A DNA stretch of 64,000 nt, taken from Solidesulfovibrio magneticus RS-1. GTDB lineage: Bacteria > Desulfobacterota > Desulfovibrionia > Desulfovibrionales > Desulfovibrionaceae. Below the pieces are notes generated by a model. It made no database searches and was not told where the DNA came from. It saw only the letters and a program-made list of their open reading frames with translations. How positions within the stretch are numbered: position 1 is the stretch's first letter; the number at the start of each line of letters is the position of its first letter. Position numbers and translations under genes: made by a program. Shown here piece by piece: positions 1 to 64,000 of this stretch. The DNA lies in assembly GCF_000010665.1 (NCBI RefSeq), contig NC_012796.1, positions 3,563,501 through 3,627,500 on the forward strand, given 5' to 3'.

Positions 1-113
1 TCCCGCTGATCCCCGAAGCCAATGAGGCCTCTGGGGAATTGCAGCACCCGTTCTTCCGGCAACGTCAAGCGCCCAAGGCGCGTTTCCACTATTCGTTCGT
101 TTTTTTTGGCCAT
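1..113 (-). CDS. fliW: FliW flagellar assembly factor, N-terminal part (runs off the window)
   Basis: The first 37 codons are present; the rest lies beyond position 1. The translation starts [18 protein letters not shown] and continues through a PRGLIGF segment, which is characteristic of FliW. FliW binds flagellin and also antagonises the translational repressor CsrA in the cytoplasm, linking filament assembly to flagellin translation. The ATG at 113 lies inside the end of csrA (25-nt overlap), so the two are translationally coupled and form the last known genes of the flgJ-flgN-flgK-flgL-csrA-fliW operon. The identification rests on a short N-terminus plus the very typical csrA-fliW adjacency. 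Confidence 0.85.
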
Positions 114-328
114 AACTTCGCCGCCGCCAGGACATCGGAATCCATGGCGCAAAGCGCCTGCCGATTCTGTTCAAGCACCCGCAGATAAACCTCTTCGCGA
201 TACACCTGCATGTCGTCGGGCACTTCCAGCCCGATCTTGATCTGCTTGCCCTGGACTCCCAGGACGGTGATCTTGATATGGTCTCCGAGGTGCAGGCTTT
301 CGCCCGGCCTCCGGGTCAAGATGAGCAT
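89..328 (-). CDS. csrA: CsrA, carbon storage regulator / translational repressor
   Basis: This is a 79-aa protein beginning [16 protein letters not shown], the conserved CsrA/RsmA N-terminus. CsrA is a small dimeric RNA-binding protein that binds GGA motifs in mRNA leaders and, in flagellated bacteria with FliW, represses flagellin translation. An in-frame start six codons upstream exists, but the internal ATG at 328 gives the family N-terminus and was chosen. At 79 aa it is longer than the 61-aa E. coli protein because of a C-terminal extension, as is common outside the gamma-proteobacteria. It lies downstream of flgL and overlaps fliW, so its production is tied to late hook/filament-junction gene expression. 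Confidence 0.93.
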
Positions 329-443
329 GAACGCCCACGCCCCCACTTGTGTTTCTGGACGCGAAAAATGCCGTCTTCGCGCCCGGTTATCGACCCTTCT
401 AGCCGTGAGGGCCGGCCTTTGTCAACGCCTGGGGCCGCGGCTG

Positions 444-1973
444 CTAAATATAGCTGACCAGGGACAGGTTCATCACCGTACTCGAGGACTTGAGCACGGC
501 CTGATAGGCCAGCTCCTGCTGGGCCAGCTTGGTGATGAGCTCGGTCAAGTCGGCGTCCTCGGTCTTGCTCAGGGTATCCCCAGCGTTCTCGGCCAGGGTG
601 TCGACCATGACGCCGGCCGCCGTCACCCGGTTTTCCCGCGCGCCAACCGAGGCGGCCACGGTGAGCACCTGCTCCTGGGACGCCGTCAGCTGGTCCAGGG
701 CTTCCTGGCAACCCTGCTGGTTGTTGGTTTCGAGGTAGCCCACGAGCTTGCCCACGGTCTCGAACAGGTTGGCATCGACCGAGCCTTCGAAGGTCACGGC
801 CTGCCCGTTGTAGACGCCGCCGAAGATGTCCTTGCCCACGCCGTTGACCGTGACCGAGTCCGTGGGGGAAATGGCCACACTGATGTCGGCGGTGCTGGGC
901 TGGATGAAAAACTGGCTGCCGGAAACCACGGTGCCGGCGCTGTCGAGGGTCAGCGAGCCGCCGGGCACGGGCAGGCTCACCGTCGTGCCGCTGGGCGTGC
1001 CCGAGGTGTTGCCCGACACCCAGGAGCGGCCGCCGTCGGTGCTGTAGGAATAGGCAAAGGGCGCGCTGAAATCGCAGTCCTCGTCCAGACGCACGGCGAC
1101 GTTGCCGGAAAATACCCCGGCCGCCGAGGCCGTGGCCCCGGAGTTGGTCGCGTCGATGACGGTCACGCCGTCGTTGGTGTTGCCGTTGTAGACCGCCGTG
1201 GGCCGGATCCACATCCAGGTGCCGTTTTCGTCCTCGTGGTCGGCGCAGGCCGTGACGGTGTCCAGGGCGTCGTTGTCCAGGGTCATGGTCACGCCGCCGA
1301 GGTTGAGTTCCTGGGGATCGTCGGTGGTGGCGGTATTGTAGGAGCCGGTGGTCCAGGTGGTCCCGCCGTCGGCGGAGTAGGAAAACGCCGGCTGGTGTCC
1401 GGCGGTGTCGGTGCCCATGAACTGCACCAGCAGCGTGGAATTGCTGGAGCCGGTGAGGGTGAAGCCGCCGTTGGAAGCGGCGACCGCCGCATTGAAGGTC
1501 TCGTCGTTGGAGTTCATCCACAGGGCCTCGGAGAAGGCTTCGGTATCCACCTTCTGGCCGGCGAACAGGGACTGCCCGCTGTACTCGGTGTTGGCCAGGG
1601 AGATGAGCTGCTGGAAATACTGGCGCACGGCCGAGGCGATCTCTCCCCGGTTCTCCTCGGTGACGGACCCCGTGGCCCCCTGCTCGGCATAGCCCTTGAT
1701 GGAGGTGATGAGCGTGCTGACCGAGGTCAGCGCGCTGTCGGACTGGGTCAGCCAGCCTTCGGCGCTGGTGATGTTGCGCTTGTACTGGGTGAGCTGGCTG
1801 ATGTCGCAGCGCGTCTGGAGCACCAAGGCCGCGCCGTTGGGATCGTCGGAGGGCGCGTTGATGCGCTTTTGGGTGGACGACTGGAGATTGGTCTCCATGA
1901 GCCGGCTCAAGGCGGCATTGTTTTGCCGGACGATGGAGCCGTAGATGCTTTGCTGGGCGACGCGCATGACCAT
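444..1973 (-). CDS. flgL: FlgL, flagellar hook-associated protein 3
   Basis: This 509-aa protein joins the hook to the flagellin filament and is exported by the flagellar type III system. The N-terminus (MRVAQQSIYGSIVRQNN, then NLQSSTQKRINAPSDDP) and the C-terminal helix (LTKLAQQELAYQAVLKSSS) are the conserved flagellin-like D0/D1 parts. The middle (roughly residues 130-380) is a large variable domain, making the protein much longer than the 317-aa enteric FlgL. Two Asp-box-like motifs, SADGGTTW and STDGGRSW, occur in that insertion. The ATG at 1973 has a GGAGG 6 nt upstream; a second ATG two codons later is possible. It follows flgK by 17 nt. Confidence 0.93.
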   Translation of the reverse strand: MVMRVAQQSIYGSIVRQNNAALSRLMETNLQSSTQKRINAPSDDPNGAALVLQTRCDISQLTQYKRNITSAEGWLTQSDSALTSVSTLITSIKGYAEQGATGSVTEENRGEIASAVRQYFQQLISLANTEYSGQSLFAGQKVDTEAFSEALWMNSNDETFNAAVAASNGGFTLTGSSNSTLLVQFMGTDTAGHQPAFSYSADGGTTWTTGSYNTATTDDPQELNLGGVTMTLDNDALDTVTACADHEDENGTWMWIRPTAVYNGNTNDGVTVIDATNSGATASAAGVFSGNVAVRLDEDCDFSAPFAYSYSTDGGRSWVSGNTSGTPSGTTVSLPVPGGSLTLDSAGTVVSGSQFFIQPSTADISVAISPTDSVTVNGVGKDIFGGVYNGQAVTFEGSVDANLFETVGKLVGYLETNNQQGCQEALDQLTASQEQVLTVAASVGARENRVTAAGVMVDTLAENAGDTLSKTEDADLTELITKLAQQELAYQAVLKSSSTVMNLSLVSYI

Positions 1974-1990
1974 GGTGAACCTCCGGGAGC

Positions 1991-4123
1991 CTAGTTTTTG
2001 AGCCCCAGGACTGTCTCGAACATCGAATTGGCGGTGCTGACGAGCTTGGCCGCGGCCTGGTAGGAATGCTGGAACTTGATCATGTTGGTCAGTTCCTCAT
2101 CGAGATTGACGCCGGAAGTCGAGAGCTGCTGCTCGTTGAGCTCGGCGGCCAAGGCCGCCTGGTAGGTGGCCTGGTACGAGGCGGCGGCGGTGTCCGAACC
2201 GATCTTGGACACCAGGGAGGCGTAATTGTCGGTAAGCGTCTGGTTCACCGTGGTCTTGCCGGCGACATAAAAGGAAATGGCGGTGTTTTCCAGTTCGGTC
2301 ATGGCCTTGGCCGTGAGGTTGTCGCCCACGGCCACCAGCCCGTCCGCGCCCACGTGGCCGGCGTTGATCCGATTGAGGTCGGTGCCGACGACATCGTTGA
2401 CGGCCACGTCCGAAGCCCGGGAGCCGGTGAGAAACGTGTTGACGCCAAGGGCGGCCAAAACACCCGAGGAATCGTCGCCGAACTGGAAGGTACGCCCGTT
2501 GACCCCGCTGATGGACAGGCGGTTGTTGCTGATGGACGCGTCGAGATAGGTGTCGGAAAAGGCTGGCGGAGAAAACGCGTTGTCTATCGCCGTGACCAGA
2601 TCATCCAGGGTCGTGACCCCGGGGGTGAAGGCGATGGACGCCTGGACCGGGTTGCCGCTGCCGTCCACGGCGAGATTGCCGTTGGCGTCGTACGCATACA
2701 GCATGAACGCGCCGGACTGGAGCCTGTCGCCAAAATCCAAGCCCGAAGACCGGGAATCAAGCGCCACGTTCGTCAACGAAACGGCGTTGGTCCCCAGGAC
2801 CGTACTGAAATTCGTCAGGCCCGCGCCCTGGGAATGGATGCGGTTGACTTCCCAGACCATGCTCTTGGCAAAGGCGTCGAGGGTGTCCTGAAACTCGCCG
2901 AGCTCCTCGTCGCGGAACAGGAACGCGCCGGCCAGCGCCCCCCCGGTGAGACGCCGGGTGTTGTCCGTGCCGTCGGCGTACTGCTGGGGGGTGATGTTCT
3001 CGGCCGTGCCGGCCGTGGTGTACCAGTACAAGGCCTTTTTCGGGACCAGGGTGAAGGTGTCGCCGACATTGAGGTTGTCGGCCGCCGGGGTGTCTGGGTC
3101 GTCAACATTGGCGAACCAGATGTCGAGGTCGCCAACCCGGACCTTGGAGCCCTCGGCCTCGGCCTGATAGACCGCCGTCGTGCCGTCGTCGTTGGTCAAC
3201 CAGGTGCGGCCGCCGTCCAGGGACACCTGGAAGGCCGCGCCTCCGCCCACGGCTCCGCCCGACACCACCTTGAGGGTGTATTCGTCGTTGTCGGCGCCGT
3301 CGTAGTAGGCCTGGACGTCGCTGACGGGAGGGCCAAGGGACGTGGGCGAAAGCTGGCGCACGGTCTGGCCCTGCTCGAACTTGAAGTCAAAGGCCACCAC
3401 CCCGTCCACCACGGTCTGTCCAGCCGTAGTGTAGACCGTGATGTCGCCCTTGCCGTTATCGATCACGTTGATATCGACAAGGCCCGCCATCTCGCGCAGC
3501 TTGACGTCACGCAGGTCGTAGAGATTGTTGGGATTGCTCTTACCGTCGATCTGGGTCTGGTTGATCTGGTTGTTGAGGTCGGCAATGTCCTTGGCCAGTT
3601 CGTTGAGCTTGTCCACGCCGGCGGCGATGCTTTGATCGGCCTGATCTTCGAGCTGCCGCATGGAATCGGCCTCGGAGCGCAGGGTGCTGAGCAGGGTCTC
3701 GGTGTCGTCCACCAGGGTCTGGCGCACGGCGGCGCTTTCCGGATTGGTGGTCAGGTCGCCCCAGTCGTCGAAAAAGGTGCTCAGCGACGTGTTGAGCCCA
3801 TCGGTGTTGGACTCGTTGACGAGATTCTGCACGCTTTGCAGGCCGTTGTAGAGGGTCTGGTAGCGGTCCCGGGCCGACACCTTGGTCAGGTATTGGGCCT
3901 CGACGAACTTGTCATGGGCGCGCACCACTTCCTGGGCCACCACGCCGGTGCCGACCTGGCCGGTGAACGTGTTGACGTACTGGCCGTCCTTGAGCACCAC
4001 CGACTGGCGGCTGTAGCCCTCGGTGTCAACATTGGAAATGTTGTTGCCGGTGACCTGCAAGGCCGCCTGGTTGGCGCGAAGGGCCCCTGCCCCCATGGAC
4101 AGCAGGGAAGTGATGCCGGACAT
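1991..4123 (-). CDS. flgK: FlgK, flagellar hook-associated protein 1
   Basis: This 710-aa protein forms the first hook-filament junction ring. The N-terminus shows the rod/hook signature ALQVTGNNISNVDTEGYSRQ at about residues 20-40. A coiled-coil region follows (about 120-190, with NELAKDIADLNNQINQTQ), and the C-terminal helix contains TNMIKFQHSYQAAAKLVSTA, the standard FlgK end. It is longer than the 547-aa enteric protein because of an inserted domain that holds an Asp-box-like motif SLDGGRTW, as in the neighbouring FlgL. The start codon overlaps the flgN stop by one base (TGATG), which implies coupling to its own export chaperone. Confidence 0.95.
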   Translation of the reverse strand: MSGITSLLSMGAGALRANQAALQVTGNNISNVDTEGYSRQSVVLKDGQYVNTFTGQVGTGVVAQEVVRAHDKFVEAQYLTKVSARDRYQTLYNGLQSVQNLVNESNTDGLNTSLSTFFDDWGDLTTNPESAAVRQTLVDDTETLLSTLRSEADSMRQLEDQADQSIAAGVDKLNELAKDIADLNNQINQTQIDGKSNPNNLYDLRDVKLREMAGLVDINVIDNGKGDITVYTTAGQTVVDGVVAFDFKFEQGQTVRQLSPTSLGPPVSDVQAYYDGADNDEYTLKVVSGGAVGGGAAFQVSLDGGRTWLTNDDGTTAVYQAEAEGSKVRVGDLDIWFANVDDPDTPAADNLNVGDTFTLVPKKALYWYTTAGTAENITPQQYADGTDNTRRLTGGALAGAFLFRDEELGEFQDTLDAFAKSMVWEVNRIHSQGAGLTNFSTVLGTNAVSLTNVALDSRSSGLDFGDRLQSGAFMLYAYDANGNLAVDGSGNPVQASIAFTPGVTTLDDLVTAIDNAFSPPAFSDTYLDASISNNRLSISGVNGRTFQFGDDSSGVLAALGVNTFLTGSRASDVAVNDVVGTDLNRINAGHVGADGLVAVGDNLTAKAMTELENTAISFYVAGKTTVNQTLTDNYASLVSKIGSDTAAASYQATYQAALAAELNEQQLSTSGVNLDEELTNMIKFQHSYQAAAKLVSTANSMFETVLGLKN

Positions 4124-4599
4124 CAGAGCCTCCCGCTGATCATGCCCGGAGGCGGCGTGGCCGAGGCCATGCGGCCCCTGGCCCCGTAGACGCCCTTTTT
4201 CGGGGTCATGAGCTTTTGCAGGTTGTCCAGGCTCGACTTGGTCACGTCATACAGCCCAAGAGCCATGGCATAGTTGCGCGAGGCCTGCTTGGCCGAGCGC
4301 TGCTCGGTCTTTTCGATGGCCTCATAAAGGCCCAGGGCCGCCTCCCGGGTCTGGGGGTCGAGCTGTCCGACCAGATCGGCCAACCGCTTGGCCTGGGGGT
4401 CCAGGGCGGCGTACAGGGCGTGGAGGCTGTGGCGCTCCGCCGTGATCTGGCGCAGCAACTCCTGGATGGAAAATTCCACCGAGGCTACCGCCGCGGGCTG
4501 GCGCGTGGAAAGATGGGAAAATTCTTCCGCCAGAAGGCTTTCCAGGAGGGCGACGGCTCCAAGCTGCCGGCGCAGGTTCGCAAGTATCTGACCCTTCAT
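4123..4599 (-). CDS. flgN: FlgN-type export chaperone for hook-associated proteins
   Basis: This 158-aa, largely alpha-helical cytoplasmic protein has many Leu/Gln/Glu heptads and a central ITAERHSLHALYAAL segment. FlgN-type chaperones bind the C-termini of FlgK and FlgL and deliver them to the export gate. Sequence conservation in this family is low, so the call rests on size, helical character and position directly upstream of flgK with a 1-nt overlap. The start was set at ATG 4599 (MKGQILANL), which has GAGGAA upstream; the open frame extends further but the upstream part has no family character. The C-terminal 25 residues are Gly/Pro-rich. Confidence 0.8.
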   Translation of the reverse strand: MKGQILANLRRQLGAVALLESLLAEEFSHLSTRQPAAVASVEFSIQELLRQITAERHSLHALYAALDPQAKRLADLVGQLDPQTREAALGLYEAIEKTEQRSAKQASRNYAMALGLYDVTKSSLDNLQKLMTPKKGVYGARGRMASATPPPGMISGRL

Positions 4600-4633
4600 G
4601 GCGTTCCTCGATTTTATTCGCAATTCCAGCAAA

Positions 4634-5671
4634 TTAAAGCGGTCCCTGCAGGACTCCCGAAACGGCCAGCAGGCCATGGGGGTCCACCGTGTCGCCGCCC
4701 CGGCGCAGTTCGAAGTGCAAATGCGGCCCGGTGGAGCGTCCGGTGCTTCCTACCTCTGCAATTTTTCCGCCAGCCTGGACGCTGTCGCCCGGCCGCACCG
4801 CGTAACCGCGCAAATGGCCGTACACGCTCTTCCAGCCGCCGGGATGCTCCACCTCCACCACGTTGCCATAGCCGCCCTTGGTTCCGGCATAAGTGACGAC
4901 GCCGTCCCAGCAGGCGGCCACCGGATCGCCCTCGGCCGCGGCGATGTCCATGCCGGCGTGCCAAGCCTTGCCGCCCTTGAAGGGATCGGTGCGCCAGCCG
5001 TAATCGGAGGTGATGTCGCCCCGGGTCGGCGCGGCCATGGGCCGGGCCGCCTGGGCCTCGGCCAGTCCGTCATCGTTTTGACGGCTGCCTTCGGCCGGCT
5101 CGTGGGCCGGGCTCAGCGCCGGCATGGCCGACTGGCCATGGGCCGCCGCCCCGGGCCGGGCCAGGGCCGCCGCCACGGCCGGCGAAAGCTGTTGCGCCTG
5201 GACCGGCCGGCCGCCGCGCGGCAGGGTCGCGTCCGTGACGGTCAGATTGGACGAAGCCACGCCCAGGCCATGGGTTCCCGTCGGCCGGTTGGCCGGCAAC
5301 ACGTCGCCGATGCCCGCCTTCTCGCCGCCGCCAAGCACCTTGCCCTTGAGCTGGCGGTACATCATGTCGGCCAGCCCAATGCCGCCGGCCTCGGCCATCT
5401 TGTCGCACATGGCCTTGTCGAACATGGAATAATACTGGTCCTCGTACTGGCCGCGCAAAAGCCCGTCCTTGGGGACCGTGGCCCGCATCTGGGAAAACAG
5501 CTTGGAGATGAACACCGACTCAAAGCCCTGGCAGGCCTCGCGCAGCTTGGCTTCCTTGTCCTTGCCGCCGGAAAGCGTCTGGCGCAGGGCGTCGATCTCG
5601 AGCTTCTGCGCGACGTCGCTGTGCAAAGAGGCGGTGGCGGCCACATCGGCCATGCCCTCGGGAACGCTCAT
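4634..5671 (-). CDS. flgJ: FlgJ-like rod-cap protein with M23 peptidase domain
   Basis: This 345-aa protein has two parts. Residues about 38-108 (LREACQGFESVFISKLFSQM through GGIGLADMMYRQL) are the FlgJ N-terminal rod-binding domain that caps the growing flagellar rod. A low-complexity linker follows, and residues about 215-335 form an M23/LytM metallo-endopeptidase with the zinc-site motifs HAGMD and HLHFEL. In enteric FlgJ the second domain is a GH73 glucosaminidase, so here the peptidoglycan-opening activity is a peptide-bond hydrolase instead. The chosen ATG at 5671 has GAGG at 9-nt spacing; an ATG three codons upstream overlaps that ribosome site. It is the first gene of the second flagellar operon, downstream of a sigma-54 promoter. 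Confidence 0.9.
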   Translation of the reverse strand: MSVPEGMADVAATASLHSDVAQKLEIDALRQTLSGGKDKEAKLREACQGFESVFISKLFSQMRATVPKDGLLRGQYEDQYYSMFDKAMCDKMAEAGGIGLADMMYRQLKGKVLGGGEKAGIGDVLPANRPTGTHGLGVASSNLTVTDATLPRGGRPVQAQQLSPAVAAALARPGAAAHGQSAMPALSPAHEPAEGSRQNDDGLAEAQAARPMAAPTRGDITSDYGWRTDPFKGGKAWHAGMDIAAAEGDPVAACWDGVVTYAGTKGGYGNVVEVEHPGGWKSVYGHLRGYAVRPGDSVQAGGKIAEVGSTGRSTGPHLHFELRRGGDTVDPHGLLAVSGVLQGPL

Positions 5672-5733
5672 GGCAGTCATCCTCGCGTTGCTGCGTCGGT
5701 TTTTTGGCCATTCGGCCCCGACACCCCTGGTAA

Positions 5734-5749
5734 GGCAAATTGCGGGCCA
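5734..5749 (-). promoter_or_regulatory. sigma-54 promoter of the flgJ-flgN-flgK-flgL-csrA-fliW operon
   Basis: Read on the minus strand, TGGCCCGCAATTTGC matches the -24/-12 consensus TGGCACG-N4-TTGC at all but one position, with the invariant GG and GC at the correct 10-bp spacing. The predicted start of transcription is near 5723, about 50 nt upstream of flgJ. Confidence 0.75.
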
Positions 5750-5774
5750 GTTTGGCTGGGAGAGGGAGAGAAGA

Positions 5775-5835
5775 GCCTCCGGCGGCTGGGGGCCTAAGGC
5801 CCCCAGACCCCCCACATGGAGAAATGTTTAAGGGG
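5775..5835. repeat. GC-rich palindromic intergenic repeat, copy 1
   Basis: The sequence begins GCCTCCGGCGGC, then GGGGGCCTAAGGCCCCC (a perfect 7-bp stem), then ACCCCCCACATGGAGAAA and TTAAGGGG. Closely related copies lie at 28976-29055 and 41052-41113, each close to a gene end, and a degenerate one at about 5925-5990. It resembles a REP-type dispersed element. Confidence 0.7.
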
Positions 5836-6011
5836 CTTCGGCGAGGATAGGCCCATACGGAGGCGAACGGCCCTTGACGGAAACCACCGATACTACGGCG
5901 GGCAGGAGAGACGCTGCCTCTGCCTTGCCCTCCCCGCTGAGGGCCTGAGGCTCCCGGCCCTCGTATGGGTGAAGGGGCCTCCTCCCTCCCCTGCCCCGCC
6001 GGTTGCGCAAC

Positions 6012-6047
6012 AAAACGCCCCGGCGGTCCGTGACGGACGCCGGGGCG
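6012..6047 (-). terminator. terminator after flgI
   Basis: On the minus strand a strong GC stem (CGCCCCGGCG opposite CGCCGGGGCG) is followed by TTTTGTTG. It lies about 55 nt past the flgI stop and would end the flgFGAHI transcript. Confidence 0.75.
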
Positions 6048-6101
6048 GCGATGCCTTTTCTGGCGAACGGCGCGGCGCGCGCCGGCCCGGCAGCGGCCGG
6101 A

Positions 6102-7286
6102 CTAGTTGACTTCGAGGTCGGCCGAGAGCGCCCCCGAGGCTTCCAAGGTGCGCAGGACGCTGATGAGGTCGCGCGGCGTGGCCCCCAGGGCGTTTAACCC
6201 TTCGACCAGTTCTTGCAGGGTCGCGCCCTCGATCATCTTGAGCTTCCTGTTCTCCTCGTTGACCGCGATATTGGTCTCGGGCGTGACCACGGTGCGGCCG
6301 TTGGAGAACGGCAACGGCTGGGACACGTCGGCCGATTCCTGGACCTGGATCTGGAGGTTGCCGTGGGTGACGGCCACCGGCGAAATCTGGACGTTTTGGC
6401 CCAGCACCACCGTGCCGGTCTTTTCGTCCACCACCACCCTGGCCCGGTGGTCCGGGGTGACGTCGAGATTTTCGATGGAAGCCATGAGCATGGCCAGGTT
6501 GCCCTGGTTTTCCGGCGGCACGGCCAACCTGATGGTGCCGGCGTCGATGGCCGTGGCCATGGCCTGGCCCAGGGATTCGTTGACCCGCTTGGCCAGCCGG
6601 GTGGCCGTGGAAAAGTCGGGATTGCGCAGCGACAGGGTCAGATCGGGCTGGTCGTTGAAGGCAAAGGGCACGCTGCGTTCGATGTTGCCGCCGCCGGGCA
6701 CCATGCCCACGGTGGTGATGTTTTTGGACACCGACGCCCCGGCCCCCTGGGCCGACACGCCGCCGACCAGCACCGACCCCTGGGCGATGGCGTAGATGTT
6801 GCCGTCAATGCCCTTTAAGGGCGTCACCAGCAGCACGCCGCCAAGCAAGCTCGTGGAGTCGCCAATCGACGACACCGTGACGTCGAGCCGGCTGCCGGCC
6901 TTGGACGACACCGGCATCTGGGCCGTGACCATGACCGCGGCCACGTTTTTGGGCTTGAGCGTCGCCTTGTCCACCCGCACGCCCATCTTGTCGAGCATGT
7001 TGTAGATGGACTGGACCGTGAAATCCGAGCCGCGCTGGTCGCCGGTGCCGGAAAGCCCGACCACCAGGCCGTAGCCCACGAGCTGGTTCTTGCGCATGCC
7101 CGACACCGTGGCCAGGTCCTTGATGCGGGCGCTGTGGGCCGTGTGGACCACGCCAAGCACCAAGGCGGCCAGGATGAGCACGGCCAGCATGGCCGGCAGG
7201 CTGTCCGGCATTGCCGCCGTCATGACGGCCAGGGCCGGACGCCGTGTCTTCGCCCTCCGGGCGTTTGCATTGGGTTGCATGTCCAT
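6102..7286 (-). CDS. flgI: FlgI, flagellar P-ring protein
   Basis: This 394-aa periplasmic protein builds the peptidoglycan-level bushing around the rod. A long N-terminal export signal with a hydrophobic stretch ([15 protein letters not shown]) precedes the mature start near [13 protein letters not shown]. The body carries the family signatures [17 protein letters not shown] and [10 protein letters not shown] and ends in the conserved [20 protein letters not shown] segment. A GGGGAG lies just upstream of the ATG. An alternative start at the internal MPDSLPAM would give a more usual signal peptide length. It is last in the flgFGAHI operon, 90 nt after flgH. Confidence 0.95.
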
Positions 7287-7376
7287 ACGCTCCCCTTGGT
7301 AATCCTTCTTGTCGTGTCCGTGCGGCCTGAGTCAGGCGGCAGGGACGGCCGAAGCAGTGTTTTGTGTCGCGCCGGG

Positions 7377-8102
7377 TTAGAACGGCCAGACGTTGTCCAG
7401 GATGCGGGTAAGCCAGCCGCTCTTCTGGCGGTCGGCCAGGTCGCCCTCGCCGTAGTATTCGATCTGGCAGTCGGCCAGCATGGTCGACAGCACGGTGTTG
7501 TTGGGGCCGATGTCGATGGGCCGCACCAACCCCTTGATGACGATGATCTGGTTTTCGTCGTTGACCCGCGTCTGGCGCGCCCCTTCGACCTGCATCACCC
7601 CGCCGGGCAGGATGTTGACGATGCGCGCGCCGATGGAGGCGGTGACGGCCGATTCGCGCTTGGTCTCGCCCTTGCTCTGGAACTTCTGGGCCGTGTTGGT
7701 CTTGACGATGGGGTCGCTGCCGATAAGCCCGTTCATGCCGAAGTTGGGGCCGCCGAGCTGGCCGGACAGGTTGCCGGCCACGTTTTTGTTGCTGAAATAG
7801 TTCTGCACCCCGAGTTCGTTGCTGGCCGTGCGGTCGTTTTTGGTCTCGGCCTTGAGGTCGGACTTGGAGGTGTCCACGATGTTGACGGTCAGGATGTCGC
7901 CGATGCGCCGGGCCCGGGTGTCGTCGAAAAGGAAGGTGGGCTGGCTTTGGCTGTAGATGGAGCCGGGGTTGTCGGCCGGCGGCGGCGCCTTGGCCACGGG
8001 CGGCGTCATCTGGGGAGCCGGGGCGGCCTGCTTGGTGGCCGGCGCGCAGCCGACCACGGCGGCGGCGATAAGGGCCAGGGGGATAAGCGGTGTGCGTCTC
8101 AT
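7377..8102 (-). CDS. flgH: FlgH, flagellar L-ring lipoprotein
   Basis: This 241-aa protein has a lipoprotein signal peptide ending in AVVGC (Cys19 is the predicted lipidation site), so it is anchored in the outer membrane. A Pro/Ala-rich spacer follows, then the FlgH core with RRIGDILTVNIVDTSKSD and the C-terminal VLSTMLADCQIEYYGEGDL segment. It forms the outer-membrane ring of the flagellar basal body with FlgI below it. AAGGAA precedes the ATG. Order flgA-flgH-flgI is standard for rod/ring operons. Confidence 0.95.
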   Translation of the reverse strand: MRRTPLIPLALIAAAVVGCAPATKQAAPAPQMTPPVAKAPPPADNPGSIYSQSQPTFLFDDTRARRIGDILTVNIVDTSKSDLKAETKNDRTASNELGVQNYFSNKNVAGNLSGQLGGPNFGMNGLIGSDPIVKTNTAQKFQSKGETKRESAVTASIGARIVNILPGGVMQVEGARQTRVNDENQIIVIKGLVRPIDIGPNNTVLSTMLADCQIEYYGEGDLADRQKSGWLTRILDNVWPF

Positions 8103-8153
8103 GGCGCGTGTTCCTTTGCGTTTCGCGGTCCGTGCGAAGGGACTCTAGGCTTC

Positions 8154-9128
8154 CTACTGCACCACCACCGTCGTCTTGTCCTTGACGAGGCCGGTGATTT
8201 CCTTGGCGAACTTGCTGTTTTTCACGGTGATCTTGCCGCCTGGCGCGCCGTCGGTCATGGCCTCGGCCAGCATGGTCAGGCGCACAGCCCGGCCCTGGTA
8301 GATGAGCTTGACCTGATCGCCCCGGACGATAAGCGGCATGGGTTCCATGTCGTCGGCCATGAGGACCTGTCCCGTGCCCACGCCCTTTCTGGCCCGCCAT
8401 TGCCCGTCGCCCGGCTCGAACACCCGGCCCTTGATCCCGGCCAGGTTGCGGCGTTCGTAGACGTAGGCGATCTGTTCCATGGCGGCGCCGTCCTTGGGCA
8501 GAATGTTCTTGATGGCCACCGGCACCCGGCCGAAATGTTCGACCACGGCCTCTGCCGGGGCTTGTTGCAAGATCCTTGCCCCGGGTCCGGTCACCACGTA
8601 GCGAAAGGTCGTGCGGCCGGGCTGGAGTTCGGCGGCCTCAACGCCGACGCTGGCGTTGTCGTCGATGAAAAGATGCTCCGGGGCGGAAACCGACAAGAGC
8701 TTGGCCTCGGCCCCCAGGGCCGCGACCTTGGGCGTCAAGGTTTCGACGGCCATGGCCCGCAGCTCCTGGCCGGAGACCACCCGCCCCCCCCGCCGTACGG
8801 TCAGCTGGCTTGGCAGGGCGTATTCCACCGGCGCGTCGCGCAGGTAATAGCGCAGCCCTTCCATGACCTTGGCCGAAGGGATGACGGATACGCGGCCCAC
8901 GGCCTCCGGGGCGTACCACAGGGGCGTGGCCCCGAGCACGGCCCAGGCGTCGGCCGGGAATTCGCCGGAAGGTTCGGCGATTTCGGACAACAGCACCCGC
9001 TCGCCGGCGGCCGTGGCCGCCTCGCGCACGGCGATCCGCCACAATCCGGCCCCAGCCGGCAGGGCGGCCAGGAGCCAGGCGGCGGCCAGGACGGCGACGG
9101 CGAAAATGGTGATGGCGCGGCGTTTCAT
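8154..9128 (-). CDS. flgA: FlgA, P-ring assembly chaperone
   Basis: This 324-aa exported protein helps FlgI polymerise around the rod. The chosen ATG at 9128 has a perfect AAGGAGG 5 nt upstream and starts a clear signal peptide (MKRRAITIFAVAVLAAAWLL); the open frame continues upstream, but that part is intergenic. The C-terminal third is the SAF/FlgA domain, with RARKGVGTGQVLMADDMEPM and VRGDQVKLIYQGRAVRL. It is longer than the 219-aa enteric protein because of an extra N-terminal region containing a second FlgA-like stretch. It lies between flgG and flgH. Confidence 0.9.
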   Translation of the reverse strand: MKRRAITIFAVAVLAAAWLLAALPAGAGLWRIAVREAATAAGERVLLSEIAEPSGEFPADAWAVLGATPLWYAPEAVGRVSVIPSAKVMEGLRYYLRDAPVEYALPSQLTVRRGGRVVSGQELRAMAVETLTPKVAALGAEAKLLSVSAPEHLFIDDNASVGVEAAELQPGRTTFRYVVTGPGARILQQAPAEAVVEHFGRVPVAIKNILPKDGAAMEQIAYVYERRNLAGIKGRVFEPGDGQWRARKGVGTGQVLMADDMEPMPLIVRGDQVKLIYQGRAVRLTMLAEAMTDGAPGGKITVKNSKFAKEITGLVKDKTTVVVQ

Positions 9129-9234
9129 GGCGACCTCCTTGGCTGTCGGGCCCTCCCCGCGCCGCCGCCCGCCGGTTGCGGGCGGCGGCGGCGGGACGAG
9201 CCCCAAATAACGGAACCGGACGACGGACGTCCGC

Positions 9235-10017
9235 TTAACGCTTGATGTTGACGGCGGTCTGCAACATGCCGTCGGCCGTGGTGATGGACTTGGAGTTGGC
9301 CTCGTAGGCGCGCTGGCCGACAATGAGGCCGACCATTTCGTCCACGAGCTCCACGTTGGACATTTCCAGGAACCCCTGGGCCAGGGTGCCGGCGTTCTGG
9401 TTGCCGGGAGTGACCTCGTTGGCCGCGCCCGAAGCCTGGCTGGTGGAATAGAGGTTGCGGCCTTCGGCGGTCAGGCCGGCATTGTTGATAAACGTGTAGA
9501 GCGGGATGTCGGTGGCGGCCAGCTCGGCGCTGTTGGCGTCGAGGCAGGACAGGTGGCCGTTTTCGGTGATGGTGATGGTCTTGGTTTCGGTGGGCACGGA
9601 AAAGGCCGGCTGGAGCGGATAGCCATTGGCCGTGACGATGGTGCCGTCCTGGTTGAGCTTGAACGAACCGGCCCGGGTATAGAGCTCGCGGCCGTTGACG
9701 TCGACCTTGAAAAAGCCCTCGCCCTGGATGGCGATGTCGAGCTGGTTGCCGGTGTTTTGCATGTCGCCTTGGGTGAAGAACTTGTGCACCGTCGTCGGCT
9801 TGACGCCCAAGCCGACCTGAAGGCCGGTGGGCAGGCGGTTGCCGCCCACGGTCTCGGTGCCGGCCACCTGTAAGGTCTGGTACATGAGGTCCTCGAACTC
9901 GGCCCGGCTCTTTTTAAAGCCTACGGTGTTCACGTTGGCCAGGTTGTTGGACATGGTGTCGATTTGCATCTGCATGGCCACCATACCGGTGGAGGCCGTC
10001 CACAATGATCGCATCAT
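9235..10017 (-). CDS. flgG: FlgG, distal rod protein
   Basis: This 260-aa protein makes the distal flagellar rod. It begins MMRSLWTASTGMVAMQMQID and carries the rod signature SNNLANVNTVGFKKSRAEF, then the family block QGDMQNTGNQLDIAIQGEGF and the C-terminal NVELVDEMVGLIVGQRAYE. The length is exactly that of enteric FlgG (260 aa). GGAGG lies upstream of the first ATG. It is 26 nt downstream of the FlgF-type gene and upstream of flgA. Confidence 0.97.
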   Translation of the reverse strand: MMRSLWTASTGMVAMQMQIDTMSNNLANVNTVGFKKSRAEFEDLMYQTLQVAGTETVGGNRLPTGLQVGLGVKPTTVHKFFTQGDMQNTGNQLDIAIQGEGFFKVDVNGRELYTRAGSFKLNQDGTIVTANGYPLQPAFSVPTETKTITITENGHLSCLDANSAELAATDIPLYTFINNAGLTAEGRNLYSTSQASGAANEVTPGNQNAGTLAQGFLEMSNVELVDEMVGLIVGQRAYEANSKSITTADGMLQTAVNIKR

Positions 10018-10043
10018 AACAGTATCCCTCCGGATCCTTGGCC

Positions 10044-10829
10044 TTACATCTTGTCGGTGCCGACGCGGATGGCCTTGGTGTCAAGTTCGTTGGAGCTGCT
10101 CATGACCTTCTGATAGGCTTCGAAGGTGCGCTGGGTTTCGATCATGGAGACCATCTCTTCCACCACCTCGACGTTGGGCTTTTCGAGAAAGCCCTGGGCC
10201 ACTTCGGTGGTTCCGGCCCGCAGGACCCCTTCCTGGACGGTGGCTCCGGTCTGGGGCATGTAGAGGTTGGCCCCGTATTTCATGAGGGCGTCAGGATTTT
10301 GCACGGTGACCACGTCCACCTGGCCGACCTGGGCCCCATCGACGTAGACCGCGCCGTCGCCGCCCACGGAAATCCGGCCCTCTGGCAGTTGAATGGGGCC
10401 GCCGCCGCCCAGGACAGGCATATCCTGGTCGTTGACGAGCATCCCCTCGGCCGAACGGTGAAAGGCCCCGTTTCGGGTGTAGTAGGAGTTGCCCTGGCCG
10501 GCCGAGACCTTGAAAAAGCCCGGTCCCTGGATGGCCAGGTCCAGCGGGTTGCCGGTGGCCGTCAACGCCCCCTGGGCGAAGTCGATCTGCTGCATGGCCA
10601 GGCGGGGCTTGGCAATGAGGTCGGCCCGTGGCAAAAGCTGTTTCTGGCGAATGTCGCCCCGGGGATCCATATGGTAGTCGTGGGCGTAGCGGTAAAAGGT
10701 GTCTTCAAAGGAGACCCGGTCGCGCTTGTAGCCCGTGGTGTTGACGTTCGCCAAATTATTGGCGGAGATATTGAGACGCGTTTCCGTTGAGAGTGCGCCG
10801 AAAACCGCGCTGTACATGCTCATTTCCAT
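10044..10829 (-). CDS. flgF: FlgF-type proximal rod protein
   Basis: This 261-aa flagellar rod protein is similar to FlgG, with the N-terminal ISANNLANVNTTGYKRDRVS, the central NPLDLAIQGPGFFKV and the C-terminal MVSMIETQRTFEAYQKVM blocks. FlgF and FlgG are paralogues; the call as FlgF rests on its position before flgG and its longer, more divergent centre. ATG 10829 has GAGGAGGA 8 nt upstream and is the first start after the sigma-54 promoter, so an upstream open extension was discarded. It heads the flgF-flgG-flgA-flgH-flgI operon. Confidence 0.9.
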   Translation of the reverse strand: MEMSMYSAVFGALSTETRLNISANNLANVNTTGYKRDRVSFEDTFYRYAHDYHMDPRGDIRQKQLLPRADLIAKPRLAMQQIDFAQGALTATGNPLDLAIQGPGFFKVSAGQGNSYYTRNGAFHRSAEGMLVNDQDMPVLGGGGPIQLPEGRISVGGDGAVYVDGAQVGQVDVVTVQNPDALMKYGANLYMPQTGATVQEGVLRAGTTEVAQGFLEKPNVEVVEEMVSMIETQRTFEAYQKVMSSSNELDTKAIRVGTDKM

Positions 10830-10857
10830 GGAAGCGGTCCTCCTCGGCGCAGTGCTT

Positions 10858-10873
10858 TGCAACATGCGGGCCA
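10858..10873 (-). promoter_or_regulatory. sigma-54 promoter of the flgFGAHI operon
   Basis: On the minus strand TGGCCCGCATGTTGCA matches TGGCACG-N4-TTGCW with a single change. Transcription would start near 10847, giving a leader of about 18 nt that holds the GAGGAGGA ribosome site of flgF. The flgJ promoter has the same TGGCCCG -24 variant. Confidence 0.8.
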
Positions 10874-10944
10874 GCCTCGGCCGCCCCGACCGGGCGAAAC
10901 CCGGCCGAGCCGTCGTCTTTTTTCGCGGGCCGGCCTCGCACAGC

Positions 10945-10972
10945 TTGACAAACCTCGGCGAAGTGGTATTTC
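10945..10972 (+). promoter_or_regulatory. sigma-70 type promoter of the tRNA-Gly gene
   Basis: A consensus TTGACA -35 box (10945-10950) is followed after 16 bp by TATTTC (10967-10972), about 12 bp before the mature 5' end of the tRNA. The -10 box is weak, so the exact pairing is tentative. Confidence 0.55.
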
Positions 10973-10983
10973 CTCCCATTCGA

Positions 10984-11059
10984 GCGGGCGTAGCTCAGCT
11001 GGTAGAGTACAAGCTTCCCAAGCTTGGTGTCGCGAGTTCGATCCTCGTCGCCCGCTCCA
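10984..11059 (+). tRNA. tRNA-Gly(CCC)
   Basis: A 76-nt cloverleaf with CCA encoded. The acceptor stem pairs GCGGGCG (10984-10990) with CGCCCGC (11049-11055), followed by TCCA. The anticodon stem CAAGC/GCTTG encloses the loop TTCCCAA, with anticodon CCC at 11017-11019, reading GGG glycine codons. The D-arm TAGCTCAGCTGGTAGAGTA and the T-loop GTTCGATCC are canonical. It sits directly before rimP, the place occupied by an initiator tRNA gene (metY) in E. coli. Confidence 0.96.
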
Positions 11060-11096
11060 AACCTGAGTCTCCCAACCGAATGGTTGACGTGACGAG

Positions 11097-11127
11097 GTGG
11101 GCCTGACGATCGGTCCACTTTTTTTTT
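11097..11127 (+). terminator. terminator between tRNA-Gly and rimP
   Basis: The stem GTGGGCC/GGTCCAC (one G-U pair) with an 8-nt loop is followed by nine T residues. It ends only 16 nt before the rimP start, so the downstream operon must be expressed by read-through or from a promoter hidden in this region. Confidence 0.8.
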
Positions 11128-11142
11128 GCTGACAAGGAAATC

Positions 11143-11712
11143 ATGCTTCAGAAAAACGCCGTGGCCGATGCCGTCCGGGATCTTATCGCCCCTTACGCCG
11201 CCACCCTGGGCCTTGCGGTCTGGGGGGTGGAGCTGGCTTCGGCCGGCCATCGCCAGCTCGTGCGCCTCTATCTCGATCTGGCCGCCGACACGCCGCGCAC
11301 GCCCGAACGCCTGGGCGTGACCATCGACGAATGCGCCAGAGTCAGCCGCCACCTCGGCGCGCTTCTTGAGGTCGATGAAATTTTCCACAACCCCTATGTG
11401 CTGGAAGTCTCCTCGCCGGGGTTGTCGCGCCGGTTTTTCGAGGCCGGCCAACTGCTCGCCTACGTCGGCCGGGAGATCGAGGCCAAGCTGGCCGTGCCCC
11501 GCGAGGGACGCAAGCGTTTCAAGGGCATCCTGTCCGGTGTCTCGGACCAGACCGTGTCCATGACCGTGGACCCCGGGGCCAAGGAATTTTCGATTTCGTT
11601 TGATTTTGCCGAGGCGGACAAAATCCGCCTCATCCACGCTTTTGACGCCACACCCGAAGGAGAGGCCGACGGCGACGGCGGGCCGTACGGCAACTCGGAG
11701 GCAACCTCATGA
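11143..11712 (+). CDS. rimP: RimP, 30S ribosome maturation factor
   Basis: This 189-aa cytoplasmic protein assists 30S subunit assembly. The N-terminal domain includes LGLAVWGVELASAGHRQLVRLYLD and the conserved motif YVLEVSSPGLSRRF near residue 85; the C-terminal SH3-like domain follows (KGILSGVSDQTVSMTV). A C-terminal extension of about 20 residues is poorly conserved. AAGGAA precedes the ATG. The stop overlaps the nusA start in ATGA form. Order rimP-nusA-ylxR-infB is widely conserved in bacteria. Confidence 0.95.
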   Translation: MLQKNAVADAVRDLIAPYAATLGLAVWGVELASAGHRQLVRLYLDLAADTPRTPERLGVTIDECARVSRHLGALLEVDEIFHNPYVLEVSSPGLSRRFFEAGQLLAYVGREIEAKLAVPREGRKRFKGILSGVSDQTVSMTVDPGAKEFSISFDFAEADKIRLIHAFDATPEGEADGDGGPYGNSEATS

Positions 11713-13100
11713 CCGAACTGAAAAAAGCCATCGATCAGATCAGCAAGGATCGCGGCATCGACCGCGACCTGCTGGTGGACACCCTGGAAGAAGCCGTCCG
11801 TTCGTCGGTGATCCGCAAGTACGGCGAGAACCTCGACGTGGAGGTCAGCTACAACGACGAGCAGGGGGAGATCGAGGTCTACCAGTTCAAGGTCGTGGTG
11901 GAAGACGACGACGTGGCCGACCCGGCCGCCGAGATCTGCCTGTCCGACGCCAAGGCCATCGACCCCAACGTGGCCCTGGAAGACGAGATGGGCTTCAAGC
12001 TCGCCGTCGAGGACCTCGGCCGCATCGCCGCCCAGTCCGCCAAGCAGGTGATCATCCAGCGCATGCGTGACGCCGAGCAGGAGATCATCTACGAGGAATA
12101 CAAGGACCGTAAGGGCGAAATCATTTCCGGCATCATCCAGCGCCGCGACCGGGCCGGTTGGATCATCAACCTCGGCCGCACCGAGGCGCTTTTGCCCAAG
12201 GAAGAGCAGATCCCCCGCGAGCGCTACAAGCGCGGCGACCGGGTCCAGGCCTTTATCATCGAAGTCCTGCCTTCCGGGCGCGGACCCCAGATCATCGTGT
12301 CGCGCACCCACGGCGACTACATGAAAGCCCTTTTCGCCCGCGAAGTGCCGGAAGTTTCCGACGGCACGGTCAAGATTGTGGCCGTGGCGCGCGATCCCGG
12401 CTCCCGGGCCAAGGTGGCCGTCATCTCCAAGGATCGCGACGTCGATCCGGTCGGCGCTTGCGTCGGCATCCGCGGCTCGCGCATCCAGAACATCGTGCAG
12501 GAACTGCGCGGCGAACGCATCGACATCGTGGTCTGGAACCCCGAAATCGCCAGCTACGCCGCCAACGCCCTGTCGCCGTCCCGGGTCACCCGCATTTCCG
12601 TCGACGAGGACGAGAAGTCCCTGGAAGTGGTGGTCACCGACGACCAGCTCAATCTGGCCATCGGCCGCAAGGGACAAAACGTCAAACTGGCCGCCAAACT
12701 GCTCGGCTGGAAGATCGACATCGTCACCGAATCCCGGTTCCGTGAAGCCAATGCCTCCAAGAAGTTCCTGGAGCAGCTAGCCAGCGTGGCCGAGATCCAC
12801 GTGGACAACATCATCGCCGCCGGATTTGTCTCCATGGAGCAGCTGGCCGAGGCCGACGACGAGGCCATCGACGCCATCGTCGGCATGACGCCGTCCAAGC
12901 GCGACGATCTGCGCGCCGCCCTCAAGCTGATGGGCGCTTTCGACAAGCCCGCGCCGGCTGACGACGAGGATGCCCCGACCGACGAGGACGCCCCGAACGA
13001 GGGCAATGCTCCGGCTGACGGGGAGACGCCGGTTGACGACGCGGCCGAAGGCGATGCCGCGACCGGCACGGAAGAAATCAACGCGGACGAGGCCAAATGA
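11709..13100 (+). CDS. nusA: NusA, transcription termination/antitermination factor
   Basis: This 463-aa protein binds RNA polymerase and modulates pausing, intrinsic termination and antitermination. It shows the N-terminal polymerase-binding domain (1-125), an S1 domain (about 132-200), KH1 (about 230-290, with [16 protein letters not shown]) and KH2 (about 305-345, [18 protein letters not shown]). One helical C-terminal repeat follows, and the protein ends in an acidic, Ala/Asp/Glu-rich tail. The ATG overlaps the rimP stop by 4 nt. NusA is known to autoregulate its own operon in E. coli; the terminator upstream of rimP offers a possible target here (inference). Confidence 0.97.
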
Positions 13101-13341
13101 CGCGCGGCAAGTCCCATGCCCGGCCGCCGTGGCCGGTGCGGATGTGCGTGATCTGCCGGGAGCGCTTTCCGAAAAGCGAACTGGTCAGACACGTCGCGAC
13201 GGCCGGGGGCGAAGCGGGCCTTGCGCCCGATCCCCGGGCCATCCAGCCCGGACGCGGGCACTATCTCTGCGCCAACCCCGCATGCGCCGAGAAATTTTTG
13301 AAATACTCCGGTCGGCCCAGGCGACGGAGGGGGGGGTCAAG

Positions 13342-13345
<4 letters not shown>
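13097..13345 (+). CDS. ylxR: YlxR/RnpM-family RNA-binding protein (DUF448)
   Basis: This 82-aa basic protein has the family signature [17 protein letters not shown] near the N-terminus and [18 protein letters not shown] later. YlxR proteins bind structured RNA and, in Bacillus subtilis, modulate RNase P. It is coupled on both sides: its ATG overlaps the nusA stop by 4 nt and its stop overlaps the infB GTG start. Position between nusA and infB is the standard one for this family. The C-terminal [11 protein letters not shown] is strongly basic. Confidence 0.92.
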
Positions 13346-16257
<2,912 letters not shown>

Positions 16258-16295
16258 CGACGTTACGCGGCGGGCTTGCCCTGCCGACGGGATTT

Positions 16296-16321
16296 CCGGC
16301 CGCCGCCTCGGCGGCGGTCGG
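16296..16321 (+). other. strong hairpin between infB and the DUF503 gene
   Basis: CCGCCGCC-TC-GGCGGCGG forms the core of a very stable stem without a following T-run. It could be an RNA-processing or stability element inside the operon; it is not a standard terminator. Confidence 0.4.
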
Positions 16322-16377
16322 AACGCCCCTGTGACAACCGATTTTCCAACCGCTCCCCGGCTTGCGGGGAAGGATTC

Positions 16378-16665
16378 ATGGTCGTAGGCGTCCTCACCCT
16401 CCAGTTCGCCCTCCACGGCAACGACTCCCTCAAGGGCAAGCGCCGCGTGGCCCAAAGCCTGAAGCAAAAGCTGCGCAACAAATTCAACGTGGCCGTCGCC
16501 GAAGTGGCCATGCAGGAATCCTGGGACACCCTCGTCCTTGCCGCCGTGGCCGTGTCCGGCGACGCAACCCACGTCCGGGGCCTCCTGCAAAAGGCCGTCA
16601 ACATGGTCGAAGCCGCCGCCCTGGCCGAACTGGTCTACGACGACATCGAAATTCTCACGCTCTAG
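16378..16665 (+). CDS. YlxP-like DUF503 protein
   Basis: This 95-aa protein begins MVVGVLTLQFALHGNDSLK and contains SLKGKRRVAQSLKQKLRNKFNV in two pieces, the DUF503 (YlxP) pattern. Members are small ferredoxin-like folds found between infB and rbfA; their biochemical role is not settled. AAGGA lies upstream of the ATG at 16378; an in-frame extension upstream is intergenic sequence. It is 17 nt before rbfA and clearly part of the operon. Confidence 0.85.
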   Translation: MVVGVLTLQFALHGNDSLKGKRRVAQSLKQKLRNKFNVAVAEVAMQESWDTLVLAAVAVSGDATHVRGLLQKAVNMVEAAALAELVYDDIEILTL

Positions 16666-16682
16666 CCCCCATAAAGACTCCT

Positions 16683-17018
16683 ATGAAACGCACCGCCTCG
16701 CGCCGCTCGCACCGGCTTGCCGATCAGATCGCCCGGGAAATGGCCACAGCCCTTCTTGAAGACGTCCGCGATCCCCGCCTGGAACTCGTGACCATAACCG
16801 GCGTGACCTTAAACGCCGACCTGTCCGTGGCCCAGGTCTTCTATACCCTTAGCGGCGACGCCGAGCGTCTGGCCGGCGCGGCCAAGGCCCTGGACCAGGC
16901 GCGCGGCTTCCTGCGCACGCTGCTTGGCCAGCGCCTGCACATGAAGTTCGTGCCCGAACTGCGTTTTTCCCGCGATACCTACCTGGAGGACATGGTCTAT
17001 GCCCGACCCCAGGAGTGA
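16683..17018 (+). CDS. rbfA: RbfA, 30S ribosome-binding factor
   Basis: This 111-aa KH-fold protein assists 16S rRNA 5'-end processing and 30S maturation. Family features are RRSHRLADQIAREMATALLEDVR split over the first 30 residues, the DPRLELVTITGVTLNADLS strand and the C-terminal VPELRFSRDTYLEDM. The start at ATG 16683 matches the family N-terminus; no good Shine-Dalgarno sequence is present, so coupling to the preceding gene is likely. Its end overlaps nrnA by 20 nt. Confidence 0.93.
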   Translation: MKRTASRRSHRLADQIAREMATALLEDVRDPRLELVTITGVTLNADLSVAQVFYTLSGDAERLAGAAKALDQARGFLRTLLGQRLHMKFVPELRFSRDTYLEDMVYARPQE

Positions 17019-17970
17019 GATCGTCCGCCGCATCCGGGCCGGCAGGTCCTTCCTGGTGGCCGCCCATGCCTCGCCTGACGGCGACGCTCTGGGGTCCACC
17101 GCCGCCATGGGCTTTATCCTCGAAGCCTTGGGCAAGACCTTCTGGCTGATAAACGATTCCCCGGCCCCGCCCCAGTATGGCTGGCTGGAACTGCCGGCCC
17201 CGCTCCTGGACCGGCCGCCCTGCGACGACTACGATCTGGCCATTGTGCTCGACTGCGGCGACGCGCCGCGCCTGGGCGGCTTGGATGGCCATCTCGACCC
17301 GGCCCGCACCGCCGTTATTGACCACCACCTGGGCAATCCCGGCTTCGGCGCCGTCAACTGGATCGACCCGGCCAGCGGAGCCACCGGCGAGATGGTCGCG
17401 CTTTTGGCCAAGGACCTCGGCGTGCCCCTTGTCGGCCCCATAGCCGAAGCGCTCTACACGGCCATGGCCACGGACACCGGCTTTTTCAGCTTCAGCGGCA
17501 CCACAGCCGTCTGTCTGGAGCTGGTGGCCGAGATGATCCGGGGTGGACTTAACGTCGGCGAGGTCGGCGCGCGCATCAAGAACCAGTGGAGCATGAACCG
17601 CATCCGCCTGTGGAGCGAGGTGCTCGGCAGCCTGTCCCTGCACGGCCATGGACAGGTGGGCGCAATCAGGGTATCGCAGAAGATGTTTTCCCGCACGGGA
17701 ACCGGTCCCGAGGATTGCGAGGGGCTGATCAACAACGCCCTGCGCATCAAGGGCGTGCAGGCGGCGGTGCTCGTGCGCGAGCTGCCCGAGGGCGGCGTCA
17801 AATTTTCCCTGCGCTCGGTGGGTCCGGTCAACATCCAGCAGGTCGCGGCCGCTTTTGGCGGCGGCGGACACAAGAACGCCTCGGGCGGCAAGCTGGAGAC
17901 GCCCCTGGACGAAGCCGAGGCCACGCTGATCAAGGCCTTGACCAAGGTTGTGGAGCCGGCACGTGGCTGA
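16999..17970 (+). CDS. nrnA: NrnA-like DHH phosphoesterase (oligoribonuclease / pAp phosphatase)
   Basis: This 323-aa cytoplasmic enzyme belongs to the DHH/DHHA1 family that degrades nano-RNA and dephosphorylates pAp. DHH motifs visible are AAHASPDGDALGS (motif I), the Asp in VLDCGDA, and VIDHHLGN (the DHH triad); the DHHA1 domain ends with the substrate-binding GGGGHKNASG. It fits between rbfA and truB, its usual place in this operon type. In sulfate reducers pAp handling is a plausible second function, but that is inference. Confidence 0.93.
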   Translation: MPDPRSEIVRRIRAGRSFLVAAHASPDGDALGSTAAMGFILEALGKTFWLINDSPAPPQYGWLELPAPLLDRPPCDDYDLAIVLDCGDAPRLGGLDGHLDPARTAVIDHHLGNPGFGAVNWIDPASGATGEMVALLAKDLGVPLVGPIAEALYTAMATDTGFFSFSGTTAVCLELVAEMIRGGLNVGEVGARIKNQWSMNRIRLWSEVLGSLSLHGHGQVGAIRVSQKMFSRTGTGPEDCEGLINNALRIKGVQAAVLVRELPEGGVKFSLRSVGPVNIQQVAAAFGGGGHKNASGGKLETPLDEAEATLIKALTKVVEPARG

Positions 17971-18931
17971 GAACAAGTACCCGCTGCCGCAGCTCCACGG
18001 CGTGCTGGTGCTGGACAAGCCCTCCGGCCCCACCTCCACCCGGTGCCTGACGGCCATAAAGCGCCTGGGTCAGAAAAAGATCGGCCATGCCGGCACCCTG
18101 GATCCCTTGGCGGCCGGCGTGCTGGTGGTCCTTCTCGGCGAGGCCACCAAGATCGCCCCCTACGTCATGGAGGGCGAGAAGACCTATCTGGGCGCGCTGC
18201 GCCTGGGCGTCGCCACCGACACCTACGACTGCGAAGGGACCGTGACGACCGAGGCGCCCTGGGATCATGTTTCTGCCTCGGCCCTGGCCGAGGCCATCGC
18301 TTCCTGGACGGAACTGACCAGCCAGGAAGTGCCGCCCTACTCGGCGGCCAAACACCAGGGACGGCCCCTGTACGAACTAGCCCGCAAGGGTCTGGCCGCC
18401 CCGGTGAAAGTCAAGGATATTTCCGTTTTCGACGCGCAGGCCGAATCGGTCGACCTGCCGTCGGCAACCTTCCGGGTACGGGTATCCGCCGGCGTCTACA
18501 TACGCTCCCTGGTCCACAGCCTGGGGATGCGACTGGGATGCGGCGCGATCATGACAGCCCTGACCCGGGAGGAGAGCCGCCCCTTCGCCTTGACGCAGGC
18601 GCACAGCCTCGACGCTGTCCTGGCCGACCCGCAGTCGCTGCCCGAGCGGATCATTCCCCTCGACAAAGCCCTGCCCCATTGGCCCACGACAACGCTTGGC
18701 CCTGCTGCGGCGGATGACGTCCGCCGGGGCATCCGTGTCCCGGTCACGGGGGATTTCGCCCCCGGGACCCACGCCCTGCTCGTGGACGAAGCGCGCCTGC
18801 CCCTGGCTCTGGCCAGGGCCGAGGCGACGGGCGGCCGGCTTAGGTGGGCCATCGTGCGCGGTCTTTTCGGAGACCCGCAACCGGCCCGGCGCGGCGGCAA
18901 TGACGCCCCCGCCACCAATGACACCCCCTAA
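17963..18931 (+). CDS. truB: TruB, tRNA pseudouridine-55 synthase
   Basis: This 322-aa enzyme makes pseudouridine 55 in the T-loop of tRNAs. The catalytic motif [10 protein letters not shown] places the nucleophilic Asp at residue 47; [17 protein letters not shown] and [13 protein letters not shown] are further family blocks, and a PUA-like C-terminal region follows. GTG at 17963 was chosen: GGAG lies 7 nt upstream and the codon overlaps the nrnA stop by 8 nt. The last 20 residues are Pro/Asn-rich and unlikely to be structured. Confidence 0.95.
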
Positions 18932-18947
18932 CCAGGAGGATATCGCT

Positions 18948-19217
18948 GTGGTCATGACTGCCGAAGACAAGGCGCAGGTTATTGGCGAACACAAAAAGCA
19001 CGACGGCGACACCGGCTCTCCCGAGGTCCAGGTCGCCCTGCTGACGTCCCGCATCGTCTACCTGACGGGTCACTTCAAGAGCCACCCCAAGGACTTCCAC
19101 TCCCGCACGGGCCTTTTGAAGCTGGTCGGCCAGCGCCGCAAGCTTCTAAACTACTTGAAGAAAACTGACGTCCAGCGCTATCGCGACCTCATCGCGAAGC
19201 TCGGACTGCGCAAGTAG
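18948..19217 (+). CDS. rpsO: ribosomal protein uS15
   Basis: This 89-aa protein has the exact usual length of S15. It carries [39 protein letters not shown] and the C-terminal [21 protein letters not shown]15 binds 16S rRNA helices in the 30S platform and commonly represses its own translation. A GTG at 18948 with AGGAGGA 7 nt upstream is preferred; an ATG two codons later is too far from that site. Order truB-rpsO-pnp is conserved from E. coli to delta-proteobacteria. Confidence 0.97.
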
Positions 19218-19228
19218 TCGGCAACAAC

Positions 19229-19250
19229 GGGGCCCGGTTCGCCGGGCCCC
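19229..19250 (+). other. rpsO-pnp intergenic hairpin
   Basis: GGGGCCCGG-TTCG-CCGGGCCCC is a perfect 9-bp stem with a UUCG loop and no T-run. In E. coli this gap holds a terminator and an RNase III site controlling pnp; the hairpin here could serve either purpose. Confidence 0.6.
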
Positions 19251-19375
19251 GCCTTCCCGCGCATGCATTATGCGCGCCCGCTCCCGGGACTCCAGACCGT
19301 CCCGGCTGCCGCCGCGCCTGCTGCATGGCGGGAGGGCAATCGCTTCCTTCCTTCCCACCATCCAACGAGGTCCTC

Positions 19376-21631
19376 ATGACAATGACGTTTTCCCCCATCC
19401 GGCTTGAAGCCGCCATCGGCGACAAGACCGTGACCATCGAAACCGGCCGCCTAGCCAACCAGGCCGACGGCGCCATCTGGATCCAGTCCGGCGGCACGGT
19501 GGTGCTTGTCACCGCCTGCACCCAGGCCCTGGCCGAAGAAAAAGGCTTTTTCCCCCTGGTCGTCGACTACCAGGAAATGGCCTACGCCGCTGGCCGCATC
19601 CCGGGCTCCTACTTCCGCCGCGAAATCGGCCGCCCCTCCGAGCGCGAGGTGCTGGTGTGCCGCCTTATCGACCGCCCCTGCCGGCCGCTTTTCCCCAAGG
19701 GCTTCCGTGACGAAGTCCAGATCATCGCCACCGTGCTGTCCGCCGACGGCGAGGTCGAACCCGATGTTCTGGCCCTGACCGGCGCGTCCGCCGCTTTGCA
19801 CCTCTCCAAGATTCCCTTCCAGGGCCCCATCGCCGGCGGCCGGGTGGGCTACATCGACGGCCAGTTTGTCCTGAACCCCACCGTGGCCCAGATCGCGGCC
19901 GGCGCGGACCTCAATCTGGTCTTCGCCGCCTCCCGCGACGCCGTGGTCATGGTCGAAGGCGCGGGACGCTTCGTCTCCGAAGAGCTCCTGGCCGACGCCC
20001 TGGAATTCGGCCACAAAGCCATCCTGCCGCTGCTTGACCTTCAGGAGCAGCTACGCGAAAAGGCCGGCAAGCCCAAGATCGCCTTTACCCCGCCCGCGCC
20101 CATCGTCGAGCTTGAAGCCCTGGTTGCGGCCACGGCCGAAGCCGGACTCAAGCAAGCCTTCACCATCCAGGAAAAGATGGCCCGTCGCGAAGCCCGCAAG
20201 GCCGTCAAGCAGGCCGTCATCGAAGCCGTGGTCGCCGCCTACCCGGAGACGCCGCTGTACAAGATGAAGGCCGGCGAAATCCTGGAGAGCATGGAGAAAA
20301 AACTCCTGCGCAAGCTCATCAAGGACACCGGCATCCGCCTCGACGGCCGCAACACCACCACGGTGCGCCCCATCGGCATCGAGGTCGGCGTGCTGCCCCG
20401 CACCCACGGCTCGGCCCTGTTCGCCCGCGGCGAGACCAAGGCCCTGTGCGTGGCCACCCTGGGCTCCACCGGCGACGAGCAGAAGATCGAGACGTTAAAT
20501 GGCGAGACGTACAAGCGCTTCATGCTCCACTACAACTTCCCGCCCTACTGCGTGGGCGAAGTCAAAATGCTGCGCGGCCCGTCGCGCCGGGAGATCGGCC
20601 ACGGCGCCCTGGCTGAGCGGTCCATCCTGCCGGTGCTGCCCGGCCCCGAGGAATTCCCCTTCACCATGCGCATCGTCTCCCAGGTCATGGAGTCCAACGG
20701 CTCCTCGTCCATGGCCTCGGTGGCCGGCGCGTCCCTGGCGCTGATGGACGCCGGCGTGCCCATCAAGGCCCCGGTGGCCGGCATCGCCATGGGCCTTATC
20801 AAGGAAGACGATGACTTCCTGGTGCTCACCGACATCCTCGGCGACGAGGACGCCATGGGCGACATGGACTTCAAGGTGGCCGGCACCGCTGACGGTGTCA
20901 CCGGCATCCAGATGGACATCAAGATCACCGGTATCCCCCAGGCTGTCATGCGCCAGGCCCTCAATCAGGCCAAGGACGCCCGTTTGCACATCCTGGGCCG
21001 CATGGCCGCCGTGCTGCCTGAGCCGCGCCCCGAACTGTCGGCCCTGGCCCCGCAGCTGGCCGTGGTGCACATCAACCCGGAAAAGATCCGCGAAGTGATC
21101 GGACCTGGCGGCAAGAACATCAAGGCCATGACCGCCGAGACCGGCGCGTCCATCGACATCGAGGACACGGGCAAGATCTCCATCTTCGCCCCGACCTTGG
21201 AGTCCCTGGAAAAGGCCAAGGCCCGGGTGCTCTACTATGACCAGCACGCCGACGTGGGCGCCAACTACAAAGGCCGGGTCATCAAGATCATCGACTGCGG
21301 CGCCATCGTCGAGATCCTGCCGGGCCTCGAAGGCCTGGTCCACGTGTCTCAGCTCGACGTGGAGCGGGTGGCCAGCCCCGCCGACGTGGTCAAGATGGGC
21401 CAGGAAATCGAGGTCAAGGTGCTTGACGTCGAGCCTACCGGCCGCGTGCGTCTGTCGCGCAAGGCCGTACTCAACGAAGAACGCGGCATCCCCTACGATC
21501 CGGCCGACTACGCCAAGACCGCCGGCCCCCGCCGCGACGGCGGCGATCGTCGCGGCCCACGTCGTGATGACCGCGGCCCGCGTCGCGACGACCGTGGCGG
21601 ACGCGACCGCGATCGCGGTCCCCGCGACTAG
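19376..21631 (+). CDS. pnp: Pnp, polynucleotide phosphorylase
   Basis: This 751-aa phosphorolytic 3'-5' exoribonuclease is a trimeric core of the RNA degradosome. It contains the first RNase PH domain (with PGSYFRREIGRPSERE), a helical linker, the second RNase PH domain (MASVAGASLALMDAGVPIK and the DILGDEDAMGDMDFKVAGT catalytic block), a KH domain (VIGPGGKNIKAM) and an S1 domain (about 622-690). The ATG at 19376 has GAGG 6 nt upstream. The last 35 residues are an unusual tail of RRD, RRG and DRG units, probably disordered and nucleic-acid binding. It ends the operon, followed by a strong terminator. Confidence 0.97.
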   Translation: MTMTFSPIRLEAAIGDKTVTIETGRLANQADGAIWIQSGGTVVLVTACTQALAEEKGFFPLVVDYQEMAYAAGRIPGSYFRREIGRPSEREVLVCRLIDRPCRPLFPKGFRDEVQIIATVLSADGEVEPDVLALTGASAALHLSKIPFQGPIAGGRVGYIDGQFVLNPTVAQIAAGADLNLVFAASRDAVVMVEGAGRFVSEELLADALEFGHKAILPLLDLQEQLREKAGKPKIAFTPPAPIVELEALVAATAEAGLKQAFTIQEKMARREARKAVKQAVIEAVVAAYPETPLYKMKAGEILESMEKKLLRKLIKDTGIRLDGRNTTTVRPIGIEVGVLPRTHGSALFARGETKALCVATLGSTGDEQKIETLNGETYKRFMLHYNFPPYCVGEVKMLRGPSRREIGHGALAERSILPVLPGPEEFPFTMRIVSQVMESNGSSSMASVAGASLALMDAGVPIKAPVAGIAMGLIKEDDDFLVLTDILGDEDAMGDMDFKVAGTADGVTGIQMDIKITGIPQAVMRQALNQAKDARLHILGRMAAVLPEPRPELSALAPQLAVVHINPEKIREVIGPGGKNIKAMTAETGASIDIEDTGKISIFAPTLESLEKAKARVLYYDQHADVGANYKGRVIKIIDCGAIVEILPGLEGLVHVSQLDVERVASPADVVKMGQEIEVKVLDVEPTGRVRLSRKAVLNEERGIPYDPADYAKTAGPRRDGGDRRGPRRDDRGPRRDDRGGRDRDRGPRD

Positions 21632-21655
21632 TCGCGCTTTCCCTGCCAATGACAA

Positions 21656-21688
21656 GGGGAGCCTCCGTACGGGGGCTCCCCTTTTTTT
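21656..21688 (+). terminator. terminator after pnp
   Basis: GGGGAGCC pairs with GGCTCCCC around a 10-nt loop and is followed by seven T residues. It ends the rimP-pnp operon. Confidence 0.9.
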
Positions 21689-21734
21689 GCGGCCTGGGAG
21701 CGGACTTTCCGCACTGTCCGGCACGTTGCCCACA

Positions 21735-21774
21735 ATAAAAAAGCCCGGCCCGGAATCGCTTCCGGGCCGGGCTT
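21735..21774 (-). terminator. terminator of the glycine-zipper lipoprotein gene
   Basis: AAGCCCGGCCCGGAA and its perfect 15-nt complement enclose the loop TCGC; on the minus strand the stem runs into TTTTTTATT, 23 nt after the lipoprotein stop. Confidence 0.9.
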
Positions 21775-21797
21775 GGCGTTGCAGCGGGAGGGAAAAA

Positions 21798-22544
21798 CTA
21801 CCAAACTGGGTTGTTGATGGGCACGATAAACGTCTGGGCGTGCTGATCGTAGCGCAGCACCACCCGCAGGGAATGGATGCCGAGGTTGGACGGGAAGTAG
21901 AGGTAGCCGGGCATGAGGCCGCCGGGGGCGATGGGCGCGGCCCGCCAGGCGTAGGTGGCGATGTCCTGGTAGACCGTGGCCCGGTACTGCTCCATGCTCG
22001 GCTGTTGGGAAAGCGCCGCGCCGCCCACCGCGCCGATGCCCGCGCCAATAAGCGCGCCCGGACCGGCTCCCCAGCCGTAGTTGAAGCCCGAGCCGATAAG
22101 CGCGCCAAGGCCCGCGCCCACGGCCGCGCCGGTCAGCCCCCCCACCACCGCCGCCTCGGCGCTTTTCTTGTAGGCCGTGGAGGCAAACACCACCTCGGCC
22201 GCCTGGGCCACCGGGTACGGCGGATACTCCACACCGCCCGGGCCGATGCCCCGGCACTCCTCGGCGTAGACGATGGGGCTCGCCCCGGATTTGTTGCGCA
22301 CTAAAAGCAGCGCCGGGGTCAGCCCGGCCTCGTAATAGTTGATGCCCTTGCCGCCCCAGACGTAGCGCACCGCGCCCAGATCCCACTGGGGCGTGCGCAC
22401 GGCGCTGGGCAGCATGGCCGGATCGACCACGCCGTTTATTTGCGGATTGGGCGGCGTATAGGTGGCGCAGGCGAAAAGCGACAACGACAGGGCCAGCGCG
22501 ACGACAAGGCGCAGCGGACCGGAAAGACGCGATAACGGTTTCAT
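21798..22544 (-). CDS. glycine-zipper lipoprotein of unknown function
   Basis: This 248-aa protein starts at ATG 22544 behind GAGG and has a lipoprotein signal ending in LSLFAC. The middle (about residues 120-190) is a glycine-zipper region with alternating Gly/Ala runs such as TGAAVGAGLGALIGSG and GALIGAGIGAVGGA, a pattern seen in envelope proteins that insert into or span membranes. The C-terminal third is beta-rich (LRVVLRYDQHAQTFIVPINN). No enzymatic motif is seen. It stands alone, convergent with pnp and bounded by its own terminator. The function is not known to me. Confidence 0.75.
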   Translation of the reverse strand: MKPLSRLSGPLRLVVALALSLSLFACATYTPPNPQINGVVDPAMLPSAVRTPQWDLGAVRYVWGGKGINYYEAGLTPALLLVRNKSGASPIVYAEECRGIGPGGVEYPPYPVAQAAEVVFASTAYKKSAEAAVVGGLTGAAVGAGLGALIGSGFNYGWGAGPGALIGAGIGAVGGAALSQQPSMEQYRATVYQDIATYAWRAAPIAPGGLMPGYLYFPSNLGIHSLRVVLRYDQHAQTFIVPINNPVW

Positions 22545-22663
22545 AATACCTCGTAAATGGCGTTGGTCATGGTTGCCCGGCCCCATGACGGCAGGCCGTT
22601 TGTTTGCTATAGCGGCTGGCGCGGGCGGAGTCCATGCCCCGCGAGAAGCCTCGCCACCCGCCG

Positions 22664-23500
22664 TCATTCCACCAGCACCCCGGCGTAGCCCACCACCTGG
22701 TCGTAGTCGCCGCTGACCTCCCCGGAGGTGGCGTAGGCGGCCAGCCGGGCCGAGGTGGCCCCGAGCGCCTGGGCGATCAGAAGGCCCAGCGTCATGGGCA
22801 GCACGCCGCACATGCTGATGTCCTCGCGCCGCACCACGTCCAATAGCCCTTGCGGGTCCAGGGCGAGAACCCGGGCCAGGGCCAGGGAGTCGCGCTTTTT
22901 GGCCGCCGCTTCGGGCAGGTAATGGCTCATGTCGGAGCTGACGATGATGGAGACCGGCCCGGACCAGGCGGCCAGCACTTCGGCCATGGCCTGGGCCGTT
23001 TCGGCCAGGACGCCCGGACGCGACTCGGCCACGGCCACCGGCACGATGCGGCAGCCCGGCCGCACGGCAGTTACAAACGGCAGCAGCACTTCCAGGGAAT
23101 GTTCGCCCAGATGGGCCGCCCGGTCCGGCGAAAGCCCGGGCGCGGCGGCGAGCAAGGCCTCGGCCAGGGCCGCCTCCACGGGCACGTCCCGGCCCGGGAT
23201 GCGCCAGGCCCCGTCCGACCACACGGCCAATCGCCCCCCCCGTCCGGTGTGGTTGGGGCCAAGGAGCAGCAGCGTGTCGGCGAGGTTGGCCGCGCCCAGG
23301 GTCTTGCCGGCCACCGGGCCGCTGTAGACGGCTCCGGCGTGGGGGGCCATGGCCAGCAGGGTCGGCTTGTCCGAAGGTGCGCCGGCCTCGGCCAGATAGG
23401 CGGCCGTTTCCCGGGCCAGGGCGGCGGGATCGGCCGGATAGAACCGCCCGGCCACCACGGGCTGGCGAATGGATGCGGCGGACGTCGCGGATGCGGGCAT
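22664..23500 (-). CDS. MEMO1-family protein (AmmeMemoRadiSam protein B)
   Basis: This 278-aa protein belongs to the MEMO1 family. It shows IRQPVVAGRFYPADPAAL at the start, APHAGAVYSG, LLGPNHTGRG, LGEHSLEVLLPF and VSSDMSHYLP, a set of conserved His/Asp/Cys positions resembling class III extradiol dioxygenases. In many bacteria this protein is encoded with an AMMECR1 domain and a radical SAM enzyme; neither lies next to it here. ATG 23500 with AAGGAG 6 nt upstream was preferred over a longer frame. The substrate is unknown. Confidence 0.88.
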   Translation of the reverse strand: MPASATSAASIRQPVVAGRFYPADPAALARETAAYLAEAGAPSDKPTLLAMAPHAGAVYSGPVAGKTLGAANLADTLLLLGPNHTGRGGRLAVWSDGAWRIPGRDVPVEAALAEALLAAAPGLSPDRAAHLGEHSLEVLLPFVTAVRPGCRIVPVAVAESRPGVLAETAQAMAEVLAAWSGPVSIIVSSDMSHYLPEAAAKKRDSLALARVLALDPQGLLDVVRREDISMCGVLPMTLGLLIAQALGATSARLAAYATSGEVSGDYDQVVGYAGVLVE

Positions 23501-23587
23501 GACCGGCTCCTTGCCGCCGGCAGCAAAACGGAACGGCGGCATCCTCTCTCTAGCCCCGGGCGCAGCGAATGACAAGGGCGCGGGCGG

Positions 23588-26524
23588 CTATTGGGGACGA
23601 GTCAGGGCGTCGAGGCGGTTTTGCAGGCCGCTGGCGGCCAGATCCGAGGCGGCCATGCGGCCGTAGAGGGATTCGGGCGCGGCGTCGCGCATGGCCGTCA
23701 GCGTGGCCCGCCAGCCCTCGACGTCGCCCATGGCCCGCTGGATGGCGGCGATGCGCATCCGGTTGCCGGCATAGTCGTCATCGCCTTCCTTGCACAGCTT
23801 GGCGTAGGCCTCGGCCAGCTTGAGGGCCTTGGAATAGTCGCCAAGGGCCCGGGCGGCTTCGATCTGGATGTTGACGGCGGCCTTGCGCTTGTCCGGGTCG
23901 CGGCCGGTTTCCTTGAACATGAAATCGGCCTCGCCGGCGTAGAGCTGGGCTTTTTCCCATTCCTTCTTGGCCATGGCCTCCTTGGCCACGAAATAGAGGG
24001 CATAGCAGCGCTTTTCGGCCTCCAGATCGCGGTCGCCGGCCATTTTGGTCCACAGGGGCAAGGCCCGGGAGGCTTCGCCGAGATTTTCCAGGGCCTCGGC
24101 CACCAGATATTCCAGGCCCCGGCGCTGGCTGGGAGAAAACCGCCAGCCCTGGACCTTGCGGGCCAGCTCCACGATCTCGCGCCAGTTGCGGTCGTTCTGG
24201 TAAACCGACATGGCCATGGTCAGCGCCCAGTTGCCGTTGTCGGACTCCTTGGGACCGATGTAGGGCGAGGCTTCCTTGATGGCGTTTGCCGTATCGCCGG
24301 TGCGCAGGTAGGCCAGGGCCAGCCCCAGGCGGGTGGTGTCCGACAGCAACCCCCGGTTGGTGTTGATCAGCCGGTATTCCTTGTAGGCCGCCACCAGCCG
24401 GTCATAGTCCTTGTGGGCCAGCATGTCGGCGGCCATGCGCTCAAAGGCGGTGATGGCCGTCTCCTCGGCCTTGGGGGCCAGCTCGCTTTGAGGGTAGCGC
24501 TCCAGATAGGCGGCGGATTCCTTGAGGCTGCCGGGATAGTTCTGCTGGTGCAGCAGCCACATGGCCAGCTTGAGTTGGGCCAGGGGCGCCAGCGGGCTTT
24601 GGGGATGGTCGCGGATGATGCTGCGGTAGATTTCCTCGGGGCTGCCGTACTGCGGCTTGTCGAAAAGCGGGAACATCTCGGAGATGGTGGGCTGGTCGTG
24701 AACGCCCTGCTCGGCCAGGCGCATCTTGGCCACGAGTCCCCCTTCGCTGTCCGGGTAGTCCTTGATGGCCAAATTGTAGAAATCCACGGCTCCGGGCTTG
24801 TTGCCCAGGCGGGCGTAGATGTCGCCGAGCTTGGCCAGGACCAGATCGGCGTCCTTGGCATCCGGCTCCATGTTGTAGAACAGCATGTAGCAGTCGCGAG
24901 CTTTCTTGAAATCGCCGTTCTTGTAGGCGATGTCGCCGGTGATGCGAAGAATTTGCGGAAACTCCGTATAATAGCGCGGCCAGCGTTTATCGATGTAGTC
25001 GGCTATCTGGGCGGCTTCCTTGTAGCGACCCAGGCGAACCAGGGTCTTGGCCATGCCCATGGCCCCTTCGCGCACGAACTTGCTCTCCGGGAACTTTTCG
25101 ACGACGTTTTTGTACTCTTCCTCGGCCTTCTTGTACTCGCCGCGATCAAAATAGTATTCGCCCCAGGCGAAATTGACCATGGGGACGCTGGCGTCGGTGG
25201 GATACTTGCGCGTGAGCACGTTGAAGTAGCCCTTGGCTTCGGGGATGTTGCCCACGCGAAGGTTGAGCATCCCCAGCTGCAGCAGGGTCTCGGGCACCCG
25301 GTAGGAGTTGGGGTTGACGTTGATGGCTTCGTTCAAAGCCTTTTGAATTTCGTCATAGTGGCCGGCCAGATCGTCCTTGTGCAGGTCCATCTGGACGCCG
25401 GCCAGGGTGTGCATGGCCTCTTCGCGCACGTCGGGCTTGAGCTTGGGGCTCAGCACCAGGCTGCGCAGCATGTTGTTGGCCCCGAAGAAGTTGCCGGCCA
25501 GCCGTTCAGCCTGGGCGGCCACCAGGGTGTTGGCGTCGTGGTCTTCTTCCTGGGCCGGGGGCGTGGCCTCGGCGCTGGCCGGGGCGTGGTCGGCGGCCGG
25601 CGGTTTGGGCGCGGCCTCGGCCTTGGCGGCCGGAGCCGGTTTCTGGTCCTTGGCGGGCGGCGTCACCGGGGCGCGGGTCTCGTCGCCGGCCAGGGCCGGG
25701 GGAATCGGCGGCAATTTGACGGCCTGACGCAGTTCGCCGCCACCGCTCGGGACTTGTCCTTTGCCGCCGGCCGGCTGTTCGGTCAGGGCCGGGGAGGGCG
25801 CGCGGGCCATGCCGTCGGGGCGCAGCACCGGGGCCTTGTCCGGGCTGACGCGAAGGGCCGTGGCCCGCATGGACGAGGGCACGGCGTAAAAGGCTTCCTT
25901 GGCAGCCTCGGGCTGGCCGGCCTTGGCCGGCTCGGCGGCTGGCGGAGCCAGCGATGGCGGCAGCGGCGGCAAATCCAGGGGACCGGGCTTGGGATTGGGC
26001 GGCGTGACGGGCAGGGTCAGGGCCGAGGACGGCTTGACGACGGGATCGACCGGCGGCCAGGTGGTGCTGGGCGTAGCCGAAGGCGCGCCTGGCGACCAGT
26101 TGGCTCCGGCCGGGTCGCGGTAAACTTGCAGCTTGAGTCCCTGGTCGCCCTCGGGCCAGCCCACGAAACCGAAAGCGTCGGATTTCAGGCGCACAATGAC
26201 GGTGTCGCCTTCCAGACGCACGCCTTCCAAAAGCCGCGAGGAATTGAAATCGGCCGGCCCGGGCGGCGTTTCGCCGGCCAGGGTTCCGGCCGGAAAGGCC
26301 AGGCTGATCTCCACCGGGCCGGTGCGGCTGATGGCCGGATAGCCTCCACGCTTGGAAAACTGGAGCAAAAGCGAGTCCGTGTCGGCCTTGGTGACCGTGG
26401 ACACGGACAAGGCCGCCGCCGATCCGGCGGACAGCGCGGCCACGACGACCGCCAGAAGAAGCCGCCAGAGGGCGGCGCGAAGGGAGAGGCTCACGCCGGG
26501 TTTTCTTGCAAGGACCATGCTCAT
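23588..26524 (-). CDS. large exported tetratricopeptide-repeat protein
   Basis: This 978-aa protein has an N-terminal signal peptide (LWRLLLAVVVAALSAGSAAA). Next comes a beta-rich segment of about 130 residues that resembles an AMIN-like periplasmic domain (ISLAFPAGTLAG, VRLEGDTVIVRLKS). A Pro/Ala-rich linker of about 200 residues follows, and then more than ten TPR-like helical pairs to the end, e.g. VPMVNFAWGEYYFDRGEYKK. Such proteins are usually periplasmic scaffolds. It lies 136 nt downstream of a sigma-54 activator gene on the same strand, which suggests co-expression. The role is unknown; a link to envelope or flagellar function is inference from context. Confidence 0.8.
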   Translation of the reverse strand: MSMVLARKPGVSLSLRAALWRLLLAVVVAALSAGSAAALSVSTVTKADTDSLLLQFSKRGGYPAISRTGPVEISLAFPAGTLAGETPPGPADFNSSRLLEGVRLEGDTVIVRLKSDAFGFVGWPEGDQGLKLQVYRDPAGANWSPGAPSATPSTTWPPVDPVVKPSSALTLPVTPPNPKPGPLDLPPLPPSLAPPAAEPAKAGQPEAAKEAFYAVPSSMRATALRVSPDKAPVLRPDGMARAPSPALTEQPAGGKGQVPSGGGELRQAVKLPPIPPALAGDETRAPVTPPAKDQKPAPAAKAEAAPKPPAADHAPASAEATPPAQEEDHDANTLVAAQAERLAGNFFGANNMLRSLVLSPKLKPDVREEAMHTLAGVQMDLHKDDLAGHYDEIQKALNEAINVNPNSYRVPETLLQLGMLNLRVGNIPEAKGYFNVLTRKYPTDASVPMVNFAWGEYYFDRGEYKKAEEEYKNVVEKFPESKFVREGAMGMAKTLVRLGRYKEAAQIADYIDKRWPRYYTEFPQILRITGDIAYKNGDFKKARDCYMLFYNMEPDAKDADLVLAKLGDIYARLGNKPGAVDFYNLAIKDYPDSEGGLVAKMRLAEQGVHDQPTISEMFPLFDKPQYGSPEEIYRSIIRDHPQSPLAPLAQLKLAMWLLHQQNYPGSLKESAAYLERYPQSELAPKAEETAITAFERMAADMLAHKDYDRLVAAYKEYRLINTNRGLLSDTTRLGLALAYLRTGDTANAIKEASPYIGPKESDNGNWALTMAMSVYQNDRNWREIVELARKVQGWRFSPSQRRGLEYLVAEALENLGEASRALPLWTKMAGDRDLEAEKRCYALYFVAKEAMAKKEWEKAQLYAGEADFMFKETGRDPDKRKAAVNIQIEAARALGDYSKALKLAEAYAKLCKEGDDDYAGNRMRIAAIQRAMGDVEGWRATLTAMRDAAPESLYGRMAASDLAASGLQNRLDALTRPQ

Positions 26525-26660
26525 TTTGCCCTCGCCGTTACCCCTGCCGCGGTGGCGGCAAACGAAACGCGCCCCTCGGTGAAACCCCGCGTCATCCCTG
26601 ATGGTTTGGGAATGCTCCCGGGGCAGCCGGGAAAGACGCCAGCAAGGTGCGGCCTGGGCC

Positions 26661-27674
26661 TCAATCGCCGGCCATGTTGCGCTTTTTGAGCTTTTCAATC
26701 AGCGTCGTGCGTTTGATGCCGAGCAGTTCCGCCGCCTGGTTTTTCACCCCCGAGGCCTTGCCCAGGGCCTCGATGAGGAGCTTTTCCTCCAGGGTGTCCA
26801 TGAAGTCCTTGAGTCCCATGGATTTCTCGGCCAGATCGGCCAGGGTCGGCCAGCGGAAGCCGGCCTCGGCCAGAGCGACCGGCGGTGGCGGCGGGGCCAC
26901 GCCGGCATGGTCGAGAATCTTGCGCGGCAGGTCCTCAATGCCCACCACCTCGCTGTCGCACAGGATGGACAGGCGCTCCATGAAGTTTTCCAGCTCACGC
27001 ACGTTGCCCGGCCAGGGATAGCCCAGCACCAGCCCCCGGGCCTCGGGCGAAAACGTCAAGGTGGGCCGGCTTTTCTGGCGGCAGAAACGGCCCAGGAAAT
27101 AGTCGGCCAAAAGCAGGATGTCCTGGCCGCGTTCGCGTAGCGGCGGCAGATGGAGCGGGATGACGTTTAAACGGTAGTAAAGGTCTTCGCGAAACCGCCC
27201 CGCCGCCACCTCGGTTTCCAGGTCGCGGTTGGTGGCGGCCACGATGCGCACGTCAGCCTTGAGGGTCTTGTCGCCGCCGACGCGTTCGTACTCTTTCTCC
27301 TGGAGCGCCCGCAGGATTTTCACCTGCAGGCTCAAGTCCATCTCGCCGATTTCGTCGAGAAAAATCGTGCCGCCCTCGGCCAGTTCGAACCGCCCCTGCC
27401 GCGTGCGCACGGCCGAGGTAAACGCCCCCTTTTCGTGGCCGAAAAGCTCGGATTCCAGGAGTTCGCGCGGGATGGCCCCACAGTTGACCGGCACGAAGGG
27501 CTTGCCGGCCCGGCGGCTGTTGGCGTGCAACGCCCGCACGAGCAGTTCCTTGCCCGTGCCGGATTCGCCCGTGACCAGCACCGTGGAGTCGGTGGGGGCC
27601 ACCTTGGCCAGCACGCGCAGGACCTCGGCAAGGCAAGCACTCTGCCCGACCATGCCGGAAAGGTTCAGTTCCAT
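26661..27674 (-). CDS. sigma-54-dependent transcriptional activator without receiver domain
   Basis: This 337-aa protein consists of an AAA+ sigma-54 interaction domain (about 10-240) and a Fis-type helix-turn-helix at the C-terminus (NQAAELLGIKRTTLIEKLKK). Visible motifs are the Walker A GESGTGKE, the sigma-54-contacting GAFTSA, Walker B GGTIFLDEIGEMD and the arginine-finger region FREDLYYRLNV. There is no N-terminal receiver or sensor domain, so control may be by partner proteins or by expression, as in FleQ/FlrA-like or PspF-like regulators. Neighbours are a flagellar rod-like gene and the TPR gene; flagellar operons earlier in the window carry sigma-54 promoters that it might activate (inference). 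GGAGG precedes ATG 27674. Confidence 0.93.
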   Translation of the reverse strand: MELNLSGMVGQSACLAEVLRVLAKVAPTDSTVLVTGESGTGKELLVRALHANSRRAGKPFVPVNCGAIPRELLESELFGHEKGAFTSAVRTRQGRFELAEGGTIFLDEIGEMDLSLQVKILRALQEKEYERVGGDKTLKADVRIVAATNRDLETEVAAGRFREDLYYRLNVIPLHLPPLRERGQDILLLADYFLGRFCRQKSRPTLTFSPEARGLVLGYPWPGNVRELENFMERLSILCDSEVVGIEDLPRKILDHAGVAPPPPPVALAEAGFRWPTLADLAEKSMGLKDFMDTLEEKLLIEALGKASGVKNQAAELLGIKRTTLIEKLKKRNMAGD

Positions 27675-27720
27675 CTGGCCTCCGGAAGAAAGCGCCGCCA
27701 ATCCGGGCGGTTTCCCCTGG

Positions 27721-27758
27721 TCTATAGCTTCGTTCCGGGGCTGTCAATTTACTGACAG
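27721..27758 (-). promoter_or_regulatory. promoter and dyad operator upstream of the sigma-54 activator
   Basis: On the minus strand TTGACA and TATAGA are separated by 15 bp, a shorter gap than usual. Overlapping the -35 box is a perfect inverted repeat CTGTCA-N6-TGACAG (27741-27758). This arrangement suggests a repressor-controlled promoter for the regulator gene. Confidence 0.45.
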
Positions 27759-27873
27759 GAAAAAGAACGGCGCATTCGGCGCACCGGCCAATTCCATCAG
27801 CGTTTTTTCAATATATACGGCTGTTGCAAGGCGCTGCCAGCCAAACGCCCGCGCGCCATTTAGGGACGCGAAC

Positions 27874-28260
27874 CTAGACCCGCATGTCCAGCAGCGTGCC
27901 GAGCATCTGGTCCTGGCTGCGGATGGTCACGACGTTGGCCTCGAAGGCCCGGGAAGTCTGGATCATGTCCACGGTCTGCCGGGCCAGATCCACGTTGCTC
28001 GTCTCCACCAGCCCGGCCGAAGGCTCGTACACCCCGGCCTGGTTGTAGGCGCTGACGGATTCCGGCTGATAGCCGCCGGGCGAAGCGTCGCGCACGATGT
28101 CGGACACGCGCACGCCCTGCCCGTCCGGGCCGGTCTCCAGGCGGGCATCCTGGGACTTGTAGCCGTCGGTGTTGACGTTGGCCACGTTGTTGGCCGTGAC
28201 CGCCATGGACGTGGAAAAAGCGCTGAGCGCCGACTGGGCGGCGGATATGGCGTCGGTCAT
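27874..28260 (-). CDS. FlgC-like flagellar basal-body rod protein
   Basis: This 128-aa protein has the rod-protein N-terminal signature AVTANNVANVNTDGYKSQD and the C-terminal block NVDLARQTVDMIQTSRAFEA. These are the two halves of the axial-protein fold with almost no middle domain, as in FlgB/FlgC. It is encoded alone, away from the main rod operons, next to a sigma-54 activator. Whether it is the true FlgC or an extra rod-like protein cannot be told from this window. GGGAGG precedes the ATG at 28260. Confidence 0.85.
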   Translation of the reverse strand: MTDAISAAQSALSAFSTSMAVTANNVANVNTDGYKSQDARLETGPDGQGVRVSDIVRDASPGGYQPESVSAYNQAGVYEPSAGLVETSNVDLARQTVDMIQTSRAFEANVVTIRSQDQMLGTLLDMRV

Positions 28261-28385
28261 GGGCTGCCCTCCCGTCCTTGGGATTGGGGTCCGTCCCTTC
28301 CACATAATGCAGCCCGGCCCCATGGGCAAGCGCCGCCAAGGCGCAAACCGGTTGAAGGCAGCCGCCCCCCATGCTAGAGCCGGCC

Positions 28386-28973
28386 ATGCGCCTTCTCCCG
28401 CGCCTTGCCGCGCCCGGCCTCGGCCTGCTCCTTTGCGCCTGCCTCACGGCCTGTTACGATCCGCCAGAGTCGCCCGTGCGCTACGTCAACAAGCCCTATC
28501 TCTTCAGCTTCATCCCGCCCAAGGGCTGGACCGTCACCGAAGACAAAACCGAGGCCTGCCAGGTCTCCGTGGAAGCCCGCCATGGCGAGTGCCGCTTCTA
28601 CGTCTGCGTCAGCGTTCGCCCCACGGAATTTTTGCCCACCACCTCGGATTTCGCCAACTGCGAACTGGTCAAGGCCTACGTCGCCGACACCCTCAAAGGC
28701 TTCAACGTCACCTGCCGCCCCACCACCATCCAAGGCCGGCGCAGCTACGACGCCATCTACCTGCGCCGGGTGGACGACGGCAACGGCGGCATCAAACTCC
28801 AACTCGTGCGCCAGACGTTTCTCTCGCGCGGCAAGATGCTCTACACGCTGACCTCCTACGTCTTCGGCCGCGACGAAGCCGAACTGCGCGCCCTGGCCCC
28901 GCCCTGCGACAACGACATCACCCGCGCCGAGGCCACGTTTTTTTTGCACCAGCCCGGGTCGTTTGAGCGGTGA
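28386..28973 (+). CDS. small lipoprotein of unknown function
   Basis: This 195-aa protein has a lipoprotein signal with the lipobox LTAC, then YDPPESPVRYVNKPYLFSF. Six cysteines lie in the mature part (e.g. CQVSVEARHGECRFYVCV), consistent with disulfide bonds in the periplasm. The fold may be PsbP/DUF1795-like (stress-related IPPKGWTVTEDK start), but that is a guess. The first possible ATG is five codons upstream; neither has a good ribosome site. It stands divergent from the rod-like gene, and its end is followed by a GC-rich repeat. Confidence 0.7.
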   Translation: MRLLPRLAAPGLGLLLCACLTACYDPPESPVRYVNKPYLFSFIPPKGWTVTEDKTEACQVSVEARHGECRFYVCVSVRPTEFLPTTSDFANCELVKAYVADTLKGFNVTCRPTTIQGRRSYDAIYLRRVDDGNGGIKLQLVRQTFLSRGKMLYTLTSYVFGRDEAELRALAPPCDNDITRAEATFFLHQPGSFER

Positions 28974-28975
28974 AT

Positions 28976-29055
28976 GCCTCCGGCGGCCAGGAGAGGCGCC
29001 GCCTCTCCTGGACCTCTCCGCTGGGGGCCTGAGGCCCCCAGCCCCCCCACATGTA
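28976..29055. repeat. GC-rich palindromic intergenic repeat, copy 2 (extended)
   Basis: It starts GCCTCCGGCGGCC, contains an extra hairpin (CAGGAGAGGCG/CGCCTCTCCTG), then GGGGGCCTGAGGCCCCC and CCCCCCCACATG as in copy 1. It lies 2 nt after the lipoprotein stop. Confidence 0.7.
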
Positions 29056-29095
29056 TTGACGAGCGGACGGCAAAGAGAACGGATGTGCGAGGATG

Positions 29096-29127
29096 AAAAA
29101 AGGGCCGCTCCAGGCATGGAGCGGCCC
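29096..29127 (-). terminator. terminator of the ThDP enzyme gene
   Basis: GGGCCGCTCC and its perfect complement enclose a 6-nt loop; on the minus strand the stem is followed by TTTTTTC, 30 nt after the stop. Confidence 0.9.
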
Positions 29128-29156
29128 GCGTCGTTGAGACGCCGTGAAAAGCGGCG

Positions 29157-30776
29157 CTATTTCGGGATGAGGTCGCCGACATGCTTGTCGGCCGCGATCT
29201 CGATGACCGACACGCCCTTGAAGGCCAGGGCGTCGGCAAAGGCCTCGCGGATGGCGGCCGGCGTGTCGACCTTGGCCGTGGCCGCGCCGTAGCCCTTGCC
29301 CAGGGACACGATGTCCAGGCCCGGCAGATCCAGCCCCGGCACGCCCGGCGTCTCTTCCAGCCGGGCAAACGATTTGAGAATGCCGTACTCGTCGTTGCGA
29401 AGGACCACGTAGACCACGTGCGCCCCATGCTGCACGCCCGTCCAGATCGACTGCAACGAATACTGGAACGACCCGTCGCCGATGACGGCCACCACCGGCT
29501 TGCCCCGGCCCGAGGCCTTCTCGGCCAGGGCCAAGCCCACGGCAGCCGGCATCCCCCAGCCCAGGCCCCCAGAGGCCATGACAAAGGAGCTGTCCGGCTG
29601 CGTCACCACGCCCAGGGGCGTGGCCGCCAGATCGGCCATGTTCGAGGGCGACTCGTTGACCAGGATGCAGTCGCCGCCGACGATCACCTCCGAAAGGACG
29701 CCAAAAATCTGCCTGGGGGTCAGCGGCAACGGCGCGTCGTCGGGCACGGCGACCTTGGCCCGCTCCGGCCGGACCGGCCCCCGGGCCGGGCGCTTGGCGA
29801 CAAGCGGCAAAAGCGCCTCCACGGCAAGCAAGCTGTCGGCAACCAGACTGTCGCCAACCACGGCCTTGCCAGCCTCGTAGGGGTCGTCAATAATCTGCAA
29901 AAGCTTGGCTCCGGCCGGCAGCGTCTCGCCGGCCACCCACGGATAGTAGCGAAAGACCGGCGCGCCCACGACCACCACGAGGTCATGCCCGGCCAGGGCC
30001 TTGCTAAGCGGCCCCACGGCCGGCGGCAACACCCCGGCATAGAGCGGATGGTTGTGGGGAAACGGCACGCGCTCGGTAAAGGGGCCAAGCCAGACCGGGG
30101 CCTGCACCGCCTCGGCCAGGGCGATGCCCTGTTCCCAGGCCTGGCTTCGCGACAGGTCCGCGCCGTAGACCAGCACGGGGTTCGCGCTGGCATTTATGCG
30201 CGCGGCGAATTCCGCGATGCGCGCCGGGTCCGGGGCGTGGCGCACCGAGACCGTGCGGTAGACGTCCACGGCGTCCATGTCCTTTTCCCAGTCGTCCAGG
30301 GGCAGGGACAAAAAGACCGGCCCCTGGGGCTGCTGCATGGCCATGGCGTAGGCGCGCATGAAGGCCCCGGGCACATCCTGGGGACGCTTGGGCTCATAGC
30401 TCCATTTCACCCAGGGTTTGGGCAGCATGGTCTCGTCGATGTTGGTGAGAAAGGGTTCGCCCAGGAGCATGTCGCGGGTCTGCTGGCCGGCGGTGATGAT
30501 AAGCGGCGTCTTGTTGAGGTAGGCGGTGAGGATGCAGCCCATGGCGTTGCCCATGCCGGCCCCGGTGTGGACATTGACCAGCACGGGTTTGCCTAGCCCC
30601 TGGGCCAGGCCGTCGGCTATGCCGACCACGCTCGATTCCTGCAGGGCCAGGATATAGGTGAAATCGTCGGGAAAGTTCTTGAGGAAGGTTTCCTCGGTGG
30701 AGCCGGGGTTGCCGACCACGGTGGTAAGGCCAAGGCGTCTGAGCAGAGCAAAGGTGACGTCGCGCACTGTGGGCAT
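29157..30776 (-). CDS. ThDP-dependent 2-oxo acid decarboxylase, benzoylformate-decarboxylase-like
   Basis: This 539-aa enzyme has all three domains of the pyruvate decarboxylase/benzoylformate decarboxylase family. The ThDP-binding motif begins GDGSFQYSLQSIWTG and ends LRNDEYG. GNPGSTEE, LQESSVVGIADG and HTGAGMGNAMG put Ser26, Glu47 and His70 exactly where Pseudomonas putida benzoylformate decarboxylase has its catalytic residues. The second catalytic His of that enzyme (His281, in FRYHQYDP as I recall it) is Tyr here (FRYYPW). The substrate may therefore differ. ATG 30776 with GGAG 10 nt upstream was chosen. It has its own terminator and no pathway partners beside it. Confidence 0.85.
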   Translation of the reverse strand: MPTVRDVTFALLRRLGLTTVVGNPGSTEETFLKNFPDDFTYILALQESSVVGIADGLAQGLGKPVLVNVHTGAGMGNAMGCILTAYLNKTPLIITAGQQTRDMLLGEPFLTNIDETMLPKPWVKWSYEPKRPQDVPGAFMRAYAMAMQQPQGPVFLSLPLDDWEKDMDAVDVYRTVSVRHAPDPARIAEFAARINASANPVLVYGADLSRSQAWEQGIALAEAVQAPVWLGPFTERVPFPHNHPLYAGVLPPAVGPLSKALAGHDLVVVVGAPVFRYYPWVAGETLPAGAKLLQIIDDPYEAGKAVVGDSLVADSLLAVEALLPLVAKRPARGPVRPERAKVAVPDDAPLPLTPRQIFGVLSEVIVGGDCILVNESPSNMADLAATPLGVVTQPDSSFVMASGGLGWGMPAAVGLALAEKASGRGKPVVAVIGDGSFQYSLQSIWTGVQHGAHVVYVVLRNDEYGILKSFARLEETPGVPGLDLPGLDIVSLGKGYGAATAKVDTPAAIREAFADALAFKGVSVIEIAADKHVGDLIPK

Positions 30777-30910
30777 GGGGCCTATCTCCCGGGTTGGAGT
30801 GACGGATGCGGCACGCGGCGGGAGTCCGCCGATTTCCCGGGATTGCCACCGGTCGGGGGGAAGGTCAAGGCGGACGGAGCCCCAAAACAAACGAGGCGGC
30901 CCGCCCGCGC

Positions 30911-32893
30911 CTACATCCTCGGTCCCAGGGGCGAGGCTCGGCCGGCCTGCTTGAGGTTGGCTTCCAGCACCTCGGCCAGCTGGTCGATGGAATGCGGCTT
31001 GGCCAGATAATCGTTCATGCCCAGGCGCAAGAACCGCTCACGGTCCTTTTCGCTGGCATAGGCCGTCAGCGCCACCACCGGGATGCGCTTGGACAGCCCC
31101 GGCACCTCGCCGTGGCGGATGTGGTGGGTGCACTCGATGCCGTCCATCACCGGCATCTGGATGTCCATGAGGATGATGTCGGCCTGCTCCCGGGACAACG
31201 TCTGCAAGGCTTCCTGGCCGTTTATCGCCTCCAGCACGTTGTAGCCCAGCCGCGAAAGCGCCCGGCCCGTGGTCAGGCGGTTGATGCGCTCGTCCTCCAC
31301 CAGCAGCACCGTATACTCTTCGGGCGAAAACACCGGGTCCTCGCTGGCGTACACCACGGACTCGTCCCGGCACTCGAAATCCGTGAGGGAAAACGGGGCC
31401 GCGAAATAAAACGTGCTGCCCTTGCCCGGCGCGCTTTTGACCCAGATGCGCCCGCCAAGCAGCTGCACCAGATGCTTGGCGATGGACAGCCCAAGCCCGG
31501 CGCCGCTGACCCGCTTGGTCAGGTAGTGCTCGGCCAGCTCGAAATCCTCGAAAATCTTGCCCTGCAGTTCCTTGGCGATGCCGATGCCGGTGTCGCGCAC
31601 CATGAACAGCACCGTGCGGTATTGGGCGGAAAACTTGAGACGCTCCGACCGGATAAGTTTGGCCCGAACCTCGATGGTTCCGTTCTTGGTGCATTTGAGC
31701 GCATTGTCGACCAGATTGGACAAAATCTGGCGCAGCCGGAACACGTCGCCCACCAGCCGCTCGGGAATGCGCGGATCAAGCCGCGTGAGAAACTGTACGT
31801 CGCGCACCTTGGCCCGCACGCCGTAGCTGCGGCTAAGCGACCCCAGCACCTCGCCCATGGAAAAGGTGGCCAGCACCGGTTCGATGGCCGCCGCGTCGAT
31901 GTCGGCCAGCTCCAGCACGTTGTTGACGATGGACAAAAGCCGCTTGCCCGAATCCTCGACGATCTCCCACAACTCCCGCTCCTCGCCCCCGGCCGCTTCC
32001 TGCAGGGCCAGCTGGGCGGCCCCCATGATGCCGTTTAAGGGCGTGCGCAGCTCGTGGGTGATGTTGCCGAGAAACTGCGACTTGGCCTGGCTGGAGGAAA
32101 AGGCCAGCTCCCGTTCCCGGCGAAGCTGGTGCTCGGTTTCCTTAAGCGTTGTGATGTCCCGGGAATAGCTGGCCACGTACAGCACCTGGCCGGATGCGTC
32201 GGCGATGGGGCAAATGCTCACCTGATAGCAGGTTTCGCCGTAGCGCTCCTCATACCCGACGATGGCGTTGCGGGCCACGGCCTCGCGCAGCTTGTCACGC
32301 CGCGTCGCGGCCTGTTCCAGGGGCATGTGGCTGTACAGGCTCGCGCCCATGAGCGCGTCCACGGTCTGGCCCCGACGCCTTGCCGCCTCCTCGTTGAGCA
32401 CCAGGATGTAGCCGTCCACGTCGGACAGGATGATGGAATCAAGGGTGGCGTCGAGCAGGGCCTTGAAGATGGCCTGGTTTTCCGCGAGCAGCTGTTGGGC
32501 CAAAACGATCTTGGTCACGTCCTCGCGGATGATGATGCCGCCGGAGACCCGGCCGCTTTCCATGACCGGAATGCCCCGGATGTTCTGGTAGGCGGACTGG
32601 CCGCCGCTGCAGGCGTCAACGTAGACGGCCTCAAGATGGACGGTTTCGCCGGAAAGGATGCGGTCGATCTCCCCGCCCATGGAGGAGCTGGTGATCCCGG
32701 GCATATCCTTGAGCTTTCGGCCAAGAAAAAAATCGCGGTCGCGCTTGCCCCGGGCAAAATTGGTCAAGTGCCAGTCGTTGACGAACGTAATGACGCCCTC
32801 GGCGTCGATGTGCATGATCGAAACCGGAGCGAGTTGTATGATCTGCTCGCAGTTGGCCGCAAGCGCTTCCTGACCGCCCATAGAGAATTGCAT
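30911..32893 (-). CDS. hybrid sensor histidine kinase (PAS-PAS-HisKA-HATPase-REC)
   Basis: This 660-aa predicted soluble kinase has no membrane segments. Two PAS domains (about 15-135 and 140-265) precede the dimerisation domain with the phospho-acceptor His near residue 282 (GNITHELRTPLNGI). The ATPase domain follows (DNALKCTKNGTI, DTGIGIAKE, GAGLGLSIAKHL), and then a receiver with the phospho-Asp in LMDIQMPVMDG near residue 577. The frame extends 25 codons upstream to a TTG with a Cys-rich stretch (CEACNGPC) that might be a redox or metal site if translated; the ATG at 32893 was chosen conservatively. No output gene is adjacent. Confidence 0.9.
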   Translation of the reverse strand: MQFSMGGQEALAANCEQIIQLAPVSIMHIDAEGVITFVNDWHLTNFARGKRDRDFFLGRKLKDMPGITSSSMGGEIDRILSGETVHLEAVYVDACSGGQSAYQNIRGIPVMESGRVSGGIIIREDVTKIVLAQQLLAENQAIFKALLDATLDSIILSDVDGYILVLNEEAARRRGQTVDALMGASLYSHMPLEQAATRRDKLREAVARNAIVGYEERYGETCYQVSICPIADASGQVLYVASYSRDITTLKETEHQLRRERELAFSSSQAKSQFLGNITHELRTPLNGIMGAAQLALQEAAGGEERELWEIVEDSGKRLLSIVNNVLELADIDAAAIEPVLATFSMGEVLGSLSRSYGVRAKVRDVQFLTRLDPRIPERLVGDVFRLRQILSNLVDNALKCTKNGTIEVRAKLIRSERLKFSAQYRTVLFMVRDTGIGIAKELQGKIFEDFELAEHYLTKRVSGAGLGLSIAKHLVQLLGGRIWVKSAPGKGSTFYFAAPFSLTDFECRDESVVYASEDPVFSPEEYTVLLVEDERINRLTTGRALSRLGYNVLEAINGQEALQTLSREQADIILMDIQMPVMDGIECTHHIRHGEVPGLSKRIPVVALTAYASEKDRERFLRLGMNDYLAKPHSIDQLAEVLEANLKQAGRASPLGPRM

Positions 32894-32971
32894 ATCCTGT
32901 CGCCCGGCCAGCCGGCAAGGGCCATTGCATGCCTCGCACCAATTATCCGGATATTTCCTATCCGACAACGA

Positions 32972-33754
32972 CTACCGGGCGTTACGGCCTTCGATGCCGG
33001 CAAAGGCGCTGTGATTGTGGATGGACTCGAAGCTTTCCACTTCCACCCGAAACCACGTCACCTTGGGATGCTCCCGCAAGGAACGGGCCACCTGGCGGGC
33101 CACATCCTCGACAAAGGTCGGATTGGCGAAGGCCTGTTCGGTGACGTGTTTCTCGTCCTCGCGTTTTAAAAGGGCGTAGACCGGCGACGAGCCGGCCGCT
33201 TCGGCGGTTTCGATGAGTTCCTCCAGCCACAGCAGCCCGGAAAACCGGCAGCGGATGGAGATGACCGCCCGCTGGCTGTGCGCCCCCTGATCGGAAATGG
33301 CCAGGGAACACGGGCACACGGTCATGACCGGCACGTCCACGCCCAGCGTCAGGCGAAACTTGTCGCCCTCGAACTCCCCCGAGACCAGACAGGCGTAGTC
33401 CATCAGGGCCGCGGCGCCGGTGGCCGGCGAGGCCTTGGACAAAAAATAGGGAAAACGCAGGGTCATGTGGGCGTTTTGGGCTTCCAGGCGGGCGCGCACG
33501 TCTTCGAGCAGGGCCTTGAAGGTGACAAGGTCGAGCTCGCCGGCAAAACCGGACAGGGCCTCCACGAACCGGCTCATGTGGGTGCCCTTGAACTGGGCCG
33601 GCAGGTCGACGGACAGCTCCACGTCGGCCACGGTGTGCTGGCGGCCGCGCGTGCGGTCGCGCACCAGAAGCGGCAGGCGGAAATTCTTGATGCCGACCCT
33701 ATCGAGGTCGATGGGGACCTCGGGGGGTCCGCTTTGCACGTCTTGCATGGCCAT
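32972..33754 (-). CDS. folE2: FolE2, GTP cyclohydrolase IB
   Basis: This 260-aa enzyme makes 7,8-dihydroneopterin triphosphate from GTP for folate and queuosine-type pathways. Family blocks are [28 protein letters not shown], the catalytic [20 protein letters not shown] and the C-terminal [13 protein letters not shown]. FolE2 works with several divalent metals and in many bacteria replaces the zinc-dependent FolE1 under zinc limitation. The start ATG at 33754 is the first of two close ATGs; ribosome sites for both are weak. A 32-bp inverted repeat lies 175 nt upstream, of the same type as two upstream of nikR. Confidence 0.94.
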
Positions 33755-33928
33755 GATGGCGTGTCTCCGGGAGGGATGTCCCGCACCTGGGCCGCCATGG
33801 CGTCTGGCGCGGGGGAGGCGTTTCCTACGCCGGGCGGACGCCCCTGTAAAGCCGGCGGCAGGCCGTCCTGCCCTTCCGGCTGGCATCGGCCGGAAAACGA
33901 AGCCGGCCGGGAACGCCTTTATGTCTCG

Positions 33929-33960
33929 TTCCTGAAAAAGACGTTGGTGTTTTTCAGGAA
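33929..33960. promoter_or_regulatory. 32-bp inverted repeat A (upstream of folE2)
   Basis: TTCCTGAAAAA-N10-TTTTTCAGGAA, perfect 11-bp arms. It has the same geometry and similar arms as 34461-34492 and 34516-34547. It is a probable operator. Confidence 0.55.
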
Positions 33961-34019
33961 AAACAAGGAATTTACTCTGTCATCCGCAAAACGCCGCCAG
34001 CGGTTATACGGACGCGCCG

Positions 34020-34439
34020 CTAGACGATCTCCTGGCCGGTGGTGGCCAGGGTCAGCTTGCCGTACTTGACGCCGCGCGTGGAAATGAGCTTTTGCGACAG
34101 CCGCTGCACGGCCTCGCCCGGCCCCTTGAGCACCAGCGCTTCCAGACAGTTGTGGTGGTCGAGATGCACGTGCATGGACGACAGGATCACGTCGTGCTGC
34201 TCGTGCTGGGTCTCAATGAGCCGTTGGGCCAGATCGGAGGTGTGGTGGTCGTAGACCAGGGTCAGCACGCCGGCCACTTCCTTGTCCGATTGCTCCCATT
34301 CCTTTTGCACCAAAACGCCCCGGATGAGGTCGCGAATGGCTTCGGAACGGGTCTGATAGCTCTTTTCGTCGCACAGCGCGTCGAACTTCTCCAGAAGTTC
34401 GGAATTGAGCGACACGCCAAAGCGGATGGTCTGTCCCAT
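34020..34439 (-). CDS. nikR: NikR, nickel-responsive transcriptional regulator
   Basis: This 139-aa protein has a ribbon-helix-helix N-terminus ([17 protein letters not shown] and [11 protein letters not shown]) and an ACT-type nickel-binding C-terminal domain. His79, His90, His92 and Cys98 have exactly the spacing of the high-affinity nickel site of E. coli NikR (His76, His87, His89, Cys95). NikR represses nickel uptake genes; in sulfate reducers nickel is needed for hydrogenases. No nickel transporter lies in the window. Two 32-bp inverted repeats sit 22-53 nt and 77-108 nt upstream, which could mediate autoregulation. Confidence 0.95.
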
Positions 34440-34460
34440 GCGCCCTCTCCTGGTGCCGTG

Positions 34461-34492
34461 TCTTCGAAGAAAGCCTACGCCTTCTTCGAGGA
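34461..34492. promoter_or_regulatory. 32-bp inverted repeat B (upstream of nikR)
   Basis: TCTTCGAAGAA-N10-TTCTTCGAGGA; with flanks (34458-34495) the arms extend to 14 bp, GTGTCTTCGAAGAA and TTCTTCGAGGACAC, with one mismatch. It lies 22 nt before the nikR start, where it would block transcription if bound. Confidence 0.6.
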
Positions 34493-34515
34493 CACCATCG
34501 TTGAATCATTGTTTT

Positions 34516-34547
34516 TTCTTAAAAAATACTGACGTATTTTTTAAGGA
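34516..34547. promoter_or_regulatory. 32-bp inverted repeat C (upstream of nikR)
   Basis: TTCTTAAAAAA-N10-TTTTTTAAGGA; the palindrome CTTAAAAAATAC-TGAC-GTATTTTTTAAG has perfect 12-bp arms. It could alternatively help terminate the methyltransferase gene ending at 34555, but no T-run follows the stem. Confidence 0.55.
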
Positions 34548-34554
34548 CGCAACA

Positions 34555-35250
34555 CTAGGGTCTGATTTCGTAGAGGCTGATGGTGCTGCGGCAAGAGGCC
34601 ACGGCCACCGATTCCTCATGCAGCCGGGCGACGGCAAAGCCGTCGGCGGCAAGCCTGTCCCACACGCCCCGCGACACCTCGCGCCAGGGTTCGGCCAGCA
34701 CGACGCGGCCGCCCGGAGCCAGGCAGGAGCGGAAAATCGCGGTCAGCGGCTCGTAAAACCGCGTCTCGTATAAAATGTCGCTGCCCCACATGAGGTCGAA
34801 AACGCCGGGGACAAGGGCCGGGGCGCGCCAGTCCATGACGGCGAAGGTCGCCGGCAAACCGTTTTCCCGGGCATTGCGCAAGCCATGGGCCACGGCCGCC
34901 GGCTCGTGGTCCACGCCCAGCACCCGTGCCCCGGCCGCCGCCCCGGCCATGGCCGATAGCCCCATGCCGCAGCCGAGGTCCAGGCCGCGCTTGCCGGCCA
35001 GTTCGTCGGGCCGGGACTCCAGCCAGGCAGCCAAAAGCAGGCTGGCCGGCCACAGCTCGGCCCAGTAGGGCATCCGCTCGTCGGCCCCGAAGCCGTCCTG
35101 GCCAAGGCCTTCCCACAGCGACTCCATGTCCGCCTCGCGCCACAAGACGTATTCGCGGCCGGGCAGCGGCAGGCGCATGCGGCCGTCCACCCATTGGGGC
35201 GCGGCGGCCCACTGGGGCAGGATCGGTCCGGGGACGGCAATTCTGTTCAC
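34555..35250 (-). CDS. class I SAM-dependent methyltransferase
   Basis: This 231-aa protein has the SAM-binding motif I as LDLGCGMGLSAMAG, motif II as VLGVDHEPAA and the post-motifs VFDLMWGSDILYE and LAPGGRVVLAEPW. The upstream block MPYWAELWPASLLLA is typical of the FAM86/METTL-type protein-lysine methyltransferase branch; bacterial members act on proteins such as electron-transfer flavoprotein, but the substrate here is unknown. The start is a GTG with AAGGA 10 nt upstream. It is transcribed towards nikR and divergently from the gcv operon. Confidence 0.8.
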   Translation of the reverse strand: MNRIAVPGPILPQWAAAPQWVDGRMRLPLPGREYVLWREADMESLWEGLGQDGFGADERMPYWAELWPASLLLAAWLESRPDELAGKRGLDLGCGMGLSAMAGAAAGARVLGVDHEPAAVAHGLRNARENGLPATFAVMDWRAPALVPGVFDLMWGSDILYETRFYEPLTAIFRSCLAPGGRVVLAEPWREVSRGVWDRLAADGFAVARLHEESVAVASCRSTISLYEIRP

Positions 35251-35478
35251 GAATGAGCTTCCTTACAAGTCAAAAACGCGCCATGACGCATCTTCCGTGT
35301 TACCGTGATTCACGAAAATGCGCAACCCGGGGCACGCCCGACGATTCTTCGGCAGCAAACCGAAGCATTGCCCCGACGCCGCTTGCCCCAGGCCTGTCAA
35401 CGCGCTATTTGACGGCCAGCCCGTCGCGGCCTGTCGCGGGCGGGCCTAAGACCGATCATCACGCCAGGGAGAAGCGCC

Positions 35479-35853
35479 ATGCAAAAGGATCTACTCTATT
35501 CCAAGTCCCATGAATGGGCTCGCGTCGAGGACGAAATCGCGGTGGTCGGCATCACCGACTTCGCCCAGGAACAACTCGGCGACATCACCTTTGTGGAACT
35601 GCCGGCCGTAGGCGACACCGTCGAGGCCGGCCGGGAAATGGGCTCCGTGGAGTCCGTCAAGGCGGCCAGCGAACTCTACAGCCCGGTCAGCGGCGAGGTC
35701 ATCGAGGTCAACGAGGAGCTGGAAAACGCTCCCGAAAAGGTCAATTCCGATCCTTACGGCGAAGGCTGGCTGATCCGCGTGCGGCTCACCGACGAACCCG
35801 CCGGCTTGCTGTCGCCCGAGGAGTACGAGGAACTGGCCAAGGCCGAGCACTAA
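35479..35853 (+). CDS. gcvH: GcvH, glycine cleavage system H protein
   Basis: This 124-aa lipoyl carrier protein shuttles the aminomethyl group between P, T and L proteins. The lipoylation site is Lys61 in [18 protein letters not shown]. The length is normal. GGGAGAA lies upstream of the ATG. It is first of gcvH-gcvPA-gcvPB-lpdA; gcvT is not in the window. The 228-bp region upstream contains no recognisable glycine riboswitch. Confidence 0.97.
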
Positions 35854-35867
35854 AATCGGAGCGCCCC

Positions 35868-37199
35868 ATGCCCTATATCCCCCACACCCCGGCGGAAATC
35901 CGGGAGATGCTCGACGCCGTCGGCGCGCCCGACGTCGATGCCCTGTTTGCCGAAATCCCGGCCGCGCTGCGCCCCCAGAGCTTCGATCTGGCCAAGGGAG
36001 CCACGGAAATGGCCGTGCGCGCCGCCATGGAGAAGCTCTCGGCCAAAAACCGCACCGATCTGACGAGCTTTCTCGGCGGCGGCTTCTACGACCACTACGT
36101 CCCGGCCGCCTCGGACCTGCTGCTGTCGCGCGGGGAATTCTACACCGCTTACACGCCCTATCAGCCCGAGGCCTCCCAGGGGACGCTGCAAGCCATCTTC
36201 GAGTACCAGACCGCGGTGTGCCGGCTCATGGACATGGAGTGCTCCAACGCCGGCGTCTACGACGGCGGCACAGCCCTCTACGAGGCCCTGATGATGGCCG
36301 TGCGCCACACCCGGCGCAAAAAGGCCGTGGTCAGCGAGACGGTCAGCCCCATCTACCGCATCGTGCTGGCCACCTACACCAAAAATCTCCACCTCGATCT
36401 GGTCGTCGTGCCCCATAAAAACGGCCTGGACGACTTCGAGGCCCTGACAGCCGCCGTGGACGGCGACACCGCCGCCATCGTCGTGCAAAATCCCAATTTC
36501 TTCGGCAGTGTCCAGGACTTCACCGCCCTGTTCGACCACGCCCGGGAAAAGGGCGCGGTGTCGGTCATCTCCTGCTACCCGGTGCTCCAGACGGTGCTCA
36601 AAACCCCCGGAGCCATGGGCGCGGACATCGCCACGGCCGAAGGCCAGAGCCTGGGCCTGCCGCTGTCGTTTGGCGGCCCCTACCTCGGCATCATGACCTG
36701 CAAGAAAAGCCTCGTGCGCCAGATGCCCGGCCGCATCGCCGGCCGCACCAAGGACGCCGCCGGCCGCACCGGCTACGTGCTGACCCTGCAAGCCCGCGAA
36801 CAGCACATCCGCCGCCAGAAGGCCACGTCCAACATCTGCTCCAACCAGGCCCTGTGCGCCCTGCGCGCGCTCATTAATCTCTGCCTCACCGGCAACGAGG
36901 GTCTCTCCCGCCAGGCCGCCCGGTCCATCGAAAACGCCAACTACGCCGCCTGGAAGCTCGGCGCCATCCCTGGCGTCAAGCTGCTGAACGAAGCGCCCTT
37001 TGGCAACGAATTCGCGGCCGTGTTCCCGGTAAACGCCAAGCAGGTGGCCCGCATGCTCATGGACGGCGGCATCGTGCCGGGCTTCCCCTTGGGCCGCTAC
37101 TACCAGGGACTGGAAAACGCGCTCCTTATTTGCTGCACCGAAAAGCACGACCGCGCCGACATCGACCGCCTGGCCCGGCGGCTGGAGAACGCCTTATGA
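35868..37199 (+). CDS. gcvPA: GcvPA, glycine dehydrogenase (decarboxylating) subunit 1
   Basis: This 443-aa protein is the N-terminal half of P-protein in its two-subunit form. Family features are PYIPHTPAEIREMLDAVG at the start, FLGGGFYDHYVPAA, FYTAYTPYQPEASQGTLQ and SNAGVYDGGTAL. With GcvPB it decarboxylates glycine using pyridoxal phosphate and passes the aminomethyl group to lipoyl-GcvH. ATG 35868 follows GGAG. The stop overlaps the gcvPB start by 4 nt (ATGA), fitting the equal stoichiometry of the two subunits. Confidence 0.96.
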   Translation: MPYIPHTPAEIREMLDAVGAPDVDALFAEIPAALRPQSFDLAKGATEMAVRAAMEKLSAKNRTDLTSFLGGGFYDHYVPAASDLLLSRGEFYTAYTPYQPEASQGTLQAIFEYQTAVCRLMDMECSNAGVYDGGTALYEALMMAVRHTRRKKAVVSETVSPIYRIVLATYTKNLHLDLVVVPHKNGLDDFEALTAAVDGDTAAIVVQNPNFFGSVQDFTALFDHAREKGAVSVISCYPVLQTVLKTPGAMGADIATAEGQSLGLPLSFGGPYLGIMTCKKSLVRQMPGRIAGRTKDAAGRTGYVLTLQAREQHIRRQKATSNICSNQALCALRALINLCLTGNEGLSRQAARSIENANYAAWKLGAIPGVKLLNEAPFGNEFAAVFPVNAKQVARMLMDGGIVPGFPLGRYYQGLENALLICCTEKHDRADIDRLARRLENAL

Positions 37200-38644
37200 G
37201 CACCGTCTTTTCCAAATCCGTTCCCGGCCGCGAAGGCGTGTGGCCCGAAGCGCCCAAGACCGATCCCGTCGACTTCATCCCCCAGCATCTGCTGCGCGAG
37301 GGCGACGCCGGCCTGCCGTCCCTGTCCGAGCTCGACGTGGTGCGCCACTTCACGGCCCTGTCGCGCAAGAACTACGGCGTGGACTCCAACTTCTATCCGT
37401 TGGGGTCGTGCACCATGAAGTACAACCCCAAGTTCACGGAAGAAGTGGCCGCCCTGCCCGGCTTCTCGCGCCTGCATCCGCTGACCCCCCAGCTCCCGGG
37501 CGGCGGCGACATGTCGGCCGGCTGCCTGGAGGTCATGTATGAGACCGAGCGCTGCCTGTGCGAGATCACCGGCATGGCCGCCTTTACCCTGCACCCCATG
37601 GCCGGAGCCCACGGCGAACTGACCGGCGCGCTCATGATGGCCGCCTACCACGCCGACAAGGGCCACAAAAAGACCAAGATCATCTGCCCGGATTCGGCCC
37701 ACGGCACCAACCCCGCCTCGGCCGCCATCGCCGGCTTTGAGGTCGTGACCATCGAATCGAAAGACGGCATCATCGACCCGGCCGCCCTGGCCGCCGTCAT
37801 CGACGACGAGACCGCCGGGGTCATGATGACCGTGCCCAACACCCTTGGCCTTTTCGAGCGCCATCTGCCCGAGATCGTGGCCCTTTGCCGCAAAGTGGAC
37901 GCGCTGCTCTATTACGACGGAGCCAACCTCAACGCCATCCTCGGCAAACTGCGGGTGGGCGACGCCGGCTTCGACGTGGTCCACATCAACCTGCACAAGA
38001 CCTTTGCCACGCCCCACGGCGGCGGCGGCCCCGGGGCGGGGCCGGTGGGCGTGTCCGAACGCCTGATCCCGTATCTCCCCGTCTCGCGGGTGCAAAAGGA
38101 CGAGGCCGGACGGTTCTCCTTAAGCTACGACCATCCCAAGTCCATCGGCTACGTGGCCCCGTTTTACGGCAACTTCGGGGTGGTGCTCAAAGCCTACGCC
38201 TACATCCTGCGCCTGGGCCGCGAGGGGCTGATTCGCGTGTCCGAGTCGGCGGTGCTGGCCGCCAACTACCTGCGCGCCCGGCTGGCCGAGGCCATCGAGG
38301 TGCCGTACAATCGCATCTGCATGCACGAATTCGTGGCCTCGGCCGCGAAGCTGGCGGCCGAGAAAAACGTGCGCGCCCTGGACATCGCCAAGGCGCTTTT
38401 GGACAAGGGCTACCACGCCCCCACCATCTACTTCCCGCTCATCGTCAAGGAAGCGCTCATGTTCGAGCCCACCGAAACCGAGAGCAAGGACACCCTGGAC
38501 CAGTTCGTGGCCGATCTGCTGGACATCCTGGCCCAGGCCGAAACCGATCCCGAGGCCGTGCGCGCCTGTCCCACCACCCTGCCCGTGGGCCGGCTGGACG
38601 AGACCTACGCCGCCCGGGCCATGGAGATCACCGATGACCTCTAG
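37196..38644 (+). CDS. gcvPB: GcvPB, glycine dehydrogenase (decarboxylating) subunit 2
   Basis: This 482-aa PLP-carrying half of the glycine cleavage P-protein has its cofactor lysine in HINLHKTFATPHGGGGPG, at about residue 267. Further family blocks are YPLGSCTMKYNPK, LHPMAGAHGELTG, DSAHGTNPASAA and the C-terminal CMHEFVASAAK. It overlaps gcvPA by 4 nt at the start and lpdA by 11 nt at the end, so the three are strongly coupled. Confidence 0.97.
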   Translation: MSTVFSKSVPGREGVWPEAPKTDPVDFIPQHLLREGDAGLPSLSELDVVRHFTALSRKNYGVDSNFYPLGSCTMKYNPKFTEEVAALPGFSRLHPLTPQLPGGGDMSAGCLEVMYETERCLCEITGMAAFTLHPMAGAHGELTGALMMAAYHADKGHKKTKIICPDSAHGTNPASAAIAGFEVVTIESKDGIIDPAALAAVIDDETAGVMMTVPNTLGLFERHLPEIVALCRKVDALLYYDGANLNAILGKLRVGDAGFDVVHINLHKTFATPHGGGGPGAGPVGVSERLIPYLPVSRVQKDEAGRFSLSYDHPKSIGYVAPFYGNFGVVLKAYAYILRLGREGLIRVSESAVLAANYLRARLAEAIEVPYNRICMHEFVASAAKLAAEKNVRALDIAKALLDKGYHAPTIYFPLIVKEALMFEPTETESKDTLDQFVADLLDILAQAETDPEAVRACPTTLPVGRLDETYAARAMEITDDL

Positions 38645-40001
38645 CAAGCGGCTGGTGGTGGTCGGGGCCGGCCCCGGCGGCTACGAGGCCGCCCTGGCCG
38701 GCGCGGCCGCCGGGCTTGACGTGACGCTCATCGAGCGCGGCAAGCTTGGCGGAGCCTGCCTCAACTGGGGCTGCATCCCCACCAAGCACCTGCTGGCCGC
38801 CACCCTGGCCGTGGAGTGCCTGACCGCCCAGGCCAAGCAGAAGCTGGCCTCGGGCACGGTCACGCCTGATCTGGCCGCTGTCCAGGCCAAGAAAAAAAAG
38901 CTCCTGTCCGCCACCCACAACGCCATGGCCGCGCATCTGGGCAAGGTCGGCGTGCGGCTGGTCACGGGCAACCTCACCGCCGTGGCCACCGGTTCGGCCG
39001 AGGTGTCGGGCGGCGGGAGCGTGGAACACATCCCGTTTGACAGCCTTATTCTGGCCCTGGGATCGCGGCCGGCCGCCTTCCCCGGGGTCAAGCCCGACGG
39101 CAAGGCCGTGCTCGGCGTCGCGCCGGTGCTGGACTTCGAGGCCGCCCCGGAGAGCTTTGTCATTGTCGGAGCCGGGGCCATCGGCCTGGAAATCGCCACC
39201 ATCTACCACCGCCTGGGGACCAAGGTGACCCTGGTCGACGCCGCGCCGCGTCTGGCCCCGGCTGAGGACCCGGACGTGTCCAAGGTCGTGGCCCAGGTGA
39301 TGCGCCGCGCCGGCATCGACGCCCGGCCCGGGGTCAAGGTGGAAAGCCTGGTCACCGACGAGAACGGCCGGGCCAGGCTCACCCTGGCCGGCGGCGAGAC
39401 CGTCGTGGCCGACAAGGCGCTTGTGGCCATCGGCCGCTTCGCCGCCACCATCGTGCCGGGACTGGCCGAATGCGGGGCCATGTTCGCTGACGACAACCCC
39501 AACCGGGCTTGGCTGCGCACCGACGACACCCTGCAAACCGCGCCCGGCATCTATGCCGTGGGCGACTGCAACGGCCGGGTGCTGCTGGCCCACGCCGCGT
39601 CGAGCCAGGGCGTCTACGCCGCCCGCCACGCCGCCGGCCTGGAGCCCGGACCCTACGCGCCGGGTCCCATCCCCGGCTGCTATTACGGTTCGCCCGAGAT
39701 CATGCGGGTGGGGGCCATCGCCGCGCCCGGAGACACGATCTCCGAAGCGCCTTTCGTGGCCAACCCCATCGCCCAGGCCCATGCCGACACCGCCGGCTTC
39801 GCCCGGGTGGTCTGGAAGGACGGCCAGGTGGCCGGCATCACCGCCGTGGGCCATGGAGCCTCGACCATGGGCACCCTGGCCACGGTCATGGTGGCCCAGG
39901 CCTGGACGCGTGAGCAAGCCGAGGCCCTGGTTTTCCCCCATCCGGGGCTCGACGAGACCCTCAAGGCCGCCCTGCTCGGTGAAATGAAGGTCAAGGCCTA
40001 A
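38634..40001 (+). CDS. lpdA: dihydrolipoyl dehydrogenase (L protein)
   Basis: This 455-aa flavoenzyme reoxidises dihydrolipoyl-GcvH with NAD. It has the FAD-binding GAGPGGYEAA, the redox disulfide Cys42-Cys47 in GGACLNWGCIPTK, the NAD-binding VGAGAIGLEIATIY and the FAD block YAVGDCNG. The dimerisation domain includes ITAVGHGAS and ends with FPHPGLDETLKAALL, containing the catalytic His-Pro. The start overlaps gcvPB. A dedicated copy in the gcv operon is consistent with use in glycine metabolism. Confidence 0.96.
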   Translation: MTSSKRLVVVGAGPGGYEAALAGAAAGLDVTLIERGKLGGACLNWGCIPTKHLLAATLAVECLTAQAKQKLASGTVTPDLAAVQAKKKKLLSATHNAMAAHLGKVGVRLVTGNLTAVATGSAEVSGGGSVEHIPFDSLILALGSRPAAFPGVKPDGKAVLGVAPVLDFEAAPESFVIVGAGAIGLEIATIYHRLGTKVTLVDAAPRLAPAEDPDVSKVVAQVMRRAGIDARPGVKVESLVTDENGRARLTLAGGETVVADKALVAIGRFAATIVPGLAECGAMFADDNPNRAWLRTDDTLQTAPGIYAVGDCNGRVLLAHAASSQGVYAARHAAGLEPGPYAPGPIPGCYYGSPEIMRVGAIAAPGDTISEAPFVANPIAQAHADTAGFARVVWKDGQVAGITAVGHGASTMGTLATVMVAQAWTREQAEALVFPHPGLDETLKAALLGEMKVKA

Positions 40002-40004
40002 CAT

Positions 40005-40047
40005 CCGGGGAACATTCCTTAATAAGGAGTGTTCCCCGGAGCCCTTT
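40005..40047 (+). terminator. terminator of the gcv operon
   Basis: CCGGGGAACATTCCTTA pairs with TAAGGAGTGTTCCCCGG (one G-U) with almost no loop; the downstream sequence AGCCCTTTT is only moderately T-rich. It starts 3 nt after the lpdA stop. Confidence 0.65.
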
Positions 40048-40132
40048 TCCAGAGTTTTTCAGAGACAACATCAGCTCCCTGCCCTTCTTCGGTCCTTGGA
40101 CCTTCACCCAACCGGCAACAGGAATCGGGACC

Positions 40133-41029
40133 ATGCTGCACCATCCTTTCGCCTCCCATGCCCAGGAAGCGGCCGGCCTCTCCCGCCGCGCCGTGCTCAA
40201 GGCCGGCCTCGTCGGGGCTTGCACCCTGCTGACCCCGTGCGCCGCCTGGGCCGCCACCAAAAAAGAGCACCCGGCCGACCCCAAGGCCGCGCCCAGAACA
40301 CCCCCAGGCCCGGCCCCGGCCACGCCCGAACCCGGCTACTACATGGCCAACAAGGCCAAATTCATCGCCGACTTCAAGGGCGTGTGCGGCGGCGCGGAAA
40401 AATGGATGGCCGCCCGCATCCCCGCGCCCACGGCCAAGGCCGCCGCCGACGACGCCCTGCGCCGCTTCGAACTGCTGCTGCCGACCCTGCCCGACCTGGG
40501 CGGCACAGCCAACCGCAACCAGCCGTTTATCACCATGGCCGGCTGGCTCACCGCCCTGTGCCAGGCCATGCGCGAAAAAGGCATGACCGCCAAGGACTCC
40601 GGCCGGCTGCTCTACGACCTCTACGCCGCCGACTGGGCCAGCGTGCCGCCGGCCAAAGCCCAGGCCATGGGCGCGGCCCTTTTCACCCCGGCCGCCCAGG
40701 AATCCATCAAGCTCTGGGCCGAAACCACCCAGAAACGCCTGCTGCCTGGCGACTGGGTCGTGCGTTACGTCGCCCCGGACAAAACCTTCGACGTCGGCTA
40801 CGACTACCTCGAATGCGGCGCGTGCAAATACTTCAAGGCCCAAGGCGTGGCCGAGGTCGCGCCCTACTACTGCCTAAACGACTTCCTGGCCTCCCGGGCC
40901 CAGGGCACGGGACTCTCCCGCCAGCATACCATCGCCCAGGGCGACCCGCTGTGCGACTTCCGCTACAAACGCGGCCGGCCCGTCACCCAGGACTGGAACA
41001 CCGAAACGCCAAAGTTTAAGTTAAGTTAA
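40133..41029 (+). CDS. Tat-exported L-2-amino-thiazoline-4-carboxylate hydrolase-like protein
   Basis: This 298-aa protein starts with a twin-arginine signal (LSRRAVLKAGLVGAC, then TPCAAWA), so it is folded before export to the periplasm. The C-terminal 80 residues match the ATC-hydrolase family: CGACKYFKAQG, APYYCLNDF, LSRQHTIAQGDPLCDFRYKR, with several invariant Cys and His. Named family members convert 2-aminothiazoline-4-carboxylate to a cysteine derivative, but most bacterial members are untested. It follows the gcv terminator and appears monocistronic. Confidence 0.8.
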   Translation: MLHHPFASHAQEAAGLSRRAVLKAGLVGACTLLTPCAAWAATKKEHPADPKAAPRTPPGPAPATPEPGYYMANKAKFIADFKGVCGGAEKWMAARIPAPTAKAAADDALRRFELLLPTLPDLGGTANRNQPFITMAGWLTALCQAMREKGMTAKDSGRLLYDLYAADWASVPPAKAQAMGAALFTPAAQESIKLWAETTQKRLLPGDWVVRYVAPDKTFDVGYDYLECGACKYFKAQGVAEVAPYYCLNDFLASRAQGTGLSRQHTIAQGDPLCDFRYKRGRPVTQDWNTETPKFKLS

Positions 41030-41051
41030 GGGGGGAGAGGGAGAGGAAGAT

Positions 41052-41113
41052 GCCTCCGGCGGCCGGGGGGCTAAGCCCCCCGGACCCCCTACATGGAGAA
41101 AAGGGTAAGGGGG
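41052..41113. repeat. GC-rich palindromic intergenic repeat, copy 3
   Basis: GCCTCCGGCGGCC, then GGGGGGCTAAGCCCCCC, then ACCCCCTACATGGAGAAA and GGGTAAGGGG, parallel in order to copy 1 at 5775. It lies 23 nt after the ATC-hydrolase-like gene. Confidence 0.7.
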
Positions 41114-41229
41114 GCGGTTCGGAGCGGCTCTCTGGCTTGTTGTGCAGTAAAAGGGAAAAAGCTGCTGTTCCTGTTGTTGCCGGGGGTTCGTTGGGTGTTC
41201 GTTTAAAAGATATGGGATTTTAGAGTGAT

Positions 41230-41826
41230 ATGAGCGTTACGCACACAAAATTGATTCTGGCCTCGGCCTCGCCGCGCCGCCGCGAACTGCTGGCCCTGGC
41301 CGGTGTTCCCTTTGACATCGTCGTCAGCCCGGCCCAGGAGCCGGCCCCGGACGTCAACGAACATCCCGCCGCCTACGCCGCCCGCATGGCCCGACTCAAG
41401 GCCGCCGCCGTGGCCGAAGCGCACCCTGAGGCCGTGGTCCTTGGCGCGGATTCCGTGGTGGCCGTGGGCGAGACCATCCTCGGCAAACCGGCCGACGCCG
41501 CCGACGCCATGCGCATGTTGCGGCTGCTCTCGGGCCGCGGCCATCAGGTGGTGACCGGCTGCGCCCTCTTCGCCCCCGGCCGGGAACCCGAGATTTTCAC
41601 GGTCGCCACCGAAGTCACCATGGGCGTGGTGCCGGATGATCGCTTGGCCGCCTATGTCGCCACCGGCGAACCCATGGACAAGGCCGGCGCTTACGCCATC
41701 CAGGGCGGCGCGGCGGCCTTTGTCACCACCATTTGCGGCTCATATACCAATGTCGTGGGATTGCCCCTGGCGGAAGTCGTAGAAATTTTGAGCGTTTGGG
41801 GAGTTGCCGTTCCAGCAACACGTTGA
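41230..41826 (+). CDS. maf: Maf family nucleoside triphosphate pyrophosphatase
   Basis: This 198-aa house-cleaning enzyme hydrolyses non-canonical or dTTP/UTP-type nucleotides. Signatures are LILASASPRRRELLALAG at the start, LGADSVVAVGETILGKP with the catalytic Asp, GHQVVTGCAL and DKAGAYAIQGGAA. The length is typical. The N-terminal ATG at 41230 gives the family start. The next gene begins 19 nt downstream. Confidence 0.95.
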   Translation: MSVTHTKLILASASPRRRELLALAGVPFDIVVSPAQEPAPDVNEHPAAYAARMARLKAAAVAEAHPEAVVLGADSVVAVGETILGKPADAADAMRMLRLLSGRGHQVVTGCALFAPGREPEIFTVATEVTMGVVPDDRLAAYVATGEPMDKAGAYAIQGGAAAFVTTICGSYTNVVGLPLAEVVEILSVWGVAVPATR

Positions 41827-41845
41827 AAAGCCTGAGGACTGCATC

Positions 41846-42229
41846 TTGAAGTTCTACAGATCCATCTGCAGCGCCACTGCCGTTTTATTCGTTTTTTTAG
41901 CTCTGCGCTTACTGTTGACGCCAGTCACGTTCGCCGCGAGCCTGGGGTTGGAACCATCGGCCGCCACGTCCGTGCTGCTCAGACGGGCGGCGATGTTCAT
42001 GGTCGGATTGGCGGTGCTGACGTTTTGCGCCAGGAGTCTGCAAGACCTTCAGGCGCGGCGGTGCGTCTGCCTGTCGGCGGCGGTCACGCTGCTCGGCTTG
42101 GCCTGTATGGGAACTTACGAACGCTTGATGGGGACCGTAAACGAATCCATATTCATCGCCATCGGCATCGAGACCGTCCTGGGACTTTCGTTTCTGATGG
42201 TTTTGATGCGCAGTTCCGACAGGACTTAA
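41846..42229 (+). CDS. small four-helix membrane protein of unknown function
   Basis: This 127-aa protein has four predicted transmembrane segments (ATAVLFVFLALRLLL; AAMFMVGLAVLTFCA; CLSAAVTLLGLACMG; FIAIGIETVLGLSFLMVL). The proposed start is a TTG at 41846 with GAGG at 8-9 nt; the open frame extends into maf. Short four-helix proteins of this kind (DUF4345-like) are common and uncharacterised. Its closeness to maf suggests read-through transcription. Confidence 0.55.
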   Translation: MKFYRSICSATAVLFVFLALRLLLTPVTFAASLGLEPSAATSVLLRRAAMFMVGLAVLTFCARSLQDLQARRCVCLSAAVTLLGLACMGTYERLMGTVNESIFIAIGIETVLGLSFLMVLMRSSDRT

Positions 42230-42326
42230 CCCAAAATCCCCGCACTATGGGAGGTGTCCAAGACGAGTTGCCACAAGCTGTCCGCGGGTGAGGCATCGTA
42301 GCACGCGCGCCAGTCGGAGGAAGACA

Positions 42327-42914
42327 ATGAAGAAAGCCTACGTCCTGCTTTTTGATGGCTACGCGGATTGGGAAATCGGCTATGTGCTGGCCGAACTGCG
42401 CCGTATCGGCAACCTGCCGGTGGCGACTGTCGGATTCACGGACGCCCCTGTCGTTTCCATGGGCGGGTTGACGGTCACCCCGGACACGACCTTGGCCGCC
42501 GTCGTCCCCGACGATGTCCGGCTGTTCATCCTTCCGGGCGGAACGCTGTGGGAGCAGGCCTACCCGGCCGAGGCGCTCCACGCCCTGCTCCAGGCCCTTG
42601 ACCGCCAGGCCGTCCCCCTGGCCGCGATCTGCGCGGCCACGACCGTTTTCGCCAAGGCCGGCGTCCTTAACGGCAAAAAGCACACGTCCAATGCCTTGAA
42701 ATATCTTCAGGAGCACGTTCCCGGTTATCAAGGGGACAAGGACTACGTGGACGAACTGGCCGTCACCGACGGCCATGTGACCACGGCCAGCGGCCTGGGC
42801 AGCGTCGAATTCACCAGGAACATTCTGGAAGCCTTGGCAATCGTCACCCCGCAGCTCCGGGATCTCTGGTACCGCGCCTTCAAGTACGGGGACTACCCTA
42901 AGGAGTTCGGCTAA
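42327..42914 (+). CDS. DJ-1/PfpI-family protein
   Basis: This 195-aa protein has the class I glutamine-amidotransferase-like fold, with FDGYADWEIGYVLAEL at the start, FILPGGTLWEQ and the nucleophile-elbow Cys in LAAICAATTVFAKAG. A conserved His-containing segment KKHTSNALKYL follows. This arrangement matches YoaZ-like DJ-1/PfpI proteins, often hydrolases, deglycase-like enzymes or chaperones. CGGAGGAAG precedes ATG 42327. The actual substrate is unknown. Confidence 0.85.
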   Translation: MKKAYVLLFDGYADWEIGYVLAELRRIGNLPVATVGFTDAPVVSMGGLTVTPDTTLAAVVPDDVRLFILPGGTLWEQAYPAEALHALLQALDRQAVPLAAICAATTVFAKAGVLNGKKHTSNALKYLQEHVPGYQGDKDYVDELAVTDGHVTTASGLGSVEFTRNILEALAIVTPQLRDLWYRAFKYGDYPKEFG

Positions 42915-43080
42915 CCCCCACGCCCGGCGACACTGCCGCGCGGCCGCCCCAGGCCGCGTTGTCCCTGCAGCGGCTGCACCAGCCCATAGGGGATGACTCC
43001 CCCGAGAGAGCAACCGGGCCATCGCCGTTTGGCTCATGATGTTAGAGGCTCGGCAAAGCATGGAACGCATAAGGCATGGC

Positions 43081-43527
43081 ATGCCCGTCATCATCGTGCC
43101 CGGTCACCCTGAAGACTACCCCGCCCTGGCCGCACTCTGGGAAGCCTCGGTGCGGGCCAGCCACCACTTTGTCGCCGAGGCGGACATCCACTTTTTCAAG
43201 CCGCTGGTGCGCGACGTCTATCTGGGCGCGGTGACGCTCACCTGCGCCTTTGACGGCGTCGGTGATGGACGGGCGCTTGGATTTTCAGGCGTGGCCGAAG
43301 GGAAGATCGAAATGCTGTTCGTGGCCCCGGAGGCCTTTGGCCGGGGCATCGGCACGAAGCTTCTGCGCCATGCCGTGGAGACCCTCGGCGCGCGCGAAGT
43401 GGACGTCAACGAGCAGAATGCTCGCACTGTGGCATTCTATCTGCGCCGGGGATTCGTCGTTGTTGGACGCTCGGAATTGGACGGGACCGGGCGGCCTTAT
43501 CCGCTGTTGCATATGCGGCTTGCCTGA
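43081..43527 (+). CDS. GNAT family N-acetyltransferase
   Basis: This 148-aa protein carries the GNAT acetyl-CoA site: MLFVAPEAFGRGIGTKLLRHA contains the R/Q-x-x-G-x-G/A signature (GRGIGTKL), followed by VDVNEQNARTVAFYLRRGF. It resembles E. coli YjaB. ATG 43081 with AAGG 6 nt upstream was preferred over two earlier ATGs. It is the last intact gene before the AT-rich accessory region. The acceptor substrate is unknown. Confidence 0.88.
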   Translation: MPVIIVPGHPEDYPALAALWEASVRASHHFVAEADIHFFKPLVRDVYLGAVTLTCAFDGVGDGRALGFSGVAEGKIEMLFVAPEAFGRGIGTKLLRHAVETLGAREVDVNEQNARTVAFYLRRGFVVVGRSELDGTGRPYPLLHMRLA

Positions 43528-43619
43528 GAATGGAGTCATAACTGACTGGGCGGGATGCGTATGGGCTGGGTGTACAGAGATAGTATTCACCTGGCAGTGC
43601 CGCCCTGGCGGGGTACCGT

Positions 43620-43814
43620 TTAAGCTGCTTCCATTGGTTCTTCCCCGGAGCCTCCCTTGATGGTTGGGATGCCCTCCAGGAGAACTTGGCAAGGCGCCCT
43701 GCCGTTCATGCCACGTCCTTGATGCGGACGTTCGTGATTGTAATGATGAAAATAGCCTTCAATGTCCGTTTGCATCTCCACTACTGACTCGGCCATGCAG
43801 CCCCTCTCCCCCAA
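43620..43814 (-). pseudogene. transposase C-terminal remnant (IS481/IS3-like DDE integrase)
   Basis: The fragment reads EMQTDIEGYFHHYNHERPHQ then GRGMNGRAPCQVLLEG, the last part of an rve-type integrase core with the N-x-E-R-P-H-Q motif. The N-terminal two thirds, including two of the three catalytic acids, are missing. It marks the junction between the GC-rich chromosome and the accessory region. Confidence 0.75.
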
Positions 43815-43815
43815 C

Positions 43816-43831
43816 GCGCAGATGTCTGCTC
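43816..43831. repeat. outlying fragment of the R repeat family
   Basis: GCGCAGATGTCTGCTC with flanks CCCCCAAC and ACATGGTGCCT is a degenerate piece of the repeat seen complete at 45724 and 60958. It is the leftmost trace of the integrated-element stack. Confidence 0.5.
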
Positions 43832-43930
43832 ACGACATGGTGCCTAACAGCGTGTTGATAAACTCCGCCAAGTGACCGAGAATCCTGCCATCGGGGTTCC
43901 GGAGGTGATCTGATGGGGCTTGGCCGTCAG

Positions 43931-44039
43931 GGTGATCAGCAGGGGACGATGTATCTGGCCTATGGATGAGATTCCTCGGTCTCGTGGGCACGCTTTTTAC
44001 TATCGTCTCCAGCAGATTCTCCGGAAAGCCGGCTTCTGA
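43931..44039 (+). pseudogene. transposase N-terminal remnant (IS1182/IS5-like)
   Basis: GDQQGTMYLAY and, one base out of frame, DEIPRSRGHAFYYRLQQILR then KAGF resemble the first 40 residues of IS1182-type transposases, which carry a PRSxGHxFYxxL motif. The frame change near 43965 and the stop after KAGF show it is dead. Confidence 0.5.
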
Positions 44040-44453
44040 TCGGCGACAATTATTCTTGAGCATTCCTCAGCAGAACCAGGCGTATTTATCTCCAAAACTA
44101 GCTATAATTGCGGATTTTTCACCAAAATAGTTGCCGCACTCACTCTTGGAGAATTATTTAGTGCCCGCCGTAACTGATTGCACAGCCGAGAGCTTGTTCT
44201 CAACGCGAAGTATTTCTAGCACGTATAGCAGACACTTGAATTTACTCTTGACTATCTTTTGAATTTTCATGAAAAGAAAACTAGAACAGGCAAATCAACT
44301 TCTATTCGCTCTACCACTAATTACAAATACAAACATTTATCATTTTGAATTAATTCAATTCTAGAAACGAAATTGCCAATGCAGAAAACATGAAAAAATT
44401 TAACACAACAACAAGAACATTGCACAACTATACAATATACAAAGAGCTATACC
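44040..44453. other. AT-rich gap before the HD-GYP gene
   Basis: About 410 bp of AT-rich sequence with no convincing gene. The base composition drops sharply from the GC-rich core to the left. It presumably contains the HD-GYP promoter, but no single -35/-10 pair stands out among the many AT-rich matches. Confidence 0.4.
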
Positions 44454-45677
44454 ATGATTAAAAAAATTTATACAACAAACCTTAAGCCAGGGATGTACGT
44501 AATAGAATCAGGGTTGTCCAAAAACGACAACCCACATATCTATTCAAAAGAAGGTGAAATTGAAAACACAAGCCAGATACAGGATATCATCTCCGCTGGC
44601 TATCTAGACGTCTTCATAGACTCAAACAAAGGAAGTTATTTCAAGAGCAATCCAAGCGAAAAGGTTCCAATCATTGAAGAATATGAGACCCTCTCCGTCT
44701 CCAAGCACAAGATAGAGTCTGGAGGCAGAAGCTTTGACTCGATGGGGGCACACATAGAGGAGGCTGAACTTGTCTACAAAAACTCATTGGACTATGTAAA
44801 AGACCTTGTAGACTCATTAAAATTCAAAAAGAAAATAGACTTCAGTAAAAGTGAAGAATGCATTAATGACATATTTTCACATATCAACAACAACATTGAC
44901 TCGCTTCTATTTATTTCAAAGCTAAAAAAACATGATACGTATACGTACACTCACAACTTAAATGTCTCTATCTTTTCTATTGCGTTTGCATCAGCTATTG
45001 GCCTTGGCGAAGATAATATCAAAATCATTGGGTTATCAGGCTTATTTCACGATATTGGGAAGTTATACATCAACGAAGATATACTAAACAAACCAGACAA
45101 ACTTACCGCCAAAGAATTTGAGGAAATAAAAAAACATCCAACTCTTGGATTTAATATTTTACAAAAAGACAAAAATGCTGCGACTGAAGTGTGCAAAGCT
45201 GCCCATGAACATCACGAAAAGCATTCAGGAGGAGGCTACCCACAAAGCATTAGCTACAAAAAGATATCAACATACGCATCACTCATAAGCATAATAGACG
45301 TATTCGACGCTCTCACGAGTAACCGATCATATAAAAGGAAAATTGATCTTCACAAAGCTCTTGGCATAATATTCAACCTCAAAGGAACCTCATTCTACCC
45401 CGCTCTTGTTGATAAGTTCATAAAATTTCTCGGAATTTACCCTGTCGGATCTATTGTCCTGCTAAGTAGCGGAGAAAAAGCAATTGTAACAGAGCAAAAC
45501 AGTGCTAACCTTTTGCGGCCTAAAATCAGAATTGTCATGGACAAAAATAACCATTATCAAAAGGTCATCGATCTCGACCTAGTCAACGAGAGGACCGAAG
45601 GGGCAGATAAATTGGATATTTCGGAATGTTTGAGCCCAGAGAATTGCCGCATAAACATTTCTGATTTTTTGCGATAA
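44454..45677 (+). CDS. HD-GYP domain cyclic-di-GMP phosphodiesterase
   Basis: This 407-aa protein has an N-terminal DUF3391-type region (about 1-110, starting MIKKIYTTNLKPGMYVIESG) and an HD-GYP domain (about 155-330). Metal ligands are visible as HDIGK, HPTLGFNIL, AAHEHHEKH and DVFDALTS. The GYP loop is HHEKHSGGGYP, so the Asp of the usual HHExxDGxGYP is Ser. HD-GYP enzymes degrade cyclic-di-GMP and influence motility and biofilm. No membrane segment is present. Strong AT bias compared with the core genome indicates acquisition by transfer. Confidence 0.88.
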   Translation: MIKKIYTTNLKPGMYVIESGLSKNDNPHIYSKEGEIENTSQIQDIISAGYLDVFIDSNKGSYFKSNPSEKVPIIEEYETLSVSKHKIESGGRSFDSMGAHIEEAELVYKNSLDYVKDLVDSLKFKKKIDFSKSEECINDIFSHINNNIDSLLFISKLKKHDTYTYTHNLNVSIFSIAFASAIGLGEDNIKIIGLSGLFHDIGKLYINEDILNKPDKLTAKEFEEIKKHPTLGFNILQKDKNAATEVCKAAHEHHEKHSGGGYPQSISYKKISTYASLISIIDVFDALTSNRSYKRKIDLHKALGIIFNLKGTSFYPALVDKFIKFLGIYPVGSIVLLSSGEKAIVTEQNSANLLRPKIRIVMDKNNHYQKVIDLDLVNERTEGADKLDISECLSPENCRINISDFLR

Positions 45678-45723
45678 ATGCAACCCCTAAGTCCCGCAAC
45701 CATACGCACAGCCCTCTCCGTCT

Positions 45724-46250
45724 TGTGCTCATAGAAAACGCAACGAAGAATTCGCAGCCACATTCCTAACGCAAAGTGAATCGGTGCGCATAGCGGACAA
45801 CACAGGGTAATGTCATTCCCGATGAATCCCCTCCCCCAACGCGCAGACGTCTGCGCACGGCATGGTGCCTCACTACACACTCATTATCCGGTTCATTTTC
45901 GTCTGATCAGCTCGCCAGCCCCGGCATCCCAACGTATCAAAATTCGGAGAATTCGACGCATCAGCTGGGAATAACTGACGATTAACACGCAACTTGCGTT
46001 CAAATCCTGTCAAATCGTATCAACTCACTGAAATTACTTAAGATGGTGAAAATTCTGTGCCGCCGGGACCACTGAAAAGGAAAAGCCGGCAGGAGGAGGA
46101 TTGCGGATAAATCGGGTCCGCCAACGATGCCAACAGGCACGACCCCCTGAACATAGAAAAAGGGGGCAGGAGTTTTAAATCCTAATAACTCGATTTTCTC
46201 TGAGTAAGTACGGAGACTCGAACTCCAGACCTGCGGATCACTAGTCAGCT
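45724..46250. repeat. R repeat, copy 1, ending in a decayed tRNA-Thr 3' end
   Basis: This region has no gene. It begins TGTGCTCATAGAAAACGCAA, includes the 16-bp palindrome GCGCAGACGTCTGCGC (45841-45856), ATCAAAATTCGGAGAATTCG and GCGGATAAATCGGGTCCGCC, and ends in the tRNA-like block GGAGACTCGAACTCCAGACC (46212-46231). The same order is found at 60958-61504, diverged at 48400-48923, and partially at 59699-60001. Open frames inside it are translations of the repeat, not genes. Confidence 0.8.
46212..46234 (-). other. decayed attachment site (tRNA T-arm fragment), boundary 1
   Basis: On the minus strand GCAGGTCTGGAGTTCGAGTC then TCC equals the variable loop and T-arm of tRNA-Thr as in the 48879 and 61460 copies. 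The anticodon-side and acceptor-side bases have diverged and no CCA remains, so this is the oldest of the three boundaries. Confidence 0.6.
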
Positions 46251-46349
46251 CCAGATGGACATAGGGGAGGAATCCCATTTGCTCCTGCGTTTGAATTTGG
46301 TATGGTCCAAAAAAAATCAATAAAAACTCGTACAGACGAGGAGTTATAG

Positions 46350-48388
46350 TTGGTTACCGAGAAGACAAAGGAAGAGCTAGTCACTGAATTAGATGCTGCG
46401 CGTCGACGCATCGCGGAGCTTGAATCAAAAGCGCATACTATTCGTTGTTCCCAATGGACTCGCTGTTCATCACGCTATGAATCTCTAGTAAAACTATATG
46501 AGCTAGAAATTGATTCGCTTCAAGAGCTTTTTGATTTCGCTCTAGAACAGGCTTTAGTTTTAACCGAAAGCACTCTCGGTTACATTTACTTTTATGACGA
46601 GACCACAGAAGTATTCACACTATATTCATGGTCAAAAAACGCAACGAGTCATTGCAAGGTCGCTGACAAACCTAATAGATTTTTGCTAAAAGACACAGGA
46701 TTATGGGGGGAGGTTGTTCGTCAGCGCAAGGAAATTGTTGTCAATAATTTTTCTTGCCCAAATCGTTTCAAGAAAGGATATCAAGATGGCCATGTTGATA
46801 TCCACAATTTTTTATCGATACCTGTATGGAAAGGAGAATCGATTGTTGCCGTTGTTGGCGTTGGCAATAAAGAAAGTGACTATACCGAATTTGACATCCA
46901 GCAACTTGATTTATTTGCAAAAGGTGTTTGGGTTGTTGCTCAACGGAAAGGGGCTGAGGAAGCACTTCGCTTGAGCGAAGAACGGTATCGTTCCGTAGTA
47001 GAAGATCAAACTGAACTTATCAGCAGGACTACCCCTGAAGGAATTATTTTATTTGTCAATGAGATTTACTGCCGATTTTTTGGGATAACCGCAGGAGATA
47101 TTGTTGGATCTAACTGGGCTCCAGCCGTTGCTCCCGATGACATTCACATGGTTCAGAATATTCTTAATACTTTTTCACCTGACAGTCCCGTTGTGACAAT
47201 TGAGATTCGTGTATTTAATGCGCTAAATGAAATTCGGTGGATGCAATTTGTTAATCGGGCAATTTTTGACAAGAATTCCAATATCGTTGAAATTCAATCT
47301 GTCGGCAGAGACATTACAGAACGCAAAACAATCGAAGAAGAGTTAAAAGAAAGCGAATTACGCTGGAAATTCGCTCTAGAAGGAAGCGGCGATGGAATTT
47401 GGGATTGGGATATTGCAAAAAATACCCTATTTTTTTCTCACGGATGCAATCTAATGCTTGGCTATTAAGAAAATGAATCAAGAAATACCCCTACTGGGTG
47501 GAAGCAAAGCGTCCATCCAGACGATCTAGAAGATTGTTTAGAAGCTCTTTACTGTCATTTGCGTGGCGAAACTTCTTTGTATGAAAAAGAATATCGTTTG
47601 CGTTGTAAAAATGGATCTTATAAATGGATACTTAGCCGCGGAAAAGTAATCCAATATGACACACAGGAAAACCATTGAGGGTCATGGGTACCATCAATGA
47701 TATTTCTGAAAGAAAAAAGATGGAAGCCATAAGAGACGATGTTGATAAAATAATGAGGCATGATTTACGGTCTTCCCTTATTGGTATCGTTGGATTACCC
47801 GACATCTTGCTGGAAAATCACGAACTCACACAGAAAGAGAGGGATATACTGTGTGCAATCCAGGATTCCGGTTACAAACTTCTATCAATGATCGAAAATT
47901 CCGTTAGCATTTACAGGATGGAGATTGGGTCTCATGAGCTAAATCTGTCAAAAATTGACATTATTCCAGTCCTCAAAAATGTTATTTCAGGGTTAAGTCG
48001 CAAATTCAAAAACAGTAGTATATCTTTTAAAATTCTTGTGGAAGATAAAATTCTAACTAATAGAGATTCATTTTTATTAGACTGCGAGGATACTTTTTTT
48101 TATAATATGATTTCAAATTTATTATTAAATTCACTGGAAGCTTCCCCATTAAACGAAACAATTTTCTTGAAGCTTTCTTTTTCAAAAAAATCACTCAGCA
48201 TTATCAACAAAGGTTCTGTGCCTCTAGAAATAAGAAATAAATTTTTTGAAAAATATGTTACGGCAGGAAAAAAAAGCGGAACTGGAATTGGCACCTACTC
48301 GGCAGCTCTTATTGCCAAAACCCACGGTTGGAAGATATGGCTTGACACGTCAATTCTCAATGAGACTACCGTGACAGTTAAATTTTAA
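46350..48388 (+). pseudogene. sensor histidine kinase (GAF-PAS-PAS-HisKA-HATPase), broken twice
   Basis: The reading frame starts with TTG 46350 behind GAGGAG and encodes an N-terminal coiled coil, a GAF domain (about 50-205) and a PAS domain with SVGRDITERKTIEE. It then enters a second PAS domain, where it stops at TAA 47466-47468 (LMLGY-stop; GAA would restore the usual GYEENE). The frame continues (GWKQSVHPDDLEDC, YRLRCKNGSYKWILS) until a one-base loss near 47671 (QENH-stop instead of QENPLRVMGT). From 47675 the remaining frame encodes the HisKA His (MRHDLRSSLIGI) and an ATPase domain ending GTGIGTYSAALIAKTHGWKI. Both lesions are single-base events, so inactivation is recent or due to sequencing error. 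Confidence 0.85.
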
Positions 48389-48399
48389 CGATATTGACA

Positions 48400-48878
48400 C
48401 TCGGATTTGCTCTTCACACGGCACTATCTCAACCAGTCGTAGCGCACCGTTCGGTTGCAGCGCTCAACCGTACCCATCTTCACGTCCTCCCCAAAGCGCA
48501 GCCCTTTGCGCATTGTGTAGCGCCTCGCCACGCCTCATTTTTCGACTCATTTCGGCTCGGCGGCCCAGCCAGCCTCGTCATCCCAAAATTTCAAATTTCG
48601 ACGAACACAACGCATCCTGCTGCAATTGCTAACGATCATCGCGGAATCTGCGTTCAAATTCGTTAAAATTCGTTCAATACACTGAAATAACACATAAAAT
48701 ACAGAAAGCGACGCCGGGCCGGGAAAATCCTGGGAGACAAAACAGGTGGAGAGGGGACCAGATGACAGGGGGATTGGGGATTGCGGATAAATCGGGTCCG
48801 CCAACGATGCCAACAGGCACGACACGCTGAACATAGAAAAAAGGGCCAGGACTTTTATGTCCTAACCCCTTGAAATCA
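48400..48878. repeat. R repeat, copy 2 (diverged), with tRNA-Thr terminator
   Basis: This region has no gene. It is homologous in order to the repeat at 45724 and 60958 but more diverged on its left; from GCGGATAAATCGGGTCCGCC onward it is nearly identical to copy 4. A terminator stem lies at 48837-48872 (minus strand: GGGGTTAGGAC, loop, GTCCTGGCCC, T-run) directly downstream of the tRNA end. Confidence 0.75.
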
Positions 48879-48923
48879 TGGAGCCAGCATGGAGACTCGA
48901 ACTCCAGACCTGCTGATTACGAA
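48879..48923 (-). other. attachment-site repeat: displaced 3' end of tRNA-Thr, boundary 2
   Basis: A 45-bp block identical to 61460-61504. On the minus strand it starts TTCGTAATCAGCAGG (anticodon loop CGT and stem), continues with the T-arm TGGAGTTCGAGTCTCCA and ends TGCTGGCTCCA (acceptor and CCA). The 5' half of a tRNA is absent: the bases beyond are GTTGTGTC, unable to pair. It is therefore an integration scar, not a tRNA gene. Confidence 0.85.
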
Positions 48924-48969
48924 GACACAACCTTTGGCTCATCATATTGAATTAATTAGATTAATTTAG

Positions 48970-49069
48970 ATTTTTGGCGCTATTTTTTGGCTAATAGCCA
49001 ACAGCTCTTTTGGCAAAACAATACGCATTTTTGGCGGTGTTTTTGGTTATTTTTTGGCATGTTGTGGCA
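48970..49069. repeat. TTTTTGGC direct-repeat array, possible recombinase arm sites (copy 1)
   Basis: Six direct copies of a TTTTTGGC-like octamer occur at 48971, 48983, 49007, 49028, 49040 and 49050, plus TGTGGCA at 49063, within 100 bp of the attachment site. The identical array is found in the second module (61552-61650). Arrays like this next to a core site often bind the N-terminal domain of tyrosine recombinases or an accessory factor. Confidence 0.6.
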
Positions 49070-49163
49070 AACTGGACGAGAATTTATCACAAACATCCGC
49101 CACCATCAAGTTTCGAGATTGTAAATCAGTTCTTATGAATGGACGACAAACAAATTTTAAAGT

Positions 49164-49201
49164 AAAAAACGAGGCAGGCATTAGAAATCAATGCCCGCCT
49201 C
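49164..49201 (-). terminator. terminator of the zinc-ribbon gene (copy 1)
   Basis: On the minus strand GAGGCGGGCATT, a short loop and AATGCCTGCCTC are followed by GTTTTTTAC. It lies about 90 nt after the stop of the zinc-ribbon gene. The same structure is at 61747-61784. Confidence 0.75.
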
Positions 49202-49293
49202 CATGTAAATCAATACTCAATCTACTGAAACAACCGAACTAATCAAAACAACTCTTGACCCAACTAAACAAGTACATTCTGAAGAATTAACTA

Positions 49294-49650
49294 TCACTTA
49301 GAATGAACGAGATAAGATTTTTTCATATACGCCGCTACAATATCATTAATATTTTGTCTCACACGAACAGACGAACCAGCATCACGATTAATTACTTCTG
49401 AAGATTCACTCTTACCGGTCTCGTTTTCAATGAGATTACTAGCTTCATAATTTATCAAAGATACATTTTCTTTACAATTTTTTACATCAACAACTGGTTT
49501 TTCTCCAGGAACATCACGTTTACGATCTATATCTTCAAAAATTGATTCAATAAATTTTTTATCGCCTAAATAACAACTTTTGCAATAACGATAGTGATAC
49601 CCACCAACAAAAGTAGCTCCACAACTAGCGCACTTATTCTTTACATACAT
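49294..49650 (-). CDS. small zinc-ribbon protein of the recombinase module (copy 1)
   Basis: This 118-aa protein starts MYVKNKCASCGATFVGG and continues with YRYCKSCYLG, giving two CxxC pairs (Cys7, Cys10, Cys23, Cys26) of a zinc ribbon. The C-terminus (VRVRQNINDIVAAYMKKSYL) is helical. Between the two copies of this gene the ends are conserved while residues 47-75 differ, suggesting a flexible linker. It lies between the attachment site and the recombinase gene, where excisionases or directionality factors are often encoded; that role is inference. A good ribosome site (GAGGGATTTGTT) precedes the ATG. Confidence 0.75.
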   Translation of the reverse strand: MYVKNKCASCGATFVGGYHYRYCKSCYLGDKKFIESIFEDIDRKRDVPGEKPVVDVKNCKENVSLINYEASNLIENETGKSESSEVINRDAGSSVRVRQNINDIVAAYMKKSYLVHSK

Positions 49651-49737
49651 AACAAATCCCTCTTAAGTAAGTTTCGAAATATAAAATTGACAATTTTTAA
49701 TTCAAACAATCAGCGAATCTATCAACGACATCAATTA

Positions 49738-49770
49738 GGGGCATCTTCCTACAAAGATGCCCCCCTTTTT
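49738..49770 (+). terminator. hairpin with T-run between recombinase and zinc-ribbon genes (copy 1)
   Basis: GGGGCATCTT-CCTACA-AAGATGCCCC followed by CCTTTTT on the plus strand. No plus-strand gene ends here, so it may insulate the recombinase gene from transcription entering from the left, or act weakly on the minus strand. The repeat copy is at 62321-62353. Confidence 0.65.
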
Positions 49771-49771
49771 A

Positions 49772-50872
49772 TCAAACCAATTCAGGAAGCAGACTGACCG
49801 CTCTTTCTTTTTCACTTTCAAGGCAGTGATAGTAATGACTTGTTGTTGTCGAGATCATTGAATGCCCCAATAATTTTGAAACAGCCGCCAGATCAGCTCC
49901 TTTACTCAACATCGTTGTTGCGAAGAGATGCCTAAGATCGTACATACGAACTGGATAGTTAATCTTTGCCCGCTGACATGCCCCTCTAAATCCTTTGCGG
50001 ATCATGCCAATACGCTCACCACGATAATCAACCACATATCCCGAGGTAGATTCAGCCATCCTTGACCGCATTTTTTCGAGCAACTTAGCCGAAATCGGAA
50101 CAATCCGATATGTCTTTGTTTTACTAGCATATATACGCGCAACACTTTTTTCAAAATCGATATGCTCCCATTTGAGTGCAAGCAATTCTGATTCACCAGG
50201 ACGGGTCCCAAGGTTGAAGCAAACTTCCATTGCCCAACGAATATGAGACTCTGCACACTCCATAATTCGCTTGATATCTTCAACTGTAAGCTGAATCTCT
50301 CGAGGCTTCTCTTTTGACTTACGTCTTCCGCGCATAGGATTCACTTTAGTGAGCCCCATTGCAACCCCGAAATTGAATATTGCATTGACATAGTCACCAT
50401 AACGATTGACTGTCAATTGAGACCGAGGTTTTCCGCTCTTCCCTGGAGTATTTTGAAAAATCTTGATGAATGGAACCATGTCATCAACATAAGTCATCTC
50501 ATTAACGACTTTGTCGCCGATGAGTGGATTGAACTGGTTCTCTATCATCTTTTTCAACTTCTTGGTATTGGTCTCTGTCCGACCAGAGACTTCAAGGTGC
50601 TCTATGTATTTATCCGCAAGATCCTTGAAGATTATTTCAAAAGGCGAAGTATTAACCAGAACCTCTTCACTCTTGACAGGTTGCTCTGACTCGATTGAAA
50701 CAGAGGAGGAGACTTCTCCCCTACTCTGTTTGCTAGCACTTTTCTTTTCTTGATCAAATGCCAGAGCTTCAGCATAAGCATTATCGCCGCGACCAAAAGA
50801 TTTATCTCGACGCGCCCCATTTACATCAGTGTAATAGACCATCCATCGTCCATCTCTTTGATAGACACCCAT
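49772..50872 (-). CDS. tyrosine recombinase/integrase IntA (copy 1)
   Basis: This 366-aa site-specific recombinase begins MGVYQRDGRWMVYYTDVNG, an N-terminal arm-binding-like domain. A Ser/Glu-rich linker follows, then a SAM-like core-binding domain (about 95-185) and the catalytic domain. Catalytic residues: Arg in NLGTRPGESELLALKW, Lys in YASKTKTYRIV, the His/Arg box YDLRHLFATTML and LGHSMISTTTSHYYH with the nucleophilic Tyr. It is directly downstream of IntB on the same strand. A copy with only scattered differences is at 62355-63455. It presumably catalyses integration into the tRNA-Thr 3' end. Confidence 0.93.
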   Translation of the reverse strand: MGVYQRDGRWMVYYTDVNGARRDKSFGRGDNAYAEALAFDQEKKSASKQSRGEVSSSVSIESEQPVKSEEVLVNTSPFEIIFKDLADKYIEHLEVSGRTETNTKKLKKMIENQFNPLIGDKVVNEMTYVDDMVPFIKIFQNTPGKSGKPRSQLTVNRYGDYVNAIFNFGVAMGLTKVNPMRGRRKSKEKPREIQLTVEDIKRIMECAESHIRWAMEVCFNLGTRPGESELLALKWEHIDFEKSVARIYASKTKTYRIVPISAKLLEKMRSRMAESTSGYVVDYRGERIGMIRKGFRGACQRAKINYPVRMYDLRHLFATTMLSKGADLAAVSKLLGHSMISTTTSHYYHCLESEKERAVSLLPELV

Positions 50873-50950
50873 AAGATTTCTCGCATAAGCTTGAATATTG
50901 AATAAGACAATGATTTAAAATGACATGAAGACAGGCCGAAGCAATACACA

Positions 50951-51508
50951 TCAAATAGTATTCAACAATATTTCCTCAACCTCTTCTTCTTGAATGCCCA
51001 AGTATCTTCTTGTTATCGAAGGGCTACTATGATTAAGACGCTTAGACAATATTTCCCAGCTAACACCAAATGTCTTCCGTTGATGATATGTCCAAGTCTT
51101 GCGAAGCGTGTGAGCACCGTAATTGCCAGTTAAATTTATCACTTCAGTCCAGCGTTTCACATACTTTATCACAGCAAATGTTGTCAGAGGATAATTCTTC
51201 CCCTTCCTGCTCTTGAACAAGTAATCAGAGCCATTGAATGAGTTACCATTTAGATACCCATCCAGCGCAGCTTTAATCTCCTTATTCAAAATGAAGACAT
51301 TTTCTTTACCAGTCTTCTTTTCACGCAAAGAAATGCGCTCACCAACCGGAACGTCAAGAACGTCATCAATTTTCAAAGCCAAAATGTCTTGAACCCTCAA
51401 TCCTGAATTTACACCCATTACAAACAGTAATTTGTCACGAGGATTATCACTCAAAAGCTTTTTTATACTTTTTATGCTTTTCAAATCAACAATTGGATCA
51501 ACCTTCAT
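50951..51508 (-). CDS. small tyrosine recombinase IntB, catalytic domain only (copy 1)
   Basis: This 185-aa protein consists almost entirely of a tyrosine-recombinase catalytic domain. It has Arg in GVNSGLRVQDILALK, Lys in LREKKTGKENVFILN, the box HTLRKTWTYHQ, and LNHSSPSITRRYLGI with the nucleophilic Tyr. There is no arm-binding or core-binding domain. This size and organisation resemble small XerC/D-like or phage-satellite recombinases. ATG 51508 has GGAGG 5 nt upstream. It is transcribed 78 nt ahead of IntA, so the two are likely co-expressed. Whether it acts with IntA or on another site is unknown. Confidence 0.88.
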   Translation of the reverse strand: MKVDPIVDLKSIKSIKKLLSDNPRDKLLFVMGVNSGLRVQDILALKIDDVLDVPVGERISLREKKTGKENVFILNKEIKAALDGYLNGNSFNGSDYLFKSRKGKNYPLTTFAVIKYVKRWTEVINLTGNYGAHTLRKTWTYHQRKTFGVSWEILSKRLNHSSPSITRRYLGIQEEEVEEILLNTI

Positions 51509-51631
51509 AAAAGCCTCCAATGCTTGAATTTGCAACAGGACAGTGGGAAAACAGACTTTGAAAATGCTGGGTGAAAATTACCCTTAGAACCTGTTTTCAA
51601 AATCCAATTGTATTCCACGAGGTAGAAAGTT

Positions 51632-52057
51632 ATGGGATTTGAGTTCTTCACCGATGAGATCAAGCCTGCTATCGGCCCCATCACAGGACCTACTGTTTCC
51701 ATTTCAATGCGCCGTGGACAGGTCAGCTTTTCCGCTGCAGCTTCCACGCTGATGAAGCTGAAGACTGGAAAAACTTTTATTGCCATTGGTTACGATAAAG
51801 ACAACAACTTGCTCGGATTCAAGGTCGCCAGCAAAAAAGAACAGGGCATGGCTCCCGTTGAAGAACTGAAAGTGTACGCTACGGGAACTTCAGTTGACGT
51901 GATCTATGCTTTTTCGACTCTTGACAAAATTCCTGCCATTCCCCGTGATGGCTCCTATAAATACCTTGTCTCTGAAGGAGAAGCTGGAGTCTTCTTCGTC
52001 GACCTTGGGAAAGGAAAGAAAAATCCGAAAGCTAAGTCAAAAGCTAAAGGATTTTAA
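51632..52057 (+). CDS. 141-aa protein of unknown function
   Basis: The protein begins MGFEFFTDEIKPAIGPITGP and has a beta-rich body (VSISMRRGQVSFSAAAS, KTFIAIGYDKDNNLLGFKV) and a very basic tail GKGKKNPKAKSKAKGF that could bind nucleic acid. I do not recognise the family. GAGG precedes the ATG. It is the only plus-strand gene in this part of the element and is divergent from the recombinases; the gap of 123 bp contains long imperfect inverted repeats (e.g. TTTGAAAA with TTTTCAAA, AAAACAG with CTGTTTT) that may control the divergent promoters. Given that place, a regulatory or structural DNA-binding role is possible. Confidence 0.6.
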   Translation: MGFEFFTDEIKPAIGPITGPTVSISMRRGQVSFSAAASTLMKLKTGKTFIAIGYDKDNNLLGFKVASKKEQGMAPVEELKVYATGTSVDVIYAFSTLDKIPAIPRDGSYKYLVSEGEAGVFFVDLGKGKKNPKAKSKAKGF

Positions 52058-52080
52058 TTCGACCGAGTCATAATAAAAAT

Positions 52081-52109
52081 CCCACGCCTTCCATCTCGGG
52101 AGGCGTGGG
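52081..52109. terminator. bidirectional terminator
   Basis: CCCACGCCTTCC-ATCTC-GGGAGGCGTGGG; on the minus strand it is followed by ATTTTTATT, and on the plus strand by CGTAATTATT. It separates the convergent 141-aa gene and the nuclease gene pair. Confidence 0.8.
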
Positions 52110-52189
52110 CGTAATTATTATATTTATACCAACAGAATAAAAGGCTACAAACAAAAATATCATTCAAAAACTTTGGCAACTATCACCCC

Positions 52190-52756
52190 TCAAGCGCAAT
52201 AATCATCAATAGCTGGCATCAAAATCTTGTTAATCCTCGAAAATAAATCTGAAAAATAACAAACTGGTTCATCATCATATTTAAGCGCTAAAAGAACTTT
52301 CTTGTCATCCCAAAAACTAAACTGTTTAACCCTCTGAAACCAAACCCAATATTTTGACTGAGACCCTGGTCCAAATTCTTTATTTAATTCATCAACCACA
52401 GAATTATTTACAATTCCCTCTATATCCTTATCTTTACTTAATCCAATTATAAAATCTCTTACTCCGCCAGACTGCGCCTCTAAATTTAGCCATATATCTT
52501 TATTAGCCCAAGCTTGTTTCTGAAAAGCAATTCCGGCATATGACACAATACCTTCATCTGCATAAGTATTTTTATATGTCCACATCGAGCTATCTTCGAG
52601 ACTATTGAAAAAAGCGCTCTTCAATTTTTGACCAAATGAATTATAAATTGAAACTAAAATTTGATTCCTAGATTCAATCACATTCAAAGCAATTTCTAAG
52701 TTTTTCTTGCTAGCGAGGGCATAACTAACTACTGCGTCTTTCTCTGGTGCTAACAT
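52190..52756 (-). CDS. second cistron of a split PD-(D/E)XK nuclease-family protein
   Basis: This 188-aa soluble protein begins MLAPEKDAVVSYALASKKNL. It resembles in length and helical-then-beta character (ALNVIESRNQILVSIYNSF, YAGIAFQKQAWANKDIWLNL) the C-terminal half that follows the nuclease domain in PDDEXK_4-type (pfam14281) proteins; this assignment is from memory and moderate. The start at 52756 has a strong GAGGAGG 6 nt upstream, located just past the stop of the nuclease gene, so it is independently translated and not the product of a frameshift. The pair presumably forms one complex. Confidence 0.55.
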   Translation of the reverse strand: MLAPEKDAVVSYALASKKNLEIALNVIESRNQILVSIYNSFGQKLKSAFFNSLEDSSMWTYKNTYADEGIVSYAGIAFQKQAWANKDIWLNLEAQSGGVRDFIIGLSKDKDIEGIVNNSVVDELNKEFGPGSQSKYWVWFQRVKQFSFWDDKKVLLALKYDDEPVCYFSDLFSRINKILMPAIDDYCA

Positions 52757-52767
52757 TACAAACCTCC

Positions 52768-53412
52768 TCATCCTTGAACTATATTTTCAAGGATGTAATT
52801 CTTAAACTCATCTAAAAAGAAGCACACCCTAGTCGAATTGCAAACAGCTTTGCATTCATCTAGCCATGTCGCGACCTCGAAGTAAGACCAAACAACCAAG
52901 GTGACGCCAGACGGAGCTTGGTCTGTGTTTATTGTTTTAGGATTATGACCTGATGGAGTCAAAAAAACTATATAGCTATTATCACACAGTTTTGAGAGAT
53001 GGTCTGAATAATCTGCCAGTTGGTTGTCTTGCTCCCCTGACCATAATTTGTTTTCAATGGCTATCAGCACAGACCCGAGTTCAACCAAAATATCAATCCG
53101 CCTATGATTTTGAAATATTGTATAAGTATGAGACTCTCGTGAAACTTTTACACCAGAAGTATCTAAAGATATTCTAGACTGTTCCAAAAGTCTTTCTAAA
53201 AACTTAATAAGAAAAATTGATTCTTGACCATGACTTCCAGAAGGGTTTAACAAAAAGGCAATGAGGTCAGACATTTTATTTTCATCAATATACATTAATT
53301 TTAAAAAATTGAATTCTGGTGCCAGAAATTTATTTAACTTGGAATTTGCGTCTTTAATTATTTCTAAACGAAATGACATCTCATCAAAGAAGCTTGCAAT
53401 ATTACTTTCCAT
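52768..53412 (-). CDS. PD-(D/E)XK nuclease family protein (PDDEXK_4-like), nuclease half
   Basis: This 214-aa protein has the nuclease core RRIDILVELGSVLIAIENKL, with Asp107, Glu120 and Lys122 as the D...ExK triad and a downstream GEQDNQLADY block with the conserved Gln. The N-terminal helical part includes ENKMSDLIAFLLNPSGSHGQ, a typical signature of this family, whose members are usually around 400 aa in a single chain. Here the chain stops after the nuclease domain. ATG 53412 has GAGGAA upstream. Such proteins are frequent in defence islands; the target is unknown. Confidence 0.8.
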   Translation of the reverse strand: MESNIASFFDEMSFRLEIIKDANSKLNKFLAPEFNFLKLMYIDENKMSDLIAFLLNPSGSHGQESIFLIKFLERLLEQSRISLDTSGVKVSRESHTYTIFQNHRRIDILVELGSVLIAIENKLWSGEQDNQLADYSDHLSKLCDNSYIVFLTPSGHNPKTINTDQAPSGVTLVVWSYFEVATWLDECKAVCNSTRVCFFLDEFKNYILENIVQG

Positions 53413-53472
53413 GGCTATTCCTCGTTCGGGATCTATATCCAATTTTTGTCACATGCTTGGGGTACAGTCAAG

Positions 53473-54531
53473 TCAGTCCAGCAACAGCCTGAGCACTGGA
53501 GAAATATAATTATTTGATATTGTTGGATTAACTACCGAAGGCAGGTCTCCATAAACACCTGTGTTGTAGTATGCATACCCACCGAATTTTGTACCTGTTG
53601 AGTCAACACTCACGTGATCATCATAGGAAATTCGAAAAAACCCTTTCTCACCCCAGTCACCTCCCCAGCTATTCTTAACTAAGAAACACCTCTCATCGTC
53701 GTCATAGCCGACAACGAGAATGGCATGACTCCCTACATATTCAGCACTAGTACGGTGATAAACACCAGACTCGTAGAAATAAAAATCATAGTAAGTTCGC
53801 ATGTTGACAACGAGCGGTCCATAGTCCCTTAGATACTTCTTCACAAGAGCGACGGTATAGGTAGCTTGATCCCCTACATACTCCCAGGGCACTTGAAGCA
53901 CCCCATCTTTAAGCTTGAATTTCTTAGGAGACCCATATGAATCAGTACCTTGCAGAGCAAGCGAGCAGTCGAGTTTAGATTCTACGTAGGGGGCGTAGAC
54001 TTCTTCGATAGCGCCAACATCTCTGTAAAAATTAATCGCACGAGAAGTATATCCACTTACACATGTTCCGGCACTAACATTGTTACATGACAACAATCCT
54101 TGCTCAGACAAATCCATCGCCGACGCTTCATCAAATCTCTTGTTATATATCCTCAGTAGCGTTTCAAGTTGAGCAGTCACTGCAAACGCCCAGCAAGAAC
54201 CACACGAACCTTGATCTTTTATACTCGTAACATAATTTACTCCATCAACATCTGTCCAAGTGAACCTTGAAGGTGCCTCTAAGGCAACATCATCAGGCAA
54301 GCTATGCCTTGCGCTGAGTTGAGGTTGAATAACAGACTCCTCCTCGGCAGCGGTCGCCCACTTTTTTAAATCCTCAATGGACATACCTGTAAACTTGTTA
54401 TCTCCAGCTTTCCAAGAACTTTTAGCTTTCTGGGCAATCTCACTATTAATTGACGCAACCCGACTCGATTCTGCCAAGGCATCAACAGTAATTAGTAAGC
54501 ACATCAAAGTTAAAAGAAGAAAAGTATGCAT
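53473..54531 (-). CDS. secreted papain-like (C1 family) cysteine peptidase
   Basis: This 352-aa protein has a Sec signal peptide (MHTFLLLTLMCLLITVDALA) and a propeptide-like segment. The papain fold follows, with Gln107 and Cys113 in KDQGSCGSCWAFA, His269 in GSHAILVVGYDD and Asn287 in VKNSWGGDWGEKGF. All four catalytic positions are intact, and paired Cys suggest disulfides, consistent with an extracytoplasmic enzyme. C1 peptidases are uncommon in bacteria and unexpected in a sulfate-reducer element. It lies between the nuclease pair and the HELFH protein on the same strand; AAGG precedes the ATG. Confidence 0.92.
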   Translation of the reverse strand: MHTFLLLTLMCLLITVDALAESSRVASINSEIAQKAKSSWKAGDNKFTGMSIEDLKKWATAAEEESVIQPQLSARHSLPDDVALEAPSRFTWTDVDGVNYVTSIKDQGSCGSCWAFAVTAQLETLLRIYNKRFDEASAMDLSEQGLLSCNNVSAGTCVSGYTSRAINFYRDVGAIEEVYAPYVESKLDCSLALQGTDSYGSPKKFKLKDGVLQVPWEYVGDQATYTVALVKKYLRDYGPLVVNMRTYYDFYFYESGVYHRTSAEYVGSHAILVVGYDDDERCFLVKNSWGGDWGEKGFFRISYDDHVSVDSTGTKFGGYAYYNTGVYGDLPSVVNPTISNNYISPVLRLLLD

Positions 54532-54597
54532 ACAGCTTGCCTTACATTAATTAGTTACAAAAAACAACGTTCGTCTGTACAATAGTTTATTCGCGCC

Positions 54598-54789
54598 CTA
54601 TGACCAAATGACGGGGCTAGACTTTAACTCAATAACCATGGCACCTTTGAAGCGGCGGTCGTTAGTTAAAAAACTACAAACGACAACAATGGCAACGATT
54701 ATCCAAGATGCTGCATGTTTTTGCCAAATCAGGATATCGATCTCTGCATTGCTTTGCACCGTATTGAATCTTCGATTCATCTCGGTCAT
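54598..54789 (-). CDS. possible small membrane protein
   Basis: A 63-aa frame with one hydrophobic segment (AASWIIVAIVVVCSFL) flanked by charged residues, in the 293-bp gap between two same-strand genes. No clear ribosome site is seen, and the opposite strand is also open, so this is a weak call. If real it would be a single-pass inner-membrane peptide of the gene set. Confidence 0.3.
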   Translation of the reverse strand: MTEMNRRFNTVQSNAEIDILIWQKHAASWIIVAIVVVCSFLTNDRRFKGAMVIELKSSPVIWS

Positions 54790-54824
54790 TATCGTTGGGT
54801 CGTTAAAGCGCGACTTTAAATTGT

Positions 54825-55559
54825 TTAAATAATTCTCTCAACAAACCCAGTGTTAAAGACAAAGATTTGTTGCAGCAGATGTTCGACCTCAATTCCATTG
54901 GATCTCAAGAAGGAGAAGTGTGGAGGCTGTATGTAATCCAGGAATCCAAGCTTAAAAAAAGTTTCCCCTGAATAAGCTGGCCAATCTCTATAGCCTGGAG
55001 AAGAATATTTATAAGCTTCAGTTAAAGTGATATTATACAAAACGCCGTTTATTCGGCTTAGTGGATTCCTTCCATCCGACCGATCTTTGACTATACGCAG
55101 CCTTGAATAAGCTACAGCAAGCGCTTCTTCCAAAAGCGGTTCGCGCTTTGATCCAAATAAGTATCGCTGAATGTCACAATTAAAGTGAAACAACTCGTGA
55201 TAATAGGTCTTATAGCAAACAAGTCTGGCCAAGCAGCATAAATCTTCCTTTGTCAAGTACAATGTCTGTTTTTTTCGACACCTAGCAACCAATGACCAGA
55301 AAAACTTACTAATACTATCCCGATATAAAGTAATGATACCAGGACTATGCATTGGATTATATGACCCGAGGAGAACGACTTCGGACAAACCACCATCCAC
55401 CTGTGATTGACCTTCAAAAACATCAATCGGTTGATTTAATATTTCGTCTAAACAATCACTATCAATCCTATCTAAAACAATAATTTCTCCCAGTTCAGCA
55501 ACGGGGAGTTCATTGATTTGTTCTATTAATTCTTTTGCTAATTTATCTGCAACATTCAT
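54825..55559 (-). CDS. putative zinc metallopeptidase with HELFH motif
   Basis: This 244-aa protein has YYHELFHFNCDIQ (His121, Glu122, His125), a HExxH zinc site. EEALAVAYSRL follows 19-20 residues later and could supply the third ligand Glu of a gluzincin. The protein is otherwise unlike peptidases I know, has no signal peptide and no membrane segment, and so acts in the cytoplasm. AGGAGA precedes the ATG. It lies 76 nt downstream of the WYL regulator on the same strand. Catalytic function is inferred from the motif only. Confidence 0.6.
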   Translation of the reverse strand: MNVADKLAKELIEQINELPVAELGEIIVLDRIDSDCLDEILNQPIDVFEGQSQVDGGLSEVVLLGSYNPMHSPGIITLYRDSISKFFWSLVARCRKKQTLYLTKEDLCCLARLVCYKTYYHELFHFNCDIQRYLFGSKREPLLEEALAVAYSRLRIVKDRSDGRNPLSRINGVLYNITLTEAYKYSSPGYRDWPAYSGETFFKLGFLDYIQPPHFSFLRSNGIEVEHLLQQIFVFNTGFVERII

Positions 55560-55635
55560 TACAAATCTCCTCTTGAATTATAATTATGCTTTGAACTGCG
55601 CAAATGACGTTCTAAGGTTGCTGGCCACAAAGAGA

Positions 55636-56631
55636 CTAGTAGGCGCTCAATGCTCTTTGAAGATCATATTTCAATTCTTCAGCTAGCTCTATTGGTTCTA
55701 GGAGCTTAGCGTCTGCGCCGAAACTTAATATCCATCTTTTTACGTCAAACCAACCCGATGTGTTGAGTTCTAAAATGATTGACCCGTCAGGACAACTAGT
55801 TTTAATTTGACTAGGAGACCAAGCTCTTTCGTCTATGTATTTAGCTTGACTAGATGAAAACCATATTTTCACAGAAATTGGATCATCAAATATAAATCCA
55901 AAAGAATTATTTAATAATTTTTCAGGATTGAATCCACGCGGGTATTTGTAATCTTTGTTAAGCAATGTTATTTTTTCAATCCGCTCAACTGCGATTGTCC
56001 GAACGTCTTTGTGATTGTTAAATCTAACAAATAGATACAACCCTCCGTTCTTGTAAAAAAAACAAAGAGGACTTATATCGTACTCAGCAGTATTGTCTTT
56101 TGAAAAGGAGTGATAAGATATTTTGCATTGCATTTTTGTAATAATCGCTTGATTAAGAACATCAATTATTTTTTCTTTTTCAGCATAATTTTTATCAAAA
56201 TCGCGGTTTTTAATATACATTTTTTCAATAGAATCTACCAATTCAGAAACCTTGAGCGTAGTCATTGATGCAATCTTTTCAAATGCGTTATTGATGTGCC
56301 CTTCTACCTGTGTCCCGTTTAAAATCGCAAAGTTAGTTTTCATCAAATAAAGTGCAATAATCTCTGGCAAAGAGAAAAATATACATGGAAACTTAGCACT
56401 TCCAACTCTTTTAACGTAATCATGGCTTACCTTGTAAGAAACTTTTTCTTCTCTATCTATTTCTACAACCTCAATTCCAAACTGCATTAAGATGTCAACG
56501 TTCCTTCGGGCGGTACGTTCATGAACGTCTAATATTTCAGCAATTTCACTATAGGTAGCCCCTTGCGGCCTAGCTAACAAATCAAAAGTCTCTATTATAC
56601 GAATAACGTTTTGACCACGGTTAATTGTCAT
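55636..56631 (-). CDS. WYL-domain transcriptional regulator
   Basis: This 331-aa protein has an N-terminal winged helix-turn-helix (ATYSEIAEILDVHERTARRN), a central WYL domain (about 165-240: ISYHSFSKDNTAEYDISPLC and GGLYLFVRFNNHKDVRTIAV) and a C-terminal WCX extension (ISVKIWFSSSQAKYIDERAW). WYL regulators sense nucleic acids or nucleotides and control many phage-defence loci. Its start overlaps the stop of the preceding 110-aa gene (ATGA), so both are made together. It heads a set of co-oriented genes through the nuclease pair. Confidence 0.92.
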   Translation of the reverse strand: MTINRGQNVIRIIETFDLLARPQGATYSEIAEILDVHERTARRNVDILMQFGIEVVEIDREEKVSYKVSHDYVKRVGSAKFPCIFFSLPEIIALYLMKTNFAILNGTQVEGHINNAFEKIASMTTLKVSELVDSIEKMYIKNRDFDKNYAEKEKIIDVLNQAIITKMQCKISYHSFSKDNTAEYDISPLCFFYKNGGLYLFVRFNNHKDVRTIAVERIEKITLLNKDYKYPRGFNPEKLLNNSFGFIFDDPISVKIWFSSSQAKYIDERAWSPSQIKTSCPDGSIILELNTSGWFDVKRWILSFGADAKLLEPIELAEELKYDLQRALSAY

Positions 56632-56960
56632 TTCAATTGCTCCCTAACTAAATTAACTGCGGCGAACAAGCGCTTCTTTTTAAACTTTGACGCTGCCATG
56701 TAATCAGAAGGTTCCGATCTAATTCCTTTGTTTATCTGACCTGAAGCAGCGACTAATGAAACGACACGACTAAAAGATGGATCAAATAACATTCTCGCAA
56801 ACTTCGTGGCATAGGTTTGCCCGGCATGGATATAAGCCAAATTTAAAGCCCTTAAGCTTTCATCAATTTTGCCGAAAATCTGGGGGTAATGCAAAAGATT
56901 TTTTACCCGAGCCAATTGTTCACTTGAAAGATAGACTTTAAGAAAAGTATCATCGTTCAT
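56628..56960 (-). CDS. 110-aa helical protein, partner of the WYL regulator
   Basis: The protein is helical and basic at its end (ASKFKKKRLFAAVNLVREQL), begins MNDDTFLKVYLSSEQLARVK and has no recognised domain. GGAGG lies 5 nt before ATG 56960; a GTG one codon earlier is too close to it. It is translationally coupled to the WYL regulator, which suggests a partner or antagonist of that regulator. Function unknown. Confidence 0.65.
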   Translation of the reverse strand: MNDDTFLKVYLSSEQLARVKNLLHYPQIFGKIDESLRALNLAYIHAGQTYATKFARMLFDPSFSRVVSLVAASGQINKGIRSEPSDYMAASKFKKKRLFAAVNLVREQLK

Positions 56961-57430
56961 CACGTCCTCCTTGCCTCACCCGATTGGTCAGGTGTGCTGG
57001 CTGAGAGGACCTTACGACGTGGTTTTGACAGATTAGGTCATAGCGCTTTTAAAATATATACTAATATTTTAATGCCTTGCCTGCTATTAAGATAATATTT
57101 TCGCCAACCAAAGGAGTTATCGTCCTTGCTAATGGAGGAAAAGAGACAGCAAGCTATCAAAGGACGTTTCCACTAGCGGCCCACCCAGCGCCGCCGGCCG
57201 AATCGGACATTGGGCCTAGGCGGCCCACCCTTGCGTTTTTTTGGGGGGGGGGGGAGGGGCCAGGGCATTCTAGCCCGCATGGGGAAAGCCCCAGGAAAAG
57301 ACCGTAGGCCGTGAATCCAACTGTTCAAAATTATTGGGTAACATCTACGCCCTAGATAGCTTGCTGATCAAGCCCCATGACGGCTAGGGTGATCACCGCA
57401 GACGGGGAGCAGACCACCATAGAGGATCAA
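56961..57430. other. intergenic region with promoter and a 12-G tract
   Basis: This 470-bp gap contains a putative plus-strand promoter (57025-57053), a GC-rich island from about 57175 to 57305, and T7G12 at 57236-57254. No convincing gene is seen; one short open frame here is rich in Pro/Gly and unsupported. Confidence 0.5.
57025..57053 (+). promoter_or_regulatory. putative sigma-70 promoter upstream of the DUF3024 gene
   Basis: A perfect TTGACA is followed at 17 bp by TTTAAA (or at 19 bp by TAAAAT). It points toward the DUF3024 gene about 380 bp away and away from the WYL gene set. Confidence 0.4.
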
Positions 57431-57784
57431 ATGGCCATCAGCGAATTCGAACAGCACCGGCTAGAAAGCATCCTGAAGAAATTCTGCGACGAGCAGGGGC
57501 CACCGGCCCATGTTCGTGATCAGCTTCAGTGGGGCTTCAGGATAGACCCTGAACAACAAACCATGGAGCTATTCGAAATCCGTCCCTATTTCATGGACGC
57601 CAGCCGGAAAATCGAAAGCAGGTTTGCCAAAGCGGCCTATGTGAAGACTTCCAAGATCTGGAAAGTCTACTGGATGCGCGGGACAGGCAAATGGACCAAG
57701 TATGATCCATGCCCGAAAGTGAAGACGATTGAAGAGTTCTTAAAAGTTGTGAAAGCAGATGAATTTCATTGTTTCCTTGGATGA
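57431..57784 (+). CDS. DUF3024 domain protein
   Basis: This 117-aa protein matches the DUF3024 pattern: ILKKFCDEQGPPAHVRDQLQ, WGFRIDPEQQTMELFEIRP, a WKVYWMRGTGKWTKYDP core and the C-terminal Asp-x-x-x-CFxG end (ADEFHCFLG). Family members are small, often mobile-element-associated proteins of unknown function. ATG 57431 with GAGG 5 nt upstream gives the normal length; an earlier in-frame ATG at 57377 lacks a ribosome site. The gene is more GC-rich than its neighbours, so it has a different origin from the rest of the element. Confidence 0.8.
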   Translation: MAISEFEQHRLESILKKFCDEQGPPAHVRDQLQWGFRIDPEQQTMELFEIRPYFMDASRKIESRFAKAAYVKTSKIWKVYWMRGTGKWTKYDPCPKVKTIEEFLKVVKADEFHCFLG

Positions 57785-57802
57785 TTATTAGCAGTCATAT
57801 AC

Positions 57803-58537
57803 TTACTTGGATTTACATTCTATTGCCTTACTTATTTCTCCAGTTCGCACAGCTCTTGAACGATGGACGTAAATATCATCAATGACAAATGAAAGGACTT
57901 CATAGACATCAAGAATATCTTTTTTCAACAACACCCCGCCATGCGCGGCCTCATTCCCAAGCCATTTAACTGCCATAAGTCGCATGGCCAATGATTCTTC
58001 AGAAGCTTTAAAAATTTCTATTCTTCTGTGAAGTTTTAACTTTGTTTTGTTGCCGTTTTTAGCATTAATTTCTCCCGAGACACCATTTTCGTCAAGAAAT
58101 CTTTCTACAGCATTTCGAGCATGTGCGCCAGCCGACAAAGTGTCGTTAAAGAAACTAGAGAAAGACAGGTTTAATTCCTCTGCTATCGTCGAAGGAGTAT
58201 TTTTAGGAATTTGAAATATTGGCAAAGGTGGAAAGAAAAATTTTGGAGTCAAAGTGTCGTGATAAGACCACCCGCTCGGCGATTGATCGTAAGCAGGTTC
58301 AGTTGAAGCAATTCCAGCAAAAGATATTGGGTACCTACATTCTTCGAATGTACATGCGAGAATTCCAGACACAACAAAATCACAGGATTCAGGGTCAACA
58401 TAGTCTATTTCTGCGCTTGCTTTCATAAAAATTGATTTAGGGACACATGCAAGTTTCCCTACTCCACATCGAGGACATACAATTTTTGTCTGCTCATTGG
58501 TCGTGAATTGTAAATTCAATATATAATTTCTATCCAT
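57803..58537 (-). CDS. DUF4145-type protein with N-terminal zinc ribbon
   Basis: This 244-aa protein has CPRCGVGKLACVP and later CDFVVSGILACTFEEC, Cys pairs consistent with a zinc ribbon. A helical DUF4145-like C-terminal half follows (SAGAHARNAVERFLDENGV, MAVKWLGNEAAHGGVLLKKD with the conserved GNEAAHG). DUF4145 is often fused to or encoded beside restriction or other defence enzymes. AGG at 8 nt precedes ATG 58537. It is followed upstream on the same strand by the Abi_C gene. Molecular role unknown. Confidence 0.75.
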   Translation of the reverse strand: MDRNYILNLQFTTNEQTKIVCPRCGVGKLACVPKSIFMKASAEIDYVDPESCDFVVSGILACTFEECRYPISFAGIASTEPAYDQSPSGWSYHDTLTPKFFFPPLPIFQIPKNTPSTIAEELNLSFSSFFNDTLSAGAHARNAVERFLDENGVSGEINAKNGNKTKLKLHRRIEIFKASEESLAMRLMAVKWLGNEAAHGGVLLKKDILDVYEVLSFVIDDIYVHRSRAVRTGEISKAIECKSK

Positions 58538-58670
58538 AGCACACACCTCATCTTACTTTCAATTTCATACGGCAAGCGAACAAGATCTCGAAATATGTTT
58601 ACTTAAAAAAACTATTGAAGAATTAACAAGCGTTGTCTAAAAAAGCTTGTCCATTGTTCGTTATATATAA

Positions 58671-59483
58671 TTAATTCTTTTCAGGAGGTGCAGTTCGTAT
58701 TTCATTTGTTTCTATAAGAAAACTTGCAAGTGCTGCACCGACTCCAACGACTAATCTCGCGTGCCGAGGTGAAATCCCAGAGTTTCGGATTTTTCCATGA
58801 CCAGTTCCATAAATATTGCGCAGTTCGTATATGCCTGTGACTACTTGCCCAAGGTTGCTTAAGATGCGACGAACAATCTCTGCACCTTTGACAGATTCAT
58901 GTATTTCCGATGGATCAAGTTTTAAATTCTTCTGTACTTTTTTAAGCAATTTTGGAAGGTCTTCTTTGCAATCACCATCGCCAAAACTCATCAAAACTGT
59001 CTTCATGACACTTTCAAGCATTTCTTTTGTTGAACCAACTGCAAGTTCTGGATCCGTTTCGATTGATTCGCGAATTCTTTGAATATGTTTCGACAAATTG
59101 AATGAATTGTCTAGGGCAACCTTCTCTGCAGCAGAAAGGCTAGGATGGATGTGCCCAAATAACTCTTCAAACAATTGCGGATCATTATTCTGAAGCCAGT
59201 CTTTTAGATTGCAATAATCTGCGAGAATATCGAAGTTCTTTTTGTCAAGATCGATTAATTGTCTAAGCACTCCTAAAACACAACCAGAATAGTCGTCATC
59301 TCCAAAACTAAGACTCCTAAGAAGTTTTGGATGAGAATTTATAATGTCTCTGTCATTTATAAGATATGTTACCTCATCCCAATTTTCGGAATCGAATTTT
59401 GAAACTATACAGCGCTTTAACGCGAGGACAGCCTTTGGCGAAATTCCTGGACTTAATGGGTTGCTAATTGCGTGATGACTCAC
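58671..59483 (-). CDS. abortive-infection protein with Abi_C-like C-terminus
   Basis: This 270-aa protein has a C-terminal domain of the Abi_C type: IVRRILSNLGQVVTGIYELR followed by NIYGTGHGK and ARLVVGVGAALASFLIET. The N-terminal 100 residues are helical without a known domain (WDEVTYLINDRDIINSHPKL). Proteins with this domain are linked to phage-abortive phenotypes. GTG 59483 behind AAGGGTGA was chosen; a GTG three codons earlier is possible. It and the DUF4145 gene, 133 nt apart and co-oriented, may form a unit. Confidence 0.75.
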   Translation of the reverse strand: MSHHAISNPLSPGISPKAVLALKRCIVSKFDSENWDEVTYLINDRDIINSHPKLLRSLSFGDDDYSGCVLGVLRQLIDLDKKNFDILADYCNLKDWLQNNDPQLFEELFGHIHPSLSAAEKVALDNSFNLSKHIQRIRESIETDPELAVGSTKEMLESVMKTVLMSFGDGDCKEDLPKLLKKVQKNLKLDPSEIHESVKGAEIVRRILSNLGQVVTGIYELRNIYGTGHGKIRNSGISPRHARLVVGVGAALASFLIETNEIRTAPPEKN

Positions 59484-60014
59484 TCGATTCACCCTTTTCG
59501 TGAAGAGTTATTATTTACAAACAGCATGTTACTTCTATATTTTTGTTTCTAAATGGTATCCAAAAAAGACTCGAAAAAAACAACTCAACTTAACCTCTAC
59601 ACTAACGACTGAGTATGTGTATCATAATTATTCCCATGATCAAGCAATTTTCCGTCCCTCTCTTAACTCGGTCAGCACGACGGGAACAGTACGAAAATGA
59701 ATCACCGATGAATCCCTTCCCCCAACGCGCAGACATCTGCGCACCACACGGTGCCTCACTACACCCTCATTTTACGGTTAATTTTCGACTTATTAGCCCG
59801 CCAGCCCCGGCAATCCAAAGTATCAAAATTCGGAGAATTCGACACATCAGCCCGGAATAATTTATGATTAACACATAGCTTGCGCTCAAAATCTTTCAAA
59901 TCGTGTCAACACACTGAAATTAATGAGTATGGTGGAACATTCTGCGCCGCCGTGGCCACTGAAAAGGAAAAGCAGGCAAAAAAGAGGGCGGATAAATCGA
60001 ATACTATCTCACGT
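59484..60014. other. intergenic region with partial R repeat copy 3
   Basis: About 530 bp without a gene. From 59699 to 60001 it contains a partial copy of the R repeat, with GCGCAGACATCTGCGC (59727-59742), ATCAAAATTCGGAGAATTCG and the end GGCGGATAAATCG. It stops before the tRNA terminator, so this is a truncated boundary inside element E2. Confidence 0.7.
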
Positions 60015-60521
60015 TTAAATACGGTCTGAACCTAAAACAGCGCACTCAATCCTAGCAGTTCTTTCATCAATAGACTTCAAGACAAGGTCATCTAGGACAA
60101 TGGTTTCTCGAGATTTAATCTCATTTGGAACAGTCAAGAACGACCTATTAATCATACCGCCATCGGCAGCTATCTCCACACACGATATTTCGATGTTCTT
60201 ATGAACCTTACCGGTTAAATTAGTCAACTGTATACGAGCTAAAGTTGTTTCCTGACATTGAGCGACATCCATTACCAAGGAAACATCCAACGCCCCTTTT
60301 CGTTCAGGCAATCCGACACTGCAAGCACCGACAACTATTGTCTCAATTCTTATCCCATCATCTAATACAGTCTTAGTCTTACTACTACCCAGAAACTTAC
60401 CAATCAAACTGTCATTTAACTCTGAAAACACCGCAAAAACAGCAACAACTGAAACCAAAACAATACCAAACAGATAAAAACTGGCATTATTTTGCGATGA
60501 ACTTTTAAATAACTTCTTCAT
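60015..60521 (-). CDS. membrane-anchored protein of unknown function
   Basis: This 168-aa protein has one N-terminal transmembrane segment (FYLFGIVLVSVVAVFAVFS) followed by a beta-rich extracytoplasmic domain with four Cys (VVGACSVGLPERKG, MDVAQCQETT, IEISCVEIAADGG, RIECAVLG). No family recognised. AGGA about 10 nt upstream of the ATG. It lies 139 nt downstream of the small exported protein on the same strand, and both face the periplasm. Confidence 0.6.
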   Translation of the reverse strand: MKKLFKSSSQNNASFYLFGIVLVSVVAVFAVFSELNDSLIGKFLGSSKTKTVLDDGIRIETIVVGACSVGLPERKGALDVSLVMDVAQCQETTLARIQLTNLTGKVHKNIEISCVEIAADGGMINRSFLTVPNEIKSRETIVLDDLVLKSIDERTARIECAVLGSDRI

Positions 60522-60660
60522 CTTCGAATATTCCTATAGACAACAAAAAGATGCAAATACACGCTGCTAAACCAAAAAAAAATAAAAATCTACCAGCACA
60601 CCAAAAACACGACAATGCAAGTCTTGATGATTTAAGTCGCCTACTGACCGACAATTCTTT

Positions 60661-60903
60661 CTAGTCACCAAGAAATTGAGCAATATCCTTTGAAATTGAA
60701 TCTTTAGTATCTTTTTCTTTCAAATCAATCACTCCAATCCTCTCTCCATTGTCTCCGCAAAGAATAATACGCCCCCCGTCTTCGAGCGTAACCATCCGTA
60801 CTTCGGGATTAAAAGCGTTTACCCCAGGATCCTGAGACCAGACACTCGCTGGTGCCAAGCAAACACAAATAACCATACTGAAAAAATAGAGAAATATGAA
60901 CAC
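60661..60903 (-). CDS. small exported protein of unknown function
   Basis: An 80-aa protein with a signal peptide (VFIFLYFFSMVICVCLAP, cleavage likely after VWSQ) and a mature part with one Cys (IILCGDNGERIGVID). GTG 60903 with AAGG 8 nt upstream is preferred; a TTG at 60918 is the alternative. It may be co-transcribed with the membrane-anchored protein downstream. Function unknown. Confidence 0.5.
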   Translation of the reverse strand: MFIFLYFFSMVICVCLAPASVWSQDPGVNAFNPEVRMVTLEDGGRIILCGDNGERIGVIDLKEKDTKDSISKDIAQFLGD

Positions 60904-60957
60904 TATTAGGGCCTTCAATGAGTTCTACTTACACGGGCAAAATGCCCTCACTGATTT

Positions 60958-61459
60958 GCCTTGTGCTCATAGAAAACGCAACGAAGAATTCGCAGCCGCA
61001 TCCCTAACGCAAAATGAACCGGTGCGCATAGCGGACAACACAGGGTAATGTCATTCCCGATGAATCCCTTCCCCCAACGCGCAGACGTCTGCGCACGGCA
61101 TGGTGCCTCACTACACCCTCATTTTCAGGTTCATTTTCGACGTATCAGCCCCGCCAGCCCCGGCATCCCAATGTATCAAAATTCGATGAATACGACGCAT
61201 CTTGCTGAAATTACAGATGATCCACGGAAGTTTTGCGTTCAAATTCGTTCAAAATTTTTCAACATACTGAAAATACAAATAAAAACATAGCTGCCCCTCG
61301 GTCGAAAAATAACGGGGAGACAAAACGGGTGAGGGGGGGGGCCGGATGACAGGGGGATTTGGAATTGCGGATAAATCGGGTCCGCCAACGATGCCAACAG
61401 GCACGACCCGCTGAACATAGAAAAAGGGGCCAGGACCATCGGTCCTAACCCCTTGAAAT
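60958..61459. repeat. R repeat, copy 4, with tRNA-Thr terminator
   Basis: No gene. It starts CTTGTGCTCATAGAAAACGC and follows copy 1 closely, with the palindrome GCGCAGACGTCTGCGC at 61079-61094 and GCGGATAAATCGGGTCCGCC. It ends in a tRNA terminator on the minus strand (61421-61452: GGGGTTAGGACC, loop GAT, GGTCCTGGCCCC, T5). It is the right end of element E2. Confidence 0.8.
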
Positions 61460-61504
61460 ACTGGAGCCAGCATGGAGACTCGAACTCCAGACCTGCTGAT
61501 TACG
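61460..61504 (-). other. attachment-site repeat: displaced 3' end of tRNA-Thr, boundary 3
   Basis: Identical to 48879-48923. It is bounded on the left by the tRNA terminator and on the right by the AT-rich end of the next element. No 5' half of a tRNA gene is present, so the intact tRNA-Thr(CGT) gene should lie to the right, beyond the window. Confidence 0.85.
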
Positions 61505-61551
61505 AAGACACAACCTTTGGCTCATCTTGTTGAATTAATTAGATTAATTTA

Positions 61552-61650
61552 GATTTTTGGCGCTATTTTTTGGCTAATAGCCAACAGCTCTTTTGGCAAA
61601 ACAATACGCATTTTTGGCGGTGTTTTTGGTTATTTTTTGGCATGTTGTGG
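61552..61650. repeat. TTTTTGGC direct-repeat array (copy 2)
   Basis: Same six octamers and spacing as 48970-49069, next to the third attachment site. Confidence 0.6.
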
Positions 61651-61746
61651 CAAACATGACTAGAATTTATCACAAACATCCGCCACCATCAAGTTTCGAG
61701 ATTGTAAATCAGTTCTTATGAATGGACGACAAACAAATTTTAAAGT

Positions 61747-61784
61747 AAAAAACGAGGCAGGCATTAGAAATCAATGCCCGCCTC
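61747..61784 (-). terminator. terminator of the zinc-ribbon gene (copy 2)
   Basis: Same stem as 49164-49201: GAGGCGGGCATT/AATGCCTGCCTC and a T-run on the minus strand. Confidence 0.75.
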
Positions 61785-61876
61785 CATGTAAATCAATGCT
61801 CAATCTACTGAAACAACCAAACTAACCAAAATAACCATTGACACAACTGAACAAATACATTCTGAAGAATCAACTA

Positions 61877-62233
61877 TCACTTAGAATGAACGAGATAAGA
61901 TTTCTTCATATACGCCGCTACAATATCATTGATATTTTGTCTCACACGAACAGACGAACCAGCACCACGATTAATTACTTCTGAAGATTCACTCCTACTG
62001 GTCTCGTTTTCAATGAGATTACTAGCTTCACAATTTAACACAGGTTCATTTTCTTTGCATTTTTTTTCAGCAACAACTGTATTTTCTACAGGAACATCAC
62101 GCTTACGATCAATCTCTTCAAAAATTGATTCAATAAATTTTTTATCGCCTAAATAACAACTCTTGCAATAACGATAGTGATGCCCACCAACAAAAGTAGC
62201 TCCACAACTAGCGCACTTATTCTTTACATACAT
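61877..62233 (-). CDS. small zinc-ribbon protein of the recombinase module (copy 2)
   Basis: This 118-aa protein equals the copy at 49294-49650 in its zinc ribbon (CASCGATFVGGHHYRYCKSC) and C-terminal 24 residues. It differs mainly in the middle (VPVENTVVAEKKCKENEPVL against VPGEKPVVDVKNCKENVSLI). Both frames are intact with no insertion or deletion, so the protein is under selection for its ends and length. Same context: between attachment site and IntA. Confidence 0.75.
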   Translation of the reverse strand: MYVKNKCASCGATFVGGHHYRYCKSCYLGDKKFIESIFEEIDRKRDVPVENTVVAEKKCKENEPVLNCEASNLIENETSRSESSEVINRGAGSSVRVRQNINDIVAAYMKKSYLVHSK

Positions 62234-62320
62234 AACAAATCCCTCTTAAGTAAGTTTTGAAATATAAAATTGACAATTTTTAATTCAAATAATCAGCGAA
62301 TCTATCAACGACATCAATTA

Positions 62321-62353
62321 GGGGCATCTTCCTACAAAGATGCCCCCCTTTTT
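62321..62353 (+). terminator. hairpin with T-run between recombinase and zinc-ribbon genes (copy 2)
   Basis: Identical to 49738-49770: GGGGCATCTT/AAGATGCCCC then CCTTTTT on the plus strand. Confidence 0.65.
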
Positions 62354-62354
62354 A

Positions 62355-63455
62355 TCAAACCAATTCAGGAAGCAGACTGACCGCTCTTTCTTTTTCACCC
62401 TCAAGGCAGTGATAATAATGACTTGTTGTTGTCGAGATCATTGAATGCCCCAATAATTTTGAAACAGCCGCCAGATCAGCTCCTTTACTCAACATCGTTG
62501 TTGCAAAGAGATGTCTAAGATCGTACATACGGACAGGATAGTTAATATTTGCCCGCTGACATGCCCCTCTAAATCCTTTGCGGATCATGCCAATACGCTC
62601 ACCACGATAATCAACCACATATCCCGAGGTAGATTCAGCCATCCTTGACCGCATTTTTTCGAGCAACTTAGCCGAAATCGGAACAATCCGATACGTCTTT
62701 GTTTTACTAGCATATATACGCGCAACACTTTTTTCAAAATCGATATGCTCCCATTTAAGTGCAAGCAATTCTGATTCACCAGGACGGGTCCCAAGGTTGA
62801 AGCAAACTTCCATTGCCCAACGAATATGAGACTCTGCACACTCCATAATTCGCTTGATATCTTCAACTGTAAGCTGAATCTCTCGAGGCTTCTCTTTTGA
62901 CTTCCGTCTTCCGCGCATAGGATTCACTTTAGTGAGCCCCATTGCAACCCCGAAATTGAATATTGCATTGACATAGTCACCATAACGGTTGACTGTCAAT
63001 TGAGACCGAGGTTTTCCGCTCTTCCCTGGAGTATTTTGAAAAATCTTGATGAATGGAACCATGTCATCAACATAAGTCATCTCATTAACGACTTTGTCGC
63101 CGATGAGTGGATTGAACTGGTTCTCTATCATCTTTTTCAACTTCTTTGTATTGGTCTCTGTCCGACCAGAAACTTCAAGGTGCTCTATGTATTTATCTGC
63201 AAGATCCTTGAAGATTATTTCAAAAGGCGAAGTATTAACCGGTACATCTTCACTCTGGACAGGTTGCTCTGACTCGATTGAAACAGAGGAGGAGACTTCT
63301 CCCCTACTCTGTTTGCTAGCACTTTTCTTTTCTTGATCAAATGCCAAGGCTTCAGCATAAGCATTATCGCCGCGACCAAAAGATTTATCTCGACGCGATC
63401 CATTTACATCAGTGTAATAGACCATCCACCGTCCATCTCTTTGATAGACACCCAT
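62355..63455 (-). CDS. tyrosine recombinase/integrase IntA (copy 2)
   Basis: This 366-aa recombinase is nearly identical to the copy at 49772. Differences seen include GSRRD for GARRD near the start, a few linker changes (EQPVQSEDVPVNTS for EQPVKSEEVLVNTS), RANINY for RAKINY and EGEKER for ESEKER near the end. All catalytic residues are conserved. An in-frame TTG upstream at 63527 would add 24 residues but lacks support in copy 1. It probably recognises the same tRNA-Thr site. Confidence 0.93.
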   Translation of the reverse strand: MGVYQRDGRWMVYYTDVNGSRRDKSFGRGDNAYAEALAFDQEKKSASKQSRGEVSSSVSIESEQPVQSEDVPVNTSPFEIIFKDLADKYIEHLEVSGRTETNTKKLKKMIENQFNPLIGDKVVNEMTYVDDMVPFIKIFQNTPGKSGKPRSQLTVNRYGDYVNAIFNFGVAMGLTKVNPMRGRRKSKEKPREIQLTVEDIKRIMECAESHIRWAMEVCFNLGTRPGESELLALKWEHIDFEKSVARIYASKTKTYRIVPISAKLLEKMRSRMAESTSGYVVDYRGERIGMIRKGFRGACQRANINYPVRMYDLRHLFATTMLSKGADLAAVSKLLGHSMISTTTSHYYHCLEGEKERAVSLLPELV

Positions 63456-63533
63456 AAGATTCCTCGCATAAGCTTGAATATTGAATAAGACAATGATTTG
63501 AAAGAACCCCAAGGCAGGCTGAAGCAATACACA

Positions 63534-64000
63534 TCAAATAGTATTTAACAGAATTTCTTCAACCTCTTCTTCTTGAATGCCCAAGTATCTTCTTGTTATC
63601 GAAGGGCTACTATGATTAAGACGCTTAGACAATATCTCCCAGCTAACACCAAATGTTTTCCGTTGATGATATGTCCAAGTTTTACGAAGCGTGTGAGCAC
63701 CGTAATTGCCAGTTAAATGTATCGCTTCAGTCCAGCGCTTCACATACTTTGTCACAGCAAATGTTGTTAGAGGATAATTCTTCCCCTTCCTGCTTTTGAA
63801 CAAGTAATCAGAGCCATTAAACTGGTGACTACTTAGATACCCATCCAGCGCAGCTTTAATCTCCTTATTCAAAATGAAGACATTTTCTTTACCGGTCTTC
63901 TTTTCACGCAAAGAAATGCGCTCACCAACCGGAACGTCATGAACGTCATCAATTTTCAAAGCCAAAATGTCTTGAACTCTCAATCCTGAATTTACACCCA
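63534..64000 (-). CDS. small tyrosine recombinase IntB (copy 2), 5' end missing
   Basis: The C-terminal 155 codons are present and the start would lie at about 64091, outside the window. The catalytic Arg (SGLRVQDILALK), HTLRKTWTYHQ box and LNHSSPSITRRYLGI are as in copy 1. Differences are few, e.g. SSHQFNGSDY for NGNSFNGSDY. It is truncated only by the window edge. Confidence 0.88.
   Translation of the reverse strand, partial: GVNSGLRVQDILALKIDDVHDVPVGERISLREKKTGKENVFILNKEIKAALDGYLSSHQFNGSDYLFKSRKGKNYPLTTFAVTKYVKRWTEAIHLTGNYGAHTLRKTWTYHQRKTFGVSWEILSKRLNHSSPSITRRYLGIQEEEVEEILLNTI

Follow-up and report, generated by a model that had tools for sequence, protein, structure and literature searches.

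How did several genomic islands come to lie one behind the other at a single tRNA gene of Solidesulfovibrio magneticus RS-1, and what do they have in common? The window analysed here, a 64-kb stretch of the RS-1 chromosome, holds repeated copies of a tRNA-Thr 3' end, and a first-pass annotation had predicted repeated integration of at least three elements beside an intact tRNA-Thr(CGT) gene to the right. That gene was located right of the window (chromosome 3679141-3679216, minus strand), with one further exact copy in between. Very probably, the locus arose by serial insertion of islands at the 3' part of this one gene, with a tyrosine recombinase (R1) choosing the site, small units moved in trans and a core formed by a structured RNA, a regulator and a second recombinase (R2).

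Layout of the array at tRNA-Thr

Left of the intact gene, its 3' end recurs four times, in three exact 45-bp copies and a decayed one. They bound four units, E1 (2.6 kb), E2 (12.6 kb), E3 (20.2 kb) and E4 (33.9 kb), and recombinases are present in E2, E3 and E4 (Table 1). The predicted accretion is thus borne out by three elements with recombinases and at least one small unit. All boundaries consist of the same 45 bp, ending in the anticodon loop, which fits the crossover point; the exception is the decayed left boundary of E1, annotated before as a T-arm remnant, which aligns as a tRNA fragment over 39 bp (89.7%). The copies at the left ends of E2 and E3 are identical, as first reported, even though the second had been placed at 61460-61504, 2 bp off its true position (61462-61506). 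Chance can be discounted, since copies separated by 12.6-67 kb match at 45/45. A terminator hairpin described next to both good copies is present, judged by eye, and the related repeat of about 500 bp noted at all three boundaries lies on their left side (70.6-86.2% in pairwise matches). Every right-end block of the array has a GCCAAC pair. The isolated repeat scrap seen near 43816 was also recovered; it adjoins an IS remnant that occurs 14 more times in the genome.

Table 1. Features of the array in the window (positions refer to the window)
Feature	Position	Strand	Remarks
Isolated scrap of repeat block	43803..43848	+	89% to 45828-45873; abuts IS remnant
IS-end remnant near rearrangement breakpoint	43832..44036		14 other genome copies: 13 at 95-96%, one at 83%
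Repeat block B0, left of decayed boundary	45722..46199	+	85% to right-end block of E3
Decayed tRNA-Thr 3' end, left boundary of E1	46200..46244	-	35/45
Unit E1, 2.6 kb, no recombinase found	46245..48878		GAF/PAS and histidine-kinase ATPase parts lie in two different frames
Right-end block of E1	48489..48878	+	84.6% to right-end block of E4
Element E2, 12.6 kb	48879..61461		Exact copies at both bounds; CxxC protein, R1 and R2 left; p168/p85 and block right
Copy of tRNA-Thr(CGT) 3' end bounding E2 on the left	48879..48923	-	45/45 to intact tRNA
E2 left arm, 7 TTGGC/GCCAA sites	48924..49063	+	Shuffle mean 1.0; 7 reached in 0/500 shuffles
118-aa CxxC-pair protein, E2	49294..49650	-	Zinc-ribbon-like by eye; no Pfam match; 86% to E3 copy
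R1, 366-aa tyrosine recombinase, E2 (proposed target-specific integrase)	49772..50872	-	PF00589 1.3e-27
R2, 194-aa tyrosine recombinase, E2	50951..51535	-	PF00589 2e-19; phrog_216 3.4e-45
Two E2 ORFs, candidate defence family PDC-S26	52190..53442	-	PADLOC 8.2e-34 and 6.2e-10; PDDEXK_4 in upstream ORF
Papain-family cysteine protease cargo, E2	53473..54531	-	PF00112 8e-42
AbiJ-like abortive-infection protein, E2	58671..59492	-	PF18865, PF14355; PADLOC AbiJ 3.6e-9
Short repeat-block copy inside E2 right end	59705..59999	+	84% to 45819-46114
p168 and p85, right-end genes common to E2, E3, E4	60015..60918	-	79-95% aa between copies
Right-end block of E2	60960..61461	+	Repeat-block match
Element E3, left part	61462..64000		Continues to chromosome 3645201; gapless alignment with E2 over 2739 bp at 96.2%
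tRNA-Thr 3'-end copy, left end of E3	61462..61506	-	45/45
E3 left arm, 7 TTGGC/GCCAA sites	61507..61646	+	Reached in 0/500 shuffles
118-aa CxxC protein, E3 copy	61877..62233	-	86% to E2 copy
R1, E3 copy	62355..63455	-	98% to E2 R1
R2, E3 copy	63534..64000	-	Start beyond window; 96% to E2 R2

R2 is barely more than a catalytic domain, and the E4 homologue of R1 matches phrog_1. The genes p168 and p85 are absent from all regions searched other than E2, E3 and E4. Among the proteins of the array elements scanned with Pfam, a subset of the ORFs, no relaxase or conjugation genes were found.

Comparison with related strains had been suggested as a check. The close relative G008 shares the right flank of the array (92% over 7 kb) and differs in its units. 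The leftmost edge as the original host junction found no support. Homology of the window to G008 and to a second relative, G006, stops at 42936; window positions 36000-42936 map 163 kb away from tRNA-Thr in G008, and G006 concurs. Since G006 matches G008 across the 42936 breakpoint, a rearrangement has cut the left side of the array, and the left flank of the window is ruled out as the host flank of tRNA-Thr. A 45/45 tRNA end standing alone at chromosome 1605659 was rejected as the old host junction of the stack, because it belongs to an unrelated 21-kb element at a secondary site, which is empty in G008. By eye, the genes of that element include a 346-aa integrase-like, a relaxase-like and a TraD-like gene. 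In 49 kb searched of the G008 array there is no R1 or R2 match, only small recombinase-less units; a tblastx search of relatives, with a bit-score floor applied, placed E4-type elements at the same tRNA-Thr in G001, G005 and G007.

Mosaic ends and units without recombinases

The first-pass annotation had described the recombinase modules of E2 and E3 as offset by 12583 bp without indel. Indeed, 48879-51617 and 61462-64200 align over their whole length, the last 200 bp of which lie beyond the window. Its reading of a graded, time-ordered decay to the left fared worse, as decay is confined to the leftmost boundary, with 45/45 matches in the remaining three copies, and the element ends disagree in their relationships. 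In the left ends, E2 and E3 are 96% alike and the recombinase genes of E4 are about 71% identical to either; at the right ends, the p168 part of E3 is nearest to that of E4 (93%, versus 89% to E2); in the last 0.8 kb all pairs are at 80-85%. These mosaic identities lead us to reject a time ladder of decay; judged by their sequences, the element ends are mosaics and hold no clock.

An array of this kind might also stem from one ancestral island, multiplied by tandem duplication or unequal crossing-over, with cargo replaced afterwards. Gapless left ends and similar p168/p85 proteins at the right ends of E2 and E3 would agree with such an origin, which we nevertheless consider very unlikely: the E2-E3 identity ends after the recombination module and, save for a 55-bp repeat, resumes only at the right end. 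Moreover, the diverged left module of E4, together with an R1 that groups with R1 of G001 (support 100/99), indicates that E4 came from elsewhere. Differing cargo and a recombinase of another lineage in E4 thus reject duplication as the whole story.

Serial insertion is the reading we follow. Arrays of TTGGC sites mark the left ends of E2, E3 and E4, and such arm arrays were found at 14 of 19 displaced tRNA-end copies, their site numbers being reached by no more than 3 of 500 shuffles each. These 19 comprise matches of at least 36/45 in the regions fetched plus the 35/45 copy of the array itself, the copy at chromosome 1605659 being excluded. The remaining five are without TTGGC arms; by eye, some of them show another repeated motif, so further element families may also use tRNA-Thr. 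R1 would bind the arm sites and recombine the tRNA end of the element with that of the chromosome, and each integration would restore the tRNA gene and displace the older end leftwards.

E1 had been taken for an element that lost its recombinases. No match to R1 or R2 was found in E1 at E up to 0.1, and its left end has no TTGGC site in the 140 bp right of the decayed tRNA end. However, relatives have cargo units of this recombinase-less kind too, mostly furnished with the same arm sites: in seven small units including E1 no R1/R2-family match was better than E = 0.05 (best E 0.054), and five of the six besides E1 have a left-end arm array, one of these (G053 U1) with only 3 sites. E1 need not, then, have lost recombinases, and such units may be built that way, probably being moved in trans, as cargo plus tRNA end plus arms, by the R1 of a neighbour. 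E1 itself, given its decayed left end, may still have lost recombinases. Whether all small units are decayed leftovers of formerly complete elements, that is CIMEs, has to be weighed here. CIMEs form through loss of integration and transfer genes, according to the part of the source used (PMC5704250), and E1, with a kinase that falls into two frames and a decayed left end, looks the part. In form, G008 U1, G001 U1 and G001 U2 would fit CIMEs, which keep attL and attR and have no integration or transfer genes; E1 and G008 U2 have decayed left ends, and G053 U1 has few arm sites. Against this origin stand the want of any recombinase remnant in the seven units, their compactness (1.1-5.6 kb) and, in several of them, arm arrays and long uninterrupted cargo ORFs, so that we think it rather improbable.

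A shared core with a structured RNA

A core common to E3, E4 and the elements found at other sites consists of a structured RNA of about 0.7 kb, a 125-aa regulator and the 194-aa R2. E2 has R1 and R2 but no structured RNA, and the region search found no regulator or replication genes in it. R1 varies with the target while R2, RNA and regulator stay common. Between Thr and Pro/Arg elements, identity is 36.6-42.5% for R1 and 64.4-81.5% for R2 (n = 35; among 27 R1/R2 pairs), and the seven Thr R1s form one clade (support 100/100). For two further arrays, the 1.06-Mb and the 96-kb array, no tmRNA or tRNA target was found in the stretches fetched. In plasmid and phage collections every matching record has less than 60% identity to R1 (23-28% among the matches listed, 10 of 1346 plasmid and 10 of 907 phage records), and these collections gave no match to the structured RNA. 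A profile search of genome contigs returned no relatives with a narrow alignment and 13 loci with a wider one.

The RNA, which has a group II-intron-type domain V, occurs in 13 copies in the RS-1 genome, all adjoining regulator and R2. Altogether, 36 of 41 copies lie within 6.5 kb of R1; of the other five, four are beside regulator and R2 and one is at a contig end. Paired alignment cells amount to 94.5% in the RNA against 31.9-40.7% in slid controls, and 68 pairs show two-sided change against 12-15. Of five covariation measures, one, the number of further pair types (127 against 121.0), was reached by 49/500 shuffles. In 4 of 16 elements (1129k, 115k, Pro1688, G013) a pattern made by hand failed to place the RNA correctly or at all; models located it there. 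An Rfam scan of window positions 40000-64000 gave nothing credible. A conserved ATGGGNGCYTTR stands in the 5' part of the RNA.

Is this RNA then an ordinary ORF-less group II intron, which splices itself from the leader transcript and has no role in the element? All seven genome matches to the group II intron model RF00029 at E up to 1 fall in the RNA; the best (39.9 bits) is just under the cut-off of 40, so none exceeds it. In domain V the AGC triad is invariant (12/12), a 2-nt bulge and a DVI-like hairpin are present, and no terminator was detected by the scan behind the RNA of the Arg-type copy, all of which would suit an intron. Yet the Rfam models of group II domains D1-D4 gave no match at E up to 1 (E4), 0.5 or 5, no conserved 5' GUGYG or 3' AY ends were seen by eye, and a terminator-like hairpin lies 3' of the RNA in E3 and E4. 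Reverse transcriptase (RVT_1, PF00078) had 0 matches in the RS-1 genome at E up to 0.001, in a search that was positive in 3 of 14 control genomes. Together with the constant company of regulator and R2, these points make the intron unlikely. A reading of the hairpins as single-stranded DNA that folds into a recombination substrate, as integrons have, is suggested by the nearness of two recombinase genes; it is very unlikely in view of the invariant G-U pairs and of the strand bias, the consensus fold reaching -89.7 kcal/mol for the operon strand and -52.7 for the opposite one.

In the preferred reading of a core RNA, R1 would pick the chromosomal site. Purely from their conservation, we infer that R2 may act on the element itself, e.g. 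by resolving multimers of a replicating circle, and that the RNA may work in the element's own life cycle. Tentatively, we propose as plausible that a large ribozyme-like RNA of a new class, with a group II catalytic hairpin and no reverse transcriptase, belongs to the core of one family of tRNA-stacking islands; with the regulator and a target-independent R2 it might form an exchangeable chassis for varied R1s, the stacked tRNA ends being a landing and exchange platform for recombinase-less cassettes. The split between a conserved and a target-specific recombinase is directly testable.

Relation to known systems

RNA and core module appear to be new, tandem accretion itself being already known. 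In the part of the Islander paper used, arrays of at least three islands at a tRNA gene are rare (3919 islands, 125 tandems of at least two, 4 of at least three), and Desulfovibrio magneticus RS-1 has the most islands (19; PMC4383910). One family with a shared core, different integrases and several sites may help to explain this number. E2, E3 and E4 are tDNA genomic islands by the Islander criteria, each having the displaced 3' fragment of an intact tRNA in the same, correct orientation and its own integrase, R1. E1 lacks an R1/R2-family match, and the Pfam families matched by its two main ORFs are GAF, PAS and HATPase only. As the Islander algorithm, so far as that part describes it, demands an integrase per island, recombinase-less units would be missed; such units point to an exchange of genes at tRNA ends which surveys based on integrases do not see. 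That part of the description makes no mention of R2 or the RNA.

With CIMEs, as described in the part of the source used, the small units share the want of an integrase, the position between att sites and complete relatives nearby (PMC5704250); they differ in being compact, mostly with an arm array and free of detectable recombinase remnants. Tycheposons and additive flexible islands are likewise tRNA-linked and combine a tyrosine recombinase with cargo, and recurring tRNA 3' ends mark the additive island, but hosts and target tRNAs are others and the part of that work used describes no RNA of this kind (PMC10872708). GInts also have more than one tyrosine recombinase and a small gene at one end; they have an operon of three recombinases with ginD, att repeats of 10-17 nt and sites in protein genes, going by the part of the paper used (PMC5385486), whereas the array elements have two recombinases and a tRNA target.

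The RNA matters most. Bacterial ORF-less group II introns share with it a domain V with AGC triad and a length of about 0.7 kb. Almost all known ones are accompanied by a helper IEP in the same genome; C.te.I1 is the only exception known according to the part used of a 2015 review (PMC4424553). Group II ribozymes without reverse transcriptase are rare in bacteria, with one independent example in that source. The RNA described here differs in its 13 copies, all beside island core genes, with D1-D4 unrecognised and no reverse transcriptase detected in the genome; tied as these copies are to a mobile element, a group II-type active site may be kept for a role other than retro-mobility.

The element stack at tRNA-Thr(CGT)

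The stack of elements at tRNA-Thr(CGT) is real and represents a well advanced tandem accretion. The window (chromosome C2:3563501-3627500) lies on a 5.25-Mb contig of a genome of three contigs. All repeats named in the first-pass annotation are present, one set of coordinates being 2 bp off, and the intact tRNA-Thr(CGT) gene it predicted was found 51.6 kb right of the window, with a further exact 45-bp tRNA-end copy in between (chromosome 3645202-3645246). Four boundaries and the intact tRNA delimit four units, E1 (leftmost) to E4 (adjoining the tRNA); the graded decay towards the left that had been proposed was not supported.

The left ends of E2-E4 comprise the 45-bp tRNA end, an arm array and the genes for R1, a proposed target-specific tyrosine recombinase (366-374 aa), and R2, a small tyrosine recombinase (194 aa in E2 and E3). 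Their right ends have in common the proteins p168 and p85 and a block of ~500 bp with the tRNA terminator at its end. Among the regions searched, p168 and p85 (window 60015-60918 and the E3 and E4 copies) occur only at these right ends; neither matched Pfam, p168 did not match NCBIfam, and by eye the p168 N-terminus resembles a membrane anchor. The cargo includes defence-like PDC-S26 and AbiJ in E2, a PD-T4-3-like protein, a radical-SAM protein, an ABC transporter and a replicase in E3, and a primase-polymerase/replicase, a DUF3987 protein and sensory proteins in E4. An E4 protein (L010:6229-7134) matches phage queuine tRNA-ribosyltransferase-like families and has homologues in elements at several targets. 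A GC-rich 55-bp repeat (window 57186-57240) has 96% copies in E3 (75120) and E4 (105423; extended window coordinates).

Units of the tRNA-Thr(CGT) stack and R1 groups at other tRNA genes of RS-1
Feature	Location	Displaced tRNA copy
E1	window 46245-48878	
E2	window 48879-61461	
E3	chromosome 3624962-3645201	
E4	chromosome 3645202-3679140	
R1 group	at tRNA-Pro(TGG)	49 bp, 98%
R1 group	at tRNA-Arg(TCT)	46 bp, 83%

A comparison with related strains lacking one or more units had also been proposed, and a close relative with a different array was found. The tRNA and its right flank are 91-92% identical to RS-1 over 5.9-7.1 kb in genomes G008 and G006, the G006 contig stopping 2.5 kb past the tRNA. 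Beside this common flank G008 carries small units only, with no R1 or R2 match within the 49 kb searched; the array therefore varies between close relatives. An E4-type element, with genes collinear for part of its length, is present at tRNA-Thr(CGT) in G001, G005 and G007. On the left, window 36000-42936 matches DNA that in G008 lies 163 kb from the tRNA, and collinearity of G006 with G008 extends across the breakpoint that ends this match. The left junction in RS-1 is a derived one with an IS remnant close by, so the array may have lost its oldest part.

Besides E1, six small units of 1.1-5.6 kb without recombinases were examined in relatives (U1 and U2 of each of G001, G008 and G053). Searching them with 27 R1 and 27 R2 queries (E up to 0.1) returned only four fragments of 21-28 aa (E 0.054-0.098). 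Among the cargo of these units are an autotransporter phosphatase, a SEC-C protein, a WG-repeat protein and a weak phosphoesterase match below the Pfam cut-off. A 99.3% identical copy of G008 U2 lies in RS-1 (chromosome 1595918-1598439, 2.5 kb), relocated relative to the G008 array and interrupted within the arm block.

Element ends and recombinases

In the exact tRNA-end copies, the match ends directly after TTACGAA, the anticodon loop, consistent with an integrase crossover at that point. Within the regions examined of RS-1 and related genomes, 19 displaced copies matched at 36/45 positions or more (35/45 in RS-1), and 14 of them are followed on the right by similarly spaced TTGGC/GCCAA sites, at about +10, +53/63, +74, +96-107, +118 and +130. 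These arrays hold 3 to 7 sites per 140 bp, whereas shuffling gives means of 0.45-1.16; at most 3 of 500 shuffles reached such a density. The five copies without an array are RS-1 46200, G003, G004 69547, G007 C34 and G053 3141. Most block-bearing copies have on their left two GCCAAC sites, near -79 and -70. Predicted arm sites of this type would suit a tyrosine integrase that binds arms through a domain of its own. By eye, GGTAGC/GTTAGC-type repeats flank some boundaries at tRNA-Thr(CGT) (G004:C1:69547, G007:C34:26352, G007:C7:226977), so the site may also serve another integrase family.

Searching RS-1 with R1 (E up to 1e-20) gave 13 matches, of which 12 form five groups with two or three members each, spaced 19-34 kb apart except for E2/E3 (12.6 kb). 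The Islander survey lists 19 tRNA islands in D. magneticus RS-1, the highest number among the genomes examined there (PMC4383910). At chromosome 1.056-1.15 Mb (L097-L101) another array lies beside three R1/R2 elements, a ~40-bp block aligning at seven places, some 2-3 kb apart; no tRNA or tmRNA target was found in the stretches examined. An unrelated 21-kb element (chromosome 1605.6-1626.9 kb; L148, L149) ends in an exact tRNA-Thr(CGT) 3' part at a secondary site, which is empty in G008.

R2 lies within 1.5 kb of R1 in 29 of 43 R1 rows, or 27 pairs after removal of two duplicates; the other 14 rows are nine short loci of other genera and five that are cut by a contig end, split or unexplained. 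When seven Thr-type elements are compared with five of Pro/Arg type (35 pairs), identity is 36.6-42.5% for R1 (mean 39.0) and 64.4-81.5% for R2 (mean 76.3). Part of this gap arises because the R1 N-terminus is variable; the catalytic part alone shows 45-52% (mean 48.4). Towards the remaining 15 elements the gap of the Thr type is smaller, averaging 53.1 for R1, 63.8 for its catalytic part and 69.7 for R2. Overall, R2 is more conserved than R1 in 298 of 351 pairs. The seven Thr R1s form one fully supported clade, and the R2 tree is poorly resolved. A viral-class IMG/VR contig (L174) has R2 at 65% beside R1 at 38% at the contig end, with no structured RNA in the stretch examined.

A structured RNA resembling group II introns

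An RNA of ~0.7 kb lies upstream of the 125-aa regulator, and its copies have no long frame in common. Searched with a model of the central domain, 12 of 99 genomes (RS-1 included) yielded 41 copies, of which 13 are in RS-1 and none in E1 or E2. A second model, built on the 3' hairpins, recovers these 13 RS-1 places, 218-271 nt downstream. In a 348-genome draw of the class at least 15 genomes carry the RNA, all of them in the family of RS-1, these counts being lower bounds as fewer candidates were scored per genome. For 36 of the 41 copies, R1 is found no more than 6.5 kb away. Of the other five, one (G007 C34) lies at the edge of its contig, and four (RS-1 4167k, G036, G010, G005 C130) adjoin the regulator and R2 and have either no R1 or one of just 23-25% similarity. 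The regulator and R2 adjoin all 13 copies in RS-1. RNA, regulator and R2 thus make up the constant core, with R1 as the exchangeable component.

Twelve copies were aligned with MAFFT, the rows being related and three (Pro1665, Arg3448, 997k) near-identical. Their consensus fold reaches -89.7 kcal/mol (reverse strand, -52.7), as compared to a mean of -7.2 (sd 2.6, lowest -15.4) for 20 column shuffles. Deriving the structure from the tested alignment favours it over versions with partners slid by 1-3 columns, against which it shows 94.5% of 1253 cells paired (slid, 31.9-40.7%), two-sided changes in 68 of 105 pairs (slid, 12-15) and a covariation score of 0.575 (slid, 0.06-0.10). For four of five covariation measures 0/500 shuffles reached the observed value; for the fifth (further pair types) 49/500 did. 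Despite the shared alignment and related rows, the covariation excess is large. In the 5' part ATGGGNGCYTTR is conserved (e.g. L010 near 3624), with variation mainly at third codon positions, which looks as though a tiny Met-Gly-Ala-Leu start had been retained.

Downstream of the RNA, E3 and E4 have a terminator-like hairpin; a terminator scan after the Arg-type copy found none. Group II D1-D4 models did not match the RNA, no conserved splice ends were seen in it, and a search of the RS-1 genome gave no RVT_1 domain. The module of conserved R2, exchangeable R1 and group II-like RNA looks new to the literature searched. The 3' part of the RNA scores 39.9 bits (Arg-type), 33.0 (E4), 28.0 and 23.1 (two others) against RF00029, the group II intron model, whose curated cut-off is 40. 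All seven RF00029 matches across the RS-1 genome (E up to 1, none above cut-off) fall within this RNA. In its domain V-type hairpin the AGC is invariant and there is a 2-nt bulge; the next hairpin, read by eye, has a bulged A.
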